DNA of 64,000 nucleotides. Source: Bacteroides ndongoniae (GTDB lineage Bacteria; Bacteroidota; Bacteroidia; Bacteroidales; Bacteroidaceae). Below, one piece after another: positions 1-64,000 of this stretch. The notes beneath the pieces were generated by a model. That model made no database searches. It was not told where the DNA came from and saw nothing but the letters and a program-made list of their open reading frames with translations. The first letter of the stretch is position 1, and every line of letters starts with the position of its first letter. Position numbers and translations under genes: made by a program. Location of the stretch: positions 656,944-720,943 of the forward strand of contig NZ_FNVV01000013.1 of the NCBI RefSeq assembly GCF_900108345.1. The letters run 5' to 3'.

Positions 1-29
1 GCGTGAGACCGAAGGCCCGGAGCAGCTTC

Positions 30-305
30 ATGGATTTGTCCATCGAGCAGCACCGGGAGGCGCTTTCCGCCGCTTTCGGGGACAGGCCCATCAAAGGTTT
101 CGAGAACGTACTACAGGCTCTCATGGCTTCCTATGAGGCTATCGGGTTCAAACGGGGACGCAGCGTCATGATAAAACTGCTGCAGTACCTGACGGAAAAC
201 CTAAAGCTGATCGTCAAACGGGACAAGCTCTTTTATTACGATGTGACCCCGACCGAAGCCTTGCTTTTCGACGAAGAATGCGAGGACGCGGAAGGTGAAA
301 AATAA
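30..305 (+). CDS. Conserved small protein of unknown function, possibly 5'-truncated
   Basis: About 91 residues, soluble, with an acidic C-terminal tail (DEECEDAEGEK). I chose the ATG at 30 because GGAG lies about 8 bases upstream, but the frame stays open to the window edge (GTG at 3), so this could be the end of a longer gene. No family recognised. It ends just before the inverted repeat at 310-354 and is followed by the TOPRIM gene. Confidence 0.45.
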   Translation: MDLSIEQHREALSAAFGDRPIKGFENVLQALMASYEAIGFKRGRSVMIKLLQYLTENLKLIVKRDKLFYYDVTPTEALLFDEECEDAEGEK

Positions 306-309
306 TTTA

Positions 310-354
310 GTTTACTTTGGTCCGGGTATATATAGGAGAAAAACCAAAGTAAAC
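310..354. terminator. Perfect 12-bp inverted repeat between two genes
   Basis: GTTTACTTTGGT at 310-321 pairs with ACCAAAGTAAAC at 343-354 across a 21-base loop, followed by CGTTTTTTG. The T-run fits an intrinsic terminator, but the stem is AT-rich and could equally be an operator in front of the TOPRIM gene. Confidence 0.55.
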
Positions 355-386
355 CGTTTTTTGAAAACAAGTGAAAAGAAAATGAC

Positions 387-1274
387 ATGACCATAGCGGA
401 AGCAAAACAACTGCGTATCGTGGACTATCTTGCCAGCCTCGGCTACCACCCCCAGAGTGTAACATCGAAACAATACTGGTATTTGTCGCCGCTACGCAAT
501 GAGCGTACCCCGTCGTTCAAGGTCAATGACCGGCTCAACGAATGGTATGACTTTGGCGCAGCGACGGGCGGAGACCTTGTGGAACTGGGCAAGCACCTTT
601 ACCGGACGGACAGCGTGAGCGAAGTGCTTGCCTATATAGGCAAGCACGAGAACGCTATCCCGATACAAAGGGTGCGGATTCCGGGGACAACGCCCCGACC
701 CGTCGAAGCCGACATGAAGGACGTGCTCATCGTACCGTTGCAGCACCATGCGCTGCTCTCGTACCTTCATTCCCGTGGAATCGACGGAGACATCGGCCGC
801 ATGTTCTGCCGGGAGGTCCATTATGAATTGCGGCAACGGCGCTACTTCGCCCTTGCCTTCGGTAACGTGGCGGGCGGGTACGAGATTCGCAATCCTTATT
901 ATAAGGGCTGTATCCGGTGTAAGGACATCTCTGTCATCAGGCATTCTCATAGTGAAGCACAGAACCGGGTTTGCGTGTTCGAAGGCTTCATGGATTTTCT
1001 CTCTTACCTGACGCTGAAACAGACGGGTGATGATACGGTCTGCATCGGCGCACCTTGCGATTACCTCGTGATGAACTCGGTGAACAACCTGAAAAAGGCT
1101 TTGGAACACTTGCAGGTGTACGAGGAAATACACTGTTATCTCGACAATGATCTCGCCGGACAGAAAACGGAAGAGACCATCGCCGGCATGTACGGCAAGC
1201 GGGTACACAACGAAGCACTCCGTTATCACGAGTACAAGGACCTGAACGATTACCTGCGTGGAAAGAAACGGTAA
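387..1274 (+). CDS. TOPRIM/DnaG-type primase-like protein
   Basis: 295 residues. The N-terminal part (about 1-75) resembles the CHC2 domain of DnaG-like proteins (YLSPLRNERTPSFKV, WYDFGAATGGDLVEL) but lacks its zinc-binding cysteines. The C-terminal half has a TOPRIM fold signature: the acidic residue in VFEGFMDFLSY near residue 196 and the DxD-like YLDNDLAGQK near 250. The inferred role is priming or processing of transferred single-stranded DNA. The gene precedes the tra operon but is separated from it by a terminator. It is one of three TOPRIM proteins in the window. Confidence 0.82.
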   Translation: MTIAEAKQLRIVDYLASLGYHPQSVTSKQYWYLSPLRNERTPSFKVNDRLNEWYDFGAATGGDLVELGKHLYRTDSVSEVLAYIGKHENAIPIQRVRIPGTTPRPVEADMKDVLIVPLQHHALLSYLHSRGIDGDIGRMFCREVHYELRQRRYFALAFGNVAGGYEIRNPYYKGCIRCKDISVIRHSHSEAQNRVCVFEGFMDFLSYLTLKQTGDDTVCIGAPCDYLVMNSVNNLKKALEHLQVYEEIHCYLDNDLAGQKTEETIAGMYGKRVHNEALRYHEYKDLNDYLRGKKR

Positions 1275-1298
1275 GGCATTATCGTTACCCCTCCCTTG

Positions 1299-1328
1299 AA
1301 AGCTCTCCTCCCGGGAGGGCTTTTTTTA
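1299..1328 (+). terminator. Intrinsic terminator after the TOPRIM gene
   Basis: AAAGCTCTCC at 1299-1308 pairs with GGAGGGCTTT at 1314-1323 (one G-T wobble, 5-base loop), followed by a T-run. It separates the TOPRIM gene from the tra operon. Confidence 0.85.
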
Positions 1329-1357
1329 TGCCCGTTTTTCCCGGTACATTCGCCTTA

Positions 1358-1508
1358 AAGTATGAAATTAAAGTTCAATTTATATGTTTCGTACTTATTT
1401 CTATGTAATAAAATACTGTTTGATATAAAGAGATTTCGTTATATCGAATATAATACATTTCTTTGCATTTGTACTTTCAAAGTTCAATTAAAGTTTAATT
1501 TCATACTT
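1358..1508. promoter_or_regulatory. Control region of the tra operon, with long-range inverted and direct repeats
   Basis: The AT-rich stretch before the first tra gene is bracketed by a perfect 15-bp inverted repeat, AAGTATGAAATTAAA at 1358-1372 and TTTAATTTCATACTT at 1494-1508. AAAGTTCAATT occurs directly repeated at 1370-1380 and 1479-1489. This layout suggests paired binding sites for a regulator. I saw no perfect TAnnTTTG box here. A similar AGTATGAA half-site lies in the palindrome at 52327-52364. Confidence 0.6.
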
Positions 1509-1516
1509 AAAAACAA

Positions 1517-1963
1517 ATGAGTTCATACTTTATATTCGCCCTTGTACTGACGGGGCTGTACATCGTCTATTACGCAGTCAATATTACCCGTGACCTGTAT
1601 GGAAAGAAGGGAACGGAGAAGACTGACGAGGAAGTTTTCGACCTCGGTCCGATGGATGCCACGGAAGAGAGTGTCGAGGTTTCGGAGAACGAGACCGGGT
1701 TTAGTATCGGAAATGAGACATGCGACACGGAAGCCGTAGCTGCCCCACCTGCGGTACAAGACGGCGATACAGGGAAAAAGGAGGCAGCCGCGAAAGAGCG
1801 GCTTGAAAGGCTGAAGGCCAAGGCGGAGGCGCAGATGGAAGAGATCGCTCCCTACCTGTCCGACGGCTTTACCGACGAAGAGATGTATAAGGCGTTGATT
1901 TCCAAAGGACGCTTGGACAACCGTCCCTGCCTGAAATGGAGACCGGTCAAAGATAAGCTGTAA
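1517..1963 (+). CDS. Small membrane-anchored protein, first gene of the tra operon (TraD-like position)
   Basis: 148 residues. One N-terminal membrane segment (about 3-23) is followed by an acidic linker, then a charged coiled-coil-like helix (about 88-118, KKEAAAKERLERLKAKAEAQMEE) and a conserved-looking end (FTDEEMYKALISKGRLDNRPCLKWRP). It sits directly before the TraE-like genes, 1 base from the next. Position suggests a TraD-type accessory component of the mating apparatus, but I do not recognise a family. Confidence 0.55.
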   Translation: MSSYFIFALVLTGLYIVYYAVNITRDLYGKKGTEKTDEEVFDLGPMDATEESVEVSENETGFSIGNETCDTEAVAAPPAVQDGDTGKKEAAAKERLERLKAKAEAQMEEIAPYLSDGFTDEEMYKALISKGRLDNRPCLKWRPVKDKL

Positions 1964-1964
1964 G

Positions 1965-2291
1965 ATGTCGAAAACGAAAAAGATACTATGTGCGCTTTGT
2001 TCCATCATCCCCTGTTCAGCTCTGGCGAAAAGCGGCAGCGTGAATTACAGTTGGGGTGCGGATGCGCTGGCGACGATGCACGACTACGTGGTAACGATGA
2101 TGTTTTACGTCCAAGCTCTATGCTGTGCCATCGCCGGGATTTGTGTGATTGTGTCCGGATTCCAGATTTACGTAAAGATGAACACGGGCGAGGACGGCAT
2201 CACCAAGTCCATCATAACGCTTGTCGGCGCGTGTCTGTTCCTGATCGGTGCGTTCCTCGTCTTTCCTGCCTTTTTCGGCTATCGCATATAG
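1965..2291 (+). CDS. TraE-like conjugation membrane protein (DUF4134 type), first copy
   Basis: 108 residues: signal-like N-terminus (about 1-21), then two hydrophobic segments (about 46-68 and 80-100) around a short charged loop with YVKMNTGEDGITKSI. This is the layout of the small VirB2/VirB3-like inner-membrane subunits called TraE (DUF4134) in Bacteroides elements. It shares the order hydrophobic segment, short loop, 'VGACLFLIGA' with the next gene, so the two look like a tandem duplication. A role as pilin-like or membrane subunit is inferred. Confidence 0.75.
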   Translation: MSKTKKILCALCSIIPCSALAKSGSVNYSWGADALATMHDYVVTMMFYVQALCCAIAGICVIVSGFQIYVKMNTGEDGITKSIITLVGACLFLIGAFLVFPAFFGYRI

Positions 2292-2368
2292 AAACCGGCA
2301 ACCGGCGGCGTGTTGCCGCGATGATGATTCGGAAGAACTGCAATACTTACCCTAAAAAATAAATAATC

Positions 2369-2734
2369 ATGTTTCAAAAAACTAAAAGACAAATGAAAAG
2401 AATGTTTTCTACGAAAAAGATGCAGATGCTCACGCTGATGTTGCTGTGCGGCACAACAGCCGTCATGGCCCAGAACTCCGCAGGCGATTATTCCGCCGGT
2501 ACGACTGCACTGGCGACCGTGACGGAGGAAATTGCCAAGTATGTCCCCATCATGGTCAAACTGTGTTACGCCATCGCAGGCGTGGTGGCTATCGTGGGCG
2601 CTATCTCGGTATATATCGCCATGAACAACGAGGAGCAGGACGTAAAGAAGAAGATCATGATGGTCGTGGGAGCCTGCATTTTCCTAATCGCTGCCGCACA
2701 AGCACTTCCGATGTTCTTCGGTCTCGGCGCATAA
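2369..2734 (+). CDS. traE: TraE-like conjugation protein (DUF4134), second copy
   Basis: 121 residues with a basic N-terminus, a cleavable-looking signal ending at VMAQ (about residue 35), then GTTALATVTEEIAKYVPIMVKL and two membrane helices around YIAMNNEEQDVKKKIMMVVGA. This is the better match of the two tandem TraE-like proteins to Bacteroides TraE (DUF4134), a small membrane subunit of the mating apparatus. A second start at residue 9 (MKRMF) is possible. TraF follows 12 bases later. Confidence 0.82.
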   Translation: MFQKTKRQMKRMFSTKKMQMLTLMLLCGTTAVMAQNSAGDYSAGTTALATVTEEIAKYVPIMVKLCYAIAGVVAIVGAISVYIAMNNEEQDVKKKIMMVVGACIFLIAAAQALPMFFGLGA

Positions 2735-2746
2735 ACCTCCCGCACG

Positions 2747-3043
2747 ATGAAAGGCAAGGACGAACGTTATCCCGATTACCCGTTGTTCAAGGGTCTGCAA
2801 CGGCCTTTGGAGTTCATGGGGATTCAGGGACGCTACATCTACTGGGCGGCGGGTGTTGCCGGCGGAGCCATCGTCGGTTTTATAATCGCCTACTGTCTCG
2901 CAGGGTTCGTGGTCGGACTGGTCGTGCTGGTTGCGGTCGTCTCGGCGGGTATCGCCTTTATCATGCTCAAACAGCGGAAAGGGCTGCATACCAAGAAAGA
3001 CGGGCGCGGGGTGTATATCTATGCCCACTCGAAGAAGCTGTGA
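2747..3043 (+). CDS. traF: TraF-like conjugation protein (DUF4133)
   Basis: 98 residues. The N-terminus (YPLFKGLQRPLEFMGIQGRYIYWAAG) and two adjacent membrane helices (about 32-75) are typical of Bacteroides TraF/DUF4133, a VirB3-like inner-membrane component next to the VirB4-type ATPase. The end, GLHTKKDGRGVYIYAHSKKL, is basic and cytoplasmic. It lies between traE and traG, the order expected for the family. Confidence 0.85.
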   Translation: MKGKDERYPDYPLFKGLQRPLEFMGIQGRYIYWAAGVAGGAIVGFIIAYCLAGFVVGLVVLVAVVSAGIAFIMLKQRKGLHTKKDGRGVYIYAHSKKL

Positions 3044-3098
3044 GAAGAAAAGAAAAACCATCACGGGCAACGTGTGGTCTTGTTGAATGTTGAACGCG

Positions 3099-3135
3099 GG
3101 CCGGCCGCCTGAAATCCGGGCGGCCCGGCCTTTTT
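3099..3135 (+). terminator. GC-rich hairpin with T-run between traF and traG
   Basis: GGCCGGCCGCC (3099-3109) can pair with GGCGGCCCGGCC (3119-3130) with one bulged base, followed by TTTTT. It has the form of an intrinsic terminator inside the operon, so it may attenuate expression of traG and everything downstream relative to traE/traF. Confidence 0.75.
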
Positions 3136-3148
3136 ATCGTATTTTGAG

Positions 3149-5854
3149 ATGACTTTGTACATCATTCTACTTTTTATCGCCTTGTGTGCCGGCATGGCCC
3201 TGTCGGTCTATGCGTTCGGTACCGGAGGCAAGCGCAAGCGTATCTTTCAGGACATCTATTTTTCCGTGGAGGAGACGAACGGCGTGGGTGTGCTCTATAC
3301 CAAGACGGGCGAATATTCCGCTATCCTGAAAATAGAGAACCCCGTGCAAAAATACTGCGCGAACATCGACAGCTACTATGAGTTCACGCACCTTTTCACC
3401 GCCCTCGCACAAACGCTCGGCGAAGGATATGCCCTGCACAAACAGGACATCTTCGTCAGGAAACAGTTCGAGAACGAGACGGGCGACAAACACGAGTTCC
3501 TCTCGTCGGCCTACTTCCGCTACTTCAAGGGGCGCAACTACACGGACAGCGTGTGTTACCTGACCATCACACAGGAGGCGAAGAAGAGCCGACTGTTCTC
3601 GTTCGACAACAAGAAGTGGCGCGATTTTCTGGTCAAAATCCGCAAAGTGCATGACCAGTTGCACGATGCCGGGGTGCAGGCCAAGTTCCTGAACAAAGCC
3701 GAGGCAAGCGAATACGTGGACCGCTACTTTGCCATGAACTTCAAGGACCGGATCGTGTCGATGACCAACTTCAAAGCAGACGACGAGACGGTCTCGATGG
3801 GCGACAAACGCTGCAAGGTATATAGTCTTGTCGATGTGGACTGCGCCGCACTGCCTTCACTGATACGACCTTATACCAATATAGAGGTCAATAACACGGA
3901 TATGCCCGTGGACCTGCTGGCTGCCATCGACAGCATTCCGAGTGCGGAGGCTGTCATCTACAACCAGATTGTCTTCCTGCCCAATCAGAAAAGGGAACTG
4001 GCCCTGCTGGACAAAAAGAAGAACCGGCACGCCAGTATTCCCAATCCGAGCAACCAGATGGCCGTGGAGGACATCAAGCGGGTACAGGAGGTCATCGCGC
4101 GGGAAAGCAAGCAGCTTGTGTACACCCATTTCAACCTGATTGTCGCCGTACCGACTGGTACGGACCTGCAAAAATGCACGAACCATTTGGAGAACGCTTT
4201 CGGGCGTATGGGTATCCATATCTCCAAGAGGGCGTACAATCAGCTGGAACTGTTCGTGAACTCGTTTCCGGGTAACTGCTACGGCATGAACGAGGACTAT
4301 GACCGCTTCCTGACGCTGGGTGACGCGGCGGTGTGCCTGATGTATAAGGAGCACATACAGCACAGCGAAGAAACACCTCTGAAAATTTACTACACGGACC
4401 GCCAAGGCGTGCCGGTGGCTATAGACATCACGGGAAAGGAAGGAAAAAACAAACTGACAGACAACTCGAATTTCTTTTGTTTAGGGCCTTCAGGCAGCGG
4501 CAAGAGCTTCCACATGAACTCTGTCGTGCGCCAGTTGTACGAGCAGGGAACGGACGTGGTGATGGTCGATACGGGTAACAGCTACGAGGGGCTTTGCGAG
4601 TATCTGGGCGGCAAGTACATTTCCTATACCGAGGAAAGACCGATTACCATGAACCCATTCCGCATCAACCGGGCGGAAATGAATGTGGAGAAAACGGGCT
4701 TCCTGAAAAACCTCGTACTGCTCATCTGGAAAGGCTCGCAGGGTACGGTCACAAAGACGGAGGATCGCCTGATAGAACAGGTTATCACGGAGTATTACGA
4801 CACCTATTTCAATGGGTTCGACGGCTTCACGCCCCTGCAACGGGAGGATTTGCGTAAGGGGCTGCTCATCGACGACCGTAACCATGCCGAGAAGCAGGGC
4901 GAAGACGAAGGAGAGCGGGCCGGGCGTATCGAGCGCATGATCGACGAGATGGAACGCCGCCGTAAGGAGCTAAAAGTGGAAGAGCTGTCGTTCAACTCGT
5001 TTTATGAGTTTTCCGTGCAGCGCATCCCCGACATCTGTGCCGAGAACCACATTTCGGGCATCGACATCTCGACATACCGTTACATGATGAAGGACTTCTA
5101 CCGGGGCGGCAATCATGAAAAGACGCTGAATGAGAACATGGACAGTTCACTGTTCGATGAGACGTTTATCGTCTTCGAAATCGACAGTATAAAAGATGAT
5201 CCTCTCCTGTTCCCTCTTGTCACACTGATTATCATGGACGTGTTTCTGCAAAAGATGCGTATCAAGAAGAACCGTAAGGTACTGGTCATCGAGGAAGCGT
5301 GGAAAGCTATTGCCAGCCCGCTCATGGCCGAATACATCAAGTTTATGTACAAGACGGCCCGTAAATTCTGGGCTTCGGTCGGTGTGGTGACGCAGGAAAT
5401 ACAGGACATTATCGGCAGCCCTATTGTCAAGGAGGCCATCATCAACAACTCGGACGTGGTGATGCTGCTCGACCAGAGCAAGTTCCGCGAGCGGTTCGAT
5501 GAAATCAAGGCTATTCTCGGCCTTACCGACGTGGACTGCAAGAAGATATTCACCATCAACCGGCTGGAAAACAAGGAAGGGCGCAGTTTCTTCCGCGAGG
5601 TGTTCATCCGCCGGGGAACGACCAGCGGCGTGTACGGCGTAGAAGAACCAAGAGAATGTTACATGACCTACACCACGGAGCGGGCGGAGAAAGAAGCTCT
5701 TAAACTCTATAAACGGGAATTACGGTGCAGTCATCAGGAAGCTATCGAGGCGTACTGCCGCGACTGGAACGCCAGCGGTATCGGGAAGTCCCTGCCGTTC
5801 GCCCAAAAGGTCAACGAGGCCGGACGGGTATTGAATCTTCATGTAAAACAATAA
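3149..5854 (+). CDS. traG: TraG, VirB4-type conjugation ATPase
   Basis: 901 residues. One N-terminal membrane segment (1-22) precedes a TraG N-terminal domain, then the ATPase core: Walker A GPSGSGKSFHMN near residue 446 and Walker B VLVIEEAWKA near 711, followed by MYKTARKFWASVGVVTQE typical of VirB4/TraC ATPases. It powers assembly and operation of the type IV secretion channel at the inner membrane. Length is normal for Bacteroides TraG. It follows the hairpin at 3099-3135. Confidence 0.95.
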   Translation: MTLYIILLFIALCAGMALSVYAFGTGGKRKRIFQDIYFSVEETNGVGVLYTKTGEYSAILKIENPVQKYCANIDSYYEFTHLFTALAQTLGEGYALHKQDIFVRKQFENETGDKHEFLSSAYFRYFKGRNYTDSVCYLTITQEAKKSRLFSFDNKKWRDFLVKIRKVHDQLHDAGVQAKFLNKAEASEYVDRYFAMNFKDRIVSMTNFKADDETVSMGDKRCKVYSLVDVDCAALPSLIRPYTNIEVNNTDMPVDLLAAIDSIPSAEAVIYNQIVFLPNQKRELALLDKKKNRHASIPNPSNQMAVEDIKRVQEVIARESKQLVYTHFNLIVAVPTGTDLQKCTNHLENAFGRMGIHISKRAYNQLELFVNSFPGNCYGMNEDYDRFLTLGDAAVCLMYKEHIQHSEETPLKIYYTDRQGVPVAIDITGKEGKNKLTDNSNFFCLGPSGSGKSFHMNSVVRQLYEQGTDVVMVDTGNSYEGLCEYLGGKYISYTEERPITMNPFRINRAEMNVEKTGFLKNLVLLIWKGSQGTVTKTEDRLIEQVITEYYDTYFNGFDGFTPLQREDLRKGLLIDDRNHAEKQGEDEGERAGRIERMIDEMERRRKELKVEELSFNSFYEFSVQRIPDICAENHISGIDISTYRYMMKDFYRGGNHEKTLNENMDSSLFDETFIVFEIDSIKDDPLLFPLVTLIIMDVFLQKMRIKKNRKVLVIEEAWKAIASPLMAEYIKFMYKTARKFWASVGVVTQEIQDIIGSPIVKEAIINNSDVVMLLDQSKFRERFDEIKAILGLTDVDCKKIFTINRLENKEGRSFFREVFIRRGTTSGVYGVEEPRECYMTYTTERAEKEALKLYKRELRCSHQEAIEAYCRDWNASGIGKSLPFAQKVNEAGRVLNLHVKQ

Positions 5855-5877
5855 CAATCAAATTATCAATTACAAAA

Positions 5878-6285
5878 ATGGAAAAGATAGACATCAGCCA
5901 AAGTGTAAAGACACTTGAGTTCGGGAGCAAATATGAAGCCCGTATCCAGCGGATATTCCGTGAGTTCGACATCAAGACCATCCGGGATTTATGCCAATGG
6001 CCCGGAAAGGACTTGGTAAGGGTACGCGACATGGGTAGAAAAAGCATTGAGGAAATAGAGGAGGTTCTGGAAAGATACAATCTCCGGTTGGGGATGCTCG
6101 GTAAGGAACTGGACGAATACGCCGGCATAGAAAATTCCGTACAGGACGAGGAAGAAGAGGCGAAATGGGAACAACGCAGGTACGAGATCGCCAAGGAGGT
6201 ATTCATACATCACCGTCTGGTGGCAGAATCCGCCGTATATGAGGCCGACGGACTGATACGTGCACTAAGAGGCATGACGCGCTGA
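5878..6285 (+). CDS. Small protein with an RNA polymerase alpha-CTD-like helix-hairpin-helix domain
   Basis: 135 residues from the ATG at 5878; an upstream in-frame start at 5725 lies inside traG and is unlikely. Residues about 17-70 (RIFREFDIKTIRDLC, VRDMGRKSIEEIEEVL, YNLRLGM) match the C-terminal domain of RpoA, where 'IR(N/D)xGRKSLEEI' and a final 'LGLxLGM' are hallmarks. The rest of RpoA is absent. The remainder (about 75-135) is an acidic, then helical tail. It sits 23 bases after traG and 31 before a secreted protein gene, so it is co-transcribed with the mating apparatus. A role in DNA binding or in steering host RNA polymerase is inference. Confidence 0.75.
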   Translation: MEKIDISQSVKTLEFGSKYEARIQRIFREFDIKTIRDLCQWPGKDLVRVRDMGRKSIEEIEEVLERYNLRLGMLGKELDEYAGIENSVQDEEEEAKWEQRRYEIAKEVFIHHRLVAESAVYEADGLIRALRGMTR

Positions 6286-6316
6286 CGGGCGTCTGTTTTT
6301 AACTGGGAAAGAATCC

Positions 6317-8875
6317 ATGATGAAACGGCTGTCACTTATCCTCATACTCCTGTCGCTCGTCGTCGTGCAGCAGGTCCACGCACAGTATTACAGCGTGAAC
6401 TACGATGCGCGTACCGTGGCGGCAATGGCTACCGCTTTCGGTACGGAAGCCGTGGCGGAAAGCTATTACCGGGAGCAGGTCGATGACATTCTCAAGCACT
6501 ACAATGCGGCGGAAGTGGCCACGGCAGGGATTTTTGCGTCCAAGTTCTTGGAACATAAAGCCTTTTCCGACCTCGGCATCTGGAACAGCAGTACGGAGAA
6601 TTACTACTACCGCCGCATTTACCGCATGGTCTCTGAGAAAATCATGCCGAAGATATGGGTGGTGGCGAAACTGATGCTGCGCTCGCCGCAAACGGCTATC
6701 TACTGGGGCAGCTACCTGATGAAAATCTGCGACGAGACGAAAAGTCTGTGTATGCAGTTCGAGAGTGTAGTGACGAACAGCACTCTGGGCTTTTCGGACA
6801 TCGTGTTTCTGGAAATCAACCGAAACATCGCCCCTCTGCTGAAACTCTCGGAAGTGGGCGACATCGACTGGCAGCATATGTTGGACGATCTCGCCAGCGT
6901 GCCGGGTAACTTTACCAAGGAGAACCTGCAACACGACATCGACAACCTCTACAACATGGGTGTCGGTCTCGCCTCGGCTGGTATCGGAAATATCGGTGAC
7001 GCCCTGCTGCAGACCAGTTCGTTCCATGAGCTGATGGGCGGCAGGATCAGCAAGATTATCGACCTGTACGATCATTACGGTGCGCTCTTCGAGCAGGCGG
7101 AACATGACCTCGGCGGTCTGCTGATCGACATGGTGGGTGGAGAGGATAACGTAGCGGGACTGTTCGATTTCAGCAACTACGACCTGACCTCGTGGATAAC
7201 GGATTATCTGGACGAGACAGCGGGAAACTACTACACGCAACGGTGGTATATCGGCCGACGCGAGCAAGGGAGTATCGCCCTGTGCGATTACTACCCGCCG
7301 ACGGACGATAACAGCATACTGAACGGTGGAGAGTGGACGCGTTTCGAGACGACCGATCCCGGCTTCTATCCCAATGCATCACAACGGGAGCAGGCACTCG
7401 CCAATTCGGAACGGTATGCCGGATGGTCGAGAAGCCGGGTACAGCAACTCAACAACCAAAACGACGGCTATACCTATAATATTAACTACTGGCAGAACGG
7501 TTACATCATCAGCCGGGGCGGCAAACAGACGAAGAAAGCCTATGCCTACGAAATCCATGTGAAGAAAAGCTGGAACCGGGAGGAAATCATTTACGAGGAG
7601 GTGTTCGATTCTTATTCGATGGACCTAAACACGTTCAAGGCGCAACTCAATGCCCGTCTCTCGGAGTTCAACGACAACGAGGAGGGTTATACCTATTATA
7701 TAGCTTCCGACGCACGGAACTATTATCAGGCAACGGATGCCGCAAAGTTACAGGGCTGCGAGAGCGTGACCATCAGTGTAACCTGCTCGGACGGGGCTAC
7801 GCTCGGTCAGGGCACGACACAGTACAAATGCCGGAAGTGCGGCAAATCCCTGAACGCCCATTCAAAGGAGTGTGCCATGCAGACCACGGTTACGGAGAAC
7901 GAATTGGACTTATCCGAGTTGGACGCCATGCTGCAGGAGGCGGAGAAGCAAGTGGCCGTCCTTCAGTCGCAAATCAATGCGTTGGAGAATGAGAATGCCG
8001 ACCTGCTGAAAAAAATCGCCGAGGCGAGCGTGGAAGATGCGGCGGTGTACCGACAGCAGTACAATGCGAACAAAACACAGATAGACCGCCTGAAAAGCGA
8101 GCTGTCCGAATGGCAGAAGAAACAGCAGGAATATACCGACGCAAAAACCGAGGCGGCGGGCGATAACGATGTGGCAACGGACGACTATTACCGCATACCG
8201 GCCATCATGCAGGACTGCAAGACGGCTTACAGCCTGTCGTGGCAGGACGGCGGGGCGTGGAACGGCTACACCTATGTCCGTAAGGCGACCATGCCGAATA
8301 TCAACGGGGTCATCACGTTCAAGGCAACGGTCTCGATAGCCCGCAAACCGAAATATTTCCTCGGTATCAAGATACACCGTGCCATCGTGCAGATCAGTTG
8401 GGAACTGACCACGGAATATACCGACACGTATGTGGCCGACGTGCTGACGCTCGACCCGAACCTGTCGGACGCGGAGAAAACGAAACTGGTGAACGACCGT
8501 ATTGCGGAGATTGCACGGGAGCATCCTTCGTGCAAAATCACGACGGAATACGCCCGTACCCCGCCATTGGAAGAGACTCCGACCGGAGAGGTGTACCATC
8601 TGCTGTGGTCGAGCGACCGGCTCGAAATCGCACGGGAAGTGGATTCCCGGATTACAAAAATATATGCAGACCTCGTGTCGCTGGAAAAGATGATGCACTA
8701 TAAGCGGAGTATCATCGACGTGCTGAAGGACGTGCTGCCCGAACTGGACATGGACGAGGGACGCAGGCTGACGCTCGTGGAGGAATGCCACGAACGTTGG
8801 GTGGAGAATGCGCGAAACCTGCGGAACGGAAACGGCAGGAACGGCAAAGACAGCGGAAAGGAGGTGCGGCCATGA
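6317..8875 (+). CDS. Large exported tra-operon protein with a CxxC zinc-finger-like motif
   Basis: 852 residues with a signal peptide ending at VHAQ (about residue 23). The N-terminal 300 residues are helical and contain MVSEKIMPKIWVVAKLM. The middle is tyrosine-rich. Near residues 505-519 there is a compact CRKCGKSLNAHSKEC motif (C-x2-C-x6-H-x3-C), then a coiled coil (about 530-605). The stop overlaps the start of the next exported protein (ATGA), so they are translationally coupled. It occupies the place before traJ where Bacteroides clusters carry traH/traI. No family assigned. The metal-binding motif in an exported protein is odd. Confidence 0.7.
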   Translation: MMKRLSLILILLSLVVVQQVHAQYYSVNYDARTVAAMATAFGTEAVAESYYREQVDDILKHYNAAEVATAGIFASKFLEHKAFSDLGIWNSSTENYYYRRIYRMVSEKIMPKIWVVAKLMLRSPQTAIYWGSYLMKICDETKSLCMQFESVVTNSTLGFSDIVFLEINRNIAPLLKLSEVGDIDWQHMLDDLASVPGNFTKENLQHDIDNLYNMGVGLASAGIGNIGDALLQTSSFHELMGGRISKIIDLYDHYGALFEQAEHDLGGLLIDMVGGEDNVAGLFDFSNYDLTSWITDYLDETAGNYYTQRWYIGRREQGSIALCDYYPPTDDNSILNGGEWTRFETTDPGFYPNASQREQALANSERYAGWSRSRVQQLNNQNDGYTYNINYWQNGYIISRGGKQTKKAYAYEIHVKKSWNREEIIYEEVFDSYSMDLNTFKAQLNARLSEFNDNEEGYTYYIASDARNYYQATDAAKLQGCESVTISVTCSDGATLGQGTTQYKCRKCGKSLNAHSKECAMQTTVTENELDLSELDAMLQEAEKQVAVLQSQINALENENADLLKKIAEASVEDAAVYRQQYNANKTQIDRLKSELSEWQKKQQEYTDAKTEAAGDNDVATDDYYRIPAIMQDCKTAYSLSWQDGGAWNGYTYVRKATMPNINGVITFKATVSIARKPKYFLGIKIHRAIVQISWELTTEYTDTYVADVLTLDPNLSDAEKTKLVNDRIAEIAREHPSCKITTEYARTPPLEETPTGEVYHLLWSSDRLEIAREVDSRITKIYADLVSLEKMMHYKRSIIDVLKDVLPELDMDEGRRLTLVEECHERWVENARNLRNGNGRNGKDSGKEVRP

Positions 8876-9594
8876 AACGTGCCCTGCTGATGACAGTCGT
8901 GCTGCTGGCTCTCCTGCCCGGCATCGCCAAGGCGCAATGGACCTTCGACATCGTGTCGGTAGAAGCTTACATCAACGACCACAAAAAACAGCGCAGTCTG
9001 CTGCTGGCCCGCAGTACGCTGGAATACAGCAACAAGCTGCTGCACGAATACAGCCGCGAGGAGATCGGCGAGTACAAGGAACTGAATGTGGACTTGGACC
9101 GCTATACCCGCGCCTTCGACGTCATCGACGTGATGTACCAGTCCTTGCGGACGGTACTGAACGTGAAAAGCACTTATACGGCGGTCAGCGACCGTATCGG
9201 CGATTACAAGAGACTGCTGGAAGATTTCAACGAGAGAATCGTGAAACGGGGACGCATCGACCCCGGCGACGTGGTGATACTGGCTATCAACGAGAAAGCG
9301 ATACGGGACATCGCCGATGACGGGGAGCAGCTCTACAAGTCGGTAAGCGACCTTGTATTGTATGCCACCGGAGCAGCGGCCTGTTCTACTTCCGACCTAC
9401 TGCTGGTGCTGGAGGCAGTGAACACGTCGCTGGACGACATCGAGCGACATCTGAACCGGGCATATATCGAGACGTGGCGGTACATACAGGTGCGTATCGG
9501 CTATTGGAAAGAGAAGATTTACCGTCCCAAAGTCAAGGAGATTATCGACGGGGCTTTCGGACGGTGGCGCAAAGCGGGACGGCTGGATTATTAA
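8872..9594 (+). CDS. Exported TraI-like protein
   Basis: 241 residues from the ATG at 8872, which overlaps the previous stop and has AAAGGAGG about 8 bases upstream; an earlier in-frame start lies inside the upstream gene. The signal peptide ends at AKAQ (about residue 21). The mature part is helical and ends in DGAFGRWRKAGRLDY. The same architecture (signal peptide, about 200 helical residues, C-terminal arginine/tryptophan-rich 'W(R)RRA' end) recurs at 58447 and 59171, so these three look like one family of periplasmic tra proteins. TraI/DUF4141 membership is a guess. Confidence 0.7.
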   Translation: MKRALLMTVVLLALLPGIAKAQWTFDIVSVEAYINDHKKQRSLLLARSTLEYSNKLLHEYSREEIGEYKELNVDLDRYTRAFDVIDVMYQSLRTVLNVKSTYTAVSDRIGDYKRLLEDFNERIVKRGRIDPGDVVILAINEKAIRDIADDGEQLYKSVSDLVLYATGAAACSTSDLLLVLEAVNTSLDDIERHLNRAYIETWRYIQVRIGYWKEKIYRPKVKEIIDGAFGRWRKAGRLDY

Positions 9595-9613
9595 CGAACG
9601 ATGAAAGGGAAAA

Positions 9614-10381
9614 ATGAAACGAACATTATTACTCATGGCGGTTGTGACAATCACAACTGGCGGCATCAAGGCGCAGTCGGTCACTTACAACCACGATTCG
9701 CCGAAACAGAATCAGATTACGGTCATGGAAACCGGCACGGGTGCTCTGTCGCCCGAACTCTACTACACGCTGCTGCACAACAAATACAAGAAGTCGGCGG
9801 CGAGTAAGAACAAACTGTCGTTCCGCACGCTGGCGGGTGTGAACCTGTACAACCAGACGGACGAGGCGGAAGCCATCGACTCAGCGCTGGTCAAGCGTGC
9901 CGAAATCGAGGCGCTGAACGTGGCCGACCGGCAGATCGACCTCGCGTGGCTGGCCGAAGGCGATAAGATAAACGCTCAAATGGAACGGCTTCAGCGTAAC
10001 ATCGACCGAATCCTCCTTGCCGGAGGCACGACGGACGACAAGGAACGGTGGACGGAATACTACCACGTGTACCAGTGCGCCATCAACGCCACCAAGGATG
10101 CCTATATGCCCAATGCGCAACGGAAGAAGGAATACCTGCGGATTTATGAGGACGTGGTACGACAGAACGAGATTCTGGTCGGTTTCCTTGCCCGAAGACA
10201 GAACGCTACGGTTACGGACGGGCTATTGAACGCAACTGTCGACCGGAGGCTGAACAAAGGCGGTATCGTCCGAGAGGCAATGGGCCGGTGGAACGAATCG
10301 CGTTTCACAGTGCGAGGGTCACAATCGGACGGTGGCACGGATACAGGAGACGGAGACGAGACGGTAAACAGAGGGAACTAA
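9614..10381 (+). CDS. Exported conserved tra-operon protein (possibly DUF5045)
   Basis: 255 residues with a signal peptide ending at IKAQ (about residue 21). The mature protein starts VTYNHDSPKQNQITVMETGTG, followed by a helical body and a low-complexity, glycine/aspartate-rich tail. It ends 13 bases before traJ. It resembles what I recall of DUF5045 proteins from Bacteroides conjugation clusters, but I could not check this. Probably periplasmic. Confidence 0.65.
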   Translation: MKRTLLLMAVVTITTGGIKAQSVTYNHDSPKQNQITVMETGTGALSPELYYTLLHNKYKKSAASKNKLSFRTLAGVNLYNQTDEAEAIDSALVKRAEIEALNVADRQIDLAWLAEGDKINAQMERLQRNIDRILLAGGTTDDKERWTEYYHVYQCAINATKDAYMPNAQRKKEYLRIYEDVVRQNEILVGFLARRQNATVTDGLLNATVDRRLNKGGIVREAMGRWNESRFTVRGSQSDGGTDTGDGDETVNRGN

Positions 10382-10394
10382 AAGCATATAACCT

Positions 10395-11528
10395 ATGGCA
10401 GACGGAAACATACTTTCAGATTTCGGTATCGACCTCTTGGAAGAGGAGATCGACGACGTGATTTTTCAGACCAACGAGTTCCTGACCGATGCGACCTTTA
10501 CGGGGTCACAAGGACCGTTCTGGTGGATATTGCAGATGTGCATGGCGCTGGCCGCACTCTTCGCCATCATCATGGCGGCAGGTATGGCGTACAAGATGAT
10601 GGTCAAGCACGAGCCGCTGGACGTGATGAAACTTTTCAAGCCGTTGGCCGTGTCGCTCATTCTCTGCTGGTGGTATCCTCCAGCAGATACGGGCATGGCT
10701 GGCAGCGGGAGCAACTGGTGCTTTCTGGACTTCCTCTCCTATATTCCGAACTGTATCGGTTCGTACACACACGACCTCTATGAGGCCGAAGCCTCGCAAA
10801 TCTCGGATAAGTTCGAGGAAGTGCAGGAATTGATTTACGTGCGCGACACGATGTACACCGCCCTTCAGGCGCAGGCCGATGTCGCCCATACGGGTACGTC
10901 GGACCCAAACCTCATTGAGGCGACGATGGAACAAACTGGCGTGGACGAGGTTACTAACATGGAGAAGGATGCAGCGAAGCTGTGGTTCACGTCGCTGACT
11001 TCGGGGGTCATCGTGGGAATAGACAAAATCATCATGCTGATAGCCCTTGTGGTATTCAGAATAGGTTGGTGGGCCACGATTTACTGCCAGCAAATTCTTT
11101 TGGGAATGCTCACCATTTTCGGACCTATCCAGTGGGCGTTCTCGCTCCTGCCCAAATGGGAAGGTGCGTGGGCGAAGTGGCTCACGAGGTATCTGACGGT
11201 ACATTTCTATGGGGCGATGCTCTACTTCGTGGGCTTCTACGTGCTGCTGCTGTTCGACATCGTACTTTGCATACAGGTAGAGAACCTAACGGCGATAACG
11301 GCAAGCGAGCAGACGATGGCGGCTTACCTGCAAAACTCCTTCTTCTCGGCGGGCTATCTGATGGCGGCAAGCATCGTGGCCCTAAAATGCCTGAACCTCG
11401 TCCCCGACCTTGCGGCATGGATGATACCGGAGGGTGACACGGCGTTCTCAACCCGAAACTTCGGCGAGGGCGTGGCACAGCAGGCCAAAATGACGGCAAC
11501 AGGCGCAATGGGTACGGTAATGAGATAA
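10395..11528 (+). CDS. traJ: TraJ, VirB6-like polytopic membrane protein
   Basis: 377 residues with several membrane helices (about 38-65, 70-95, 200-225, 230-260, 275-305, 315-340). Characteristic stretches are GPFWWILQMCMALAALFAI, LLGMLTIFGPIQWAFS and CLNLVPDLAAWMIP. This is Bacteroides TraJ, the VirB6-like inner-membrane channel component. It is followed immediately by traK, as expected. Confidence 0.92.
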   Translation: MADGNILSDFGIDLLEEEIDDVIFQTNEFLTDATFTGSQGPFWWILQMCMALAALFAIIMAAGMAYKMMVKHEPLDVMKLFKPLAVSLILCWWYPPADTGMAGSGSNWCFLDFLSYIPNCIGSYTHDLYEAEASQISDKFEEVQELIYVRDTMYTALQAQADVAHTGTSDPNLIEATMEQTGVDEVTNMEKDAAKLWFTSLTSGVIVGIDKIIMLIALVVFRIGWWATIYCQQILLGMLTIFGPIQWAFSLLPKWEGAWAKWLTRYLTVHFYGAMLYFVGFYVLLLFDIVLCIQVENLTAITASEQTMAAYLQNSFFSAGYLMAASIVALKCLNLVPDLAAWMIPEGDTAFSTRNFGEGVAQQAKMTATGAMGTVMR

Positions 11529-11555
11529 CAAAGTAACGATAAATATTCAAACAAA

Positions 11556-12170
11556 ATGGTCATCAAGAATTTAGAGAACAAAATCAAACTGGTCGGAATT
11601 ATTTGTACCGCCTTTCTTGTGGGCTGCGTCATCATCAGCGTGTCGAGTATCTGGACGGCCCGCACGATGGTTACGGACGCTCAAAAGAAAGTATATGTGC
11701 TGGACGGCAACGTGCCCATACTGGTACGCCGCACGACAATGGAGGAAACGCTCGACGTGGAAGCCAAGAGCCATGTCGAAATGTTCCACCACTACTTCTT
11801 TACCCTTGCTCCCGACGACAAGTACATCCGCTACACGATGGAGAAAGCGATGTACTTAGTGGACGAAACGGGCTTGGCACAGTACAATACGCTCAAGGAG
11901 AAAGGTTTCTATTCCAACATCTTGGGAACGAGTGCCGTCTTTTCGATTTTCTGCGACAGTATCACCTTCAACAAGGAGAAGATGGAGTTCACTTACTACG
12001 GGCGGCAGCGTATCGAACGGCGCAGCAATATCCTGATGCGCGAACTGGTTACGGCGGGACAGCTCAAGCGTGTACCCCGGACGGAGAACAACCCGCACGG
12101 GCTGCTCATTGTGAACTGGCGCACACTGCTGAACAAGGACATCGAGCAAAAGACAAAAAGCAACTATTAA
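11556..12170 (+). CDS. traK: TraK, VirB8-like conjugation protein
   Basis: 204 residues with one N-terminal membrane anchor (about 12-33) and a periplasmic domain containing TARTMVTDAQKKVYVLDGN and HVEMFHHYFFTLAPD, recognisable Bacteroides TraK features. VirB8-type proteins bridge the inner membrane and the periplasmic core of the channel. It lies between traJ and traL. Confidence 0.92.
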   Translation: MVIKNLENKIKLVGIICTAFLVGCVIISVSSIWTARTMVTDAQKKVYVLDGNVPILVRRTTMEETLDVEAKSHVEMFHHYFFTLAPDDKYIRYTMEKAMYLVDETGLAQYNTLKEKGFYSNILGTSAVFSIFCDSITFNKEKMEFTYYGRQRIERRSNILMRELVTAGQLKRVPRTENNPHGLLIVNWRTLLNKDIEQKTKSNY

Positions 12171-12183
12171 CTCTACCAGTCCT

Positions 12184-12567
12184 ATGAATATCAAAGGATT
12201 CAGACGTATGCTGTTCGGCGAGAAGATGCCGGACAAGAACGACCCGAAATACAAGGAGCGCTACGAACGCGACGTGGATGCCGGGCGACGCTTCGCCAAA
12301 GCGACACGTATCGACAAGGCAGTGGCCAAAGTACAGGGTTTCGCCAACGCCCACCGGACGCTGTTTCTCGTCATCGTATTCGGCTTCGCCATCTGCGGGC
12401 TGACATGGAATATTTACCGCCTGACGGTGGTGTACCGCCATCATCCAGTCCGCCGAACGGCCACGGAAATGCAGGATTCCGTGCTCCGGGAACGGCATAA
12501 GATGCTTTCCGTACCGCATGTACGAAGATTCGATACGAAGGAAAGCGGTACGGAAAGGCCGGAATAG
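12184..12567 (+). CDS. traL: TraL-like conjugation protein (DUF3989 type)
   Basis: 127 residues. A basic cytoplasmic N-terminus is followed by one membrane segment (about 60-82, LFLVIVFGFAICGLTWNIY) and a short periplasmic tail. Position between traK and traM and the single-anchor layout fit TraL/DUF3989. Its precise job in the channel is not established from sequence. Confidence 0.75.
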   Translation: MNIKGFRRMLFGEKMPDKNDPKYKERYERDVDAGRRFAKATRIDKAVAKVQGFANAHRTLFLVIVFGFAICGLTWNIYRLTVVYRHHPVRRTATEMQDSVLRERHKMLSVPHVRRFDTKESGTERPE

Positions 12568-12639
12568 AACGGCAGGCTTATGAATATGCCGTTTGAGAGA
12601 ACTATAAGCAAGTATGTGCAACTCAATTAAAGGGAAACA

Positions 12640-13791
12640 ATGAACAATATCTTCAAGAGAATCAATTTCAGGCAGCCGAAGTATATGCTTCCGGCTATCC
12701 TCTATATCCCCCTTCTCGGCACGTCGTACTTCATTTTCGACCTGTTCCATACCGAGAAGGCCGAGGTACAGGACAAGACACTCCAGACGACCGAGTTCCT
12801 GAATCCCGAATTGCCAGACGCCCAAATCAAGGGCGGCGACGGTATCGGCAGCAAGTATGAGAACATGGCCAAATCATGGGGCAAGATACAAGATTATTCC
12901 GCTGTGGACAACATCGAGCGGGACGAACCGGACAATAACCAAGAGGAATATGAATCGCAGTACACCGAAGAGGACATCGCCCTGCTTGACCGGCAGGAAA
13001 AGGAGAAAGATCTGGCAGCGGAAGCGGCCGATGCCAAGAGGCGGGAGCAGGAAGCTCTCGCAGAACTGGAAAAAGCACTCGCCGAAACGAGGTTGAGAGG
13101 ACAACGGGAGGTCATGCCGTCCGAAACGGACAGCACCGCAACGGCGGCTCCGCCAGACACGATGACGCAGGCCAAGGGAACCATCGACGAGGAAAGCCGT
13201 TCGGTCAAAGCTCCTGCGGAGACGGACAAGGCAAGCGAGGTGGTGAAGAAGGTAAAGACGACTTCGGACTACTTCAACACACTGGCGAAAGACGCTCGGG
13301 AACCGAAACTCATCAAGGCGATCATCGACGAGAACATCAAGGCCGTGGACGGCTCGCGTGTGCGGCTGCGCCTGCTGGACGACATCGAAATCAACGAGAG
13401 CGTGGTCAGGCGTGGTACTTACCTGTATGCCACAGTGAGCGGTTTCTCTTCCGGACGTGTAAAAGGAAGCATCAACAGCATATTGGTGGAGGATGAACTG
13501 GTCAAGGTCAGCTTGTCAATCTACGATACGGACGGGCTGGAAGGACTTTACGTACCCATCAGCCAGTTCCGCGAGACAAGCAAGGACGTGGCGAGCAGTG
13601 CCATGTCGGGCAGCATGAACATGAATACCAGCGGATACGGTAACAGCCTCGCCCAATGGGGTATGCAGGCGGTGAACAATGCCTACCAGAAAACGAGTAA
13701 TGCCATCAGCAAGGCTATCAAGAAAAACAAGGTGAAGCTGAAATACGGGACGTTTGTGTATCTGGTGAACGGACGGGAAAACAGGAACTAA
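12640..13791 (+). CDS. traM: TraM, VirB10-like conjugation protein
   Basis: 383 residues. One N-terminal membrane segment (about 15-35) leads to a long charged linker with a coiled-coil-like stretch (EEDIALLDRQEKEKDLAAEA, about 109-155), then the conserved C-terminal periplasmic domain (VRLRLLDDIEINESVVRRGT; SGFSSGRVKGSI; DGLEGLYVPIS). This matches Bacteroides TraM, a VirB10-like protein spanning the envelope. Next downstream are two genes not normally between traM and traN. Confidence 0.92.
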   Translation: MNNIFKRINFRQPKYMLPAILYIPLLGTSYFIFDLFHTEKAEVQDKTLQTTEFLNPELPDAQIKGGDGIGSKYENMAKSWGKIQDYSAVDNIERDEPDNNQEEYESQYTEEDIALLDRQEKEKDLAAEAADAKRREQEALAELEKALAETRLRGQREVMPSETDSTATAAPPDTMTQAKGTIDEESRSVKAPAETDKASEVVKKVKTTSDYFNTLAKDAREPKLIKAIIDENIKAVDGSRVRLRLLDDIEINESVVRRGTYLYATVSGFSSGRVKGSINSILVEDELVKVSLSIYDTDGLEGLYVPISQFRETSKDVASSAMSGSMNMNTSGYGNSLAQWGMQAVNNAYQKTSNAISKAIKKNKVKLKYGTFVYLVNGRENRN

Positions 13792-13804
13792 AAGGGCAGT
13801 GACA

Positions 13805-14158
13805 ATGGAATCAGATATATCAAAACTTCATAAGGGAACGGACGGCTTCTATTACGAGGACTACATCGCTCCCGATAAGCCCGAAACATTCGTCGGGAAG
13901 CTCGTAAGTACCGAATGGTGGCACAAAGGGGTACGATTCGCCCTGATATGCAACTTTCAGGCAGAAGACGGGCGGAGGATTGCCTTATTCGCCTTCCAAA
14001 AGCATACCGGTTTTTACGGGCCGAGAGACGGTGCGGTCAATTTCAAACATGTGGAGAAGAATACCCTCTGGGAGTGTGAAATCCGGAAAACCCGGACGGA
14101 ACGCTGTACCTGGATGAGCGCCCGGCAAATTGTAGAACCGAAAACAGACGCAATATGA
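13805..14158 (+). CDS. Conserved small protein of unknown function, coupled to a DNA methyltransferase
   Basis: 117 residues from the ATG at 13805; a GTG at 13799 is also in frame. Soluble, rich in aromatic residues (GFYYEDYIAPDKPETF, WWHKGVRFALICNF). Its stop overlaps the start of the methyltransferase by 4 bases, so the two are probably one functional insert between traM and traN. I do not recognise a family. Confidence 0.6.
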   Translation: MESDISKLHKGTDGFYYEDYIAPDKPETFVGKLVSTEWWHKGVRFALICNFQAEDGRRIALFAFQKHTGFYGPRDGAVNFKHVEKNTLWECEIRKTRTERCTWMSARQIVEPKTDAI

Positions 14159-14997
14159 TAGAGACGGATCGCATTTACCTTATGGACTGCATGGAGGGCA
14201 TGAAACAGATAGCGGATGGTAGCGTGGACGCCATAATCGCCGACCTACCTTACGGGGTGTTAAATCGCAGCAATCCGTCGGCGAACTGGGACCGCCAGAT
14301 ACCGTTAACAGCCTTGTGGGAGCAATACCGGCGGATTACCAAGCCGGACAGCCCCATTATCCTGTTCGGGCAGGGGCTTTTCTCCGCATGGCTCATGCTG
14401 TCGCAACCCCGGCTATGGCGGTACAACCTCGTGTGGCAGAAAGATCGGGTGACGGGACATCTCAATGCCAAACGTATGCCGCTCCGGCAGCACGAGGATA
14501 TTCTGGTATTCTATAAAAAACAGCCGGTCTATCATCCGCAGATGACACCGTGTCCTTCGGAACGGAGAAATCACGGGAGGCGTAAAACGGAGGGATTTAC
14601 CAACCGTTGTTACGGAACGATGAAACTCTCACCGGTACGCATAGCCGATGACAAATATCCGACCTCGGTCATCTTCATGCCGAAGGAACACAAGAAAGGT
14701 GCGTTCTACCACCCGACACAAAAGCCCGTGGCGTTGATGGAGTACCTGATACGGACCTACACCGACGAAGGCGATGTTGTACTGGACAACTGTATCGGGT
14801 CAGGCACAACCGCCGTGGCCGCTATCCGCACGGGACGGCACTACATCGGATTTGAAATCGAACAGGCGTACTGCGAGATTACCGAGCGGCGGATTCAGGA
14901 GGAACTGGAATGCAGGAACAAGGCACAAGAGGAAAAAGAGATAAGGGAAGAAAAACAAATCAATAAATCAATGACATGGACAAAAAAGGAATCGTAA
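14155..14997 (+). CDS. Orphan beta-class adenine/cytosine-N4 DNA methyltransferase
   Basis: 280 residues. Catalytic motif IV is DLPYG (residues about 30-34) near the N-terminus. Motif I with the S-adenosylmethionine loop, LDNCIGSGTTAVA, lies near residue 210, followed by GRHYIGFEIE. Motif IV before motif I marks the beta class of amino-methyltransferases. HPTQKPVALMEYLI is also typical of the family. No restriction endonuclease gene is adjacent, so it is probably a protective orphan. The 3' end overlaps traN by 22 bases, which ties it to the tra operon. Confidence 0.9.
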   Translation: MIETDRIYLMDCMEGMKQIADGSVDAIIADLPYGVLNRSNPSANWDRQIPLTALWEQYRRITKPDSPIILFGQGLFSAWLMLSQPRLWRYNLVWQKDRVTGHLNAKRMPLRQHEDILVFYKKQPVYHPQMTPCPSERRNHGRRKTEGFTNRCYGTMKLSPVRIADDKYPTSVIFMPKEHKKGAFYHPTQKPVALMEYLIRTYTDEGDVVLDNCIGSGTTAVAAIRTGRHYIGFEIEQAYCEITERRIQEELECRNKAQEEKEIREEKQINKSMTWTKKES

Positions 14998-15827
14998 CGG
15001 CATTTCTTCTGGCGGCAGGGCTACTGGGAATGCCGAATGTACAGGCACAACGAACCTACGAGGAGATGGAACAACTTACGGTAAATGAACAGGTAACAAC
15101 GGTCATCACGGCCTCGGAACCGGTACGCTTCGTGGACATCTCCACCGATAAGGTTGTCGGCGACCAACCGATAGATAACATCGTCCGCCTGAAACCGAAA
15201 GAGGGCGGACACGAGGACGGCGAGGTGCTGGCCATAGTGACCATCGTAACGGAACGCTACCGCACACAGTATGCACTGCTCTACACCACACGGGTGCGGG
15301 AGGCGGTAACAGACAAGGAAATCCAGTTGCAGGAACGAAACGCCTACCACAACCCGGCGGTCTCGATGTCCACCGTGGAGATGACACGCTTCGCCCGGCG
15401 TATCTGGAACTCGCCCGCGAAGATCCGCAACGTCGCCACCAAGGCACACCGCATGACCATGCGGTTGAACAACATCTACGCCGTGGGAGAGTATTTCTTC
15501 ATCGACTTCTCGATAGAGAACCGGACGAACATACGTTTCGACATTGACGAGATACGGGTGAAGCTGGCGGACAAGAAACTGACCAAAGCGACTAATGCGC
15601 AAGTCATCGAACTGGTCCCGGAACTGGTGCTGGAGGCAGGCAAGACGTTCCGGCACGGCTACCGGAATGTGGTCGTGGTTAAGAAAATGACGTTCCCGAA
15701 CGACAAGGTACTGACCATCGAGATGACGGAGAAACAAATCAGCGGGCGTGCCATCAGCCTGAATATCGACTATGAGGACGTGCTGTCGGCCGATTCGTTC
15801 AGCACGGCATTGCTGGAGGAGGAATGA
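14976..15827 (+). CDS. traN: TraN, VirB9-like outer component (DUF4138)
   Basis: 283 residues with a signal peptide ending near VQAQ (residue 25). The body contains YALLYTTRVREAVTDKEI, a helical segment (MSTVEMTRFARRIWN) and ENRTNIRFDIDEIRVKLADK, which are features of Bacteroides TraN/DUF4138. VirB9-type proteins form the outer-membrane core with the VirB10 homologue (TraM). It starts inside the methyltransferase gene. Confidence 0.9.
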   Translation: MDKKGIVTAFLLAAGLLGMPNVQAQRTYEEMEQLTVNEQVTTVITASEPVRFVDISTDKVVGDQPIDNIVRLKPKEGGHEDGEVLAIVTIVTERYRTQYALLYTTRVREAVTDKEIQLQERNAYHNPAVSMSTVEMTRFARRIWNSPAKIRNVATKAHRMTMRLNNIYAVGEYFFIDFSIENRTNIRFDIDEIRVKLADKKLTKATNAQVIELVPELVLEAGKTFRHGYRNVVVVKKMTFPNDKVLTIEMTEKQISGRAISLNIDYEDVLSADSFSTALLEEE

Positions 15828-15829
15828 CA

Positions 15830-16336
15830 ATGAGAAAGACGATTATCCTGACGATTGCCTGCATGTGCCTCGCCGTCGGTGCGAATGCACAACGGGGCAG
15901 CGGCCGCCTTTCGCTCAGTGCGGGGCTGCTGTACAAGAACGGGCTGGACGTGACGCTGGCCTACGAACACGAGATGAACTACCGCCATGCGTGGGAGTTC
16001 TTTGCCAACGGCTACCTGCAATGGGCAGAGTGCGAATCCTGCAAGCATGTATGCCCGAAATCTTTCTGGCAGAATTACCGTACCTACGGCTTCGGCGTGG
16101 CTTACAAACCCTGCGTCACGAAGGGACGCAACCATTACGGAAGCCTCCGTATCGGGGCTTCGGGCGGAAGCGATACGAGGAAGTTCCTTGTCGGGCTGCA
16201 TTTCGGCTACGAGCACAACTATGTGTTGCGGGCGGGCTGGACGCTATACTGGCAAGTCAAGGGAGACGTGATGATAAAGGGGGCCGATGTGCTGCGTACA
16301 GGGGTCGCCCTTGGTATTAAACTACCTATAAAATAA
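15830..16336 (+). CDS. traO: TraO-like exported beta-barrel protein
   Basis: 168 residues. I chose the ATG at 15830: GGAGGAGG at 15815-15822 is 7 bases upstream, whereas the ATG at 15824 would leave one base. The signal peptide ends at ANAQ. The mature protein has alternating beta-strand patterns (GRLSLSAGLLYKNGLDVTLAY, YGFGVAYKP, LHFGYEHNYVLRAGW) like the small outer-membrane TraO proteins. Cysteines at CESCKHVCPK and VAYKPC could form disulfides. Confidence 0.8.
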   Translation: MRKTIILTIACMCLAVGANAQRGSGRLSLSAGLLYKNGLDVTLAYEHEMNYRHAWEFFANGYLQWAECESCKHVCPKSFWQNYRTYGFGVAYKPCVTKGRNHYGSLRIGASGGSDTRKFLVGLHFGYEHNYVLRAGWTLYWQVKGDVMIKGADVLRTGVALGIKLPIK

Positions 16337-16343
16337 GGGAAAT

Positions 16344-17015
16344 ATGAAACAGAACATTATCAGAAAGGCTTGCCCGATTTTGCAGGCTGTCTTTATGTCC
16401 GGGGTGTTGGCCGCCTGTGACGCACATATCGAAGTACCCGACACGGCAGTACGTCCCGGGCACGTCCTCTGTGTGGACGGCAAGGCCGTGCCGTACAGCG
16501 AGTACGAAAATTCCGGGAAACAGGCGATTGCCGTCGTCTTCCATACCTATTCCGACGGAGAAACGGAAGGCAACGGGTATGCCGTTTATCTGTGGGACAT
16601 GGCACCGAAGGCTTTCGCCGACAGCCTCGGCGTCGAGCAGGGTACGTCGGCAGACATCACGGCATACGACGGGAATGCGAACACGAATGCACTGCACGGG
16701 ACGGACGAAACGACTTCTCCGATGGCCGAATCCGTTTTTGCCCTGTGGAAATACGGGCAGAGCGCCTATGTGCCCTCAGTGGCGCAGATGCGTCTGCTGT
16801 ACGCGGCACGTGGCATCATCAATCCGGTCATCGAGAAATGCGGCGGAGACCCGCTTCCGACTGAGGCCAACGAGTGCTGGTACTGGACATCGACGGAGGT
16901 GGAAGGACAGCAGACGGTCAAAGCATGGCTCTACTCGACAGCCAGCGGAGCCATGCAGGAAACGCCCAAGACGCAGGCGCATAAAGTGCGTCCCATTATA
17001 ACCATCAACAACTGA
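16344..17015 (+). CDS. Lipoprotein with a DUF1566-like C-terminal domain
   Basis: 223 residues. Lipobox LAAC with the lipidated cysteine at residue 25. The C-terminal part (CWYWTSTEVEGQQTVKAWLY ... HKVRPI) matches the C-lectin-like DUF1566 pattern of surface proteins. It follows traO by 7 bases. A surface-exposed role in mating contact is inferred only from type and position. Confidence 0.72.
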   Translation: MKQNIIRKACPILQAVFMSGVLAACDAHIEVPDTAVRPGHVLCVDGKAVPYSEYENSGKQAIAVVFHTYSDGETEGNGYAVYLWDMAPKAFADSLGVEQGTSADITAYDGNANTNALHGTDETTSPMAESVFALWKYGQSAYVPSVAQMRLLYAARGIINPVIEKCGGDPLPTEANECWYWTSTEVEGQQTVKAWLYSTASGAMQETPKTQAHKVRPIITINN

Positions 17016-17019
17016 ATTT

Positions 17020-17508
17020 ATGATTATGAACGGAATTAAAGATTTCAATGCACCACAATATGTGGATATAGTACATCCGGACAAAGGATTTTTCGGGTAT
17101 CTGTTGAGATGCAAATGTCCTAAGCAAGAGGACGTTTCCGGTAATTACATATTCCTCGATGATGGAATAGACTGCTACGAGAGGTTTCCTTCCGCAAAGA
17201 ACCGCAGGGAAGAAATCCGGACGGAATGGAACGGTCGTATCAGCCATTACCATGATATTTTCCAAGGGCAGCTCTACTATGTCAATAAAGAATTGATTGA
17301 AGGTTTCATTGATTTCATGACTTGTGGCTCTGACGATGCTGTCCGGATTTTCCTTGAGAAGTTTACAGCGGAAGTACGGGCTTCTGCAATATATGACGCT
17401 TTAAGGCTTAAACCTCTATATGCAGTTTCCCATGTCTGCCAGCTTACTGCTGATAACCGTATACAATGGCCTCATATCCATGTCCTCTGGGGCATTAAAA
17501 AGAATTGA
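17020..17508 (+). CDS. Small protein of unknown function
   Basis: 162 residues, no signal peptide or membrane segment, no family recognised. It contains FFGYLLRCKCPKQEDVSG and a helical C-terminal half (AVRIFLEKFTAEVRASAIYDAL). It is AT-richer than its neighbours. It sits between the lipoprotein and the coupling-protein gene, which starts 7 bases after its stop. Confidence 0.55.
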   Translation: MIMNGIKDFNAPQYVDIVHPDKGFFGYLLRCKCPKQEDVSGNYIFLDDGIDCYERFPSAKNRREEIRTEWNGRISHYHDIFQGQLYYVNKELIEGFIDFMTCGSDDAVRIFLEKFTAEVRASAIYDALRLKPLYAVSHVCQLTADNRIQWPHIHVLWGIKKN

Positions 17509-17515
17509 CATAGCA

Positions 17516-19702
17516 ATGGAAGAGAGCAAGGAATTACAGGGATTTTACCAGATATTCCGTGCGGTGGTGTATGTTTCCGTCCTCATGGAGTTCTTCGAAT
17601 ATGCCATCGACCCGGCGACCTTGGACCACTGGGACGGCATCCTTTGCAATATTCACGGACGTATTAAGCAATGGATGATATACAACGACGGGAATCTCGT
17701 GTACAGCAAGTTAGCCACGATACTGCTTATCTGCATCACCTGTCTCGGAACACGGAATAACAAGCATTTAGAGTGCAATGCACGCACTCAGGTCGTGTAC
17801 CCGCTTGTAGGCGGTCTGTCGCTGCTCGCCCTGTCGGTATGGCTGTTCAACCACCCGATGGAAATACGACTATACACCCTGCCGCTGAACATCATTTTCT
17901 ATATGGCGACTTCCCTTGCGGGTGTGATACTGGTACACATTGCACTGGACAACATACCAAAGTTCACCAAGGACGGTCTGATGAAAGACCGTTTCAATTT
18001 CGAGAACGAGAGCTTCGAGCAGTGCGAGGAACTGATAGAGACCCCGTACAGCGTGAACATTCCCATGCGGTACTATTACAAAGGCAAATTCCGCAAAGGC
18101 TGGACCAATATAACCAACTGTTTCCGTGGAACATGGGTCGTCGGAACACCGGGATCGGGTAAGACATTCAGCATTATCGAGCCGTTTATCCGACAACATT
18201 CGGCCAAGGGATTCGCAATGGTGGTCTATGACTACAAGTTCCCGACGCTGGCCACGAAACTTTATTACCACTACAAGAAGAATCAGAAGCTCGGCAAAGT
18301 GCCTAAAGGGTGCAAGTTCAACATGATTAACTTCGTGGACGTGGAATACAGTCGCCGAGTAAACCCTATCCAAGCGAAGTACATCAACAACCTCGCCGCG
18401 GCGAGCGAAACGGCAGAGACGCTGTTGGAGAGCCTGCAAAAGGGCAAGAAAGAGGGAGGCGGCGGCAGCGACCAATTCTTCCAGACATCGGCTGTGAACT
18501 TCCTCGCTGCCTGTATCTATTTTTTCGTGAACTATGAACGCGAACCTTACGATGCCAAAGGGAACAAGTTGTACGCCGAGAAACGGCAAGACCCCGAAAC
18601 GAAGTTCTGGAAACCGACAGGCGTGGTGCGGGACAAAGAGGGCGGAGAGATCGTGAATCCGGCCTACTGGTTAGGCAAGTATTCGGACATGCCGCACATC
18701 CTTTCGTTCCTAAACGAGAGCTACCAGACCATCTTCGAGGTACTGGAAACGGATAACGAGGTAGCACCATTACTCGGCCCGTTCCAGACGGCTTTCAAGA
18801 ACAAGGCAATGGAGCAGCTGGAGGGTATGATAGGCACGTTACGTGTCTATACCTCGCGCTTGGCGACCAAAGAGAGCTACTGGATATTCCATCGTGACGG
18901 GGACGACTTCGACCTGAAAGTGAGCGACCCGAAACATCCGAGCTACCTGTTGATAGCGAATGACCCGGAAATGGAAAGCATTATCGGCGCTTTGAACGCC
19001 TTGATATTGAACCGTCTCGTTACCCGCGTAAATACTGGGCAGGGCAAGAACATTCCCGTGAGCATCATCGTCGATGAGCTGCCGACACTGTATTTCCACA
19101 AGATAGACCGCCTGATCGGTACGGCACGAAGCAACAAGGTAAGCGTGACGCTCGGCTTCCAAGAGCTGCCGCAGCTTGAAGCGGATTACGGAAAGGTAGG
19201 TATGCAAAAAATCATCACGACGGTGGGCAATGTGGTGAGCGGTTCAGCCCGTGCCAAGGAGACACTGGAATGGTTGTCCGGCGACATTTTCGGCAAGGTG
19301 GTGCAAATCAAGAAAGGCGTTACGATAGACCGGGACAAAACCTCTTTCAACCTGAACGAGAATATGGACAGTCTCGTGCCCGCTTCGAAAATCTCGGATA
19401 TGCCGACAGGCTGGATATGCGGACAGACAGCACGAGATTTCATCAAGACGAAAACCGGTATGGGCGGCTCGATGAACGTGCAGGAAGCGGAAGAGTTCAA
19501 AACCTCGAAGTTCTTCTGCAAGACGGATTTCGACATGAAGGAAATCAAGAAGGAGGAAGCGGCGTATGTACCGTTACCAAAGTTCTACACGTTCAAGTCG
19601 AGGGAGGAACGGGAACGCATTCTTTACCGGAATTTCGTGAATGTGGGAATGGAGGTAAAAGAAATGATAAAGGACGTTCTGAACAAACGAGGGGCTAAAT
19701 AG
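17516..19702 (+). CDS. Type IV coupling protein (VirD4/TraG/MobC type)
   Basis: 728 residues from the ATG at 17516; an earlier in-frame start at 17420 lies within the preceding gene. Four N-terminal membrane helices (about 10-160) precede an ATPase domain with Walker A GTPGSGKTFS near residue 210 and Walker B SIIVDELPTLYF near 518. FGxLPxLExxYGK-like FQELPQLEADYGKVGMQ follows. Coupling proteins deliver the relaxase-DNA complex to the channel. No relaxase gene is next to it, which is unusual for Bacteroides mob loci. The gene ends the + strand tra operon. Confidence 0.92.
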   Translation: MEESKELQGFYQIFRAVVYVSVLMEFFEYAIDPATLDHWDGILCNIHGRIKQWMIYNDGNLVYSKLATILLICITCLGTRNNKHLECNARTQVVYPLVGGLSLLALSVWLFNHPMEIRLYTLPLNIIFYMATSLAGVILVHIALDNIPKFTKDGLMKDRFNFENESFEQCEELIETPYSVNIPMRYYYKGKFRKGWTNITNCFRGTWVVGTPGSGKTFSIIEPFIRQHSAKGFAMVVYDYKFPTLATKLYYHYKKNQKLGKVPKGCKFNMINFVDVEYSRRVNPIQAKYINNLAAASETAETLLESLQKGKKEGGGGSDQFFQTSAVNFLAACIYFFVNYEREPYDAKGNKLYAEKRQDPETKFWKPTGVVRDKEGGEIVNPAYWLGKYSDMPHILSFLNESYQTIFEVLETDNEVAPLLGPFQTAFKNKAMEQLEGMIGTLRVYTSRLATKESYWIFHRDGDDFDLKVSDPKHPSYLLIANDPEMESIIGALNALILNRLVTRVNTGQGKNIPVSIIVDELPTLYFHKIDRLIGTARSNKVSVTLGFQELPQLEADYGKVGMQKIITTVGNVVSGSARAKETLEWLSGDIFGKVVQIKKGVTIDRDKTSFNLNENMDSLVPASKISDMPTGWICGQTARDFIKTKTGMGGSMNVQEAEEFKTSKFFCKTDFDMKEIKKEEAAYVPLPKFYTFKSREERERILYRNFVNVGMEVKEMIKDVLNKRGAK

Positions 19703-19728
19703 GATTCCGATATGAGGGAAAGTAAAAA

Positions 19729-19766
19729 AAACGCCTGCAATGATTTCGTGTCCATTGCAGGCGTTT
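19729..19766. terminator. Strong bidirectional terminator between convergent genes
   Basis: AAACGCCTGCAATG at 19729-19742 pairs perfectly with CATTGCAGGCGTTT at 19753-19766 (14 bp, 10-base loop). An A-run on the left and T-rich bases on the right allow use from both strands. It separates the tra operon from the - strand AlbA-type gene. Confidence 0.9.
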
Positions 19767-19887
19767 CTTGCTCCCTATCTATTGTAGAAAATCCTGTGGT
19801 CCAAAACCAGCTTCTTGCGGTCCCTAAAAAAATCATTGATAAACAATGTGTTATAATCTTGCGGCCCAAAATCGGTTTCTTGCGGCC

Positions 19888-21540
19888 CTACACGAAAGAA
19901 GGGAAATCAGGTGTTTTTATATAACGGGTATATTTACCAGCCCCCTCTTTTTGTATAATACCAGCATCTTCCATTTTGGAGATAAATGCCCGAACCTGTT
20001 TTTCGGACAATATATCTGCGAATATTTCCTTGAGGGCAGCCCGGTTGATAAAACCATTTTTACGGAAACAATCCGATACCGACTTAAGATGGTTCATATT
20101 CAATCCTTTCAGTTTTTCAGCCGCTTCATTCCGGTACTCTTCCGACAAGCGGTAAGCTCCATTTTCGTCTATTACAAGACCTTCTTCAGATAATTTTCTC
20201 AAGATATTCCCTTCAAGTCCCTCGTAATCCCTCATTGCGATTTTATACAAAGTCAGCAATTCAAAGACATTCAGTTGTTCAGCAGGTGTCCTTTTGCTCT
20301 GCTCGTTCCTGATGAAAACGACAAAATCCTTATCCAGTACGGGAGCCTTGAACGTGAGACTTACCTGATAGGGGTCTGTTCCCGAATAATCCGGCAGTGC
20401 CTTTCCCTCCATGATACAGTTGTAGAACATCTTGTCAACCCCTTGGCCGGAACGCTCCACCAATCCTGTCTTCTGCAATATCTCACTCATCAGTTTACTA
20501 CGCGGAACGCTGTTTACCGTCAAGATGTTATTTATATCCACACCTGAAGGGAAACCACCGGCATTGGTAATGGTTATGCTGTCGGGATATTGCTTGATGA
20601 CCACATCGCTCTGAATCAACATCGAACGGTGGCAGCAGGCATTCAAGATTGCTTCCCTGATAGCCTCCTTGTTGAATGAAGGTATGTCAAATATATATGG
20701 GCCGTCATTGTAATGCAGAAGCGGATTGCTTGCCGGTTGGTTAATGTAATCCCAAACCTTGTCAATGGCTATAAACAGTGGCAGCTGAAATTCCTTGCGT
20801 GCGGTGTATTGTATCATCGAGTGATACATCCTGAACTCCACGACAATGTTGTTCTGCGGCAGGTATTTCCGTATGGCTTCGGGCTTTCCGAGCAGGATAA
20901 GCGCCGCATAGTTCAACTTTCCGTCTTTCAACAAATCCAAATCCGACAACACCTGTTCGTCGGGGTAAGTCCGGAAAAGTGGATTTTCCTGTTTACGGGC
21001 ATACTGGCTCTTCATTTCCGCAATGGCTTCCTTATCCAGATCCCCTATGGTAAGCCCCTCGCATATCTTGGCCGAGAAATCCGGTTCCTGTTCCGACAAT
21101 ATCCTGAATATTTCGGCATCGGACATTTCACGCAGGCTTTCTCCGGTACGCATGAGAGGTACGCCCTCAAACCTCAATAGTCTGCCTATCGGCCGGGAGG
21201 GTACGGAGAGGACAAGCACACGCTTACCGTCCTCGTAAAGCTCGGTCGCTTCTATCCTTATTCCCAACCTTTCGTAAATTTCATCCGTGAGTTCTCCCAC
21301 TTTGTCTTGGGCAAAATCCGAGCCGACAACCGTATGAGGCATTTTATCCGCCATACCCAATACCAGCCGCCCGCCTTTTTCATTCGCCAAAGCGACAATA
21401 TACCCCAACACACACCGCCGCCTTTCTTTCGGATCAACATGCTTTCCACCTGCAAACGGGTAATTCCGCTTTGCTTCCTTAAATTCTATATGGTCTTCGC
21501 TTTCGCGTAGTTGTTTCAAATCCTCAATCATCATTTCCAT
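19888..21540 (-). CDS. Schlafen AlbA_2-domain ATP-binding protein (RecG-like regulator type)
   Basis: 550 residues. I chose the ATG at 21540 (MEMMIEDLKQLRESEDHIEF); the open frame extends 29 residues further but lacks family character and crosses the promoter. Residues about 5-140 are an AlbA_2 domain (ESEDHIEFKEAKR; EKGGRLVLGMADKMPHTVVG). The middle contains the AAA_4/RecG-like C-terminal domain (NKEAIREAILNACCHRSM; ITNAGGFPSG; GLVERSGQGVDKM). Winged-helix segments end the protein. Such proteins are usually DNA-binding regulators. It may control this element. Confidence 0.85.
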   Translation of the reverse strand: MEMMIEDLKQLRESEDHIEFKEAKRNYPFAGGKHVDPKERRRCVLGYIVALANEKGGRLVLGMADKMPHTVVGSDFAQDKVGELTDEIYERLGIRIEATELYEDGKRVLVLSVPSRPIGRLLRFEGVPLMRTGESLREMSDAEIFRILSEQEPDFSAKICEGLTIGDLDKEAIAEMKSQYARKQENPLFRTYPDEQVLSDLDLLKDGKLNYAALILLGKPEAIRKYLPQNNIVVEFRMYHSMIQYTARKEFQLPLFIAIDKVWDYINQPASNPLLHYNDGPYIFDIPSFNKEAIREAILNACCHRSMLIQSDVVIKQYPDSITITNAGGFPSGVDINNILTVNSVPRSKLMSEILQKTGLVERSGQGVDKMFYNCIMEGKALPDYSGTDPYQVSLTFKAPVLDKDFVVFIRNEQSKRTPAEQLNVFELLTLYKIAMRDYEGLEGNILRKLSEEGLVIDENGAYRLSEEYRNEAAEKLKGLNMNHLKSVSDCFRKNGFINRAALKEIFADILSEKQVRAFISKMEDAGIIQKEGAGKYTRYIKTPDFPSFV

Positions 21541-21568
21541 AAATGTAATTTCGGTATAAAATAGAGTG

Positions 21569-21576
21569 CAAAGGTA
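21569..21576 (-). promoter_or_regulatory. Bacteroidota -7 box for the AlbA-domain gene
   Basis: On the minus strand this reads TACCTTTG, a perfect TAnnTTTG, 29 bases before the chosen ATG at 21540. No clear TTTG at -33. Confidence 0.6.
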
Positions 21577-21731
21577 TAAAAAATGTGGGAGATACAGGGT
21601 ATTTACAGCTATTTCTCTTAAATACAAATTAAGTACACATCAATAAAAATCGATATGTACTTAATTCATATAAAACTGTTTGCAGGTTCACATCATAAAA
21701 GTACAGTACCTCTATCCCAGTGTGAAGTTTG

Positions 21732-21770
21732 TTTTACGAACGACCGAAATCGCTTACGAACGACAAATTT
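21732..21770 (+). repeat. 39-bp direct repeat with TTACGAACG motifs, copy 1
   Basis: Contains TTTTACGAACGACCGAAATC followed by a second TTACGAACG-containing unit, i.e. two iterated half-units of about 21 bp. The first 20 bases are identical to copy 2 at 22141; the rest differs at four positions. Confidence 0.75.
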
Positions 21771-21813
21771 TGTGTCACATAAAATAGAAGATCACGAAAA
21801 TAAGGGACTGTTG

Positions 21814-22026
21814 TCAACCGGCATAAGCTCCGCTGGGCAAATGTTCATTTAGTGCATTTACAATATCTTCTCTTGCCGAATTAGAATCGACGGACATCGT
21901 TAATCCTCCTGATTGATTCGGTGATAAACTAAGATTAGTACAGCCATAGTCTCTTTGAATATAGCCATATGCTATTCTCACAGCCTTTTTATCTGTCGTT
22001 CCATTGATATTAATTTCATGTGTCAT
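21814..22026 (-). CDS. Small protein of unknown function
   Basis: 70 residues, no signal or membrane segment. It has a regular alternating composition (INGTTDKKAVRIAYGYIQRD ... AREDIVNALNEHL) suggesting a small alpha/beta fold. It is supported as a gene by a perfect -7 box (TATATTTG) about 80 bases upstream on the minus strand and by its placement between two copies of the 39-bp repeat. No family recognised. Confidence 0.55.
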   Translation of the reverse strand: MTHEININGTTDKKAVRIAYGYIQRDYGCTNLSLSPNQSGGLTMSVDSNSAREDIVNALNEHLPSGAYAG

Positions 22027-22104
22027 AATGTAAATATGATTAATTTCCTACTCTTTGAAGGGCTTTTCGGATTCCGCCCGTTATTATTTTGTGAACCTGC
22101 ACCG

Positions 22105-22112
22105 CAAATATA
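22105..22112 (-). promoter_or_regulatory. Bacteroidota -7 box for the 70-residue gene
   Basis: Minus strand reads TATATTTG. A TTG lies about 21 bases upstream, near the second 39-bp repeat. Confidence 0.55.
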
Positions 22113-22140
22113 AGGGGAACAGGCAGCCACAGACAATCCG

Positions 22141-22179
22141 TTTTACGAACGACCGAAATCATTTACGAACGGCAGATTT
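22141..22179 (+). repeat. 39-bp direct repeat with TTACGAACG motifs, copy 2
   Basis: Second copy of the 21732 repeat, again with two TTACGAACG units about 21 bp apart. Copy 2 lies just upstream (minus-strand sense) of the 22105 promoter, copy 1 just after the gene. Confidence 0.75.
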
Positions 22180-22208
22180 TTATCCATTTCCATCGTATCA
22201 TGCACAGA

Positions 22209-22248
22209 AAAGCCGTACCCTGTTCGTTTTCCGACAAGGCACGGCTTT
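22209..22248 (-). terminator. Terminator of the four-gene module 23444-22268
   Basis: AAAGCCGT (22209-22216) pairs with ACGGCTTT (22241-22248). Read on the minus strand, the stem is followed by TTTTC. Confidence 0.7.
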
Positions 22249-22267
22249 CATCCCCCAAAAAGAGGAA

Positions 22268-22645
22268 TCAGACAGTGACAACAGTTACATATAAATTCTG
22301 TCGCTCCTGTTCGCAGAATTTATCGTACTCGGCTTTGTCCGTACCGCTTTCGATAGCCCGGTCGATGACACCGCCCAGTTCGTCGAAACAAACCTCGCTG
22401 TTCACACATTCCACGTCCATTCCCTTCACAAGATAAACCTCGTAATAATCCGAGCCATTGAGCACGACGATGACATATCCCGCGTGCAGTCGTCCATTTA
22501 CCTTGATGCGGAGTGCCGGCAACTCCCTGTACAGGGTGGCGGCAAATTCTTCGATACTCCACGACATGAGGACGGTCATGGGGGTTAATGTTACTAACTG
22601 TTCCTTAATGATCTGTGCAACCTGCATTACATATTCTTTTTCCAT
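22268..22645 (-). CDS. Conserved small accessory protein of unknown function
   Basis: 125 residues from the ATG at 22645 (MEKEYVMQVAQIIKEQL); the longer frame starts inside the upstream gene. Contains SWSIEEFAATLYRELPALRIKVNGRLHAGYVIVVLNGSDYYEVYLVKG. Last gene of a four-gene module behind leader A. Function unknown. Confidence 0.65.
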   Translation of the reverse strand: MEKEYVMQVAQIIKEQLVTLTPMTVLMSWSIEEFAATLYRELPALRIKVNGRLHAGYVIVVLNGSDYYEVYLVKGMDVECVNSEVCFDELGGVIDRAIESGTDKAEYDKFCEQERQNLYVTVVTV

Positions 22646-22679
22646 AACTCTAAGTTTATAAATTATCGTTCCAAGATTT

Positions 22680-22952
22680 TTACTCGAACCAGTCGGGGTT
22701 ACTCTCTTTGAGTTCGGCAATCAGTTCGTTTTCGGGAAGCTGAATGCTTTTCTCGTCGGTGAAGTAGAAAACCTCGTCGTAGATACTTTCAGCTTCTTTG
22801 CTGGCGAAACCTTCGTTTTCGTCATCGAAACTGCAGGGCTGCAGGGCATCCAGCAGGGTGGTCGGGGCAATCAGCAATTCTTCGCCATCGTTGGCTTCCA
22901 CAATACGGCATACATAGCTCTTGCCGCCAAATTGAATTTCATTTGTTCTCAT
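22680..22952 (-). CDS. Conserved small acidic protein of unknown function
   Basis: 90 residues, acidic. Begins RTNEIQFGGKSYVCRIVEAN and ends ELIAELKESNPDWFE. Strongly acidic small proteins in accessory regions can be DNA mimics or anti-defence factors, but nothing here proves that. Third gene of the module behind leader A. Confidence 0.65.
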   Translation of the reverse strand: MRTNEIQFGGKSYVCRIVEANDGEELLIAPTTLLDALQPCSFDDENEGFASKEAESIYDEVFYFTDEKSIQLPENELIAELKESNPDWFE

Positions 22953-22962
22953 ATTATCCTCC

Positions 22963-23235
22963 TTATCTTAATGGTATATTACGTCCGTGTTCATTGAGGT
23001 ATTCCATGATGCGCTTCGCTTCCTCGTGCGAGGCTTGGTTCCGTTCGTCATAACGCCGGTTGTCGTCCGCCATGACCTTGATACACGCCTTAATCAGGCG
23101 GTAGAGGCTTTGCTGAAGCGTGGGGTGCATGTCGGGGATTGCCGCTGCGAACCATTCGGGGTTGAAACTGAAACTGTTTACCGCCATTTCCCAATCTTTG
23201 GCGAGGCGGTACTCTTTGCTTTCTTTAATGTCCAT
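22963..23235 (-). CDS. Conserved small protein of unknown function
   Basis: 90 residues from the ATG at 23235 (MDIKESKEYRLAKDWEMAVN). Helical, with FNPEWFAAAIPDMHPTLQQ and a basic/acidic C-terminus. An alternative start adds 10 residues. It lies 11 bases after the previous gene's stop and 10 before the next start, so these are co-transcribed. Confidence 0.65.
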   Translation of the reverse strand: MDIKESKEYRLAKDWEMAVNSFSFNPEWFAAAIPDMHPTLQQSLYRLIKACIKVMADDNRRYDERNQASHEEAKRIMEYLNEHGRNIPLR

Positions 23236-23246
23236 ATTCTTGAATT

Positions 23247-23444
23247 TTAATAGTTCTCGTTGCATATTCTGTCAAGTTCCCTAATTATGGGTGTCACCTC
23301 TTTTCCTGTAAGACTTTCTATGTCATACAGCAAATGCTCCAAGCGGTCATACGCCTTTTCTCCCGCTTTTGTAAATTCTCCGGTGCTGTCGAATGCGTTA
23401 CCTTCACACCCCAGTTCTTGCAATAATTCTTCTAATGTCTTCAT
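23247..23444 (-). CDS. Very small protein of unknown function, first gene behind leader A
   Basis: 65 residues from the ATG at 23444 (MKTLEELLQELGCEGNAF). The longer frame upstream reads through the conserved leader and is not coding. Predicted all-helical. No family recognised. Confidence 0.6.
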   Translation of the reverse strand: MKTLEELLQELGCEGNAFDSTGEFTKAGEKAYDRLEHLLYDIESLTGKEVTPIIRELDRICNENY

Positions 23445-23460
23445 TTGTTGAATTTTTAAC

Positions 23461-23660
23461 GTTTGTTTTTCTTTCCCTCTGCTCGGCTTCCTTGTTACCG
23501 GAGCCGCTTCGGGTTTTATGGTGCTTTCCGGGGCTGGCGAAAAAGCCCTTTCCGACGTTTTTTCTTGCCAATTACGCTTCGCAGAAGGAAGAATTTGCAA
23601 GAAATGCAATTCAAAACGACGGAATCAGGCGCGACAGCCCATATTTGCACCGATAAAAAC
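23461..23660 (-). promoter_or_regulatory. Repeated leader element, copy A
   Basis: Copy of the dispersed leader family, upstream of 23444. It carries the purine-rich (minus strand) tract near the start codon and the conserved hairpin TTTCTTGC (23561-23568) / GCAAGAAA (23597-23604) with apical CTTC/GAAG. An outward (+ strand) TATTTGCA-type box lies near 23642. No TAnnTTTG toward the gene. Confidence 0.85.
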
Positions 23661-23780
23661 CGATGCGGTGACGGACAGGAAAGCCAGACGGAAGAGAATA
23701 CGGAAACCTGAAAGCAATAGAAAAGGACGACTGGAAGCTAAAAAAGAGAAATTATATATCTATATATGGATAATTGTTCG

Positions 23781-23788
23781 TATATTTG
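23781..23788 (+). promoter_or_regulatory. Bacteroidota -7 box of the hipBA-like operon
   Basis: TATATTTG, perfect TAnnTTTG, 26 bases before the antitoxin ATG, within an AT-rich stretch of short TATA repeats that could serve as operators for the XRE-type antitoxin. Confidence 0.6.
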
Positions 23789-23814
23789 TATATAAATAGT
23801 GATATATTGATATT

Positions 23815-24129
23815 ATGGAAGCAACGAACTATACTACAAACAGTGATATGCTGACACTTCTGGCGTCGCGGGTCAAGGAGTACCGTCTGGCAGCCCGCAT
23901 GAGCCAAAAGGAACTGGCCGAACAGTCGGGCGTGAGCCAGACGACAATCAGCCATTTTGAACAAGGGGTCAGCCGTAACCTGACCTTGGCCAATTTCATC
24001 TCCCTGCTGCGTGCGCTCGGTCAGGAAGAGCGGCTCGCAGAGATTCTGCCGGAACTTCCCATGCCGCCGATGGCGCTTCGGGAAATCGAGAAACTGATAC
24101 CTAAACGAGTAAGGAGGGGTAAGAAATGA
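23815..24129 (+). CDS. hipB: HipB-like XRE-family antitoxin/regulator
   Basis: 104 residues. A helix-turn-helix of the XRE type occupies about 15-75 (VKEYRLAARMSQKELAEQSG, VSQTTISHFEQG). Its stop overlaps the hipA-like start by 4 bases. HipB-type proteins bind and silence the HipA kinase and repress their own operon. It is a + strand insert among minus-strand modules. Confidence 0.85.
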   Translation: MEATNYTTNSDMLTLLASRVKEYRLAARMSQKELAEQSGVSQTTISHFEQGVSRNLTLANFISLLRALGQEERLAEILPELPMPPMALREIEKLIPKRVRRGKK

Positions 24130-25424
24130 TAGAAAGTCTCGATGTAATCCTATGGGATAAAAAGGTCGGCACGCTTGTCGCCAATCGGGAAGGACACCGC
24201 AGCAAAGCCTGTTTCTACTTCGACAGCGATTATGTCCGCGACGGCTATGACATCGCCCCGCTCCGTGCGCCGGTAAAAGGGGTTGCCGCACAGCGCGGCC
24301 TGCCGGTCTATCCCGATGAAGAGCGGCTTTTCGGCGGCCTGCCGTCGTTCATAGCCGATTCACTGCCCGACCATTGGGGAAACACCGTATTCAACGAATG
24401 GGCCAAAGTGCATCATATCCGTATGAGGGACTTGTCCGCCCTCGACCGTCTTGCCTATATCGGACGGCGTGGCATGGGGGCATTGGAATTCGTCCCGCCC
24501 ACTGCCGAGGAACTGGAGACACCGTTCAAGGTCAAAATCGCCGACCTCTACCAACTGGCCCGGCAGGCTTTCGAAGAAGCCGGACGGTTCAACGTCCCGG
24601 TATCGGGCAACCTGATGGTCGAAAGCCTGTTCAAGGTGGGCACGTCCGCAGGAGGGCGACGACCCAAGGCGGTGGTCAACGTCAATTTCGAGGAGGGACA
24701 ATGTTACTCCGGACAGGTGGCGACCCCTTATCCGGGCTACACGCCGATGATCGTCAAGTTCGACGAACACCAGAAGATGCCGACGACACGGATAGAATAC
24801 AGCTATTACCTGATGGCCGTGGATGCCGGGCTTCAGATGATGCCAAGCCGCCTGCTGGAAGGCGAGCAGACAGCGCACTTCCTGACCGAGCGTTTCGACC
24901 GCCGGAACGGCAAGAAGGTGCATATCCAGACATTGGCTGCCATGAACCCCTCGGCGGATTCTTACGAAGCACTGTTCGAGGTAGCTTGCCGTATCGGCGT
25001 GCCGCCGGGGGAACTCCGGCAACTGTTCCGCTCGATGGTGCTGAACGTGCTGGGCGGGAACGTCGATGACCATAACAAGAATTTCAGCTTCCTGATGGGC
25101 AATGACGGGGGTTGGCACGTTGCTCCAGCCTACGACTACACGTTCTCGGTCGATCCGGACGCGCCGTATTATGTAAACCGCCACAGCATGACGGTCAACA
25201 ACAAAACGGAGGGCATTGCAGCAGAGGATTTGATGGAAGTAGCCCGCCGGTACGGTATAAAGGCCGCAGAGCCGTTCATAGAAAAGGCCATAGGTATCGT
25301 CTCGCGTTACCCGGAATACGGCCGGGAGGCCGGTGTCGGAGAGGAATGGATAAAGACGATAGAAAAGGAAATCACCGCACGAGTGGAATGCGTGAGCGAC
25401 AACCGGACGGGCCGATTAAAATAG
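24126..25424 (+). CDS. hipA: HipA-like serine/threonine kinase toxin
   Basis: 432 residues, normal HipA length. The N-terminal couple_hipA-type region (about 1-110) contains LPSFIADSLPDHWGN. The core has FKVGTSAGGRRPKAVV (activation/nucleotide region), MIVKFDEH, and the catalytic stretch NVDDHNKNFSFLMG near residue 312 (Asp and Asn of the kinase), then HVAPAYDYTFS. HipA kinases phosphorylate aminoacyl-tRNA synthetases and cause growth arrest. The pair probably stabilises the element. All visible key residues are present. Confidence 0.9.
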   Translation: MIESLDVILWDKKVGTLVANREGHRSKACFYFDSDYVRDGYDIAPLRAPVKGVAAQRGLPVYPDEERLFGGLPSFIADSLPDHWGNTVFNEWAKVHHIRMRDLSALDRLAYIGRRGMGALEFVPPTAEELETPFKVKIADLYQLARQAFEEAGRFNVPVSGNLMVESLFKVGTSAGGRRPKAVVNVNFEEGQCYSGQVATPYPGYTPMIVKFDEHQKMPTTRIEYSYYLMAVDAGLQMMPSRLLEGEQTAHFLTERFDRRNGKKVHIQTLAAMNPSADSYEALFEVACRIGVPPGELRQLFRSMVLNVLGGNVDDHNKNFSFLMGNDGGWHVAPAYDYTFSVDPDAPYYVNRHSMTVNNKTEGIAAEDLMEVARRYGIKAAEPFIEKAIGIVSRYPEYGREAGVGEEWIKTIEKEITARVECVSDNRTGRLK

Positions 25425-25451
25425 AACATGAGATTTCATGCAGGGAAAATG

Positions 25452-25480
25452 AACCCACCCGCTTTTGTGGCAGGTGGGTT
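25452..25480. terminator. Bidirectional terminator between hipA and the 25489 gene
   Basis: AACCCACC (25452-25459) pairs with GGTGGGTT (25473-25480), with T-rich bases on the right side. It serves convergent genes. Confidence 0.75.
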
Positions 25481-25488
25481 TGTCATTG

Positions 25489-25965
25489 TCATTCCGCCCC
25501 TTTCTTGCTTAGGAGGGTCAACTGGTCGGGACGGTCGGGAAACCAATAGGCGTCGCTGTCAAGATACACGCATCTGCCACCGTTCCAAGGCTTCCTGAAA
25601 GCCAACACCTCTTTGGGGCCGAATACTACTCCATAATCGTTTGTAAATGCTACCATGTCGCCTACGGCCAAATCGTCCTCCGTTTCCATGACTTCGGAAA
25701 GGCGATTGTAAAACTCCATGCCTTCGGCTTCACGTTCCGCTTTCCAGCGCAAAAAATCCTCTTTGTGACTTCTGCCCGTGCTTATCGGCAATAATTCCGA
25801 AGGCAAAACCTCCGCTTCCGAAGTACCGGATGAAATCAGAATAATGCTGTCGTCTTCCATGTTTTCCGGTGCAGAAATCACTCGGTAAGCCCCGTCGGAC
25901 AAACCGTTGTCCGGGTCATGCCAGTAAAGCAGATTCCCGGTCTTGATAAAATCGTATTTTCCCAT
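25489..25965 (-). CDS. Conserved accessory protein of unknown function
   Basis: 158 residues, soluble and acidic. Recognisable stretches are DFIKTGNLLYWHDPDNGLSDG, an SH3-like or OB-like beta pattern (DLAVGDMVAFTNDYGVVFGPKEVLAF) and WFPDRPDQLTLL. Only gene behind leader B. No function assigned. Confidence 0.65.
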   Translation of the reverse strand: MGKYDFIKTGNLLYWHDPDNGLSDGAYRVISAPENMEDDSIILISSGTSEAEVLPSELLPISTGRSHKEDFLRWKAEREAEGMEFYNRLSEVMETEDDLAVGDMVAFTNDYGVVFGPKEVLAFRKPWNGGRCVYLDSDAYWFPDRPDQLTLLSKKGAE

Positions 25966-25984
25966 TGTCTTGTAAGTTATTGAT

Positions 25985-26190
25985 TATTTATTTCCCTTTT
26001 TTCGATCCCTTTCCTTCGGAACCGCTTCGGGGTTTTACTGATGCAGTACACGGTCATCGGTACAGCTTCATACGACGGCTCTTCTTGCCAATTACGCTTC
26101 GCTTGGGAAGGAAGAATTTGCAAGAAGTGCACTTCAAGCCGGCGAATCAAGCGCGATGTTCGACTTTCGCATCGGATAAAACCCGTGCGG
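25985..26190 (-). promoter_or_regulatory. Repeated leader element, copy B
   Basis: Upstream of 25965. Stem TTCTTGC (26082-26088) / GCAAGAA (26120-26126), the same arms as copies A and D but with a longer apical loop. Outward box degraded to GACTTTCGCATC near 26163. The tail to 26330 holds repeated TATAAAAGG-like motifs. Confidence 0.82.
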
Positions 26191-26344
26191 TGAGGGACGG
26201 GAAAGCCGGACGGGAGAAACAGGCGGCTCGTGCCGCTATAAAAGGGAAAGAATGCAGTTATAAGAGGAAACGGGTGGTGGGGGGGGGTATTTGGGAGGCT
26301 GACTATAAAAGGACGAAAACGGGCGATAAAGACAAAGGAGATAG

Positions 26345-26370
26345 CGCACCGACTGTGTTATCGGTACGCC
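26345..26370 (-). terminator. Possible terminator of the 26429 gene
   Basis: GCGcACCGA and TCGGTaCGC can form a stem around CTGTGTTA. The U-tract on the minus strand is weak, so this is tentative. Confidence 0.4.
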
Positions 26371-26428
26371 ATTTTGTACATTCAAATTTCGGAACCCGAT
26401 GCTTTTCTATTCGTGGAACAATCCTTTT

Positions 26429-26944
26429 TCAAAAACATTCTTCTCCGAATGGCTCGATGTTCGCTTTTTGAAAAATTTGCGGGTTATGCTGATAAAGAAG
26501 CGGCAGGTTCAACATAGCCATAGGGTATTCCACGAAGCCGCTCCTGCGCTTATACTCGGAATCGGTTGCCAGTCCGTTTTTCACCAAGAACTCCATTGCT
26601 TCGGGGTAATGATTGACGTCGATAAATGTACGGTCCGGCAGACCGAGTGCGTCCATTTCCTCCAAATTAACGGAAAGCACGATATATTCGTCTTCATCTT
26701 CCACCATTACCAAGGTGAGAGCTAACCAACCATTGCGGTAAAACTCTGGTACGAGGTAATACTGTTCGCCTCTGAACTCGTATTCTTTCTGCCTGAAAGA
26801 ACTGTCCGGCTCTACGATTTCAAATTCATCTTCGCCTGTGGCAAAGGCTATCATAGGGTTACTGGCATCTACATACGCTTCACCTGCTTTGTAACACAAA
26901 TACTCTTTGTTTTCCGAACGAACGATTGTAAATTGAATTTCCAT
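26429..26944 (-). CDS. DUF4313-like accessory protein
   Basis: 171 residues. The second half (GWLALTLVMVEDEDEYIVLS, VNLEEMDALGLPDRTFIDVN, EFLVKNGLATDSEY) follows the pattern of DUF4313-type proteins of mobile elements and phages. The first half (about 1-75) is an additional domain. Function unknown. An anti-defence or DNA-transfer role is only suggested by context. Confidence 0.6.
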   Translation of the reverse strand: MEIQFTIVRSENKEYLCYKAGEAYVDASNPMIAFATGEDEFEIVEPDSSFRQKEYEFRGEQYYLVPEFYRNGWLALTLVMVEDEDEYIVLSVNLEEMDALGLPDRTFIDVNHYPEAMEFLVKNGLATDSEYKRRSGFVEYPMAMLNLPLLYQHNPQIFQKANIEPFGEECF

Positions 26945-26986
26945 AAACTTTTTTCGCTATTAATTGATTAAACATCGTTTTTATTT

Positions 26987-27215
26987 TTTCCCTTCTTTCG
27001 GAAGCCTTCAGGCTTCTCCCGTCGGGATTTGATTTTTACGTGCATCAAAGATTGCCTTTCAGGGAGAAACAGGCAAGGAATTTGGACAGAATTTTATAGT
27101 TGCGGTATTGAGCGTCCGCGAAATATGGACGATTGAAAATCGGGAAAGCTGCTGAAAAATTGTGTTCAAATAGCGTAGCGGTACTTGAATGTTCCTCCAA
27201 GGCAATACCTTTGCA
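26987..27215 (-). promoter_or_regulatory. Probable distant relative of the leader family, upstream of 26944
   Basis: It keeps the TTTCCCTTCTTTCGG tract (26987-27001), a hairpin TTGCCT (27052-27057)/AGGCAA (27071-27076), and an outward TACCTTTGCA box at 27206-27215 with TTG 18 bases upstream. The central sequence is otherwise unlike copies A-E. Confidence 0.45.
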
Positions 27216-27326
27216 CCGGAAAAAGCATGTCCCGACGGGCAGAGCCGTCGGCGAAGGGATTTCCATACAAAAGGAAAACGAAGGGGTAAAAAGGGAGATC
27301 TGCCGGTGGCAGGTGCTAAAAAAGAC

Positions 27327-27358
27327 AGCCGGGCTGCACTGCATGGCACAGCCCGGCT
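27327..27358 (-). terminator. Terminator of the parB module
   Basis: AGCCGGGCTG (27327-27336) pairs perfectly with CAGCCCGGCT (27349-27358). On the minus strand the stem is followed by GTCTTTTTTAG. Confidence 0.9.
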
Positions 27359-27474
27359 TCGGGCATTGCCGTACCGATGTCACGTATGCAGTCCTCACAG
27401 TTATCGTTACCTCCTTTTGTAGGTAATATGCAAATCAGCAGAACGGATTTCTCCGCCCTGCTTCTGAATTATGG

Positions 27475-29220
27475 TCAAGCTGCCGTTTCTTCAGGCTGTG
27501 GCAGTGCTTCGGGTTGCGCTTCTGCCGTGACTTGTGTTTCTTCGGTCTCGGCGGCTTCTGTCTGCTTCTCCTGCTGTTCCTTTACCAACAGCACGGCTTT
27601 GCGTTCCTCGATACGTTTATGGCGTTTCTCATACACCTCATTGTATTCACTTTCAATTCCGGCGAGCGTGTCGGGCATGTGCTTACGGGCAAAATCGAGC
27701 AAGAGGGTGGCGGCAGCGTTACTACCGTATGCGCCTTTGAAGCTCTCTATCAAGAAATCCCTACGGATAACGGCTTTCTGCTTGGCTGTGAGGTTGGCGA
27801 TGATGTCCATCTTTTCTTCGTCCGTAAGATGTTGATAGACTTCTTTCTCTTCGATACCGAATATCTCGAAGTGTTCCTTGCGGAGAGACGACAGCAGGAA
27901 GAAATATATCATCTTTTCTTCGTCCTGCGTGAATTTGCTTTCGGACATATCGACATCCAAAATCTGTTTCTTGGTATCTTCTACCGTTTTCTCACGGGCT
28001 ATTTCCTTGTTACGCTCGTCCTGCTTCTCCAGTTTCTCCATCGGGGAGAGCGTTTTTTCGGTTGCTTCGTTTGCATTGACGGTGGCACTTGCCTTATAGC
28101 GCAGTGTAATTTCTTTCTGCCCGATGCAGATATAAAACGTAAGTTCGCCCGTGTCGATTCGTTCATGGATTGACCTGCATTTTTCCATATAGTTGCTGAA
28201 ATCCTGCTCGTACTCCTTGTATGCCTGTTCGTATTCCTCGATAGTGTCGTATTCTTCCTTTTCGGGAGCTACGGGCGTTTCGGGGTATGCCGTGGCATAG
28301 GTATTTAAATGCTCAACCTCGTACCCCATAGCGGTAAGGCGTTCCACTGCAACCACATTATTGTTGAAATCTTGGTAGCCCAACGATACGGAGGGGTATT
28401 GTTCCACAAACTGCAAGGCTTTCTCCACGAGATAGGAGGCGTTCATTTCGGCCAGACAACTCCGGTTGGCGCAATTTCCGCAACCACCCTCGCAGAACAA
28501 CATCATGTTGTTGGTATTGTGGGGGCATGAGGCGCACAGGGTCTTATCGAATGCGTAACGGCTAAGGTCTGTCGTGAAATCCTGTTCGATAAACTTTGCT
28601 ACCTCGGCGGCTTTCAGTCCTCGCCAACTGTTGTAAGAATCGGCTTTCAAATGCTTGTCGTACACCTCTTTCTGAATATCCGTACCGTACCGGCAAATTT
28701 CGCTCGCCACGCTGATTGTGATTTCGTCCTTTTCCAGAAGTTCGGCTATTTCGGGTATCAGTGAGACGAATTTCAAACGGGTACGGATATAGTTCTCGTT
28801 CTTGCCGAACTGCACGGCCAACGACTGCACATCATAGCGACCACTCTCTATAAGTTTTTGGTAAGCGTTGGCTTCTTCTATGGGGGTAACGTCCTTGCGT
28901 TGCAGGTTCTCCGTTACGGCCATTTCGGCGGCGGTCTCGTCCGAAACGTTCAGCAAGATAGCCGAAATTTCTTCCAATCCTGCCAAAAGGGAAGCACGAT
29001 ACCTGCGTTCTCCGAAAACAATCTCAAACTTTCCGCTTTCATCAATGGGGCGCACTCCGATAGGTTGCAATACTCCCTGCTGACGAATGCTCTCGGCCAG
29101 TTCGGCAAGGCTCACCTCGTCAAAGTACTTGCGTGGGTTATAACTGCTCGGCTGAATGTTTGCCAGTGCTACCGATACGATGTTTTTCTCTGCTACAGAT
29201 TGAATGTTTGCTGTTTCCAT
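27475..29220 (-). CDS. Large ParB/RepB-family DNA-binding protein
   Basis: 581 residues. The N-terminal ParB domain is clear (IQPSSYNPRKYFDEVSLAEL; GERRYRASLLAG near residues 71-82), followed by a helix-turn-helix region (KNENYIRTRLKF). Residues about 230-265 hold a cysteine cluster (CASCPHN ... CEGGCGNCANRSC) that could bind metal. The C-terminal half is charged and ends in a glutamate-rich tail. It is much longer than chromosomal ParB. It forms one module with the 87-residue gene behind leader C, not with parA. It may act in partition, maintenance or transfer-region regulation. Confidence 0.88.
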   Translation of the reverse strand: METANIQSVAEKNIVSVALANIQPSSYNPRKYFDEVSLAELAESIRQQGVLQPIGVRPIDESGKFEIVFGERRYRASLLAGLEEISAILLNVSDETAAEMAVTENLQRKDVTPIEEANAYQKLIESGRYDVQSLAVQFGKNENYIRTRLKFVSLIPEIAELLEKDEITISVASEICRYGTDIQKEVYDKHLKADSYNSWRGLKAAEVAKFIEQDFTTDLSRYAFDKTLCASCPHNTNNMMLFCEGGCGNCANRSCLAEMNASYLVEKALQFVEQYPSVSLGYQDFNNNVVAVERLTAMGYEVEHLNTYATAYPETPVAPEKEEYDTIEEYEQAYKEYEQDFSNYMEKCRSIHERIDTGELTFYICIGQKEITLRYKASATVNANEATEKTLSPMEKLEKQDERNKEIAREKTVEDTKKQILDVDMSESKFTQDEEKMIYFFLLSSLRKEHFEIFGIEEKEVYQHLTDEEKMDIIANLTAKQKAVIRRDFLIESFKGAYGSNAAATLLLDFARKHMPDTLAGIESEYNEVYEKRHKRIEERKAVLLVKEQQEKQTEAAETEETQVTAEAQPEALPQPEETAA

Positions 29221-29259
29221 AATTCATAAATTTTAAATTGTTATTAATTGATTGTTTGA

Positions 29260-29523
29260 TTAATTAATGCCGTTTTTATCGGTGTCATACTCGTACATCT
29301 GCGGATTGTCGTACCCCTCGAACGATAGCCGGAACGTGTCGAAGTCTTTCCTGCTTGCCAGTCTGACGGTATCGTTTTTCCCGATGAAATAGGGTTCGAG
29401 CATTGTCCGAGACGGTGCGCCAAGCGTTACCCTGTCTGCCAACGTGCAAACTTTGTCGGGTTGTTCGGGCATGATATAACCCAGTGCGTACTCGTTGTAA
29501 ACTACCAATTTGATTTTATCCAT
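29260..29523 (-). CDS. Small protein of unknown function, first gene behind leader C
   Basis: 87 residues from the ATG at 29523 (MDKIKLVVYNEYALGYIMPE). The longer open frame upstream runs through the leader. Soluble, with a beta-rich start and RKDFDTFRLSFEGYDNPQMYEYD. Its stop is about 40 bases before the ParB-family gene, so the two are probably co-transcribed. Confidence 0.62.
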   Translation of the reverse strand: MDKIKLVVYNEYALGYIMPEQPDKVCTLADRVTLGAPSRTMLEPYFIGKNDTVRLASRKDFDTFRLSFEGYDNPQMYEYDTDKNGIN

Positions 29524-29544
29524 ATCGCTGTCAATTTTAAGTTG

Positions 29545-29740
29545 TTTTTTTCTTTCCCTCTTTTCGGTTCCTTTCTCTGCCTGAACCGCTTGAGGTTTTA
29601 CGGATGCGGTACACGGCTGTCGGTACAGCTTCATACGACGGCTTTTCCTGCCAATTACTCTTTCGCAGAAAGGAAGAATTTGCAGGAAATGCACTTCAAG
29701 CCGCCGTATCAAGCGCGACAGCAGACCTTTGCATCTGATA
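29545..29740 (-). promoter_or_regulatory. Repeated leader element, copy C
   Basis: Upstream of 29523. Stem TTTCCTGC (29644-29651) / GCAGGAAA (29682-29689): relative to copy A, one T-A pair has become C-G on both sides. Apical stem CTTTC/GAAAG instead of CTTC/GAAG. Outward GACCTTTGCAT at 29724-29734. Confidence 0.88.
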
Positions 29741-29780
29741 AAACACAACGGTGACGGCAGAGAATGAGACCGGGAAAGCG

Positions 29781-29936
29781 GTAAAGGAATCGGTAGAAAA
29801 GGAATATGCCTGTTAGGGTTAGAAAGGGAATAAAACGGGCAGCATGCCTGCGCTTGCAGGCAGGTAAAAAAGAATAGGCGGTAAGACTATAAAGGAGGAA
29901 TGCGCCCTATGGAAACAGCGGGCGGGTAGAAAAGGA
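29781..29936. repeat. Degenerate short-motif array between leader C and the next terminator
   Basis: Six related motifs of the form GTAnAAAAGGAAT lie near 29781, 29793, 29819, 29863, 29887 and 29926. Similar TATAAAAGG-like motifs follow leaders A, B, D, E, F and G. Minus strand reads as repeated pyrimidine tracts. Confidence 0.5.
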
Positions 29937-29938
29937 CG

Positions 29939-29979
29939 CATGGCTGCCGTCTCCTTGGTGGGGAGACGCTGCAGCCATG
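29939..29979 (-). terminator. Terminator of the parA module
   Basis: CATGGCTGC (29939-29947) pairs with GCAGCCATG (29971-29979), with an inner GTCTCC/GGAGAC stem. On the minus strand it is followed by CGTCCTTTTCT. Confidence 0.8.
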
Positions 29980-29985
29980 ATCTTT

Positions 29986-30240
29986 TTACTGTTCGTTCTT
30001 TTCCAGGTACTCTTTCATCGCCTCGTTCACGATGTCTTTCAGCGACATGTTCTTCTTGATGGCGAGGAATTTCATGCGGTTATGGATGCTCTTGTTGATG
30101 ATAAAGTTGCAATGGACCGCCGTTTCTTTTTCCGTGGGGGCTGCTACCGGCTGCTTCCCGCCGGTAGATTTTTTCGTGGGCGACAGCAACCCGTCCAGTC
30201 CGCCCTTCATGCTGTCTTTCAGTAAATCGCTCTTGCTCAT
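29986..30240 (-). CDS. Ribbon-helix-helix-like partner of ParA
   Basis: 84 residues. A flexible, serine/proline-rich N-terminus precedes a ribbon-helix-helix pattern (VHCNFIINKSIHNRMKFLAI, SLKDIVNEAMKEYL). Such proteins (ParG/Arc type) bind the centromere and regulate the par promoter. The start is 6 bases after the parA stop, so they form one operon. It is the best candidate to bind the TACTAAA sites upstream of parA. Confidence 0.8.
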   Translation of the reverse strand: MSKSDLLKDSMKGGLDGLLSPTKKSTGGKQPVAAPTEKETAVHCNFIINKSIHNRMKFLAIKKNMSLKDIVNEAMKEYLEKNEQ

Positions 30241-30246
30241 ATCGGG

Positions 30247-31002
30247 TTATTTTAATTTCAGTACCTCTTGTGCCAGAGCCATGTAGTCCTTAGCTCCGTT
30301 GCTGTTCTTGCTATACTCGAAGATGTTCTTGCCCTTTATAGGCGCTTCGGCCAAAGATACATTGTCCCGTATAACGGTCTTGAACACCTTGTCGCAGAAT
30401 GAATCCTTGACGAGTTCGGCCACGCTCTTGTTCAGCGTCTTACGTTTGTCAAACTGCGTAATGACGATACCGCCAATGGCGAGTTTCGGGTTCAAGCGTT
30501 CCTGGACGGTGGTAATCACGTTCATGATCTTGGCCATGCCGCGCATAGCGAGGAACTGTGCCTGTACCGGGATAATCAGGTAGTCTGCCGCAGTAAGGGC
30601 GTTCAGTGTCAGCAATCCCAGCGAGGGCGGACAGTCGATAAGGATATAATCGAATTTCCGGTGATCGAGCGATTTGGCTATCAGCCCGCTCAATATCAGT
30701 TCCCGTCCCGGCTCGTTGATGAGTTCGGCCTCGGCAGCCGAGAGATCGAGACAAGACGGTACGACGGTAACACCTCCTGCCGTTTCAACTAACGGCAAGG
30801 GGTATTTGCCTTTCATCGCCCCGTACACGGTCTGTTCCTCCTCAATGGAGAGGCCGAAGGATTCCGTGAGATTTGCCTGACCATCCATGTCGATAGCCAG
30901 CACGCGCTTTTTCTTTTGCTGCAAGGCCGCAGCCAGATTGATGGTGGTGGTCGTCTTTCCGACCCCGCCTTTATGGTTTAGAACCGCAATTATTTTTGTC
31001 AT
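30247..31002 (-). CDS. parA: ParA-family partition ATPase (TraA type)
   Basis: 251 residues. The deviant Walker A KGGVGKTTTTI starts at residue 11. VLAIDMDGQANLTESFG and YILIDCPPSLGLLTLNAL complete the ParA/MinD ATPase signature. It segregates or positions the element's DNA with a centromere-binding partner. Its own promoter and TACTAAA sites lie just upstream; in some Bacteroides elements this protein is called TraA. Confidence 0.93.
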   Translation of the reverse strand: MTKIIAVLNHKGGVGKTTTTINLAAALQQKKKRVLAIDMDGQANLTESFGLSIEEEQTVYGAMKGKYPLPLVETAGGVTVVPSCLDLSAAEAELINEPGRELILSGLIAKSLDHRKFDYILIDCPPSLGLLTLNALTAADYLIIPVQAQFLAMRGMAKIMNVITTVQERLNPKLAIGGIVITQFDKRKTLNKSVAELVKDSFCDKVFKTVIRDNVSLAEAPIKGKNIFEYSKNSNGAKDYMALAQEVLKLK

Positions 31003-31026
31003 AACATATTGCCTTTAAATTCAATA

Positions 31027-31034
31027 CAAAGATA
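31027..31034 (-). promoter_or_regulatory. Bacteroidota -7 box of parA
   Basis: Minus strand reads TATCTTTG. The spaced -33 position (19 bases upstream) reads TTAG and lies inside the TACTAAATTTAGTA palindrome, so binding there would block the promoter. Confidence 0.75.
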
Positions 31035-31035
31035 A

Positions 31036-31138
31036 TACTATTTTTAGTAATTACTAAATTTAGTATATACTAATTTACTACAATATATCATTTTAGTATA
31101 TTAGTATTATAGTATTTACTATTATACTAAATATAGTA
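31036..31138. repeat. Cluster of TACTAAA/TTTAGTA sites upstream of parA (candidate parS/operator)
   Basis: Many direct and inverted copies of TACTA/TAGTA, including the perfect 14-bp palindrome TACTAAATTTAGTA at 31052-31065. Fits a centromere and autoregulatory operator bound by the ribbon-helix-helix partner. A second cluster lies at 38058-38140. Confidence 0.7.
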
Positions 31139-31253
31139 TATGCTATACAGTAAGGCAGATTTGCTCTGTACTACAGTACTTTTTAAATGCAAGAATTAAG
31201 TGTATTCTTCAGAAAAAATCCTTCGAGTACACTTTACAGATGAGTACAAAAAA

Positions 31254-31297
31254 ACAAGAGAATCCATAGCAATTATTGTAGCAATAGATTCTCTTGT
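31254..31297 (-). terminator. Terminator of the exported-protein cargo operon
   Basis: ACAAGAGAATC (31254-31264) pairs perfectly with GATTCTCTTGT (31287-31297). On the minus strand a run of seven T follows. Confidence 0.88.
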
Positions 31298-31376
31298 CTA
31301 ATAAGGCTTGGTTTATTTATCAGCAAATTTCAAATGAGAAAGGGTCAGAAAGTAAATCAATAGATATTTTACAAAT

Positions 31377-33131
31377 TTACCAATACTCGATGGTTCGTTT
31401 CTCTGTATATTCTTCTGGAGCAGTATATTCATCGCCGACATAGTTCCCATTGTCATCATACTTATCGTATTCGGTGGTGTAGCTTACCTTCCGCTCTATC
31501 CAATTCTTGTGCTTGTCGAACTTGGTATAGGTATAGCGATAAGTGGTGTTACCTTCTTCCGGGTGCTCCTGTATCATCGTGGCCGGGTATTTGCTGTCAC
31601 CTTCATAGCTGTATTTCCAAGTGACGTATGCCATGTGCGAAGTAAACTGATGACTGATGATACGATTGCGCTTATCAAACATATAGGTCTGGTCAAGTTC
31701 CGTGTTGGTATCAGCATCTGGACAAATATCCGTCCGCATACCATCTTTTGATTCGATGTTCACCACATAATCTCCCCATCCCTCCACTTTATAGGAAGTA
31801 GCTGTGGCATATTGATAGGCCGCTTCGTCTCCGAACTTGTTCTGCATGGCAATCAGATTGCCCGCCTGGTCAAATTTGAGTGATTCCTCATTGCCGTTTA
31901 CCGACTTGACTTTACCGGACAACCCATAAATATCCGTTCCTTTGTAGCGTAAACTACCCATTAGGGCAGGTTGACCGTTTTCTTTTGCAGCTTTCATGGA
32001 AGCAATCGTTTCATCGTCCCAGTAATCAATGCTGCGGACAACTGTCAGGCTGGGAGCCTCACCCGCTTTGACAGCAGAAGAACGATCCCGATTCGATGTA
32101 AATCCGTCTCTGAAAGCCTTATAGTAGGTACGCAATGCAGGTATCTCATCGATGTTAGCCGGGAATGTAACGGTAGCTTGTGTCCAGTTTCCTTTTTCAT
32201 CATATACATAATCGTAGGAGACGGTAAACGTCATGTCATCCACCCGCCAGTTGTTGCCTTTACTTTTATATACACCTCCGCTATACGTCCAAGTAGCCAA
32301 GTCTCCGTGTGAGTTATACGCAAAGCTGCTGGTACAAGTCAGTGTTTCGTTCCCCCCGTCAAATTCAACGGGAATCTTCTCTACGGCTTGTGTGCACAGA
32401 TGGCCTGTATAGACATAGGTTGTCACCGATTGTCCTGTCTTGTAACTGTCGATGTCTTTCAAGAACATGTTCGTGGTCTTCGGTGTTTCAAAAGACTTCA
32501 AGTGAGCGAGCGAGTCAAACTGCATCTCATGAAGCGTCACGCCCGATTCATTGACCGTGCCATTCTTTTTTTCGGGCAGGATGGATTGCAATACCCCATT
32601 ACCGTGATAGGCATACAGAAAAGTGGTTGTGTCATAATGTCCCCGCCCGTTCTTGTCGCGACGTATCAACCGACCTGCACTGTCGTATGTGAAGCCGTCA
32701 TCTTTTTTCCGGCGTTTGTAACGTCCGTCATCTACCGATTTGATTTGGGTCAGATTGGAATTGCCGTTATATTCATACGAAATGACATCAAATCCGGTTG
32801 CACCCACATTGAAAGAAGTGCGCCGCTGTTCGGACAAACGGCCGTTAGGCAAGAACTCGTATTGCGAGGTGCTTGTCACACCCCATTGTGCATTGTGGTA
32901 TTCGTAGGTGACCAGCTTCGGATAGTTGCGCAATCCCATCTTTGCCCAATCCGTAGGATAGTTTACGAAATAAGGCATCAGATGTTCCGCATTCATATCC
33001 ACTCTTACCGGATCAAAATACACCTGAAGCGGTGTATAAGGCTGGTTGCTTTCTTCACTGCCACAGCTTGCTGCTCCTATCGACAGCAAGCAAGAAAGAC
33101 CGACAGCTTGTATGGTCTGTAATGCTTTCAT
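31377..33131 (-). CDS. Lipoprotein with YD/RHS-like repeats
   Basis: 584 residues. Lipobox around ASC (about residue 23, SIGAASCGSEES). The body has recurring YxYDxxGN-type units (YEYNGNSNL, YVYDEKGNWTQ, FTYDSAGRLIRRDKNG, FDKHKNWIERK), typical of RHS/YD-repeat surface proteins. There is no toxin-like C-terminus. Last gene of the AT-richer cargo operon 37573-31377. Surface location is inferred from the lipobox. Confidence 0.78.
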   Translation of the reverse strand: MKALQTIQAVGLSCLLSIGAASCGSEESNQPYTPLQVYFDPVRVDMNAEHLMPYFVNYPTDWAKMGLRNYPKLVTYEYHNAQWGVTSTSQYEFLPNGRLSEQRRTSFNVGATGFDVISYEYNGNSNLTQIKSVDDGRYKRRKKDDGFTYDSAGRLIRRDKNGRGHYDTTTFLYAYHGNGVLQSILPEKKNGTVNESGVTLHEMQFDSLAHLKSFETPKTTNMFLKDIDSYKTGQSVTTYVYTGHLCTQAVEKIPVEFDGGNETLTCTSSFAYNSHGDLATWTYSGGVYKSKGNNWRVDDMTFTVSYDYVYDEKGNWTQATVTFPANIDEIPALRTYYKAFRDGFTSNRDRSSAVKAGEAPSLTVVRSIDYWDDETIASMKAAKENGQPALMGSLRYKGTDIYGLSGKVKSVNGNEESLKFDQAGNLIAMQNKFGDEAAYQYATATSYKVEGWGDYVVNIESKDGMRTDICPDADTNTELDQTYMFDKRNRIISHQFTSHMAYVTWKYSYEGDSKYPATMIQEHPEEGNTTYRYTYTKFDKHKNWIERKVSYTTEYDKYDDNGNYVGDEYTAPEEYTEKRTIEYW

Positions 33132-33137
33132 GTTCCG

Positions 33138-34442
33138 TTATTTTTGATTTGTTGGATGATTTTCCTTGCAGGGGACCTGCTTGGTGACAGGATGATAAGA
33201 GATATTCCAGACGGGATAAGCTCCGACCTTATCTACACAGCACGAATACAGATAACAGTTCCCGTGTATCGAACTTTCCGAACCCAGCAATCCGGAGATG
33301 TATTTGCATCCTTTTCCCGACACAATGATTTTGCCTTCATTCACCACCTGATGGAAAGAGGAACCTCCGAAACTGCCGATTACTCCTCCGATGGCGGAAA
33401 ATTCAGCCAGCAGGTCATGCTTGATTTCGATGTTGCCTGCATTGTACAGATCCAACGGATAGATTCGTTCGTAGTTGTGAGGTGTCAGTTCGCCACATAC
33501 CCCTCCGATATTAAATGTAGCAGATGTATTCTGTGTGTCCAAGCGGATGTTTCCCCAATTATGGAGATGCTCTATATCAGTTTCATTGGTTTTGAAAAGT
33601 CCGACAACACCACCGATGTAGCTATGATCAGGTTGGGCATCGGCCTTCCACTGCACGGTCAAATCGCCTTTATTCTCGACGCAGACATTCTCTTTGATAA
33701 AGATTTTACCATAATTGGTGGCCCTCCCGATGACTCCACCTATGTAGGCATCACTGCACGGATTAACGGTGAGGTTGCCCTCATTGATTACCTTGCCACG
33801 CAAAGCCACTTCCACTTCGGAGCCGTAGCTATCCAGGTCTCCGACAAGTCCACCCAGACAGAGTGTACAGATACCCTTATTGTCAGCGAATGAGATATCC
33901 ACCTTGCTGGTACAATTCTTGATACACCCATTCTTGAACTTTCCCGCCAGAGAACCGGCAAGCAGGCTATAACCGTCTTCTCTCTTTTGAGCGTCGATGG
34001 TCATGTCACCTGCCAATGTCAGATCCTTGACCACAGCTTCTTTTTCACCACCCATTTCTTCAAACAGACCGACATCAAATACTCCTTTGGAACTCTCTTC
34101 AATGACCACCCGTATTCCGTCGAAGGTAATGGTATGTCCGTTGCCGTCGAACTCCCTAACCGGGAATTTAATCGGTGTCCATTCACCGCTGATTTCGATG
34201 TCCTTCACCAGTTTAATCCGCACTTCATCTGCTGGAATCTCCCTGCCTGCATCGGTGAGCAGCGTTTGTGCTTCCATGTTTTTATCCTTGATTTCGAACG
34301 TTTCGTTCAGGAAACGCAGTTCACTCTCTTTTCCGATTTCAAATACCTGTTCCGCCTCGTTGAAATGCAAGGCGGTGACTTTCTCTTCACACGATGTCAG
34401 CCAAAAAGGCAGGCAAGCGACAAGGTAAACCATTCTTTTCAT
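33138..34442 (-). CDS. Surface lipoprotein with GLUG-like beta-helix repeats
   Basis: 434 residues from the ATG at 34442 (MKRMVYLVACLPFWLTSCEE), chosen because it gives a clean lipobox (LTSC). The middle and end contain repeated [IL]GG[VL][VIC]G motifs (LGGLVGDL, IGGVIGRA, IGGVVGLF, IGGVCGEL, IGGVIGSF), the GLUG-type pattern of bacterial adhesin-like beta helices. Start and next gene are 6 bases apart from neighbours, so it is part of the cargo operon. Confidence 0.78.
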   Translation of the reverse strand: MKRMVYLVACLPFWLTSCEEKVTALHFNEAEQVFEIGKESELRFLNETFEIKDKNMEAQTLLTDAGREIPADEVRIKLVKDIEISGEWTPIKFPVREFDGNGHTITFDGIRVVIEESSKGVFDVGLFEEMGGEKEAVVKDLTLAGDMTIDAQKREDGYSLLAGSLAGKFKNGCIKNCTSKVDISFADNKGICTLCLGGLVGDLDSYGSEVEVALRGKVINEGNLTVNPCSDAYIGGVIGRATNYGKIFIKENVCVENKGDLTVQWKADAQPDHSYIGGVVGLFKTNETDIEHLHNWGNIRLDTQNTSATFNIGGVCGELTPHNYERIYPLDLYNAGNIEIKHDLLAEFSAIGGVIGSFGGSSFHQVVNEGKIIVSGKGCKYISGLLGSESSIHGNCYLYSCCVDKVGAYPVWNISYHPVTKQVPCKENHPTNQK

Positions 34443-34455
34443 GATGCTGCTCTTT

Positions 34456-35352
34456 TTACATATCTGCTGCATAATTCTCGCCCTCCATGATAAACATTCC
34501 CGACTCTTTCCAGTAATACACCACATAAGGCTCTACTTTCGACATTTCATTGATGTCCTGCGTGGGCATTCCACTAAAATAGGTAAAGACCAGTGCGTTA
34601 CCCTCTATTTTTCCGGCATACGACTCCACGCTTGACATAGGAATGCTTTCACCTTGTGGAGGATACATGGTCGTTTTGACCATAAAAACTTGTTCTCCTT
34701 TCTTTTCCAGTGTGAAAGATATTAAGCCGTTGGCATAACTTTTTGTAAAGGCTGATTCTGGGATGGTATTATCTTTCAAGTAAAAAGCATACTCCGGAGA
34801 AATATATCCGATACGTTTGTCTTGGGCAGAAAGCTCTACCTTGAACCATCCCTTTTCTTTCCCCAAGAATCTGAAACTTTGTCCACGGTTGGCTTTCATT
34901 AAAGGACTACCCGATACAGGGGTGGAACGGACATTGATTTTATCTCCTCCACTGATGAATACATAGTTACATTTATCTTTCTGCTTAAACACTACCGGCT
35001 CTGAACCGGGTGGCAAGAAGGACAGTTCCTTCGTGGTGGGATTGTACTTGAACTCCGCTTTTTGTTTTCCCATACTGCTTTCTACGGCAACCGAAGCCTC
35101 TGTATTATCAATGTGATAGACGTCTACAATACTATAGGCAAGCCCATAGCCTCCTTCAAACACATTGTAAGCACCGTAACTGCCATCTGTCGGTGTGTTG
35201 TACAGGTCTATTTCCAACTGAATCTGGCTGTTGCCTTTCCAATATTCCCATTTGCCCACAAAGGGTTTTGTGTCATCTGCTTGTATAGACGCGTGTACAC
35301 TCAAGAAGCCACAAACAAGGCTTATCAAACTTAGGCATATCAATTTTTTCAT
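34456..35352 (-). CDS. Exported protein with an SH3b-like domain
   Basis: 298 residues with a signal peptide (1-22, ending near VHAS). Residues about 130-185 look like a bacterial SH3 domain (GGDKINVRSTPVSGSPLMKA, FRFLGKEKGWFKVEL, IGYISPEYA). The rest is beta-rich. SH3b domains usually bind cell wall or peptides. Cargo operon member. No enzymatic motif seen. Confidence 0.68.
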   Translation of the reverse strand: MKKLICLSLISLVCGFLSVHASIQADDTKPFVGKWEYWKGNSQIQLEIDLYNTPTDGSYGAYNVFEGGYGLAYSIVDVYHIDNTEASVAVESSMGKQKAEFKYNPTTKELSFLPPGSEPVVFKQKDKCNYVFISGGDKINVRSTPVSGSPLMKANRGQSFRFLGKEKGWFKVELSAQDKRIGYISPEYAFYLKDNTIPESAFTKSYANGLISFTLEKKGEQVFMVKTTMYPPQGESIPMSSVESYAGKIEGNALVFTYFSGMPTQDINEMSKVEPYVVYYWKESGMFIMEGENYAADM

Positions 35353-35378
35353 TATGCTGTTGCTTTATATGGTTAAAA

Positions 35379-36239
35379 TTAAAGACTAAAAGTGACATAT
35401 ACGGCAGACTGTACCCGTACAGGCTGTCCGTCTTTGATTCCGGGTGTCCATTCCTTTAAGGACTTGACCACTCTTACGGCTTCGGTATTGAGATTGGCAT
35501 GAACCTTTTTCACAGCCGTAACATCAGATACCGAACCGTCTTTCTCCACTATAAAGGAAACAAGCACGTCGCCCTGAATCTTCTGCTGTTTGCAGATCAT
35601 GGGATAACGTATGCTTCGGGCAATATCCGCCAGCAATGCTTGGTTTCCACCGGGGTATTCCGGCTCCTTATCCACCTCGCTGCCTTTGTACACCTTATTG
35701 GGGCTTACCTTGGATTGTGCCGGTTCTCGTCTATCTTCCTTCGGAGTGGTTGGCATACCAAATCTTCTTTCGGGAGTATCTTTGTCTGTTTCTTTTTGCT
35801 CTTCCAGTTCCTGTTGTAATATTCTTTGCAACACTTCACTGGAGATAAGAAAACCGTTAAACTTGGAAGGAGCGTACCCGGAGAATGCCGATACCACTTC
35901 GAAACTGAATGTTTTTCCCTCCTCGATACGTGGGAAATAATAAGTGCCCGCTGTTTTTATCCGATTGCCCGGCATCAGGTAGAACAAGTCTATGGGCAAA
36001 CTGCGGCTTGTCTTCTGTGCCACTCCCTTTATCTGAAATTTATAGCCGCCATTGGCGCGTCCCGTACAAGTAACGCTGGTAACATGCCAATAACGATCCA
36101 CTCCGGCATCGCATTTGAACGGCACATTTACCGGATAACTCTTGGGAGGAATGGAAAAACTTGTTTGCGCAAAAGTCGCATGACTCATGAAAAATACCCC
36201 TAAGACAATGAGGCATAGTAAAATAGATAATCGCTTCAT
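35379..36239 (-). CDS. Exported protein with TonB-type C-terminal domain
   Basis: 286 residues with a signal peptide ending at TFAQ (about residue 25). An N-terminal beta domain is followed by a charged linker (about 145-185), then a TonB C-terminal domain (KEPEYPGGNQALLADIARSI, GDVLVSFIVEKDGSVSDVTA, EAVRVVKSLKEWTPG). It lacks the usual N-terminal TonB anchor, so it is a secreted/periplasmic TonB-domain protein rather than a classical TonB. Confidence 0.8.
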   Translation of the reverse strand: MKRLSILLCLIVLGVFFMSHATFAQTSFSIPPKSYPVNVPFKCDAGVDRYWHVTSVTCTGRANGGYKFQIKGVAQKTSRSLPIDLFYLMPGNRIKTAGTYYFPRIEEGKTFSFEVVSAFSGYAPSKFNGFLISSEVLQRILQQELEEQKETDKDTPERRFGMPTTPKEDRREPAQSKVSPNKVYKGSEVDKEPEYPGGNQALLADIARSIRYPMICKQQKIQGDVLVSFIVEKDGSVSDVTAVKKVHANLNTEAVRVVKSLKEWTPGIKDGQPVRVQSAVYVTFSL

Positions 36240-36269
36240 ACGTATATCGTTTTATAGTTTTTAGATTCA

Positions 36270-36698
36270 TCAGAGTTTAAACGTGATAGGCAGAGTGTAT
36301 TCCACATTTACCGGTTTGCCATCCTGTGTACCGGGAATCCAACGAGGCATGGACTTCACTACGCGGACAGCTTCCTTATCCAAATAAGGATCTACAGACT
36401 TGGTAACACGAATATTTGAGATAGAGCCATCGCTCTTGACTGTAAATTTCACCAACACTTTGCCTTGTATTTTCTGTTCCTTGCAAACTGTCGGATACTT
36501 TAGATTCTTTGATAAAAATTGTACCAATGCGGTGATACCACCGGGAAATTCCGGAGACACCTCTCTCTTGTTCTGGGAAACTTTTGCCATCGAAGGCAAA
36601 TCATTGATAGTTCTTGCCTCATTTGCAGCCTGTGTATCCAAACAATTGCCAATCAGCAGTGCGGATAGTAAACTGCTCAAAATAATTTGTTTTTTCAT
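36270..36698 (-). CDS. Short exported TonB C-terminal-domain protein
   Basis: 142 residues. Signal peptide (about 1-25, ending TQAA), then a single TonB C-terminal domain (EFPGGITALVQFLSKNLKYP, GKVLVKFTVKSDGSISNIRV, PRWIPGTQDGKPV). It is a paralogue of the C-terminal part of the 35379 protein, 30 bases away, so the pair arose by duplication. Confidence 0.8.
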   Translation of the reverse strand: MKKQIILSSLLSALLIGNCLDTQAANEARTINDLPSMAKVSQNKREVSPEFPGGITALVQFLSKNLKYPTVCKEQKIQGKVLVKFTVKSDGSISNIRVTKSVDPYLDKEAVRVVKSMPRWIPGTQDGKPVNVEYTLPITFKL

Positions 36699-36739
36699 AC
36701 AGTTTTATTGTTTAATTATCAATACGTTACATTATTCAT

Positions 36740-37573
36740 TTATTTGCGATAAAATCCGGAACTGTCGCGTCCCCATTTGCCGCCAAATTGGTCGGTATAA
36801 TCACACTCGCTATAGGGAGAATCTTGTGTAAGATGATATAATGTTCCAGAATCAGTAAAACTTGCTGTTTTCAAACCACTTGAACTGCTTGATGATGAAC
36901 CGCTCCAAGACTCCGTCGCTCCCTTATGCAAGTCTTTAAAACCGAGAATACCCATAATAAGACCTATCCCGTTGCCTATACTGAATCCCCATTGGGCCAT
37001 ATCCCACATGGTACCAGAGTCTATCCAACCCAGCCAATCAAGAATAAAACCTACTGCCAATCCAATCGCTCCAACAATCAAACCTACAACCAGCATCAAT
37101 GCGAAGAATTGTAACACAATCTTGATAATGTAGATGGCTATGCCTAAAAACAGTATCCACTTTATCGCTGTGAACCAAGCCGATTCTCCTTCGGAATCAA
37201 ACAACCAAGAGGTTAAGTCCCATGACTCTTCTTTGGTGGAAGTACCCGCTTCGTCTGTTTCTGTTACGGCTTCCAGATACGATGCGCTGACATAACCCTG
37301 CCAGCCATTATAATTGATATTAGCCCATCCGTTTTCTATAGATACAACATCAATCACGTTATCCTTAGACAATTGTCCTAATAGTTTTCCGTTTTTATTG
37401 GCTGAAGCTCGTACATTAAGACCGTTGGGAGCGGTCACTCGATAATGATCTGCAAAAGATTGCGTACATAGGGAAAAATTAAGGATTAGAAACAAAACCC
37501 ATTTAACAATGTTTCTGCTAACGAACATATTCTTCAGCATACAAATACTTTGCTGGCTATATCTGTTCATCAT
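36740..37573 (-). CDS. Membrane protein with an N-terminal SH3 domain, first gene of the cargo operon
   Basis: Up to 277 residues; starts at 37541 or 37529 would give a more usual signal sequence (MFVSRNIVKWVLFLILNFSL). After the signal there is a bacterial SH3 domain (about 44-102: YRVTAPNGLNVRASANKNG, GWQGYVSASYLEAV), then three or four membrane helices (about 130-210) and a serine-rich cytoplasmic or surface tail. The structured leader at 37581-37770 lies immediately upstream. Confidence 0.68.
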   Translation of the reverse strand: MMNRYSQQSICMLKNMFVSRNIVKWVLFLILNFSLCTQSFADHYRVTAPNGLNVRASANKNGKLLGQLSKDNVIDVVSIENGWANINYNGWQGYVSASYLEAVTETDEAGTSTKEESWDLTSWLFDSEGESAWFTAIKWILFLGIAIYIIKIVLQFFALMLVVGLIVGAIGLAVGFILDWLGWIDSGTMWDMAQWGFSIGNGIGLIMGILGFKDLHKGATESWSGSSSSSSSGLKTASFTDSGTLYHLTQDSPYSECDYTDQFGGKWGRDSSGFYRK

Positions 37574-37580
37574 AAATTAA

Positions 37581-37770
37581 GACTCTTGCAGTCCCGTAGA
37601 GTCTGCTTGATTAAACCACGAAGCGTGGAACTGCAAATGCCACGTTCTAAGTCGGAGGTCGTAGGAATAACCTTTATTCAGAGTATGGTAATAGCAGCCC
37701 ACGCTATAGCGTGAGAAACCAATTACGCTTTTCTCTCTGAATAGTCTTGAATTTCCTACGTTCCCGACTT
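37581..37770. ncRNA. Highly structured leader region upstream of the cargo operon
   Basis: Nested pairing is visible: AAGTCGG (37649-37655)/CCGACTT (37764-37770), CGTAGGAA (37660-37667)/TTCCTACG (37753-37760), ATTCAGAG (37676-37683)/CTCTGAAT (37735-37742), and a central palindrome CACGCTATAGCGTG (37700-37713). Two smaller hairpins lie closer to the gene: CCACG/CGTGG (37616-37628) and GACTC/GAGTC (37581-37603). It could be a cis-regulatory RNA or a small dispersed repeat. 37771-38057 holds nothing I recognise. Confidence 0.6.
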
Positions 37771-38057
37771 CGAGATAAGCATAACGCTTCTTTCTTTTCT
37801 AATATGTCTTGGAAAGAGTTTCCTCAATCCGGCACAAAGGTAGTGAAATTTCATGAAACAGGACCTTATATACCGTGATTTTCTTAAAGTTAGGAGTGGA
37901 TTTTAAGTCTATTGTGCTAAAACCAATATTAAATAAACTGCAAGAAAGACAAATCTATTAAATAATGGGCTAACATTTTCTGAAAAACTCTGTAAGGATA
38001 GAAAAAATGTTTGAGATGTATGAACTCTTAAGAAAGGACGAAACTAAAAAACAAAAA

Positions 38058-38140
38058 TATAGTATCTACTAATTTTAACAAGAATAGGTTTACTAATTTC
38101 CTATTTTACTATGATTAGTAAATACTATATTTAGTATCTG
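38058..38140. repeat. Second cluster of TACTAA/TTAGTA sites, upstream end of the cargo block
   Basis: Repeated ATAGTATCTACTAA, TTTACTAA, GATTAGTAAATACTA and TTTAGTATCTG motifs resemble the parA-proximal cluster at 31036-31138. Together they bracket the cargo operon. Confidence 0.65.
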
Positions 38141-38166
38141 CTTATTTTCAGATAGTTGTTATCTTA

Positions 38167-38580
38167 TCAGAAGGGCAAATCCTCCTTTTCGTCCTGCGGG
38201 AAATCGGCGGGAGGAACGGGTGCGCTGTCTGCACCGTTTACATCGTTGTCCGCTCCGGCTGCCGCACCCTCGCGTTTTCCGGTATTGATAAAGGCAATGC
38301 TTTCTGCCGTGATGGAGAGCTGTATTTGGCTCTCGCCATTCTTGTCTTTCCACAGGGAAGATGACAGCGTACCGTCAACGAGTATGAGTCTTCCTTTCGT
38401 CAGATATTCGGACAAATGGATATGGTTGTCCTTGTTGCTACGTACCCTTATCCAAGTGGTAGTGTTTTGTCCTCTTGAATAATCGTCAACGGCTATGTCC
38501 ATAGCCATGAATGAGCCGTGTACTCCTGAAATAACCTGGCAATCTTTGCCGATGCGTCCGATAGTGTGAACATGTAACAT
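38167..38580 (-). CDS. ssb: Single-stranded DNA-binding protein
   Basis: 137 residues. N-terminal OB fold (VHTIGRIGKDCQVISG, MDIAVDDYSRGQNTTTWIRV, GRLILVDGTLSSSLWKDKNG) and a proline/alanine linker ending in the acidic tip DEKEDLPF, the partner-binding tail of bacterial SSBs. It is plasmid/ICE-encoded and behind leader D. Leading-region SSBs protect incoming single-stranded DNA and help evade SOS. Confidence 0.93.
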   Translation of the reverse strand: MLHVHTIGRIGKDCQVISGVHGSFMAMDIAVDDYSRGQNTTTWIRVRSNKDNHIHLSEYLTKGRLILVDGTLSSSLWKDKNGESQIQLSITAESIAFINTGKREGAAAGADNDVNGADSAPVPPADFPQDEKEDLPF

Positions 38581-38634
38581 AATAGAAAATTGTTTGTGGC
38601 AAGGTGGTTGGTCCTGCCGTTACCTAACTGTTTA

Positions 38635-38820
38635 TTTTTTCCCTTCTTTCGGTTCCTTTCTCTGCCTGAACCGTTCCGGGATTTTATAGATGCGGTACAT
38701 GGCTGCCGGTAGAGCTTTATGCGACGGCTTTTCTTGCCAATTACTCTTCGTAGAAGGAAGAATTTGCAAGAAATGCACTTCAAGCCGCCGGATCAAGCGC
38801 GGCAGCCGACCTTTGCATCT
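38635..38820 (-). promoter_or_regulatory. Repeated leader element, copy D (upstream of ssb)
   Basis: Stem TTTCTTGC (38730-38737) / GCAAGAAA (38766-38773), apical CTTC/GAAG around GTA. A second pair GCCGC/GCGGC follows the hairpin. Outward GACCTTTGCAT at 38808-38818. No TAnnTTTG toward ssb in the leader or in the tail to 38950. Confidence 0.88.
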
Positions 38821-38966
38821 GAAAAACCGGACGGCGATGGCAGAGAGGAGACCGTAGAGGTTATATCTATAACTGATATAAAGGGAAGAGGGCTTCGCCA
38901 AAGTATAAGAGCAGAGGGAAAGAGAGAGGTATAAAAGGAAGCCGCCAACGGAGTTGCGGTATTTAT

Positions 38967-39020
38967 AAACGGATATCGTGCCCTCCGCCAATGGTGTTGC
39001 CATAGGCACGATTCCCGTTT
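38967..39020 (-). terminator. Hairpin at the end of the 39048 module
   Basis: AAACGG+ATCGTGCC (38967-38982) pairs with GGCACGAT+CCGTTT (39005-39020). The minus-strand tail after it, ATAAATACC, is only weakly T-rich. Confidence 0.6.
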
Positions 39021-39047
39021 ATAGCCTATTTTGACCGGGCCGGTATC

Positions 39048-39494
39048 TCAAAGAGAGGAAGGCAGCAAATCCCCCATCCTCTGTTCCGGCATAGTGCAAA
39101 ATCCCCGAACGATAGTAGCTCCGTTTACACCCTCAAGTCTGGCGAACATTTGCAACGCGTCAAATCCACAGTCGAACTGTTCCATGCTGACAGCGGGGGC
39201 AAAATGAACAATACCGTGGGGATAGCTCTTCGAGACACCTATCCACCCACGCAAATAATCATCGAAGCGTCCTTCTGCTTTTGAGGCGTAGAACTCTTGC
39301 GAATGGGAGCTGCAAATACTTTTGCCGTACATTTCATCTCCTAAAATCAAAGTGCCTGTTTGCGGGTTATACATAAAACGCCGATTGGTTATCTGAAGAA
39401 TATCTATGATTTCCCGTTTGACGTCGATAACCATCAGGATTTTTTCAACCTGCCGTTTTGTGCGTTTGCCTGTTTTACAGTTTTTCTTGTCCAT
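39048..39494 (-). CDS. Accessory protein of unknown function
   Basis: 148 residues; an internal start at residue 21 (MVIDVKREIIDILQ) is possible. Basic N-terminus, then mixed alpha/beta: NPQTGTLILGDEMYGKSICS, FDDYLRGWIGVSKSYPHGIV. Only gene of the module behind leader E. No family recognised. Confidence 0.6.
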   Translation of the reverse strand: MDKKNCKTGKRTKRQVEKILMVIDVKREIIDILQITNRRFMYNPQTGTLILGDEMYGKSICSSHSQEFYASKAEGRFDDYLRGWIGVSKSYPHGIVHFAPAVSMEQFDCGFDALQMFARLEGVNGATIVRGFCTMPEQRMGDLLPSSL

Positions 39495-39524
39495 CTCTTG
39501 TCTTTTATGTGAAACATCTGTTTT

Positions 39525-39710
39525 TTACCCTTTTTTCGGTTCTTTTCTCTGCTTGAACCGTTCCGGGATTTTACAGATGCGGTACACGACTGCCGGCAGG
39601 GCTTCATACAGCGGTTTTCCCGGCCAATTACTCTTTCGCAGAAAGGAAGAATTTGCAGGGAATGCACTTCAAGCCGCCGGATCAAGCGCGGCAGCCGACC
39701 TTTGCAGTTG
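39525..39710 (-). promoter_or_regulatory. Repeated leader element, copy E
   Basis: Stem TTCCCGGC (39617-39624) / GCAGGGAA (39655-39662): carries the C-G change seen in copy C plus a second compensating T-A to C-G change, with one mismatch. Apical CTTTC/GAAAG as in copy C. Outward GACCTTTGCA at 39697-39706. Confidence 0.85.
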
Positions 39711-40240
39711 GAAAATCGGACGGCAACGGCAGAGAAGAGACGGGAACGGTCCGGAAAGTATGACGGTAAAAGGGGGTACGGCCTTGCCGGATATAAATGC
39801 AGGAGAAAATGAAGTAGAAAAGAGTGCGGCTTGGGCGGGTCAGGCAATGGTCTGCCGGGGCAAACATGAAAGGGATTCTCCTTATCCGTCCCACGCCTGA
39901 ATTTCGACCGAGCGGAATGAAAGCGCGGGGCGGATAAGAAGTATCGCCGTTTGCCCTTGACGTGGCAGGTCACAAGGGAAAGATACGGAACAGAGGCGGA
40001 AAGTCCGAAACCAGCGGCATAAAGACCGGTCGGGCTGTGGAATACCGTGTTGTTTCGACAGGTCGAAGCTCCGGCATGGAACGGCACGATCCGGGCTGCC
40101 GCCGGTTTTGAACGGGCCTCCCGTACCTTTCCCTGACGACTTGTTACGGCACAGACTTTCCACTGGTTCACGGGTTGGGAAAGCCGGTATATAATGGGGA
40201 AACAGCCTGAAGGTAAAAAAGGAGGAAGCCTCGTTTTGAA
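39711..40240. other. GC-rich stretch of about 500 bp with no convincing gene
   Basis: Open frames here are antisense-like or run through leader E and show no protein character. A few TAnAAAAGG motifs lie near 39766, 39790, 39810, 40190 and 40215. I see no RNA gene or repeat that explains the rest. Confidence 0.5.
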
Positions 40241-40247
40241 AAAATGA

Positions 40248-40267
40248 CCGCCGCAGCTATGGCGGCG
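40248..40267 (-). terminator. Terminator of the 40309 module
   Basis: CGCCGC (40249-40254) pairs with GCGGCG (40262-40267). On the minus strand the stem is followed by GTCATTTTTTC. Confidence 0.75.
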
Positions 40268-40308
40268 ATCCGTCATCATTGGCATGTGATGAGCAGGTTA
40301 CATTTTGG

Positions 40309-40707
40309 TTATTCGTCTTCGTAGTATGGTATGCCATGCCTTACCACTGTCTTTTCCATTTCTTCCCACCAGACTTCACTATGGCGGTCGTCGTCAAAAT
40401 CTATGGATTCATTGTCACCGAGCCGCAGCCTGTCGCGTGTCTCCATTTCCGTTTCAAACACGATCTGTTCCATCTGTTCGTCCGTAACATGACAGGTGTC
40501 GAATGGTTCCGGCAAGGATTCCAGTTCCCGGCGGGAGAGTTCGGATTTGCCGCAAACGAAAACCTTGTCGTAGAAAGCGTCCTCTTTCGGCGGCAGTTCG
40601 GGGTCTTGTTCCGGCAGCATGTCCGGACAATCTGAATCGTACAGGTGGTTCTCGCCGCGTTCCTGCGTCTGCCGGTTGTTTTCAAGCTCATACATTGTAA
40701 GTTTCAT
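40309..40707 (-). CDS. Acidic accessory protein of unknown function
   Basis: 132 residues, strongly acidic throughout (EQDPELPPKEDAFYDK, NESIDFDDDRHSEVWWEEME). Highly acidic small proteins in mobile-element accessory regions are sometimes DNA mimics (for example ArdA-type), but there is no sequence match I recognise. Only gene of its module, behind divergent leader F. Confidence 0.6.
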   Translation of the reverse strand: MKLTMYELENNRQTQERGENHLYDSDCPDMLPEQDPELPPKEDAFYDKVFVCGKSELSRRELESLPEPFDTCHVTDEQMEQIVFETEMETRDRLRLGDNESIDFDDDRHSEVWWEEMEKTVVRHGIPYYEDE

Positions 40708-40802
40708 TTTTTGAATTATTTTTATGGGTTATACAAGTTATTTATTCACGTGGGCGTATCTTTTGTAATTTCTTTCCATGTTTCAATTTGTTTTTAAGTT
40801 TT

Positions 40803-40995
40803 TATTTCCCTCGGTTCGAACGATTACAGGGAGGGAAGTCCGATGCTTTTTTCTGCCTCGTCTTTGCATCATAGGATTTGCGGCAAGGATTCCATGAAAA
40901 ATACGCTTGGAATGAAATGAGAAGGAAGATTTTTCATCAGGAAAATCGAAGATGGGCCTTGCGGCAAAGTTTTGAGATGCAATCAACTTTGCGGG
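40803..40995 (-). promoter_or_regulatory. Repeated leader element, divergent copy F
   Basis: Upstream of 40707. Stem sequence replaced but pairing kept: ATGAAAAAT (40894-40902) / ATTTTTCAT (40929-40937). Apical ACGCTT and GAGAAGGAAGA are shared with copies A-E. Outward CAACTTTGCGG near 40984. Confidence 0.72.
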
Positions 40996-41163
40996 AAAAA
41001 AGTGTCGGGCTTTGCGGTCGTCGGTCCGTGATGGTAACTCAATCTACAAGAGGTGGAAGCAGAAGTCTGCTTATAAAAAGGAGTATGATATAAAAGGAGT
41101 CATCGGAGGTACAAGGGGCAGATTCCGCTACAACCGGGTATGGCCGTCGGCAGACCGTAAGGT

Positions 41164-41208
41164 GAAAAAAATCCCCCTGCCCAGTCATTGTGAACTGAAC
41201 AGAGGGAA
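41164..41208 (-). terminator. Terminator of the methylase/helicase gene
   Basis: On the minus strand CCCT...CAGT pairs with ACTG...GGGG (arms within 41174-41206), followed by ATTTTTTTC. Confidence 0.65.
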
Positions 41209-41231
41209 AAGGTTAAATTTATGAATTACGG

Positions 41232-44200
41232 TCAGGCCGCTTTGTCGCCGGCCTCGTGTCCGGAAAGGACTGGCTGCGTGCGTTCCGCCTCTTTCATGCT
41301 TTCGTCAATCCGGTGCTGTAAAGCGTTGCACTCCTGTTTGAGCCTTGCCAACTCGTCCGCCTTGCTCCACTTACGGGCTATGATTGTCTCTAAGGTAGGT
41401 ATCTCGCTCTCCAGCTTGGCTATCTTCTGCCGTTGTTCCTCAATCATGCCGGGCAGCTTTTCAAGGGCGGCTTGCGGGTATCGGGAGGATTCCACGAAGC
41501 CCAGAGGCAATGCTCCCGATATGCCGCAACGGTATTTCAGCCCGCTTACACCCTCGACGAGGAACGTGTTGCGGTAGAATGTACCGCCCTTGTCATATTC
41601 ACTGTACACCGACAGGTTCAATCCGGCATACGTGCCTATCGTGCTGATTGCCCCGTTGCGGTAGGTTTTGGAAATGCGGTGCAGTTCCCGTCCGGTCTCT
41701 TCCGCCGTAGCTTGTGCGAGGTTCAACAACCGGGTCGTCCGGTCTCCGGTGTAAGAGGTGATATACTCCCAGTCCTGTGTCATGCGTTCTGCCGCACTCT
41801 CGGCCTTTATCATATCTTCCTGATTGGCGGCTATCTTGCGTTCGGCCCTGATGCGGTCTTTCTTGAAAATGGCCTGTTCCTTTTCGAGCTGCATAATCTT
41901 GTTGTCGAGTTTTGTTTTCTCCAACAGGTCGGTATTTCCCGACAAGAGAGCCACGAACTCGGCGAAGTTCATGCCGTTGTCCTCGTCCATAGCGTCCTCG
42001 TCGATACGGCGCACGGCAATCGTGCCGTTGTTGATTTGGTTAATGAACATCTGCTTGTTCTTCAACAGGTTAAACTTGTAAGCGTCGAGTGTCTTTTCAG
42101 TGCCATAAATCACCACGTCCACAGTGTTGTTTCCCCAGAGCTTGACGGTGTTGCCCTTGCGTACCGCCCTGCCGTTGCGCTGTTCCATGTCAGCGGGGCG
42201 CCAAGGTATCTCCAGATGATGCACCGCCACGGCCCTTTCCTGTGCGTTCACTCCCGTTCCCAACATCGAGGTAGAGCCGAACAACACCCGTACCCTGCCA
42301 CTGTTCATGTCCGCAAAGAGTTTCTTTCTCGCCCGTTCGGTCTTGGCGCACTGGATAAACTGGATTTCATCGGCAGGAATCCCCATAGCCACCAGTTTGT
42401 CCTTGATGTCGCTGTAGATGTTCCACTCGTTCGGCTTGTAGGTGGAAAGGTCGCTGAAGACGAACTGTGTACCCCGGTTGGCGGTCGAACGCACGTAGTA
42501 GTCGTAGATTGTCCGTGCGCAGATAGAAGCCTTGTTGTTCCCGTCGTCGCCGAACTTGTCGCCCAACAAGCGCATATCGAGGGACATCTTGCGTGCCACG
42601 TTGGTAGCGACAAGCATTTTTGCCTTGTCGAGATTGTCCGGTTGCGGAATATCCAACCCCAAATCTTCCCATTGTCCGCTGTGTGCAAAGGCGACGAGCC
42701 GCCCGATCATTTCCTCTTGTTGGATAGTGGGCGCACTGGAAAGGAAACGCACGTTTTTGTCCGGCACGTCGAGGTTTATCATGTCGGCGGTACGATAGTC
42801 GGTAATCTCCCGCAGGAACATCGCCAGTTCCGGCACTTTGATATAAGTACGGAAACGCTCTTTGCGCTTTATCGTACCCGTTACGTTCAGCTCGTAATCA
42901 GCGGTCTTTTTCGTGAAGATAGCCGCCCAAGCGTCGAAACAGCTTACTTGTTGCCGTTTGAGTTCCCTCGGACGCAGGTATTTGAACATCACGTACAGTT
43001 CGGTCAGCGCATTTACGACCACCGTACCGGAAAGGAACGTAGCCCCCAAGTCCTTTCCCGTGCGGCGTTGAATGTCCCGAATGGCAAACAAAAGGTTCAT
43101 CGCCCTTTGCGAGCCTTGTGCGTTGCCGATACCCGCTACTCTCGTGTGGCGTGTCTGGAACATCAGATTTTTATAGCAGTGGCATTCGTCCACAAATATG
43201 TGGTCTATGCCCATCAAGCGGAAATCGACGGTATCGTCTTTCCGGCGGTCTATCTTCATCTGCAGTTCGGCGAGCTTGGCTTTAAGGTTCTGTTTCCGGG
43301 TTTCCAGTCCTTTCTGCATTCTGCCGCTCCGGTAGCGCATGGTGGACTGTTCCAACACTTCGAGGCTGCGCTCCACGTCGGCCAGTTCTTCCGAGAATAT
43401 GTCGTACATGGTTTCTTCGGACTGCGGAATCTTGCTGAACTGGTCGTGTGTCAAGATAATACAATCCCAGTTATTGTTCTTGATCTTTGAAAATACCTCT
43501 TTGCGGTTGGCAGGGGTGAAATCTTCCTTGCCCGGATAGAGCACCTTGGCTGCGGGATATGCCTTGCGGAACGTGTCGGCAATCTCGTGCACGTTGGCTT
43601 TCAGTCCGATAATGAGAGGCTTCTGAACCATTCCGAGACGTTTCAACTCATAAGCGGCCACGCACATAATCATCGTCTTGCCCGTGCCGACCTCGTGCCA
43701 ACAGATACCGCCGCCGTTCTGCTTTATCATCCAAATGGCGTCCTTTTGCGACGGATAGAGGCTGTCGTAGGAGAACTGCTCGAAAGAGAGGCCGGGGAAT
43801 GTCTGCGCCGAGCCGTCGTAGTGCGGACGCACGTAACAGTTGAAACGCTCGTTGTATGTCCTTACCAGTTCGTCCCGGACTTCCAAAGGCTCGTTGTCGA
43901 GCCACTGGTTGAAACGTTCTCTGATTTCCTGTATCTTGGCGGCGGCTTCCTGTATGGCTTCCTCGTCCGGTACTCGTACCTTGCTGCCATCCCGGTATTC
44001 CTCTCTCGTTATTTCGGGAACGGTATCGTGCAGGGCGTGTACAAACAAGTCCTCGCCGTTGTAGCTGCGCACGGAATAGGTATTGTATGCCACAGGCGAA
44101 TATCCCTGCAGCCGAATCAAGTAAGTGTCGTTCACGTCGAAATACATCACGTTCGCACCCACTCCGAAGAGTTCGGAAGCAAAATCGGCGTACAGTTTCG

Positions 44201-46208
44201 TATCTATCCACCGCTCGCCCATGTTGATGTCGAGTTCTTCATAGGGTATCGGTTCGGGTATGGCGTTCTCCAGTGCCTTTGCAGACGCTTCGACCCATTC
44301 TTTCTCCTTTCCGGTGAGGTCAGGGAGAAATGAAAGTGTCTCTTGCTGCTTGGCTATGACATTTCCGGCAAGGAACTTCCCTTTGTGCTCCCATTCTCCG
44401 GCTGCCGGATTGTAGAAGATTTCCCCTTGCAGGGCTTCGATGATTTCTTCTTCGTCCTTGCCTGTGGCTTGTGCCATGTAGTCCATATCGACCTTGCCGT
44501 AAAAGTTCAGACTGCTTGCCAGAGCTTCTATTGGTGTGAGCGTTTCCGTGTCGTTTATCTTTTTGAAAGCAACGGGTTCACGCATGATGTCGGCTTTGAA
44601 GATGTCCCTGCCGACCTGCATTTCTATCGTGAACACCTCCGTACCGAGACTGTCGAGCATGATAAACTCCTTGTTGTCGTTATCGTGGAAGAATCCCCAT
44701 TTGGCAACAAAGGCGTCATATAGGGCATTGAGTTGTTTACGGAACTCCGGGTACTCCTTTTGTTCTTCCCGTTCCCTGCCGGACAGCTCGAAATACGCCT
44801 TGCGTATGGGGAAATAGTCGGCGGCCCTGTCCGTGTTTACCTTGCCATCGTCCACCGGCACGAAATCGACGGCTGTCTCCGTGTAACGGCTCGACTTGCG
44901 GAACCGGAGCGTACCTACCTGCCCCTCGAAAACGACCATTGCGCCGTTCTTCATCCATGTTTCCATGTCCTCTGTGTAGGCACGTATGCCTTTGGCTGTC
45001 TGCGGCTCGCCGAAAAGAGACATCTGTACGGGGGCGTTGTCTTGGCCGTGACCGCCGAAAAGAGCCTTGCGAAAATAGCGGTCGAAATCGTATTTGAGCA
45101 GTGCGGAAAGGTATTGGGACATGGCGTTTTCATCGCCAAACCACTGGTATTTGCGAACGTACTTTCCGAACTGGTTCAGCGCAATGCGACTGTCCGTGGC
45201 AAGGGCGGTCTTGGGGAGGGTAAAGATTTTATTCGCATAGTCGGTCATTGTTCCTGCCGTGTCGGCCTTTTCCTTGGAGACCTGCAAAAACATCTTCTCC
45301 CGTAACGAGAGGGTCGCCTTGCGGCTGTGTTTCTGGAATATCAAGAGGTCGCTCCCTACCTCTATGCCACTTGTCTGCATGAAAAGGGTATCGGGCAGCC
45401 GTAGGGCCGTTATGAGGTCGGCATGGTTGACGAGGTACTCGCGCACGAACTTGTTGCCCGGTGTGTCGGCAATTCCTCTCGGCGCAACGAACGCCAGTAG
45501 GCCGCCCTCGTTCAACAGCTCCATTGCCTTGACAAAAAAGTAGTTGTGTATGGTCTTGGCTGACTGTTCGTACATGCCGCCTTTCTTCCACATTTCCGCA
45601 TCGAATACCCGGAAATTGCCGAACGGGATATTCGAGGCGATAACATCGAAGCTCCCATGCTCCAGATGCTGGTCGGCTATCGTCTCGAAACCTGCCGTTA
45701 CCGTGGTTGTCTTATCATGCAGAAGCGACAGGATAAGTCCCGTAAGGCAATCTTTTTCAAAGGCGTAACCGCGAGTGTCGGGCATGGCGACGGGCAGAAA
45801 ACCGCCGATTCCCGCACTGGGTTCGAGAAAGGTGCGCATTTGCAGGCCGTTATCCATGAATGTGGCGTGTATCTGCCGGGCTACTGCGTCTATGAGGAAT
45901 TTCGGCGTGTAAAAAGCGGTCAGGACGGAGGATTTTATACTGTCGATGACGGCTTGCCGCATGGCATCGTCATAATAAGGATATGCTTCTATCAGGTCTT
46001 GCAACCTGTGGATATGCTCGGCCACATCATTGCTGACGGTGTGTTCCGTTCCTATGCTCAACACGTCTTTAATACCCCCGAAACCGGAATATCGGGATAA
46101 TACCTCTTTCTCTTGGTCGGTGGCCTGTCGGTCGTCGATACGGATTTTCATTGCCGTTGCAATGGCTTCCACGTTTGCCACCAGTGATTTCAATTTGTTG
46201 TAACTCAT
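41232..46208 (-). CDS. Giant DNA methyltransferase-helicase fusion protein
   Basis: 1658 residues. N-terminal N6-adenine methyltransferase: LEPSAGIGGFLPVA near residue 129 (SAM-binding motif I) and VIASNIPFGNF near 190 (NPPF-like catalytic motif, here NIPF). Then a superfamily-2 helicase: Walker A HEVGTGKTMIM near 839, a DEAH-like box VDECHCYKN near 1005, and motif VI EQRNGRAVRKGN near 1342. A coiled-coil C-terminus (about 1460-1640) follows. Such proteins are a hallmark of Bacteroides conjugative elements and related phage DarB-type proteins, thought to protect incoming DNA from restriction. Single gene behind divergent leader G. Confidence 0.92.
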   Translation of the reverse strand: MSYNKLKSLVANVEAIATAMKIRIDDRQATDQEKEVLSRYSGFGGIKDVLSIGTEHTVSNDVAEHIHRLQDLIEAYPYYDDAMRQAVIDSIKSSVLTAFYTPKFLIDAVARQIHATFMDNGLQMRTFLEPSAGIGGFLPVAMPDTRGYAFEKDCLTGLILSLLHDKTTTVTAGFETIADQHLEHGSFDVIASNIPFGNFRVFDAEMWKKGGMYEQSAKTIHNYFFVKAMELLNEGGLLAFVAPRGIADTPGNKFVREYLVNHADLITALRLPDTLFMQTSGIEVGSDLLIFQKHSRKATLSLREKMFLQVSKEKADTAGTMTDYANKIFTLPKTALATDSRIALNQFGKYVRKYQWFGDENAMSQYLSALLKYDFDRYFRKALFGGHGQDNAPVQMSLFGEPQTAKGIRAYTEDMETWMKNGAMVVFEGQVGTLRFRKSSRYTETAVDFVPVDDGKVNTDRAADYFPIRKAYFELSGREREEQKEYPEFRKQLNALYDAFVAKWGFFHDNDNKEFIMLDSLGTEVFTIEMQVGRDIFKADIMREPVAFKKINDTETLTPIEALASSLNFYGKVDMDYMAQATGKDEEEIIEALQGEIFYNPAAGEWEHKGKFLAGNVIAKQQETLSFLPDLTGKEKEWVEASAKALENAIPEPIPYEELDINMGERWIDTKLYADFASELFGVGANVMYFDVNDTYLIRLQGYSPVAYNTYSVRSYNGEDLFVHALHDTVPEITREEYRDGSKVRVPDEEAIQEAAAKIQEIRERFNQWLDNEPLEVRDELVRTYNERFNCYVRPHYDGSAQTFPGLSFEQFSYDSLYPSQKDAIWMIKQNGGGICWHEVGTGKTMIMCVAAYELKRLGMVQKPLIIGLKANVHEIADTFRKAYPAAKVLYPGKEDFTPANRKEVFSKIKNNNWDCIILTHDQFSKIPQSEETMYDIFSEELADVERSLEVLEQSTMRYRSGRMQKGLETRKQNLKAKLAELQMKIDRRKDDTVDFRLMGIDHIFVDECHCYKNLMFQTRHTRVAGIGNAQGSQRAMNLLFAIRDIQRRTGKDLGATFLSGTVVVNALTELYVMFKYLRPRELKRQQVSCFDAWAAIFTKKTADYELNVTGTIKRKERFRTYIKVPELAMFLREITDYRTADMINLDVPDKNVRFLSSAPTIQQEEMIGRLVAFAHSGQWEDLGLDIPQPDNLDKAKMLVATNVARKMSLDMRLLGDKFGDDGNNKASICARTIYDYYVRSTANRGTQFVFSDLSTYKPNEWNIYSDIKDKLVAMGIPADEIQFIQCAKTERARKKLFADMNSGRVRVLFGSTSMLGTGVNAQERAVAVHHLEIPWRPADMEQRNGRAVRKGNTVKLWGNNTVDVVIYGTEKTLDAYKFNLLKNKQMFINQINNGTIAVRRIDEDAMDEDNGMNFAEFVALLSGNTDLLEKTKLDNKIMQLEKEQAIFKKDRIRAERKIAANQEDMIKAESAAERMTQDWEYITSYTGDRTTRLLNLAQATAEETGRELHRISKTYRNGAISTIGTYAGLNLSVYSEYDKGGTFYRNTFLVEGVSGLKYRCGISGALPLGFVESSRYPQAALEKLPGMIEEQRQKIAKLESEIPTLETIIARKWSKADELARLKQECNALQHRIDESMKEAERTQPVLSGHEAGDKAA

Positions 46209-46212
46209 AATT

Positions 46213-46410
46213 TAACCTTGTTTTTGTTTCCCTCTGTTCGGCCTGTTTGCGACCGCAGGGATTATTTTTCTGCCCTTTGAAGGTGGCAGGGACAATCGAA
46301 CAAGGCTGAAGCGAAAAAATACGCTCGACAACGGAGAGGAAGATTTTTACGCCTCACTCGCGGCGTAGCCGGCATTGGCAGGATTGGAACTGCCGGATAC
46401 CTTTGCGGAA
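46213..46410 (-). promoter_or_regulatory. Repeated leader element, divergent copy G
   Basis: Upstream of 46208. Stem GCGAAAAAAT (46311-46320) / ATTTTTACGC (46343-46352), with the family apical ACGCT and GAGAGGAAGA. Outward perfect TACCTTTG at 46398-46405 with TTGG exactly 19 bases upstream, i.e. a full promoter pointing away from the gene. Confidence 0.72.
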
Positions 46411-46574
46411 AAATAATACCCCGCAGGTCGCTGCAAGGCTGGGCACGGAAACCGACAGCTAAAAGAGGGAGGTATGAGAATGGGTACAAGGGCAACAGGA
46501 CGAAACGGGCATAGAAAAGGAGAAAATCATCGTATAACAGGGCATCGTGCCGTCGGCAGACCGAAATACAAAAC

Positions 46575-46599
46575 CCGTATCGAGCCTTACCCGATACGG
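46575..46599 (-). terminator. Terminator of the 47534-46620 module
   Basis: CCGTATCG (46575-46582) pairs with CGATACGG (46592-46599). On the minus strand GTTTTGTATTTC follows. Confidence 0.75.
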
Positions 46600-46619
46600 A
46601 TTATAGTTTCATTGTACAA

Positions 46620-47009
46620 TCAGTCGATGTCGTAACCTATCATGTATTCATCGTTGATAAGCAAGTAATAGTAACCGTTCAGACAGCCGCGATATTCCTT
46701 GCTAAAACCAGCCATCACATCGCCGTTTTCTCGCGGCTCGCACCATAGCGTACCGTCATATCCGCGAAAGTCGAAACGCACGGTAGAAAACTGTTTACCC
46801 TGTTTCACGGCTTCCCTGAAAAGGTGCATATCCACACTACCGCAATATTTTTCGATTGTGGAAAGCCGGATACACTGGCCGTCTATGCGTGTGCCGGTCG
46901 TAATGCGGTTCTCGTAAAGGGATTTTTCCAAATCGGCATTGGCGATTTTACGCAGCCAGTCATTCGCGTGTGTAGCGAGCTGGGCAAGTTTCTGGTATTT
47001 TAAAATCAT
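46620..47009 (-). CDS. Accessory protein of unknown function
   Basis: 129 residues from the ATG at 47009 (MILKYQKLAQLATHANDWLR). The longer open frame upstream overlaps the preceding gene in another frame and looks non-coding. Contains FDFRGYDGTLWCEPRENGDV and a C-terminal GCLNGYYYLLINDEYMIGYD. Its start lies within the end of the 46960 gene (50-base overlap). Confidence 0.62.
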   Translation of the reverse strand: MILKYQKLAQLATHANDWLRKIANADLEKSLYENRITTGTRIDGQCIRLSTIEKYCGSVDMHLFREAVKQGKQFSTVRFDFRGYDGTLWCEPRENGDVMAGFSKEYRGCLNGYYYLLINDEYMIGYDID

Positions 47010-47253
47010 TTTCCTGTCCGTGTCCACTGCCTGCCTCCTGCTCTTGGGACGGGTAATATATCTCCTCGATACTTGCCCAGTTCGTAAAAATATAGCCTCT
47101 TTTCCGTTTCCCCGGTGCGACAATGCCGATGACATTTTCGTTACGGTTGATAAACAAACGCCTGCGTTTCCCCTCAATCTTTACATACAATGACGTAGGG
47201 TTTTGTTCGTTGCGGAGATAGGCTTCCGCCGGGTGAATAGTAAATGCTTCCAT
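46960..47253 (-). CDS. Small beta-rich protein of unknown function
   Basis: 97 residues: FTIHPAEAYLRNEQNPTSLY, IEGKRRRLFINRNENVIGIV, then a hydrophilic tail. Its 3' end overlaps the next gene by 50 bases, a tight arrangement implying translational coupling. Function unknown. Confidence 0.6.
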   Translation of the reverse strand: MEAFTIHPAEAYLRNEQNPTSLYVKIEGKRRRLFINRNENVIGIVAPGKRKRGYIFTNWASIEEIYYPSQEQEAGSGHGQENDFKIPETCPARYTRE

Positions 47254-47309
47254 ATCTGCAAATCATTAAGTTCTGTTTTTCTCGTTGTTGAATTTTCGGG
47301 GCTTGCGGT

Positions 47310-47534
47310 TCAGGGCTTCGGGATTTCGCCCGTTCTTTGCAGTACCCCGTCCCGATAGAACTCGATAATACCGGGCTTGAAGCCCATCTCGCCGAGGGCT
47401 ACATACTTGATATAATCCCGGTATTTTTCGCCGGAAAAGTTCTTGCCGCATAAGTTGTTGAAGAACATCGGGATAGAAAACCCGTCCTCGCTCGACAGCA
47501 CCACTTTGCCGTCCTGTCTGATTTCATCTGTCAT
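47310..47534 (-). CDS. Small protein of unknown function, first gene of its module
   Basis: 74 residues: TDEIRQDGKVVLSSEDGFSI, LCGKNFSGEKYRDYIKYVAL, ending GVLQRTGEIPKP. Soluble. The region upstream (47575-47640) has the TTTCCCTGCTTTCG tract of the leader family, but I could not find the hairpin there. Confidence 0.58.
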   Translation of the reverse strand: MTDEIRQDGKVVLSSEDGFSIPMFFNNLCGKNFSGEKYRDYIKYVALGEMGFKPGIIEFYRDGVLQRTGEIPKP

Positions 47535-47856
47535 ACTCGTTTTGTTTTTAAGAGTTCGTTAAACATTGAAAGCCGTTTTTTTCTTTCCCTGCTTTCGCCT
47601 TGCGGTGCAGGTCTGTTTTTCGACTTTTTAAGGCAGAGAGAGGATAAAGCATCGGCATAATGAGCCAAACCCGGATAGAAAACCGACTATGCAATGGTCT
47701 GTTTTCGCCATCCGAATGGAATGCGGCTTGGCGTTTATGCGCTTTGTCCTACATTCGCCGACAAAAAGAGAAAGGCAGATCCGCCAACGTGAGAGAGAAA
47801 ATTGCCGATACAACAGAAAAAAAACGGCGACAGGCAGGAGAAACTACCCCGAAAAA

Positions 47857-47887
47857 TTTGCGCCGCAACAGGATTTATGTAATTTTG
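47857..47887 (+). promoter_or_regulatory. Canonical Bacteroidota promoter of the AAA ATPase gene
   Basis: TTTG at 47857-47860, 19-base spacer, TAATTTTG at 47880-47887. Both boxes and the spacing match the consensus. This contrasts with the leader-driven genes to the left. Confidence 0.85.
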
Positions 47888-47917
47888 CAGTCGTATTTCA
47901 AAATTGCATAAACAAAT

Positions 47918-49087
47918 ATGGAGACAAAATATATACGCAGGGAATTATCCGCCGTGATAGAAGAGGCGTACCGTTACTTTTCGGTCATAACCGTTACCGG
48001 GCCCCGACAGTCCGGCAAGACGACGCTGATCCGTAATCTGTTTCCGCACCTGCCGTACTACTCTTTGGAGAACCTCGACGTGCGGAGCTTTGCCGAAAAC
48101 GACCCGGTCGCTTTTCTGAACCAGCACACGGAGGGCATGATTCTCGACGAAGTGCATAATGCCCCGAACCTTTTGTCGTATATCCAAGGTATGGTGGACG
48201 CTGATGCAGACCGACGCTTCATCCTTTCGGGCAGTTCGCAGTTCGCCATGCTGAAAAAGGTTACTCAGTCCTTGGCGGGACGTACCGCTGTATTCGAGCT
48301 GCTGCCCATGTCCTACTCCGAGATACGGGAGATAGCTGCCGATACGCCGCTCGACCATCTGTTGTTTAACGGGTTCTATCCCGCCATTTATTCAGGGCGC
48401 AACGTACCCAAATTCCTATATCCGGCGTACATGAAAACCTATCTGGACAAGGACGTGCGCGATTTGTTGCAAATCAAGGACATGATGCAGTTCCACACGT
48501 TTATCCGGTTATGTGCCGGGCGTATCGGCTCGTTGTTCAAAGCCTCCGAGCTGGCGAACGAAATCGGCATCAGTTCCCATACGGTTACAGCGTGGCTGTC
48601 TGTATTGCAGGCATCCTATATCGTGGCCCTACTGCCACCATATTTCGAAAATACGCGCAAACGGCTGACCAAAACGCCCAAACTCTACTTCACGGACACG
48701 GGGCTTGCCTGCCATTTGCTCGGCATCGAATCGCCGGAACAGCTTGCAAGGGATAAAATGCGGGGAGCGTTGTTCGAAAATTTCATCGTAACGGAAGCGT
48801 TGAAACGGAGATACAACCAAGGTAAGGAGAGCAACCTCTATTTCTACCGGGATTCGAACCAGAACGAGGTCGATTTGTTGTTGAAAAAAGGTTCGGAATT
48901 TTACGGTATCGAAATCAAGTCGGCAATGACTTACCATGCTGATTTTGAAAAGGCATTAAAACAGATGGACGGCTGGGTCAAAGGTCCTGTAGAGGGCAAG
49001 GCGGTGATCTATGCAGGCACGCTCGAAAACACCGCAGGGGAAATCAAACTCTTGAATTACACTCATCTGGACAATGTGCTGGATTGA
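47918..49087 (+). CDS. AAA ATPase with DUF4143 domain
   Basis: 389 residues. Walker A GPRQSGKTTLI near residues 28-38, Walker B GMILDEVHN near 73-81, sensor ILSGSSQF. The C-terminal DUF4143 part contains LYFTDTGLACHLLG, ALFENFIVTE and FYRDSNQNEVDLLLKK (nuclease-like fold). Common stand-alone cargo genes of bacteria. Role here unknown. It has its own canonical promoter and the opposite strand to the left-hand modules. Confidence 0.9.
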   Translation: METKYIRRELSAVIEEAYRYFSVITVTGPRQSGKTTLIRNLFPHLPYYSLENLDVRSFAENDPVAFLNQHTEGMILDEVHNAPNLLSYIQGMVDADADRRFILSGSSQFAMLKKVTQSLAGRTAVFELLPMSYSEIREIAADTPLDHLLFNGFYPAIYSGRNVPKFLYPAYMKTYLDKDVRDLLQIKDMMQFHTFIRLCAGRIGSLFKASELANEIGISSHTVTAWLSVLQASYIVALLPPYFENTRKRLTKTPKLYFTDTGLACHLLGIESPEQLARDKMRGALFENFIVTEALKRRYNQGKESNLYFYRDSNQNEVDLLLKKGSEFYGIEIKSAMTYHADFEKALKQMDGWVKGPVEGKAVIYAGTLENTAGEIKLLNYTHLDNVLD

Positions 49088-49154
49088 TTTCGAAGGAGAC
49101 AAAAGGTACCGTCAATCAACCTAAACGATATAGACGTATTTAATCCGGCCGATT

Positions 49155-49973
49155 ATGGAAGCGAAACTTTGGTTTATTCTTTTGTGCAGTGTCGTGGCTC
49201 TTCTCCTATATGTCATCGGTTTCTGGAGAAGGAAGGCCGGAGAAGCGGCATTCGCAGCCGCACGGGCAGCCGCTACCGCCGAGGATCGTGACCGTTATTG
49301 CCGTCTGGCTGTCATGGCGGGCCATCGGGAGGCCTGCAAGATGTTCTGTCTTGCCCGTTCGGACTTTTTCGAGGACCACCGACCGCTCGAACCGTTCAAG
49401 TCACACGGGATAAAGGTCGTTTTCTACGGGTATTACTATCCTTCGCGGTACACAGACCTGCTCAACGAAGAACAGCGTGCGTTCTGCCGTTCCCTCTACC
49501 AGTTCAAAGAGGGTGAGAATCACGGTATCGGCTTTTTCAAGGCATGTATGTCCGCCTTGAAGCTGGACGATGCCCCTTACCACATCATGTTCATGCCGTG
49601 CAGCGACGAGTTCAAGTATGCCCGGCGGTTCAAGCGTCTTGACTGGTACATTAGGACCCATCGGAAGGGACGGACTTCGGGGCTGTACGATGTCGATGTG
49701 TTCGAGCCACGCGACAGCCTGCACGAGGCCAAGGGCGGCGAAAACCGCATCCTTGAAAGGAACTACCGGATTACGGGGGATATAAAAGGGAAACAGGTCA
49801 TCATCGTGGATGACGTGCTGACGAGCGGACAGAGTATGGCTGACTACAAGGAGGAGATAGAGCGGTGCGGTGGCAAAGTGGTGGCGGCCATTTTCTATGG
49901 CAAGACCGTCAGCGTACCGCCGATGTTACTGGTAAAGGCTGTGGTCTGGGGCGGCTACATTAAAACTGGTTGA
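49155..49973 (+). CDS. Membrane-anchored ComF-like phosphoribosyltransferase
   Basis: 272 residues. An N-terminal membrane segment (about 5-24) is followed by a short helical region. A cysteine-poor middle leads to a type I phosphoribosyltransferase signature VIIVDDVLTSGQSM (about 215-228), the PRPP-binding loop with the acidic pair. ComF family members carry this motif and take part in DNA uptake; here no zinc finger is seen. Membrane tethering of such a domain is unusual. Function in transfer is inference. Confidence 0.75.
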   Translation: MEAKLWFILLCSVVALLLYVIGFWRRKAGEAAFAAARAAATAEDRDRYCRLAVMAGHREACKMFCLARSDFFEDHRPLEPFKSHGIKVVFYGYYYPSRYTDLLNEEQRAFCRSLYQFKEGENHGIGFFKACMSALKLDDAPYHIMFMPCSDEFKYARRFKRLDWYIRTHRKGRTSGLYDVDVFEPRDSLHEAKGGENRILERNYRITGDIKGKQVIIVDDVLTSGQSMADYKEEIERCGGKVVAAIFYGKTVSVPPMLLVKAVVWGGYIKTG

Positions 49974-50110
49974 AAAAAATTGTTGAAACCAGCAATATGA
50001 AAGAACAAATAGAATGGGAAAGAAGAGGTTACGCTATTTGCTGAAAGGCTTCCGCATATCGGGTAAACAGCATAACCTCCAAAGTTCTGTAAATAGTTTT
50101 TAGGCTTGTA

Positions 50111-50593
50111 TTATATAATTTCCTGCCACTTTTTTTGCCTATGCTTATAAAATTTGAGAGCCCACCAAGCTGCAAACTGAGTTAAATAACCCGCATGCAA
50201 TTCAATACTATCTGTATATCTTGTAACATTTTCTGCAATCTTTTCCATTTGAATATAATGATTCCATATAGTTACTCTTTTATTATACTCATTTGAAACT
50301 ATCTCTCTTGACTTTTTGTCTATCTTAATTATGCTTATTGTATGTTTTCCAATAGGGATAAATCTATGAAGGAACAATTTGAAGCAAAATGTCTCTCCCT
50401 CTTTCCAGACGGAAGGAACATCGTCATAGGATATAAAACTTGCTTTGGGTTTACAAATCTCCCTTAAAGTATCAATATCTTGAATCTTACACCAAATATT
50501 TTCAATGTCAGTTTCAAATACTGATGTCACTACAATTTTGCAACCTACAACTCTTTTGCCGTCCCGTGTCGTTAAACAAATCTTTTTTATCAT
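50111..50593 (-). CDS. SRPBCC/START-like small protein
   Basis: 160 residues, AT-rich. The pattern (VTSVFETDIENIWCKIQDID, FIPIGKHTISIIKIDKKSRE, NHYIQMEKIAENVTRYTDSI) resembles polyketide-cyclase/START-like SRPBCC proteins, which bind small hydrophobic ligands. It diverges from the LuxR-type regulator and shares a promoter region with it, so it may be its target. Confidence 0.6.
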   Translation of the reverse strand: MIKKICLTTRDGKRVVGCKIVVTSVFETDIENIWCKIQDIDTLREICKPKASFISYDDVPSVWKEGETFCFKLFLHRFIPIGKHTISIIKIDKKSREIVSNEYNKRVTIWNHYIQMEKIAENVTRYTDSIELHAGYLTQFAAWWALKFYKHRQKKWQEII

Positions 50594-50649
50594 ACAGAAA
50601 CAATTAAAACATTAAACATCTATTTATCTTATACTTATACTCTTTTGCG

Positions 50650-50667
50650 TATCTTTGTGCAAAGATA
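50650..50667. promoter_or_regulatory. Palindromic divergent -7 boxes
   Basis: TATCTTTG at 50650-50657 and its reverse complement CAAAGATA at 50660-50667 form a perfect palindrome. Each strand therefore has a perfect TAnnTTTG, one facing the LuxR-type gene, one facing the SRPBCC-like gene. Confidence 0.75.
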
Positions 50668-50745
50668 GATGCTATATACTCCAAGGGCAATAGTCATTTA
50701 TAATGAGTACAGTTTAACTGTTTAATAATAAATGTTGTAGCAAGC

Positions 50746-51516
50746 ATGATGATTGATGAAATAGAACAGAAAATCATAAATATACTTCCAACATCAAACA
50801 CTATGTTTGATGAAATTGATTATTCCATTCTTGAAAAAAGGAAAGAAGACTGGATTAAACTTTCAGAAATTACGCATAGTATTGTATTGGTGTTTGATTG
50901 CTACACTAATAAATTTGTTTTTGTTTCTGACAATATTCCTAAATTATATGGAGTTGATTCCCGCAGGTTGTTTGTTGACGGACATCGGCAGGTTATAGAA
51001 CTTATACATCCGGACGATATAGATTATGGATTACTTGTAAGAAAGAAAATCTATTCGATATTACGTTCATTCTCCGATGCAGAAAAGATGAACTATAAAG
51101 CCATTCATGAAATGAGGATAAGAAATGTCCGAGGTGAATATATCCGCATAATAGAACAGGAACAAGTTCTTGAGTTGGATAAATCGGGAAATATTTGGCT
51201 TATGCTGTCAGTTATTGACATTGATGCAAACCAAGAACTGGAAATAACCAAAAGCCATCTGTATAACTTAAAAACAGGAGACCAGATTTTTATAGATTTA
51301 TCTGATACATTGAATGAGCCTTTGACAAATAGAGAATTAGAAGTCTTACGTTTGATGAAGCAAGGTTTGTTAAGCAAGGAAATTGCAGATACCCTGCAAA
51401 TTAGCATTAACACTGTAAATAGTCATAGGCAAAACATATTGCAAAAGTTAAAAGCAAATAATTCTGCTGAAGCTATAAATTTTGCCCAAAGACTGTGCCT
51501 ATTTGACAAAAAATGA
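50746..51516 (+). CDS. PAS-domain LuxR-type transcription regulator
   Basis: 256 residues. A PAS-like domain (about 38-160) contains VLVFDCYTNKFVFVSDNIPK, followed by a LuxR helix-turn-helix (about 190-250): LTNRELEVLRLMKQGLLSKE, ISINTVNSHRQNILQKL. No receiver domain. It is AT-rich, unlike the tra genes. It probably senses a ligand through PAS and may control the divergent SRPBCC-like gene. Confidence 0.87.
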   Translation: MMIDEIEQKIINILPTSNTMFDEIDYSILEKRKEDWIKLSEITHSIVLVFDCYTNKFVFVSDNIPKLYGVDSRRLFVDGHRQVIELIHPDDIDYGLLVRKKIYSILRSFSDAEKMNYKAIHEMRIRNVRGEYIRIIEQEQVLELDKSGNIWLMLSVIDIDANQELEITKSHLYNLKTGDQIFIDLSDTLNEPLTNRELEVLRLMKQGLLSKEIADTLQISINTVNSHRQNILQKLKANNSAEAINFAQRLCLFDKK

Positions 51517-51574
51517 TATTCTTGTTCCCGTTTCATAGAAACAGATAAGGTAAGAAGAATAAAATCATGGACAA

Positions 51575-52249
51575 CTATAGTTCGGTCAATGCCGCCACAC
51601 ACTCTTCGCGTATGGATCTGATGTAATCCAGTATCACTGACGGGTCAATGCTTTTGCCTTCGAGTTTGCAGGAAATATGCAGGTGTTCACCGGTGCTGCG
51701 TCCTGTCGAACCGGTAATGCCGACGACATCCCTCGGTCGGATAGCCGCTCCTTTCCGGGTAAGAACACGTGATAGGTGGCAATAGCTGACCGTGTAGTCT
51801 CCATGCCGTAAGGTCACATACTTACCGGAGGATTTGTCCTGCCCGACTTTCACTACCACTCCCGCCATCATGGCCATCACCTCGTCGCCCCTCGCATGGA
51901 GGTCGATTCCGTTGTGAAACTTCTTTTTTCCGGTAAAAGGGTCTTTCCGATACCCATAAAGCGAATTGATTTTCATCCGGCGCAGCGGATAGCTTACGCT
52001 AAGGTAACGCTCTATCCATACGTGCTTGCAGGTGTCGGCGGGTAATGCCGAGGCAGCGTCTCCTGCCGACGGTAAAGTGTCTTGGACGGAAAGCGTGTTT
52101 CCGGGCAAGGTCGCCACATTATCCCTATCAGCAGAAACGACTTCGACCCTGTATCGGGATGGTACGGTCGAAACCGTATTGAATTGTGCTTGGACCGGGC
52201 CTGCGACGCCCGCAATGCCCGCCATCAAAACCAGTAGTTTCTTTCTCAT
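51575..52249 (-). CDS. M23-family peptidoglycan endopeptidase
   Basis: 224 residues from the ATG at 52249 (MRKKLLVLMAGIAGVAG); signal peptide to VQAQ. The C-terminal LytM domain (about 105-205) has the zinc-binding HNGIDLHARGD, a catalytic YCHL, and GEHLHISC (HxH). All expected ligands are present. In conjugation clusters such enzymes open peptidoglycan for the channel, like VirB1. It converges on the LuxR-type gene. Confidence 0.9.
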   Translation of the reverse strand: MRKKLLVLMAGIAGVAGPVQAQFNTVSTVPSRYRVEVVSADRDNVATLPGNTLSVQDTLPSAGDAASALPADTCKHVWIERYLSVSYPLRRMKINSLYGYRKDPFTGKKKFHNGIDLHARGDEVMAMMAGVVVKVGQDKSSGKYVTLRHGDYTVSYCHLSRVLTRKGAAIRPRDVVGITGSTGRSTGEHLHISCKLEGKSIDPSVILDYIRSIREECVAALTEL

Positions 52250-52326
52250 GCGGCAAATATAACCAGCTCCGCCCAAGATGTCCCGTTTCCACGACCTTTT
52301 TCGACCAAAGTACAATAAAAAAGGCA

Positions 52327-52364
52327 TTCAGAGTATGAATTTATGCGTAAAATCATACTCTGAA
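52327..52364. promoter_or_regulatory. Perfect 12-bp palindromic operator or terminator
   Basis: TTCAGAGTATGA (52327-52338) and TCATACTCTGAA (52353-52364) with a 14-base spacer. There is no T-run, so an operator for the operon starting at 52468 is more likely. It shares AGTATGAA with the tra operon control region. Confidence 0.65.
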
Positions 52365-52429
52365 CATAAAAATAAACACTCTTAATACACTAATATTATT
52401 CTATTATATACAAGTAAATGAAAAGAATC

Positions 52430-52437
52430 TATCTTTG
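52430..52437 (+). promoter_or_regulatory. -7 box of the DUF4099 operon
   Basis: TATCTTTG, perfect TAnnTTTG, 31 bases before the ATG at 52468. No clear TTTG at -33, suggesting an activated promoter. Confidence 0.65.
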
Positions 52438-52467
52438 CAAAGTATAATTCAAAATACAAAATTAAAT

Positions 52468-53226
52468 ATGAATACAGTACGATTTGAACTAATTGAATTA
52501 CCCTATCCGACACTGGCCCGATTCGGGCTTACACAGGAGATGATCGAGGACTTGCCGATGCGTGTCCTTGACGAGATTTGCGACGGCAGACACTCTCCCG
52601 TGCTTCCGGTCCGTGTCCTTGACGAGAAAGGAGAACTGATTGAGAGCCGCAGCCGCTTCGCCCTTGTCCGCAGGGACGACGGCCGGCCGGACGTGGTGTT
52701 TTATCCCGTTTTGGAATCCTCGCCGCTGGAACGCTATGACGAGGCGCAACAGAAACAGTTGCTCGACGGCAAGGCCATCATCGCAGACGTGGAAACAGCG
52801 GACGGGCGGCACAGCAAGGCATTCGTGCAGATAGACGAGGGAACGAAGCAAGTGATGTATGTCCCTACGCCGATTATCGGGCGCAATCTGCAAGTGCTGG
52901 CCGAAATAATGCATCTCGGTCCGGTAGAGGTAAACGGAATGCAAAACGGCGAACCTCTGACACTGGTCGTGGACGACGAACCCGTTACGGTGGGTATCGA
53001 CCTGCATGACAAGACCGGCATCCGCTTCTGTTCGGGTGACAGCCAGAAATGGAAGGAACAGCCCAAGCGAGAGTGGGACAAGTACACTTTCGGCGTGTAC
53101 GGCTGCTGGGTGATGGACGACGACGGCAACCTCGACTACGTTCCCGAAGAGGAATATACCGAGGAACTGTGGAATGAACAGAAGAAAAGCGCCGAGCGTA
53201 ACCGTGCGGCGGGACTTCACAAATAA
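52468..53226 (+). CDS. DUF4099/DUF3945-type protein
   Basis: 252 residues from the ATG at 52468. N-terminal pattern FELIELPYPTLARFGLTQEM, DLPMRVLDEICDGRHSPVLP, SRFALVRRDDGRPDVVFYPV fits DUF4099 proteins of Bacteroides mobile elements. The second half contains YTFGVYGCWVMDDDGNLDYV. Function unknown. First gene of the + strand operon that runs to the window end. Confidence 0.72.
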   Translation: MNTVRFELIELPYPTLARFGLTQEMIEDLPMRVLDEICDGRHSPVLPVRVLDEKGELIESRSRFALVRRDDGRPDVVFYPVLESSPLERYDEAQQKQLLDGKAIIADVETADGRHSKAFVQIDEGTKQVMYVPTPIIGRNLQVLAEIMHLGPVEVNGMQNGEPLTLVVDDEPVTVGIDLHDKTGIRFCSGDSQKWKEQPKREWDKYTFGVYGCWVMDDDGNLDYVPEEEYTEELWNEQKKSAERNRAAGLHK

Positions 53227-53246
53227 CATCTTAACATTCATCAAAT

Positions 53247-53471
53247 ATGGCAGAACACCAATATTATCCCGAAGAGGTACTTATCGAGAAGATGGAGCGC
53301 GGCGAATATGGCTGGCTCGACTATGTGAACCATTTTTCAGCCGAGTGGCAGGAGGAATATACCCGCTATTGCAAGGAGCACGGTCTCATGGTGGGCAACG
53401 AATCCGCTGCCGAGTTCGTCCATTACAAAGACGAGCAACTGGAAGCGGCGATGGAGAACGAAGATGCATAA
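53247..53471 (+). CDS. Small acidic protein of unknown function
   Basis: 74 residues: YYPEEVLIEKMERGEYGWLD, FSAEWQEEYTRYCKEHGLMV, then an acidic end. Small proteins of this type accompany DUF4099/DUF3945 genes in related elements. It lies 20 bases after the previous gene. Confidence 0.62.
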   Translation: MAEHQYYPEEVLIEKMERGEYGWLDYVNHFSAEWQEEYTRYCKEHGLMVGNESAAEFVHYKDEQLEAAMENEDA

Positions 53472-53495
53472 CGGAAACCTTTTTAACAACGGATT

Positions 53496-55070
53496 ATGGC
53501 GATACGAAAGAATACCAACCCCCGAATGATGGACCTGCAACCCGAAATGCAGGACATATTGAGGCGTAACGGTATGCAGGCCCACGTAGTCAGCGACGAC
53601 ACGGGCTACCGGCTCGTGGTACAGGGCCACGATTCGCCTCTGCTGACCTATGACCTTACCGAGCGTCAGATGTTGGCCCTGACAGACTGGGGGACAAACT
53701 CGGCCAACAAGAAAGCCTACAACGTGTTCACGAGCATTGTAGGGAAAGACTTTTATATGCCCAAGAACTTCGTCCATGCCCGTAACGCCAACGGTCGTGT
53801 CGCTATGGGACTGCACGGCTACCGTATCGGTATCGGCGAATACGGACGTGTGGGACGGCTGGGTATGCCGCCTCCGTTCCTCGGCTGGACGCCACGCCAC
53901 CAGTGGGGTTTCCATCTGCGGCGGGTCGGCGGACAACTATTCTATCCGGGACCACCCATTGTCCCTGAACGGTGGGACGGGCGAATGAAGCCGGGCGAAT
54001 TGCAATCGGGCGGCTACGGATTCTATTACAAGTACAAGGACGGACAACCTATACAGTCCGCACGACAGACCGATGTCCTGCAGGACTTGCAAACGGTCAT
54101 CACGCCGATGGTCAGCCGTCCGCGTAGTACGGAACCGGCTCGTACCTACAAGGAGTTGATTGCTTCTCCGGTCTATTTTTCCAACGAGAAATGGCAGGAG
54201 TGCCTCGCCTCACATGGTCTTATCGTCGATAAGGAGGCACGGACCCTGACCGTACAGTCCGAAAAGGTGGCCGCCGATCTGGTCTATGACCTGACGGAAG
54301 AAGAAACGGCCGTCCTGACCTCCAACTCCATCGAAGAGCAACCTGTCGAGAAACGACTGGAAGTCCTGAACGGGGTAATCAAGGCGGATTTCGCCGACAA
54401 GGTAACAATGGCGGATCTCGACAGCGAGCGGCGTATCGCCCTCGGCCTGCACCCCGAAGTACAGGAGGAACTGACGCAACGTCAGCAACAGGAGCAGGAA
54501 ATTCTCTCCCCGCTGGAAACCCGACTCCGGCAGGAGATGCCGTATGGCGCAACCGCTTCCGTCGATGGACGGGATATTTCCGTGCTCGACGAGCGCAAGG
54601 GCTGGTACCGGGAAGAACGGCACGGCAGGGAGGTCGAGGTCGACGAAATAGCCGTACACCCATCCCCCATAGAGGGTAAGTACAAGATGACGGCCGTCAT
54701 CGACGGGCAAGTCATCAGCCACGAGATCAGCCAGAAGGATTACGACAAATTCCTTGCGGTCGATGACTACCACCGCATGAAAATCTTTTCGAAGATATTC
54801 AGCGAGGTGGACATGAAGATGCGTCCGGAAGCGCAGCGCGGTCTCGGCGTGAAGATTTTCGCTGCCCTCACGGCAGGAACCGTCATCACGGCGGGCGTTG
54901 TCCACGGCTTGCGGCATCATCATCACGGTCCGGAGTTCTACGGCGAGCGTTTCGGTGGCCCGCCACACCCGTATTTCAAACCCGGTGTCGATACGCCGAG
55001 AGACGTGGCCATACGCAATTTCGAGGCACAGATGAATCAGGATATTAACGATATGAGAAGAGGGAGATAA
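53496..55070 (+). CDS. Large accessory protein with an internal duplication (DUF3945-like)
   Basis: 524 residues. A unit near residues 16-110 (YDLTERQMLALTDWGTNSAN ... VAMGLHGY) recurs near 225-330 (YDLTEEETAVLTSNSIEEQP ... IALGLHPEV) with the same order of conserved positions, so it arose by internal duplication. A third domain (about 345-450, VDEIAVHPSPIEGKYKMTAV) precedes a membrane segment (about 455-475) and a histidine-rich stretch. Function unknown. Confidence 0.68.
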   Translation: MAIRKNTNPRMMDLQPEMQDILRRNGMQAHVVSDDTGYRLVVQGHDSPLLTYDLTERQMLALTDWGTNSANKKAYNVFTSIVGKDFYMPKNFVHARNANGRVAMGLHGYRIGIGEYGRVGRLGMPPPFLGWTPRHQWGFHLRRVGGQLFYPGPPIVPERWDGRMKPGELQSGGYGFYYKYKDGQPIQSARQTDVLQDLQTVITPMVSRPRSTEPARTYKELIASPVYFSNEKWQECLASHGLIVDKEARTLTVQSEKVAADLVYDLTEEETAVLTSNSIEEQPVEKRLEVLNGVIKADFADKVTMADLDSERRIALGLHPEVQEELTQRQQQEQEILSPLETRLRQEMPYGATASVDGRDISVLDERKGWYREERHGREVEVDEIAVHPSPIEGKYKMTAVIDGQVISHEISQKDYDKFLAVDDYHRMKIFSKIFSEVDMKMRPEAQRGLGVKIFAALTAGTVITAGVVHGLRHHHHGPEFYGERFGGPPHPYFKPGVDTPRDVAIRNFEAQMNQDINDMRRGR

Positions 55071-55078
55071 AGACAACT

Positions 55079-56527
55079 ATGAGAGAAGGAGACCTAACCT
55101 ACGACGACTTCCTGCAAAGGCTGAACATTCAGGATGTGCTGATTGACGCAGGCTACCACCTGAACCGGCGCGACGGCCTGCGTTATCCCTCGTATGTCCG
55201 TCTGGACAGCGATGGGCGGCGTATCCGCGGCGACAAGTTCATCGTGACGCAACAGGGAAAATGCTGTTTCCAAGCCCAGCAGCAGAAAGTCTATAACATC
55301 ATCTCGTTCATCAAGGAGCACCCGCAGTTTTTCGCTGAATATCGTGTGGGCATGTCTCCCGACCGGCTGGTGAACCTCGTGTGCAACCGGCTGCTGAACC
55401 ATCCCATCGAGGACCGGACAACATGGATTATCCAGCCCAAGCGGGACATCCGCCCGTTCGACATCGCGAACTACGACATCCACAAGTTCAACCCGCAGGA
55501 CCGGGAGACACAGAAGAAGTTCTATCCTTATTTCAAGAGCCGGGGTATCGACCTCTACACGCAATATGCCTTCCACCGCCACTTCTGTCTGGCGACGAAA
55601 CATCGTGAGGACGGTGCGGCATACACCAATCTCGCTTTTCCGCTGACCTTGCCCAAAGGCGACGGTACGGTCGTGGGCTTCGAAGAACGGGGACGTGCAA
55701 GAATGAACGGAAGCGGCAGCTACAAAGGCAAGGCCGAGGGCAGCAATTCGAGCGAGGGGCTGTGGATTGCCAGCCCTGCCAAGACCCCACTTGCGGAAGC
55801 CAAGCGTATCTATTGGTTCGAGAGTGCCTACGACGCAATGGCTTATTACCAGCTTAACCAGAAATGGGACAAGGAACTTAGAAAGGGAGTGTTCGTCTCT
55901 ACCGGCGGAGCACCGAGCCAGCAACAGTTCAAAGCCATGACAGAGGCCACTCCACACGCTTACCACCATCTCTGCTTCGACGGGGACCGTGCCGGGCAGA
56001 TCTTCGCCATCAACTTCGCGCTCACCCATGCGGGCAAGACATTCACCAGCAACGTGACGAAAGACGACAAACTGCAGGTCCGTATCAGCGGCGAGGAGAA
56101 CCAGAACTACGAAATAAAACTCGAACCCTTCGACTTTCACAGGATAGTCGGCACGCTTTTACGTCCCAAAGAAATCTATCGGGAAGATGGTACGCTTGAC
56201 TATCGGACAATCGGCGACGGATATTTGCAGGAGATGAGCATGGTGTGCCAAGATGAGTACGAGATGGCTCTTGCCGAGGGTTCGGCCAGTGAGGAAACGC
56301 TGGAGGGCATGAGACAAAATATCATGGCCATAGAGGATGCGATCCGTAATCTTCCCGCTCCCGGCGAGGACGGCACCGGCCTTATTGTGTACGAGCCCGC
56401 TGAAAAAGGCTATAAGGACTGGAACGAACAGCTCTTGGCAAAGGCCAAGCTGCAAGAATCAGTTCACGAAGAGCCGGCCAGAAGAGAAGAACCCGAACAG
56501 GAACGGCAAGTACGTTTCCACCGATGA
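55079..56527 (+). CDS. DUF3991/TOPRIM protein, first copy
   Basis: 482 residues. N-terminal zinc-ribbon-like primase start (DDFLQRLNIQDVLIDAGYHL, RIRGDKFIVTQQGKCCFQAQ), then the DUF3991 region (KFYPYFKSRGIDLYTQYAFH), and a TOPRIM domain with the acidic residue in YWFESAYDAMAYYQL and CFDGDRAGQ (DxD). These proteins accompany relaxases and may prime the transferred strand. The next gene is a close paralogue. Confidence 0.82.
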   Translation: MREGDLTYDDFLQRLNIQDVLIDAGYHLNRRDGLRYPSYVRLDSDGRRIRGDKFIVTQQGKCCFQAQQQKVYNIISFIKEHPQFFAEYRVGMSPDRLVNLVCNRLLNHPIEDRTTWIIQPKRDIRPFDIANYDIHKFNPQDRETQKKFYPYFKSRGIDLYTQYAFHRHFCLATKHREDGAAYTNLAFPLTLPKGDGTVVGFEERGRARMNGSGSYKGKAEGSNSSEGLWIASPAKTPLAEAKRIYWFESAYDAMAYYQLNQKWDKELRKGVFVSTGGAPSQQQFKAMTEATPHAYHHLCFDGDRAGQIFAINFALTHAGKTFTSNVTKDDKLQVRISGEENQNYEIKLEPFDFHRIVGTLLRPKEIYREDGTLDYRTIGDGYLQEMSMVCQDEYEMALAEGSASEETLEGMRQNIMAIEDAIRNLPAPGEDGTGLIVYEPAEKGYKDWNEQLLAKAKLQESVHEEPARREEPEQERQVRFHR

Positions 56528-56568
56528 CAACACGGCACACCCCACATGAAACAATAAAAGAGAAAACA

Positions 56569-57972
56569 ATGAATGACAAGGAACTTACACAGGACGATTT
56601 TTTGCAAAGGATTGACATACGGGATATACTGCTCGATGCCGGCTACCGCCAGAACCGACGCTTCGGTCTGCGTCTCTCCTCGTTTATCCGCACGGACAAC
56701 GAGGGAAAGCGTATCCGGGGCGACAAGTTCGTCATCACACAGCATGGGAAGTGCTGTTGCCAACCACCCCAGCAGAAAGAATACAACGTCGTTTCGTTCA
56801 TCAAGGAGCACCCGACGTTATTCGCGGAATATTATGAGGGAATGGACCTGAACCAGTTGGTGGACCTCGTATGCAGCCGTCTGCTGAACATACCCGTCGA
56901 AGAGGAATACGAGGTGCCGATCGTACAGCCCCAACGGGAGATCCGACCGTTCGACATAACGGAATACGACATTCAGAAGTTCGACCCGAAGGACCGGGAA
57001 GTGCAGAAGAAATTCGCCCCCTATTTCAAGCACCGCGGTATTGACCTCGGCACGCAGCACGCCTTTTACCGGGATTTCTGTCTGGCAACCCGACACTGCG
57101 AAGACGGGCATAGGGACATCTGCCTCGCTTTCCCGATGGCGTTACCCCAAAATACGGACAGAATCGTAGGCTTCGAGGAGTGCGGACGCGCCCGCTTGGA
57201 CGGACAAGACAGCTACAAAGGCATGGCAGAAGGCAGCAATACGGACGAAGGGCTATGGATCGCCAGCCCTGCCAGAACGCCTCTTGCCGAGGCCAAACAT
57301 ATCTACTGGTTCGGGAGCGCCTACGACGCGATGGCCTTTTACCAGCTTCATCGGGCGCAAAACCAAGAGTTGCGAAAGGCGGTCTTCATTTCGACGGGCG
57401 GTGACCTGACCGAGAAACAGATGCGGGGCGTGCTGGAGCAGACAATCCCCGCCCGGCAGCATATCTGTTTCGACAACGACCATACGGGAAGCGTGCTTGC
57501 CAGAAGTCTGCAAAAGGAGATATACCGCACGATACGTGAGGCCATCGAGGTAACACCCGAACGGAAACCGTACCTCGATTCCATACCGGACGGCGACGAT
57601 CTGGACGGAGGGGAATTTTATCTGCTGCCCAAGGGCGGTCTGCAAGAGAGCTGCATAGAGTTCGATGCCGAGCGGGATGAAGCCTTTTCGATGAGCTCGA
57701 GCAGGCTGTGCGCCCCGGAAGACGTACAGGACCAGATAAACAGGATGAACAAATGCTACCGGGAGTTCCGGGTGAAACTGCGGGAGTTCCTCGGTATCGA
57801 CAAGGAACACGACGTCGCCATTACCCGTAAAGAGCCGGACTATCGCTATACGAGCTGGAACGGACAGCTTCTGGCCGAACGGAAGCAGCAGGAAGCATCC
57901 GTCGGACAGGGACAGGAGCAGGAGCCGGAAGAAAAAGCCGGACAGGAGCGGCAGACCCATTTTCGCCGATGA
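56569..57972 (+). CDS. DUF3991/TOPRIM protein, second copy
   Basis: 467 residues from the ATG at 56569. Parallel architecture to the previous gene: DDFLQRIDIRDILLDAGYRQ, RIRGDKFVITQHGKCCCQPP, KFAPYFKHRGIDLGTQHAFY, YWFGSAYDAMAFYQLH, CFDNDHTGS. In this copy the TOPRIM glutamate position reads WFGS instead of WFES, a change that may impair catalysis. The C-terminal third differs. Tandem duplication followed by divergence is the simplest reading. Confidence 0.8.
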   Translation: MNDKELTQDDFLQRIDIRDILLDAGYRQNRRFGLRLSSFIRTDNEGKRIRGDKFVITQHGKCCCQPPQQKEYNVVSFIKEHPTLFAEYYEGMDLNQLVDLVCSRLLNIPVEEEYEVPIVQPQREIRPFDITEYDIQKFDPKDREVQKKFAPYFKHRGIDLGTQHAFYRDFCLATRHCEDGHRDICLAFPMALPQNTDRIVGFEECGRARLDGQDSYKGMAEGSNTDEGLWIASPARTPLAEAKHIYWFGSAYDAMAFYQLHRAQNQELRKAVFISTGGDLTEKQMRGVLEQTIPARQHICFDNDHTGSVLARSLQKEIYRTIREAIEVTPERKPYLDSIPDGDDLDGGEFYLLPKGGLQESCIEFDAERDEAFSMSSSRLCAPEDVQDQINRMNKCYREFRVKLREFLGIDKEHDVAITRKEPDYRYTSWNGQLLAERKQQEASVGQGQEQEPEEKAGQERQTHFRR

Positions 57973-58466
57973 GCGCACTGCATCCCATACAAGACAGCCG
58001 GAACGTCATCCTGCGGCCGCACGCCGGGCAATTCGTCATAGACGAACTGCCGCTGATGTTCGTGTGCATGGCGGGGCTGGTGCACGGCGGCATGGAAGGT
58101 CTGCCATTGAGTAGTATGGCGAGAGTCGTTTCCTTATTTCTGCTCATCGTGCTGCTGTATCGCTTCATCTACCTGCGTCGGATACGTTACAGGGTCGGCG
58201 AAGAACAGCTTGTCAGCGAACACGGCATTTTCATACGCAGGGTGGACTACATGGAACTGTACCGTATCGTGGACTTTCAAGAACACCAGAGCCTCCTGCA
58301 ACAGATTTGCGGGTTAAAGACGGTTCGCATTCTCTCAATGGACCGGAACACGCCAAGGCTCGACCTTATCGGCATACGGCGTAGGGACGACATCGTGGCG
58401 ATTATCCGTGAACGTGTGGAAATCAATAAACGAAAAAAGGGAATCTATGAGATTACGAATCATTAG
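57969..58466 (+). CDS. PH-domain (bPH_2-like) membrane protein
   Basis: 165 residues. Two membrane helices (about 24-40 and 46-65) are followed by a bacterial PH-like domain: YRVGEEQLVSEHGIFIRRVD, ELYRIVDFQEHQSLLQQICG, ILSMDRNTPRLDLIGIRRRD. This matches the YdbT/bPH_2 layout. It overlaps the previous stop by 4 bases and the next start by 20. Confidence 0.82.
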   Translation: MSALHPIQDSRNVILRPHAGQFVIDELPLMFVCMAGLVHGGMEGLPLSSMARVVSLFLLIVLLYRFIYLRRIRYRVGEEQLVSEHGIFIRRVDYMELYRIVDFQEHQSLLQQICGLKTVRILSMDRNTPRLDLIGIRRRDDIVAIIRERVEINKRKKGIYEITNH

Positions 58467-59142
58467 TATATGGGTGTGTGTTGTATTTGTCGGTCTGCTT
58501 CCGCAACTGGCCAAGGCGCAGATTGCTGCCTCAAACCCGCTGGAATGGGCGGCGTTGGCCGAGGGCAATGAATTGATTAACGGCCAGATAGATAAACAAA
58601 TCAAAGGACAGACGCAGACTGCCCTGATGCAAAACAGTATCGCAGCAGAGTTCAACCGCATACACGAGTGGGAGAAACAGTACAACAGCTATCTCAAGAC
58701 GGCGAGCGGCTATGCCTCGTCACTGAAAGCCTGCACGCACCTCTATAATGACGGCGTGCGGATTTTCCTCACACTGGGAAAATTGGGTAACGCGATACGG
58801 AACAATCCGCAGGGTATCGTTGCCAGCATGAACATGAACAACCTCTATATCGAGACGGCGACGGAACTGGTTTCCGTGTTCACGTTGCTGAACGATGCCG
58901 TGGCCAAAGGCGGAACGGAAAACATGCTCACGGGGGCGGAACGGAGCAAAACCCTGTGGGCGTTGAACGATCAGCTTGCGGCATTCAGCCGGAAACTGCA
59001 TCTGCTCTATTTGAGCCTGCGCTATTATACCCTGAACGACGTGTGGAACAACATAACGGCGGGTATGATAGATCGCAGCAACGGCGAGGTGGCCCGTCTG
59101 GCCATGTCCCGCTGGCGCAGGGCGGCAGCCATCGCCCGTTGA
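58447..59142 (+). CDS. Exported TraI-like protein, second family member
   Basis: 231 residues from the ATG at 58447 (MRLRIISIWVCVVFVGLL); signal peptide to AKAQ. Helical mature part with ENMLTGAERSKTLWALNDQL and the family-like end MSRWRRAAAIAR. Compare the 8872 protein's C-terminus (GRWRKAGR). Likely periplasmic, part of a mating-associated structure. Confidence 0.65.
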   Translation: MRLRIISIWVCVVFVGLLPQLAKAQIAASNPLEWAALAEGNELINGQIDKQIKGQTQTALMQNSIAAEFNRIHEWEKQYNSYLKTASGYASSLKACTHLYNDGVRIFLTLGKLGNAIRNNPQGIVASMNMNNLYIETATELVSVFTLLNDAVAKGGTENMLTGAERSKTLWALNDQLAAFSRKLHLLYLSLRYYTLNDVWNNITAGMIDRSNGEVARLAMSRWRRAAAIAR

Positions 59143-59170
59143 AAAGAAGGGAAATAAAAAACGAAGAACG

Positions 59171-59854
59171 ATGAAGCGGATAATCTCGATATGGATTCTG
59201 TTGCTGTGCGCCGGTATCTCGAAGGTACAGGCGCAGAACGATGCGACCCTTGCGGGAATGATTCTGGTTTATACCAACAAGGCCGAGAAGGAACTGAAAA
59301 ACCAAGAGAAGGTCATGCTGATGCAAACTACAGGGCATGTGTGGACGAAGGAAGAAGTGGAAGGCACGACGGACTTGCAACGGGAGTTCAACAATTACCT
59401 GAACTCGTTCCGCTCGATTGTCTGCTATGCGGCTCAGATTTACGGTTTCTACCATGAAATATCGCAGCTTACAGACAACATGGGCGACTTCACCAAACAA
59501 TTGAGCAGACATTCGACCAACGCATTGGCCGTTGCCCTCTCCACGCGGCGCAACCAGATTTATCGGGAGATGATATTGAACAGCGTGGAGATTGTGAACG
59601 ACATCCGCACGGCCTGCCTGTCGGACAACAAGATGACGGAAAGGGAACGTATGGAGATCGTGTTCGGCATACGCCCGAAACTCCGGTCGATGAACCGGAC
59701 GCTGCAACGGCTGACCAAAGCCGTGAAATATACCACGATGGGCGACATCTGGCGGGAAATCGACGAGGGCGCACGCCCTGTCGCAGACAAGTACGACATC
59801 GTGAAAGCCGCCCAAAGACGATGGCGGCAAAATGGAAGAAATGTTAGACCCTAA
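59171..59854 (+). CDS. Exported TraI-like protein, third family member
   Basis: 227 residues, signal peptide to VQAQ (about residue 22). Helical body (TNKAEKELKNQEKVMLMQTT; LNSVEIVNDIRTACLSDNKM) and a similar end, AAQRRWRQNGRNVRP. Tandem with the 58447 gene, so this operon holds two members and the tra operon one. DUF4141-type membership is possible but unverified. Confidence 0.65.
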   Translation: MKRIISIWILLLCAGISKVQAQNDATLAGMILVYTNKAEKELKNQEKVMLMQTTGHVWTKEEVEGTTDLQREFNNYLNSFRSIVCYAAQIYGFYHEISQLTDNMGDFTKQLSRHSTNALAVALSTRRNQIYREMILNSVEIVNDIRTACLSDNKMTERERMEIVFGIRPKLRSMNRTLQRLTKAVKYTTMGDIWREIDEGARPVADKYDIVKAAQRRWRQNGRNVRP

Positions 59855-59868
59855 AAAAGAATAAAAAT

Positions 59869-60534
59869 ATGGGAGCTTGGGATACGATATTGAAATACGG
59901 CGGAAAGGCCATGAAAGGCATGGGCAAGGCCGCCAATGCGACGGGGAAAAGTGCCGGTCATGCGGTACTGCATCCCTCGCAGACCCTTCGGGGAGCCGGG
60001 CAGGCGGTCAAGACGGCTACCGCCGGAGCTGCCGTCGGCTATGTGGGCTGGGAAAAACTGACCACCGACAAAAGTGTCGCACGGATCGTCAGTGAGGCCG
60101 TAGTTGGCAAATCCGCCACGGATGCCCTTGCAGGTACGACCGAAGACATGAAGGAACTGAAAGACAAAGCCGGAGAGACGGTCTCTGCCATAGGCGAGGC
60201 TGTGGGAGGCGCGGACTCGAAACTGAACGGGGTATCGAACTTCCTGCGGGAAGCCTCCGGCGGTGGGTTGTTCAACATGCTCAGCGGCTTTTTGCGAAAC
60301 CTCGGAGGAGGCAATGTGTCGGGATTGAACATTGCAGGACTGATTGCGGCGGCGTACCTCGTGTTCGGACGTTCCGGCTGGCTGGGTAAAATCGCCGGTC
60401 TGTTTCTGGGCATGATGCTTATCGGTAACAATGCGGGCGTTGTCCGCACGGTTCCCTCGGAAACGGTATCGAGGACACAGACGCCGACACTCTCTCCGGA
60501 GGAACAAGCGCAAAGCGGAGGAATGAGAAGGTAG
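59869..60534 (+). CDS. Glycine/alanine-rich membrane protein of unknown function
   Basis: 221 residues. Amphipathic glycine/alanine-rich N-terminus (GKAMKGMGKAANATGKSAGH), a central helical region, and two adjacent membrane segments (about 158-195: LNIAGLIAAAYLVFGRSGWL). The C-terminus resembles the TM-flanked part of the 61714 protein. No family recognised. It sits before the M23-like gene. Confidence 0.58.
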   Translation: MGAWDTILKYGGKAMKGMGKAANATGKSAGHAVLHPSQTLRGAGQAVKTATAGAAVGYVGWEKLTTDKSVARIVSEAVVGKSATDALAGTTEDMKELKDKAGETVSAIGEAVGGADSKLNGVSNFLREASGGGLFNMLSGFLRNLGGGNVSGLNIAGLIAAAYLVFGRSGWLGKIAGLFLGMMLIGNNAGVVRTVPSETVSRTQTPTLSPEEQAQSGGMRR

Positions 60535-60559
60535 GAACACATAAAAAATATATATCACA

Positions 60560-61390
60560 ATGAAATATACGGAAGAAATGATCCTGCACTCGGACAGCGG
60601 CTACTGTATGCCGTTCGAAGAGCCGCGGGGAAAAGACGTGGAACTGTCGCTCGGTTACGGTGAGCAGGTACACCCGACAACGGGAGAAAAGTTCTTTCAT
60701 CACGGGATAGACTTCAAAGCGCGGTGCTACATGCTGTCGGCTGTGGCCAGCGGCATCGTGTCGGGCGTGGGAAACGACCCGGTACACGGCATTTGCCAGA
60801 CAGTCCGTTACGGCGGGTACGAGGTGACATACGGTCATCTGTCGAATGTGTTCGCCCAATTCGGACAGCGGGTGGAAGCCGGACAAACGGTGGCTTTGAG
60901 CGGTGAACGGCTGCATATAGAAGTCAAATTCAAGGGCGAGGAGCTGAACCCGATAGAGTTCCTGACCATGTTGTACGGCAACATCAAGGCTTTGCAGGAA
61001 ACCGACGGCAACGGCCCGGCAGGTTTTTACGATACGGAAACTGGGGTAACAAACGACTACGAGAAGGACCAAAGGGAAATAGAAGAGCTGATGCTCCGCT
61101 TTCTGCCGCTTTACATGGAGGATTTGCAGCGGGGAGCGTACACGGTGCCCGCACATACGGAACAGTCGCTACGCCACATCTTCACGATGGGAGCGATGAA
61201 AGAGTATTTCTACGAGCAGATGCCGAGCATAGCCAATCCCCTCGGACTGGGGCGCAAAGCCATGCCGCTTGCCAGCAAAGTTCAGAACCTACTGATAGCG
61301 GATTTCCTGAACTACCTTGCCCTGCGGCATGAGGTGTACCTCTCCACAATGGGCGGCGAGGTAAAAAAAAACTTCATGACGAAGCTGTAG
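60560..61390 (+). CDS. M23-like protein, zero-frame product (probable -1 frameshift gene)
   Basis: 276 residues in the zero frame. A LytM-like domain (about 25-140) has FFHHGIDFKARC (H-x3-D zinc ligands) and YGHLSNVF, but the usual HxH reads ERLHIEV, so the first histidine is arginine and activity is doubtful. No signal peptide. After the domain comes a helical region. The frame ends at 61390 just after a run of nine A, and an open -1 frame continues to 61698. The full protein would have about 378 residues. A gene in which length depends on frameshifting, or a recent mutation, are both possible. Confidence 0.75.
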   Translation: MKYTEEMILHSDSGYCMPFEEPRGKDVELSLGYGEQVHPTTGEKFFHHGIDFKARCYMLSAVASGIVSGVGNDPVHGICQTVRYGGYEVTYGHLSNVFAQFGQRVEAGQTVALSGERLHIEVKFKGEELNPIEFLTMLYGNIKALQETDGNGPAGFYDTETGVTNDYEKDQREIEELMLRFLPLYMEDLQRGAYTVPAHTEQSLRHIFTMGAMKEYFYEQMPSIANPLGLGRKAMPLASKVQNLLIADFLNYLALRHEVYLSTMGGEVKKNFMTKL

Positions 61391-61698
61391 CGGGCTGCGG
61401 ACTCATCGACCCGCTGGCGGAGCTGGACATCGACATCCAGAGCTTCGACATATCGAGGATCGTCTCCGTCTATCCCGACCGCGCCGGAGTCCGCTGGTGG
61501 ACGAAAGCATGGTTCAACAACCGGGAAGAAGGGGAAGCCTCGGTGGAAATCGAACGGGAACAGGCGGTACGCTTCATTCAAGACCGTATCGAAAAAGATG
61601 CATGGCTCGAAGAGTTTTTCCCCAAGCAAATGGAAGTGTACCACAACGCCATCGAACAAACGAAGGAACAACTGCTGAAACAGATAAACATGATATAG
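61367..61698 (+). other. Downstream -1-frame coding extension of the M23-like gene
   Basis: This frame has no start codon near its 5' end but keeps protein character to a stop at 61698: AVAGCGLIDPLAELDIDIQS, IVSVYPDRAGVRWWTKAW, QAVRFIQDRIEKDAWLEEFF, ending LLKQINMI. It is entered exactly by slipping one base back on A-AAA-AAC at 61363-61371. The next gene follows 15 bases after its stop, normal spacing for this operon, which supports 61698 as the true end. Confidence 0.7.
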
Positions 61699-61713
61699 AA
61701 AGATATTGATTAT

Positions 61714-63519
61714 ATGGACGAAATCAAACATAGCAGGAGGTTTGCGGAAATAGAGACTCTCATGGGCAGTTATTTCCGCTATCATCTCGTCCCCGTCATG
61801 ACGCAGACGCAAACCTACCTGACCGAGAAGCAGGGCGAGGAAATGAAGAAGTATTCGACTTCCATAAGCGGCATACTCGGCATGATGGCGTCGGCGGGCC
61901 AACCGCTCTCCGACCCGTACCAAACACTCAAGGTAACAGGAGAATGGAACTCCAAGACAACCGAAGACTACATCGGGATGTGCAAGGAACGGATTCTCTC
62001 GTCGGAGGAAATACAGCACGATCTCGCCTACATGGCCGGCGAGTGGCGCGATACCGTCGTGCTGGAAGTCGGACGCAAGCGTTACGATGAACTGTCGCAG
62101 GAATTGGGCTGCGACCTCGCCTACGCCTTCGTGGACTACCGCGTGGAGCAACTGATGATAGACCATCTGGTAAAGGAACGTATGCCCAAGTCCTCGGCGG
62201 ACTACATCATCCGCAAAGCGGCTGAATCAAGTCTGTTGGGGTTGCCGCAGGCGTTAAGCCGCTCGCCGCTGGCCGAAGAGATAGAGAAGCGCGGAGAGGC
62301 CGCTTATCGTCCGAGCAAGTTGGAGAAAGGCGCAGGTTGGGTGTTGGGGGCTTCAGCCGATACCGTCATGCTGGGCGGTGCAGGTTCATGGGCAAGCTTC
62401 GCACGGTTCATCGGAGCGGATACAGCCATCTCGGCCGTTGCCGATCACTTCGGGGCAGAAGAGACACAGACGCTCTCTGCGGAGGAGTGTATCAGCAAGG
62501 GGGTGTTCGGCAGCGAAAGCAATGTGTTCGAGGGATTCCGTAAGGAAGCAGCGGCGATTCCACCCAAAGAGAACACACTCTTGTCCGAAGCCAACGGAGA
62601 GTTACAGAAAAAGATACCGATTATAACATTCGATTTTATGGATTGGTGGAAAACAGACAGTATAAATATGCCGTGGCGGGAAGAAACTGCCGGGGAAGAA
62701 CGGAAGCGGGCGGAACGGTATAAAGATGTGCCGTTGGTGGTCGCTCCCGGACAGGAGGAAGCCTATCTGCAAGACTTGGAAAGAGGGAATACCGAAGCGG
62801 AACAAGCCGGTCAGGAATCCGAACAGAGGGAAAAAGAGGCGAAAGAAGTGCAGGTTTCCACAGTCTCCACCGAGAAAACGATACGGGAAGAGCCGTCCGG
62901 GCAAGAACCGCAGACCATACAGACCAACGAGAACGGTTGGGATGGGCTGACCCGTTTCCTCGGACTGGAAGGTTTCAGCGAAGTCATGAGTAATCCGGGC
63001 AGTGTGTTGGCCATGCTGCCAGACATGCTATTGGGTATATTCACAGGCAAGACGCAATCGCTGGGACTGAAAGAAAACCTGCTGCCGATAGCGAGTATCG
63101 TGGCGGGCATATTCGTCAAGAATCCGATGCTGAAGATGTTGCTTATCGGCTTGGGTGGTGCGAACCTGCTGAACAAGGCGGGACATGAGGCACTGGGAAA
63201 AGAAAGGACGGAGAGAAACGGAAATGTGGCCACGACCGACAAAAAGGTGCAGTACAGACGCTATCCCGATGAGCCGCTCAATCCACGTATTGTGAATCCG
63301 GTACTGCAAGGCAATACCCTTATTGCCACGATAGACCACGTGCCCTGCACGGTGCAGCTTAATTCCACGGTGGCGGACGCCTACCGTGCCGGTGCCTTGC
63401 CGCTGAACACGCTGGCCAATGCCGTGCTCGTCCAAAGCGACCGTCTCCGCCAGATGGCTTCGCAGAATTACGACAACGGACAACAGGAGACCATCGTGCG
63501 GACGCGAGGCATCCAGTAA
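61714..63519 (+). CDS. Large accessory protein with hydrophobic C-terminal segment, unknown function
   Basis: 601 residues. Helical N-terminus with a polar start, then a charged linker (about 330-405), membrane-like segments (about 425-490: VLAMLPDMLLGIFTGKTQSL, MLKMLLIGLGGANLLN) and a globular C-terminus (QYRRYPDEPLNPRIVNPVLQ, LIATIDHVPCTVQLNSTVAD, YRAGALPLNTLANAVLVQSD). I do not recognise a family. The C-terminal part recalls DUF3945-type domains. It is in the operon with the M23-like gene. Confidence 0.6.
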   Translation: MDEIKHSRRFAEIETLMGSYFRYHLVPVMTQTQTYLTEKQGEEMKKYSTSISGILGMMASAGQPLSDPYQTLKVTGEWNSKTTEDYIGMCKERILSSEEIQHDLAYMAGEWRDTVVLEVGRKRYDELSQELGCDLAYAFVDYRVEQLMIDHLVKERMPKSSADYIIRKAAESSLLGLPQALSRSPLAEEIEKRGEAAYRPSKLEKGAGWVLGASADTVMLGGAGSWASFARFIGADTAISAVADHFGAEETQTLSAEECISKGVFGSESNVFEGFRKEAAAIPPKENTLLSEANGELQKKIPIITFDFMDWWKTDSINMPWREETAGEERKRAERYKDVPLVVAPGQEEAYLQDLERGNTEAEQAGQESEQREKEAKEVQVSTVSTEKTIREEPSGQEPQTIQTNENGWDGLTRFLGLEGFSEVMSNPGSVLAMLPDMLLGIFTGKTQSLGLKENLLPIASIVAGIFVKNPMLKMLLIGLGGANLLNKAGHEALGKERTERNGNVATTDKKVQYRRYPDEPLNPRIVNPVLQGNTLIATIDHVPCTVQLNSTVADAYRAGALPLNTLANAVLVQSDRLRQMASQNYDNGQQETIVRTRGIQ

Positions 63520-63546
63520 TCCCGTAACCGACAAAAAAATTGGAGT

Positions 63547-64000
63547 ATGAAAGAGAAATCGCAAATAGAAAAGAATGCCGAGGAGCGACAGATAGAGTTG
63601 CTTTCCACGGCTTTGAACGAAGCGTCGAATGCCGGAGGACACTGGCTCAACGCCGCAGGCAAGGGCTTTCCGAAATTCTATCCGCGCGGCGTCGCCGTCA
63701 GCCCGTTCAACGGGTTGTTCATGGCACTGCATTCGGACCGGAACGGGTGCAAGACCAACCTGTTCACCCTTTACAGCGATGCCAAGGCACGTGGCACATC
63801 GGTACGCGAGCACGAGCAGGGAGTCCCGTTCCTGTTCTACAACTGGAACAAGTACGTCCATCGCAACAACCCGGAGGACATCATCAGCCGGGATGCCTAT
63901 TTGAAACTGGACGAGGAGGTGCAGAAACAGTACAAGGGCATACATAACCGGGAGATCCGCACGCTCTTCAATATCGACCAAACGACACTGCCTTACGTGG
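63547..64000 (+). CDS. ArdC-like antirestriction/ssDNA-binding protein, cut by the window end
   Basis: At least 151 residues; the frame is open to the last base. Start ATG at 63547. The segment GKGFPKFYPRGVAVSPFNGL, FMALHSDRNG, LYSDAKARGTSVREHEQGVP fits the N-terminal ssDNA-binding domain (DUF1738 type) of ArdC proteins, which protect entering DNA. In longer relatives a zincin-like peptidase follows; whether it is present cannot be seen here. Confidence 0.78.
   Translation, partial: MKEKSQIEKNAEERQIELLSTALNEASNAGGHWLNAAGKGFPKFYPRGVAVSPFNGLFMALHSDRNGCKTNLFTLYSDAKARGTSVREHEQGVPFLFYNWNKYVHRNNPEDIISRDAYLKLDEEVQKQYKGIHNREIRTLFNIDQTTLPYV

Follow-up and report, generated by a model that had tools for sequence, protein, structure and literature searches.

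Repeated hairpin leaders of a Bacteroidales conjugative element as probable single-stranded-DNA promoters

What kind of control device could serve many genes that have nothing in common except the DNA in front of them? The question is raised by the window analysed here, i.e. the whole 64,000-nt stretch (C2:656944-720943 in a 4.95-Mb genome), in which repeated non-coding leaders precede minus-strand genes whose proteins fall into unrelated families, as the earlier note had remarked; its proposal that many unrelated genes are under one common control element is supported by the present analysis. Promoters working on single-stranded DNA have been demonstrated in enterobacterial (E. coli) plasmids. 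We consider it probable that the leaders are Frpo/ssi-like single-stranded-DNA promoters of Bacteroidota ICEs, rebuilt on sigma-ABfr boxes. They would belong with Frpo/ssi by their manner of working and not by sequence, transcription from the single strand being a prediction.

Nine leaders and the element that carries them

The conjugation block of the window is of the Bacteroidetes type (TraG, K, M, N and MobC) and lies on the + strand. It matches the order TraG-K-M-N-TraD given for GA1-type Bacteroidales ICEs in the sections of Coyne 2016 (PMC4714493) considered here, with TraM recognised via Pfam and MobC/T4CP replacing TraD. Besides this tra order, the T6SS cargo borne by relatives of the window element recalls the GA1-type ICEs, whereas its own fimbria-like cargo sets it apart; those same sections of the GA1 paper make no mention of the leaders. 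The minus-strand genes at 22-47.5 kb of the window are mostly establishment-like (ssb, parB-like, parA, N6-methylase/helicase and small orphans).

A descriptor combining a TAnnTTTG-like box with two enclosing helices at a DNA energy below -33 kcal/mol found exactly 9 sites in the window, all of them on the + strand, while 11 dinucleotide shuffles of the window gave 8 matches in total with both strands counted, an average of about 0.7. The box pattern AnnTT[TC]G was imposed by the search, so that box conservation is partly built in. Each copy consists of one long imperfect + strand hairpin (about 180-220 nt) and stands immediately before a minus-strand gene, the distance from the box to the ATG of that oppositely encoded gene being 190-277 nt.

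Copy A (hairpin core 23490..23676, -7 box CATATTTG at 23640-23647) precedes the gene 23247-23444 (65 aa) with the operon behind it, and copy B (26002..26198, box GACTTTCG at 26162-26169) precedes 25489-25965 (158 aa). The box GACCTTTG is common to three copies, namely C (29574..29760, box 29724-29731) before 29260-29523 (87 aa) and then the parB-like gene 27475-29220, D (38658..38844, box 38808-38815) before ssb (38167-38580), and E (39547..39733, box 39697-39704) before 39048-39494 (148 aa). The divergent copies are F (40804..41020, TTG-N22-CAACTTTG, box 40984-40991), before 40309-40707 (132 aa), and G (46248..46434, TTG-N20-TACCTTTG, box 46398-46405), before the N6-methylase/helicase gene 41232-46208 (1658 aa). 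To these are added copy I (27018..27240, TTG-N18-TACCTTTG, box 27206-27213) before the DUF4313 gene 26429-26944, and copy H (47580..47780, TTG-N19-TACATTCG, box 47750-47757) before the DUF7688 gene 47310-47534.

The earlier note had listed seven copies, five of them close (A-E) and two divergent (F and G); all seven are real and lie where it had placed them, and the features that it described (purine tract at the start codon, apical hairpin, + strand TTTGC box) are present, but I (box 27206) and H (box 47750) had been overlooked. The hairpin that it set 103-187 bases upstream of the ATG does exist, but proved to be only the apex of one covering almost the whole leader.

The whole ICE holds 16 copies, nine inside the window and seven outside, and six of these seven lie within a minus-strand gene run starting just upstream of the MobV relaxase gene (C2:759286). 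Two ssb genes, ParB, the N6-methylase/helicase, a DUF1281 protein and many small orphans stand behind hairpins, the link of the leaders to establishment genes (ssb, ParB-family, methylase) being a purely positional one; in the minus-strand block, the operons that lack a leader are that of parA, together with its small neighbour, and that of the fimbria-like cargo. AT-rich repeats with a 16-nt periodicity (TACTA..TAGTA) at 31020-31076 and 38091-38147 adjoin parA and ssb and flank the fimbria-like cargo (31377-37573) on both sides; they are possibly an operator or partition site that was doubled at cargo insertion. A 41-nt direct repeat also occurs, with copies 90% identical and 409 nt apart (21731-21771 and 22140-22180).

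Fold and promoter boxes of the hairpins

Among 22 sequences of the A-E class, the stem comprises 41 pairs that are 96.3% paired, 18 of them with double changes. The covariation score was matched by none of 500 shuffles on four of five measures, and sliding the partner arm cut pairing by half or worse. The stem is supported by this covariation. Most apical loops have AAATAC..GGAAGATTT in common, and TATAAAAGGRAA-like motifs are seen on the + strand past several hairpins (about 26237-26315, 29880-29900, 38868-38945 and 39780-39815 of the window).

The consensus of sigma-ABfr consists of TAnnTTTG at -7 and TTTG near -33 (PMC7366714). The 3' arm of the hairpins bears such a Bacteroides housekeeping promoter, often as TTG-N17-22-TAnnTTTG, reading toward the hairpin base and the gene. 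The counts were made on 35 non-redundant hairpins, 25 of them outside the A-E class. Of these 25, 22 have a T as the first base of the box, a base that the search had left free, and 21 have a TTG at 17-22 nt spacing upstream of the box, versus 2.7 expected; the A-E class is mostly without a clear -33 box, the TTG being present in 2/10. The expected +1 region is 92-100% A/T. No full TAnnTTTG occurs in the mirrored 5' arm. The -7 box has a paired fraction of 0.45, versus 0.79 and 0.81 in its surroundings, and is mostly unpaired in 23/35 hairpins; a universal 7x7 bubble over the box, an impression gained from copies A-H, was rejected because the box is paired in 12/35.

In duplex DNA, the box is directed away from the gene, and the boxes form a complete promoter there too. 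On the model proposed here, it would be directed at the gene only if the + strand were single and folded, with the 3' arm as non-template and the 5' arm as template.

Strand polarity and distribution

Across 14 elements from nine genomes, 91 of the 95 hairpins lie on the strand opposite to the relaxase gene and four on its strand, counts that are not independent and a ratio that is no probability because elements in different genomes are related. An ORF start lies within 130 nt of each of the 91 opposite-strand hairpins, and 310 kb of control DNA gave one match. The core and mobV were on opposite strands in all 10 Bacteroidaceae elements having both on one contig. Three elements carry a PF03432-type relaxase; in one of these, at least two of its three matches, counted among the 91, lie in coding sequence inside tra genes and are probably false. 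In one of the three PF03432 elements, an ICE at C2:1340000-1419999 (L125-L128), six near-perfect hairpins of the same design precede small orphan genes, and with -49 to -63 kcal/mol these are the most stable found.

The strand predicted to be transferred is the + strand, and here a precedent points the other way: in pMV158, the MOBV1 prototype, the transferred strand is the mobM coding strand (PMC5863519). If that polarity were valid here too, the + strand would not be the entering strand; by this analogy, the opposite polarity of pMV158 represents the main risk to the model. The region upstream of mobV was examined for the transferred strand and contains conserved inverted repeats in which no nick sequence was assignable. 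Most MobV elements conserve this non-coding region (L058:19050-19330), whose inverted repeats around GCCTAATACCCC and GAACAAGCAGCAAGCT covary; it is a candidate oriT.

Outside the family the A-E core is rare, occurring in one of 395 genomes sampled over the phylum, that one being the window's own. When 72,556 plasmids were searched by blastn with copy D, only Bacteroides, Parabacteroides and Phocaeicola gave matches, and no known Frpo/ssi was among them; three other Bacteroidota conjugative plasmids scanned as carriers showed no credible hairpin and then served as controls. No Rfam family matched any leader copy. The earlier note had offered no named family for them, though by analogy the Frpo/ssi single-stranded promoters would be a named kind of like working; the sole Rfam family above the cut-off in the window was the DUF805b RNA motif (RF02914) at 22045-22080 on the minus strand. 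True copies also occur on a contig labelled Acetatifactor (L029, L047), which probably comes from Bacteroidales and was misbinned. NZ_OY725765 and NZ_OY725768, recorded as plasmids, look like fragments of a single ICE that belongs to the same family and bears a T6SS. Group II introns were encountered twice, i.e. a reverse transcriptase gene adjoining an ArdC-like gene (L057:5081-6886) and an interruption of the methylase/helicase gene in NZ_OY725888.

Competing readings and known single-stranded promoters

The conserved, covarying stem, its constant place before start codons and the purine tract by the ATG would also suit a structured RNA leader, in which the genes are transcribed from the duplex and the hairpin acts in the mRNA through attenuation, protein binding or stability. 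The earlier note had implied such a transcribed leader, and this part of it is not upheld. A complete sigma-ABfr promoter was detected on the gene strand of only one of the 35 hairpins, versus 16 on the hairpin strand. Neither of the two outcomes that the earlier note had named against its reading was thus seen: the genes have no conventional sigma-ABfr promoter on their own strand, and the copies are not bound to one duplicated gene. The most conserved sequence besides the apex is a promoter box of the opposite direction, the TTTGC box being a -7 element that would be of use to the gene solely when the + strand is folded. Wobble pairs on the + strand are 11 G-T versus 4 A-C, the opposite of what a gene-strand RNA predicts. 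A first tally, made on 40 copies of which some were redundant, had come out even (71:54 and 59:64); the 11:4 count is preferred as the fairer one and is used only against selection at the RNA level, since it does not prove the + strand. Nothing in it suggests that the stem is maintained as a gene-strand RNA. Furthermore, the one-strand bias relative to the relaxase would be needless for an RNA device, and Rfam offered no match. The RNA leader was dropped as the main reading on the wobble counts and the scarcity of gene-strand promoters, and we regard it as improbable.

The boxes, being complete promoters in the duplex also, might simply drive + strand transcripts (antisense or small RNA) away from the gene, with the hairpin incidental. 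This would leave unexplained a 180-220-nt covarying hairpin enclosing the box, the fixed distance between the box and the ATG of an opposite-strand gene, and the absence of other promoters for those genes, and we give it hardly any credence. Alternatively, RNA polymerase or primase could read the fold mainly to prime the second strand, expression being a by-product. Frpo has been described as both promoter and primer site, RNA-polymerase-dependent sso hairpins are known (PMC4595007), and the conserved apical motif could be a protein site. Priming, however, needs few copies and no link to ORFs, whereas one element here has 16, each right before a gene start; single-strand initiation sites in this sense are compatible with single-strand promoters, and as the main function they appear very unlikely.

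The single-strand promoter reading draws on close functional parallels. Frpo1 and Frpo2 of F (Masai and Arai 1997; Couturier 2023, PMC9849209) are likewise long single-strand hairpins before leading genes such as ssb, in which folding recreates housekeeping promoter boxes; they too occur more than once in an element, and the leading genes run toward oriT. They differ in using sigma-70 -35/-10 boxes instead of sigma-ABfr TTG/TAnnTTTG, in having two copies instead of 16 and in lacking any match by blastn in the 72,556-plasmid search; their early transient expression in recipients was shown by experiment (Couturier 2023, PMC9849209), and single-strand expression from Frpo is thus experimental, whereas the present leaders are known from sequence and folding. 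The leading region of F contains ssb, a ParB-family gene and a DNA methylase, and that of ColIb-P9 contains these plus DUF1281, co-oriented with the relaxase gene. In gene content and layout the window element corresponds to the leading regions of both plasmids. ColIb-P9, with its ssi promoters (Bates 1999; Nasim 2004, cited in PMC9849209), also has a strong hairpin ahead of ssb, located on the template strand, and differs in showing no homology by blastn, in its sigma factor and in being a plasmid, not an ICE. Its relaxase NikB belongs to the PF03432-type family, as in three elements here, and the hairpin strand lies opposite to the relaxase gene in ColIb-P9, as it nearly always does here, the polarity of pMV158 being the opposite. 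The ssoA-type RNA-polymerase-dependent origins of rolling-circle plasmids (PMC4595007) are similar in that host RNA polymerase reads a folded single strand as a promoter, and differ in priming replication, with few copies and no tie to ORF starts.

Repeated putative single-strand promoters before establishment and anti-defence genes were also reported as Frpo-like candidates by Samuel 2024 (PMC11541004). Those were detected either through BLAST with Frpo/ssi sequences already known or through the TTGACA/TATAAT consensus of E. coli, which a sigma-ABfr promoter would escape, and the term Bacteroid- is absent from the main text of that paper; surveys have relied on Frpo sequences or E. coli boxes (PMC11541004; PMC12826799). 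In the open-access literature, we found no published single-strand promoter case in Bacteroidota.

On the single-strand promoter reading, conjugation would deliver one strand, predicted to be the + strand, to the recipient, and each leader on this entering strand would fold into its long hairpin. The 3' arm would then be the non-template side of a promoter in duplex form, with TTG near -33 and a TAnnTTTG at -7 that is often already unpaired, followed by the A-rich stretch where the start is expected. Host RNA polymerase would initiate in the lower stem, leave the hairpin base along the 5' arm as template and enter the gene about 70-110 nt away, so that the settlement genes (two ssb, parB-like, N6-methylase/helicase, DUF1281 and small orphans) could be expressed before a second strand exists. 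Conversion to double-stranded DNA would point the promoters away from their genes and turn them off. We further lean toward a separate evolution of these leaders as phylum-specific single-stranded promoters, with a pre-melted -7 box, an apical motif of their own and up to 16 copies per element that would jointly form an entry programme for the whole element. At least two ICE families of gut Bacteroidales that are unrelated to each other (MobV and PF03432 relaxases) would use it.

If this is true, a mobile element could activate the genes for its establishment as soon as its DNA arrives in a new cell, expression from the incoming strand would extend to another phylum, one whose promoter language is different, and each small orphan behind a hairpin would become a candidate establishment or anti-defence (defence-evasion) gene. 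The model also predicts the transferred strand, and its simple sequence-and-fold rule would show where the early genes lie in conjugative elements from the human gut.

A TGCAYTTCA-like bulge motif, noticed post hoc and excluded from the evidence, is common to F, ColIb-P9 and the A-E class: right after the apical stem, the bulge of the 3' arm reads TGCATTTCA in F, TGCATCTCA in ColIb-P9 and TGCACTTCA in A-E.
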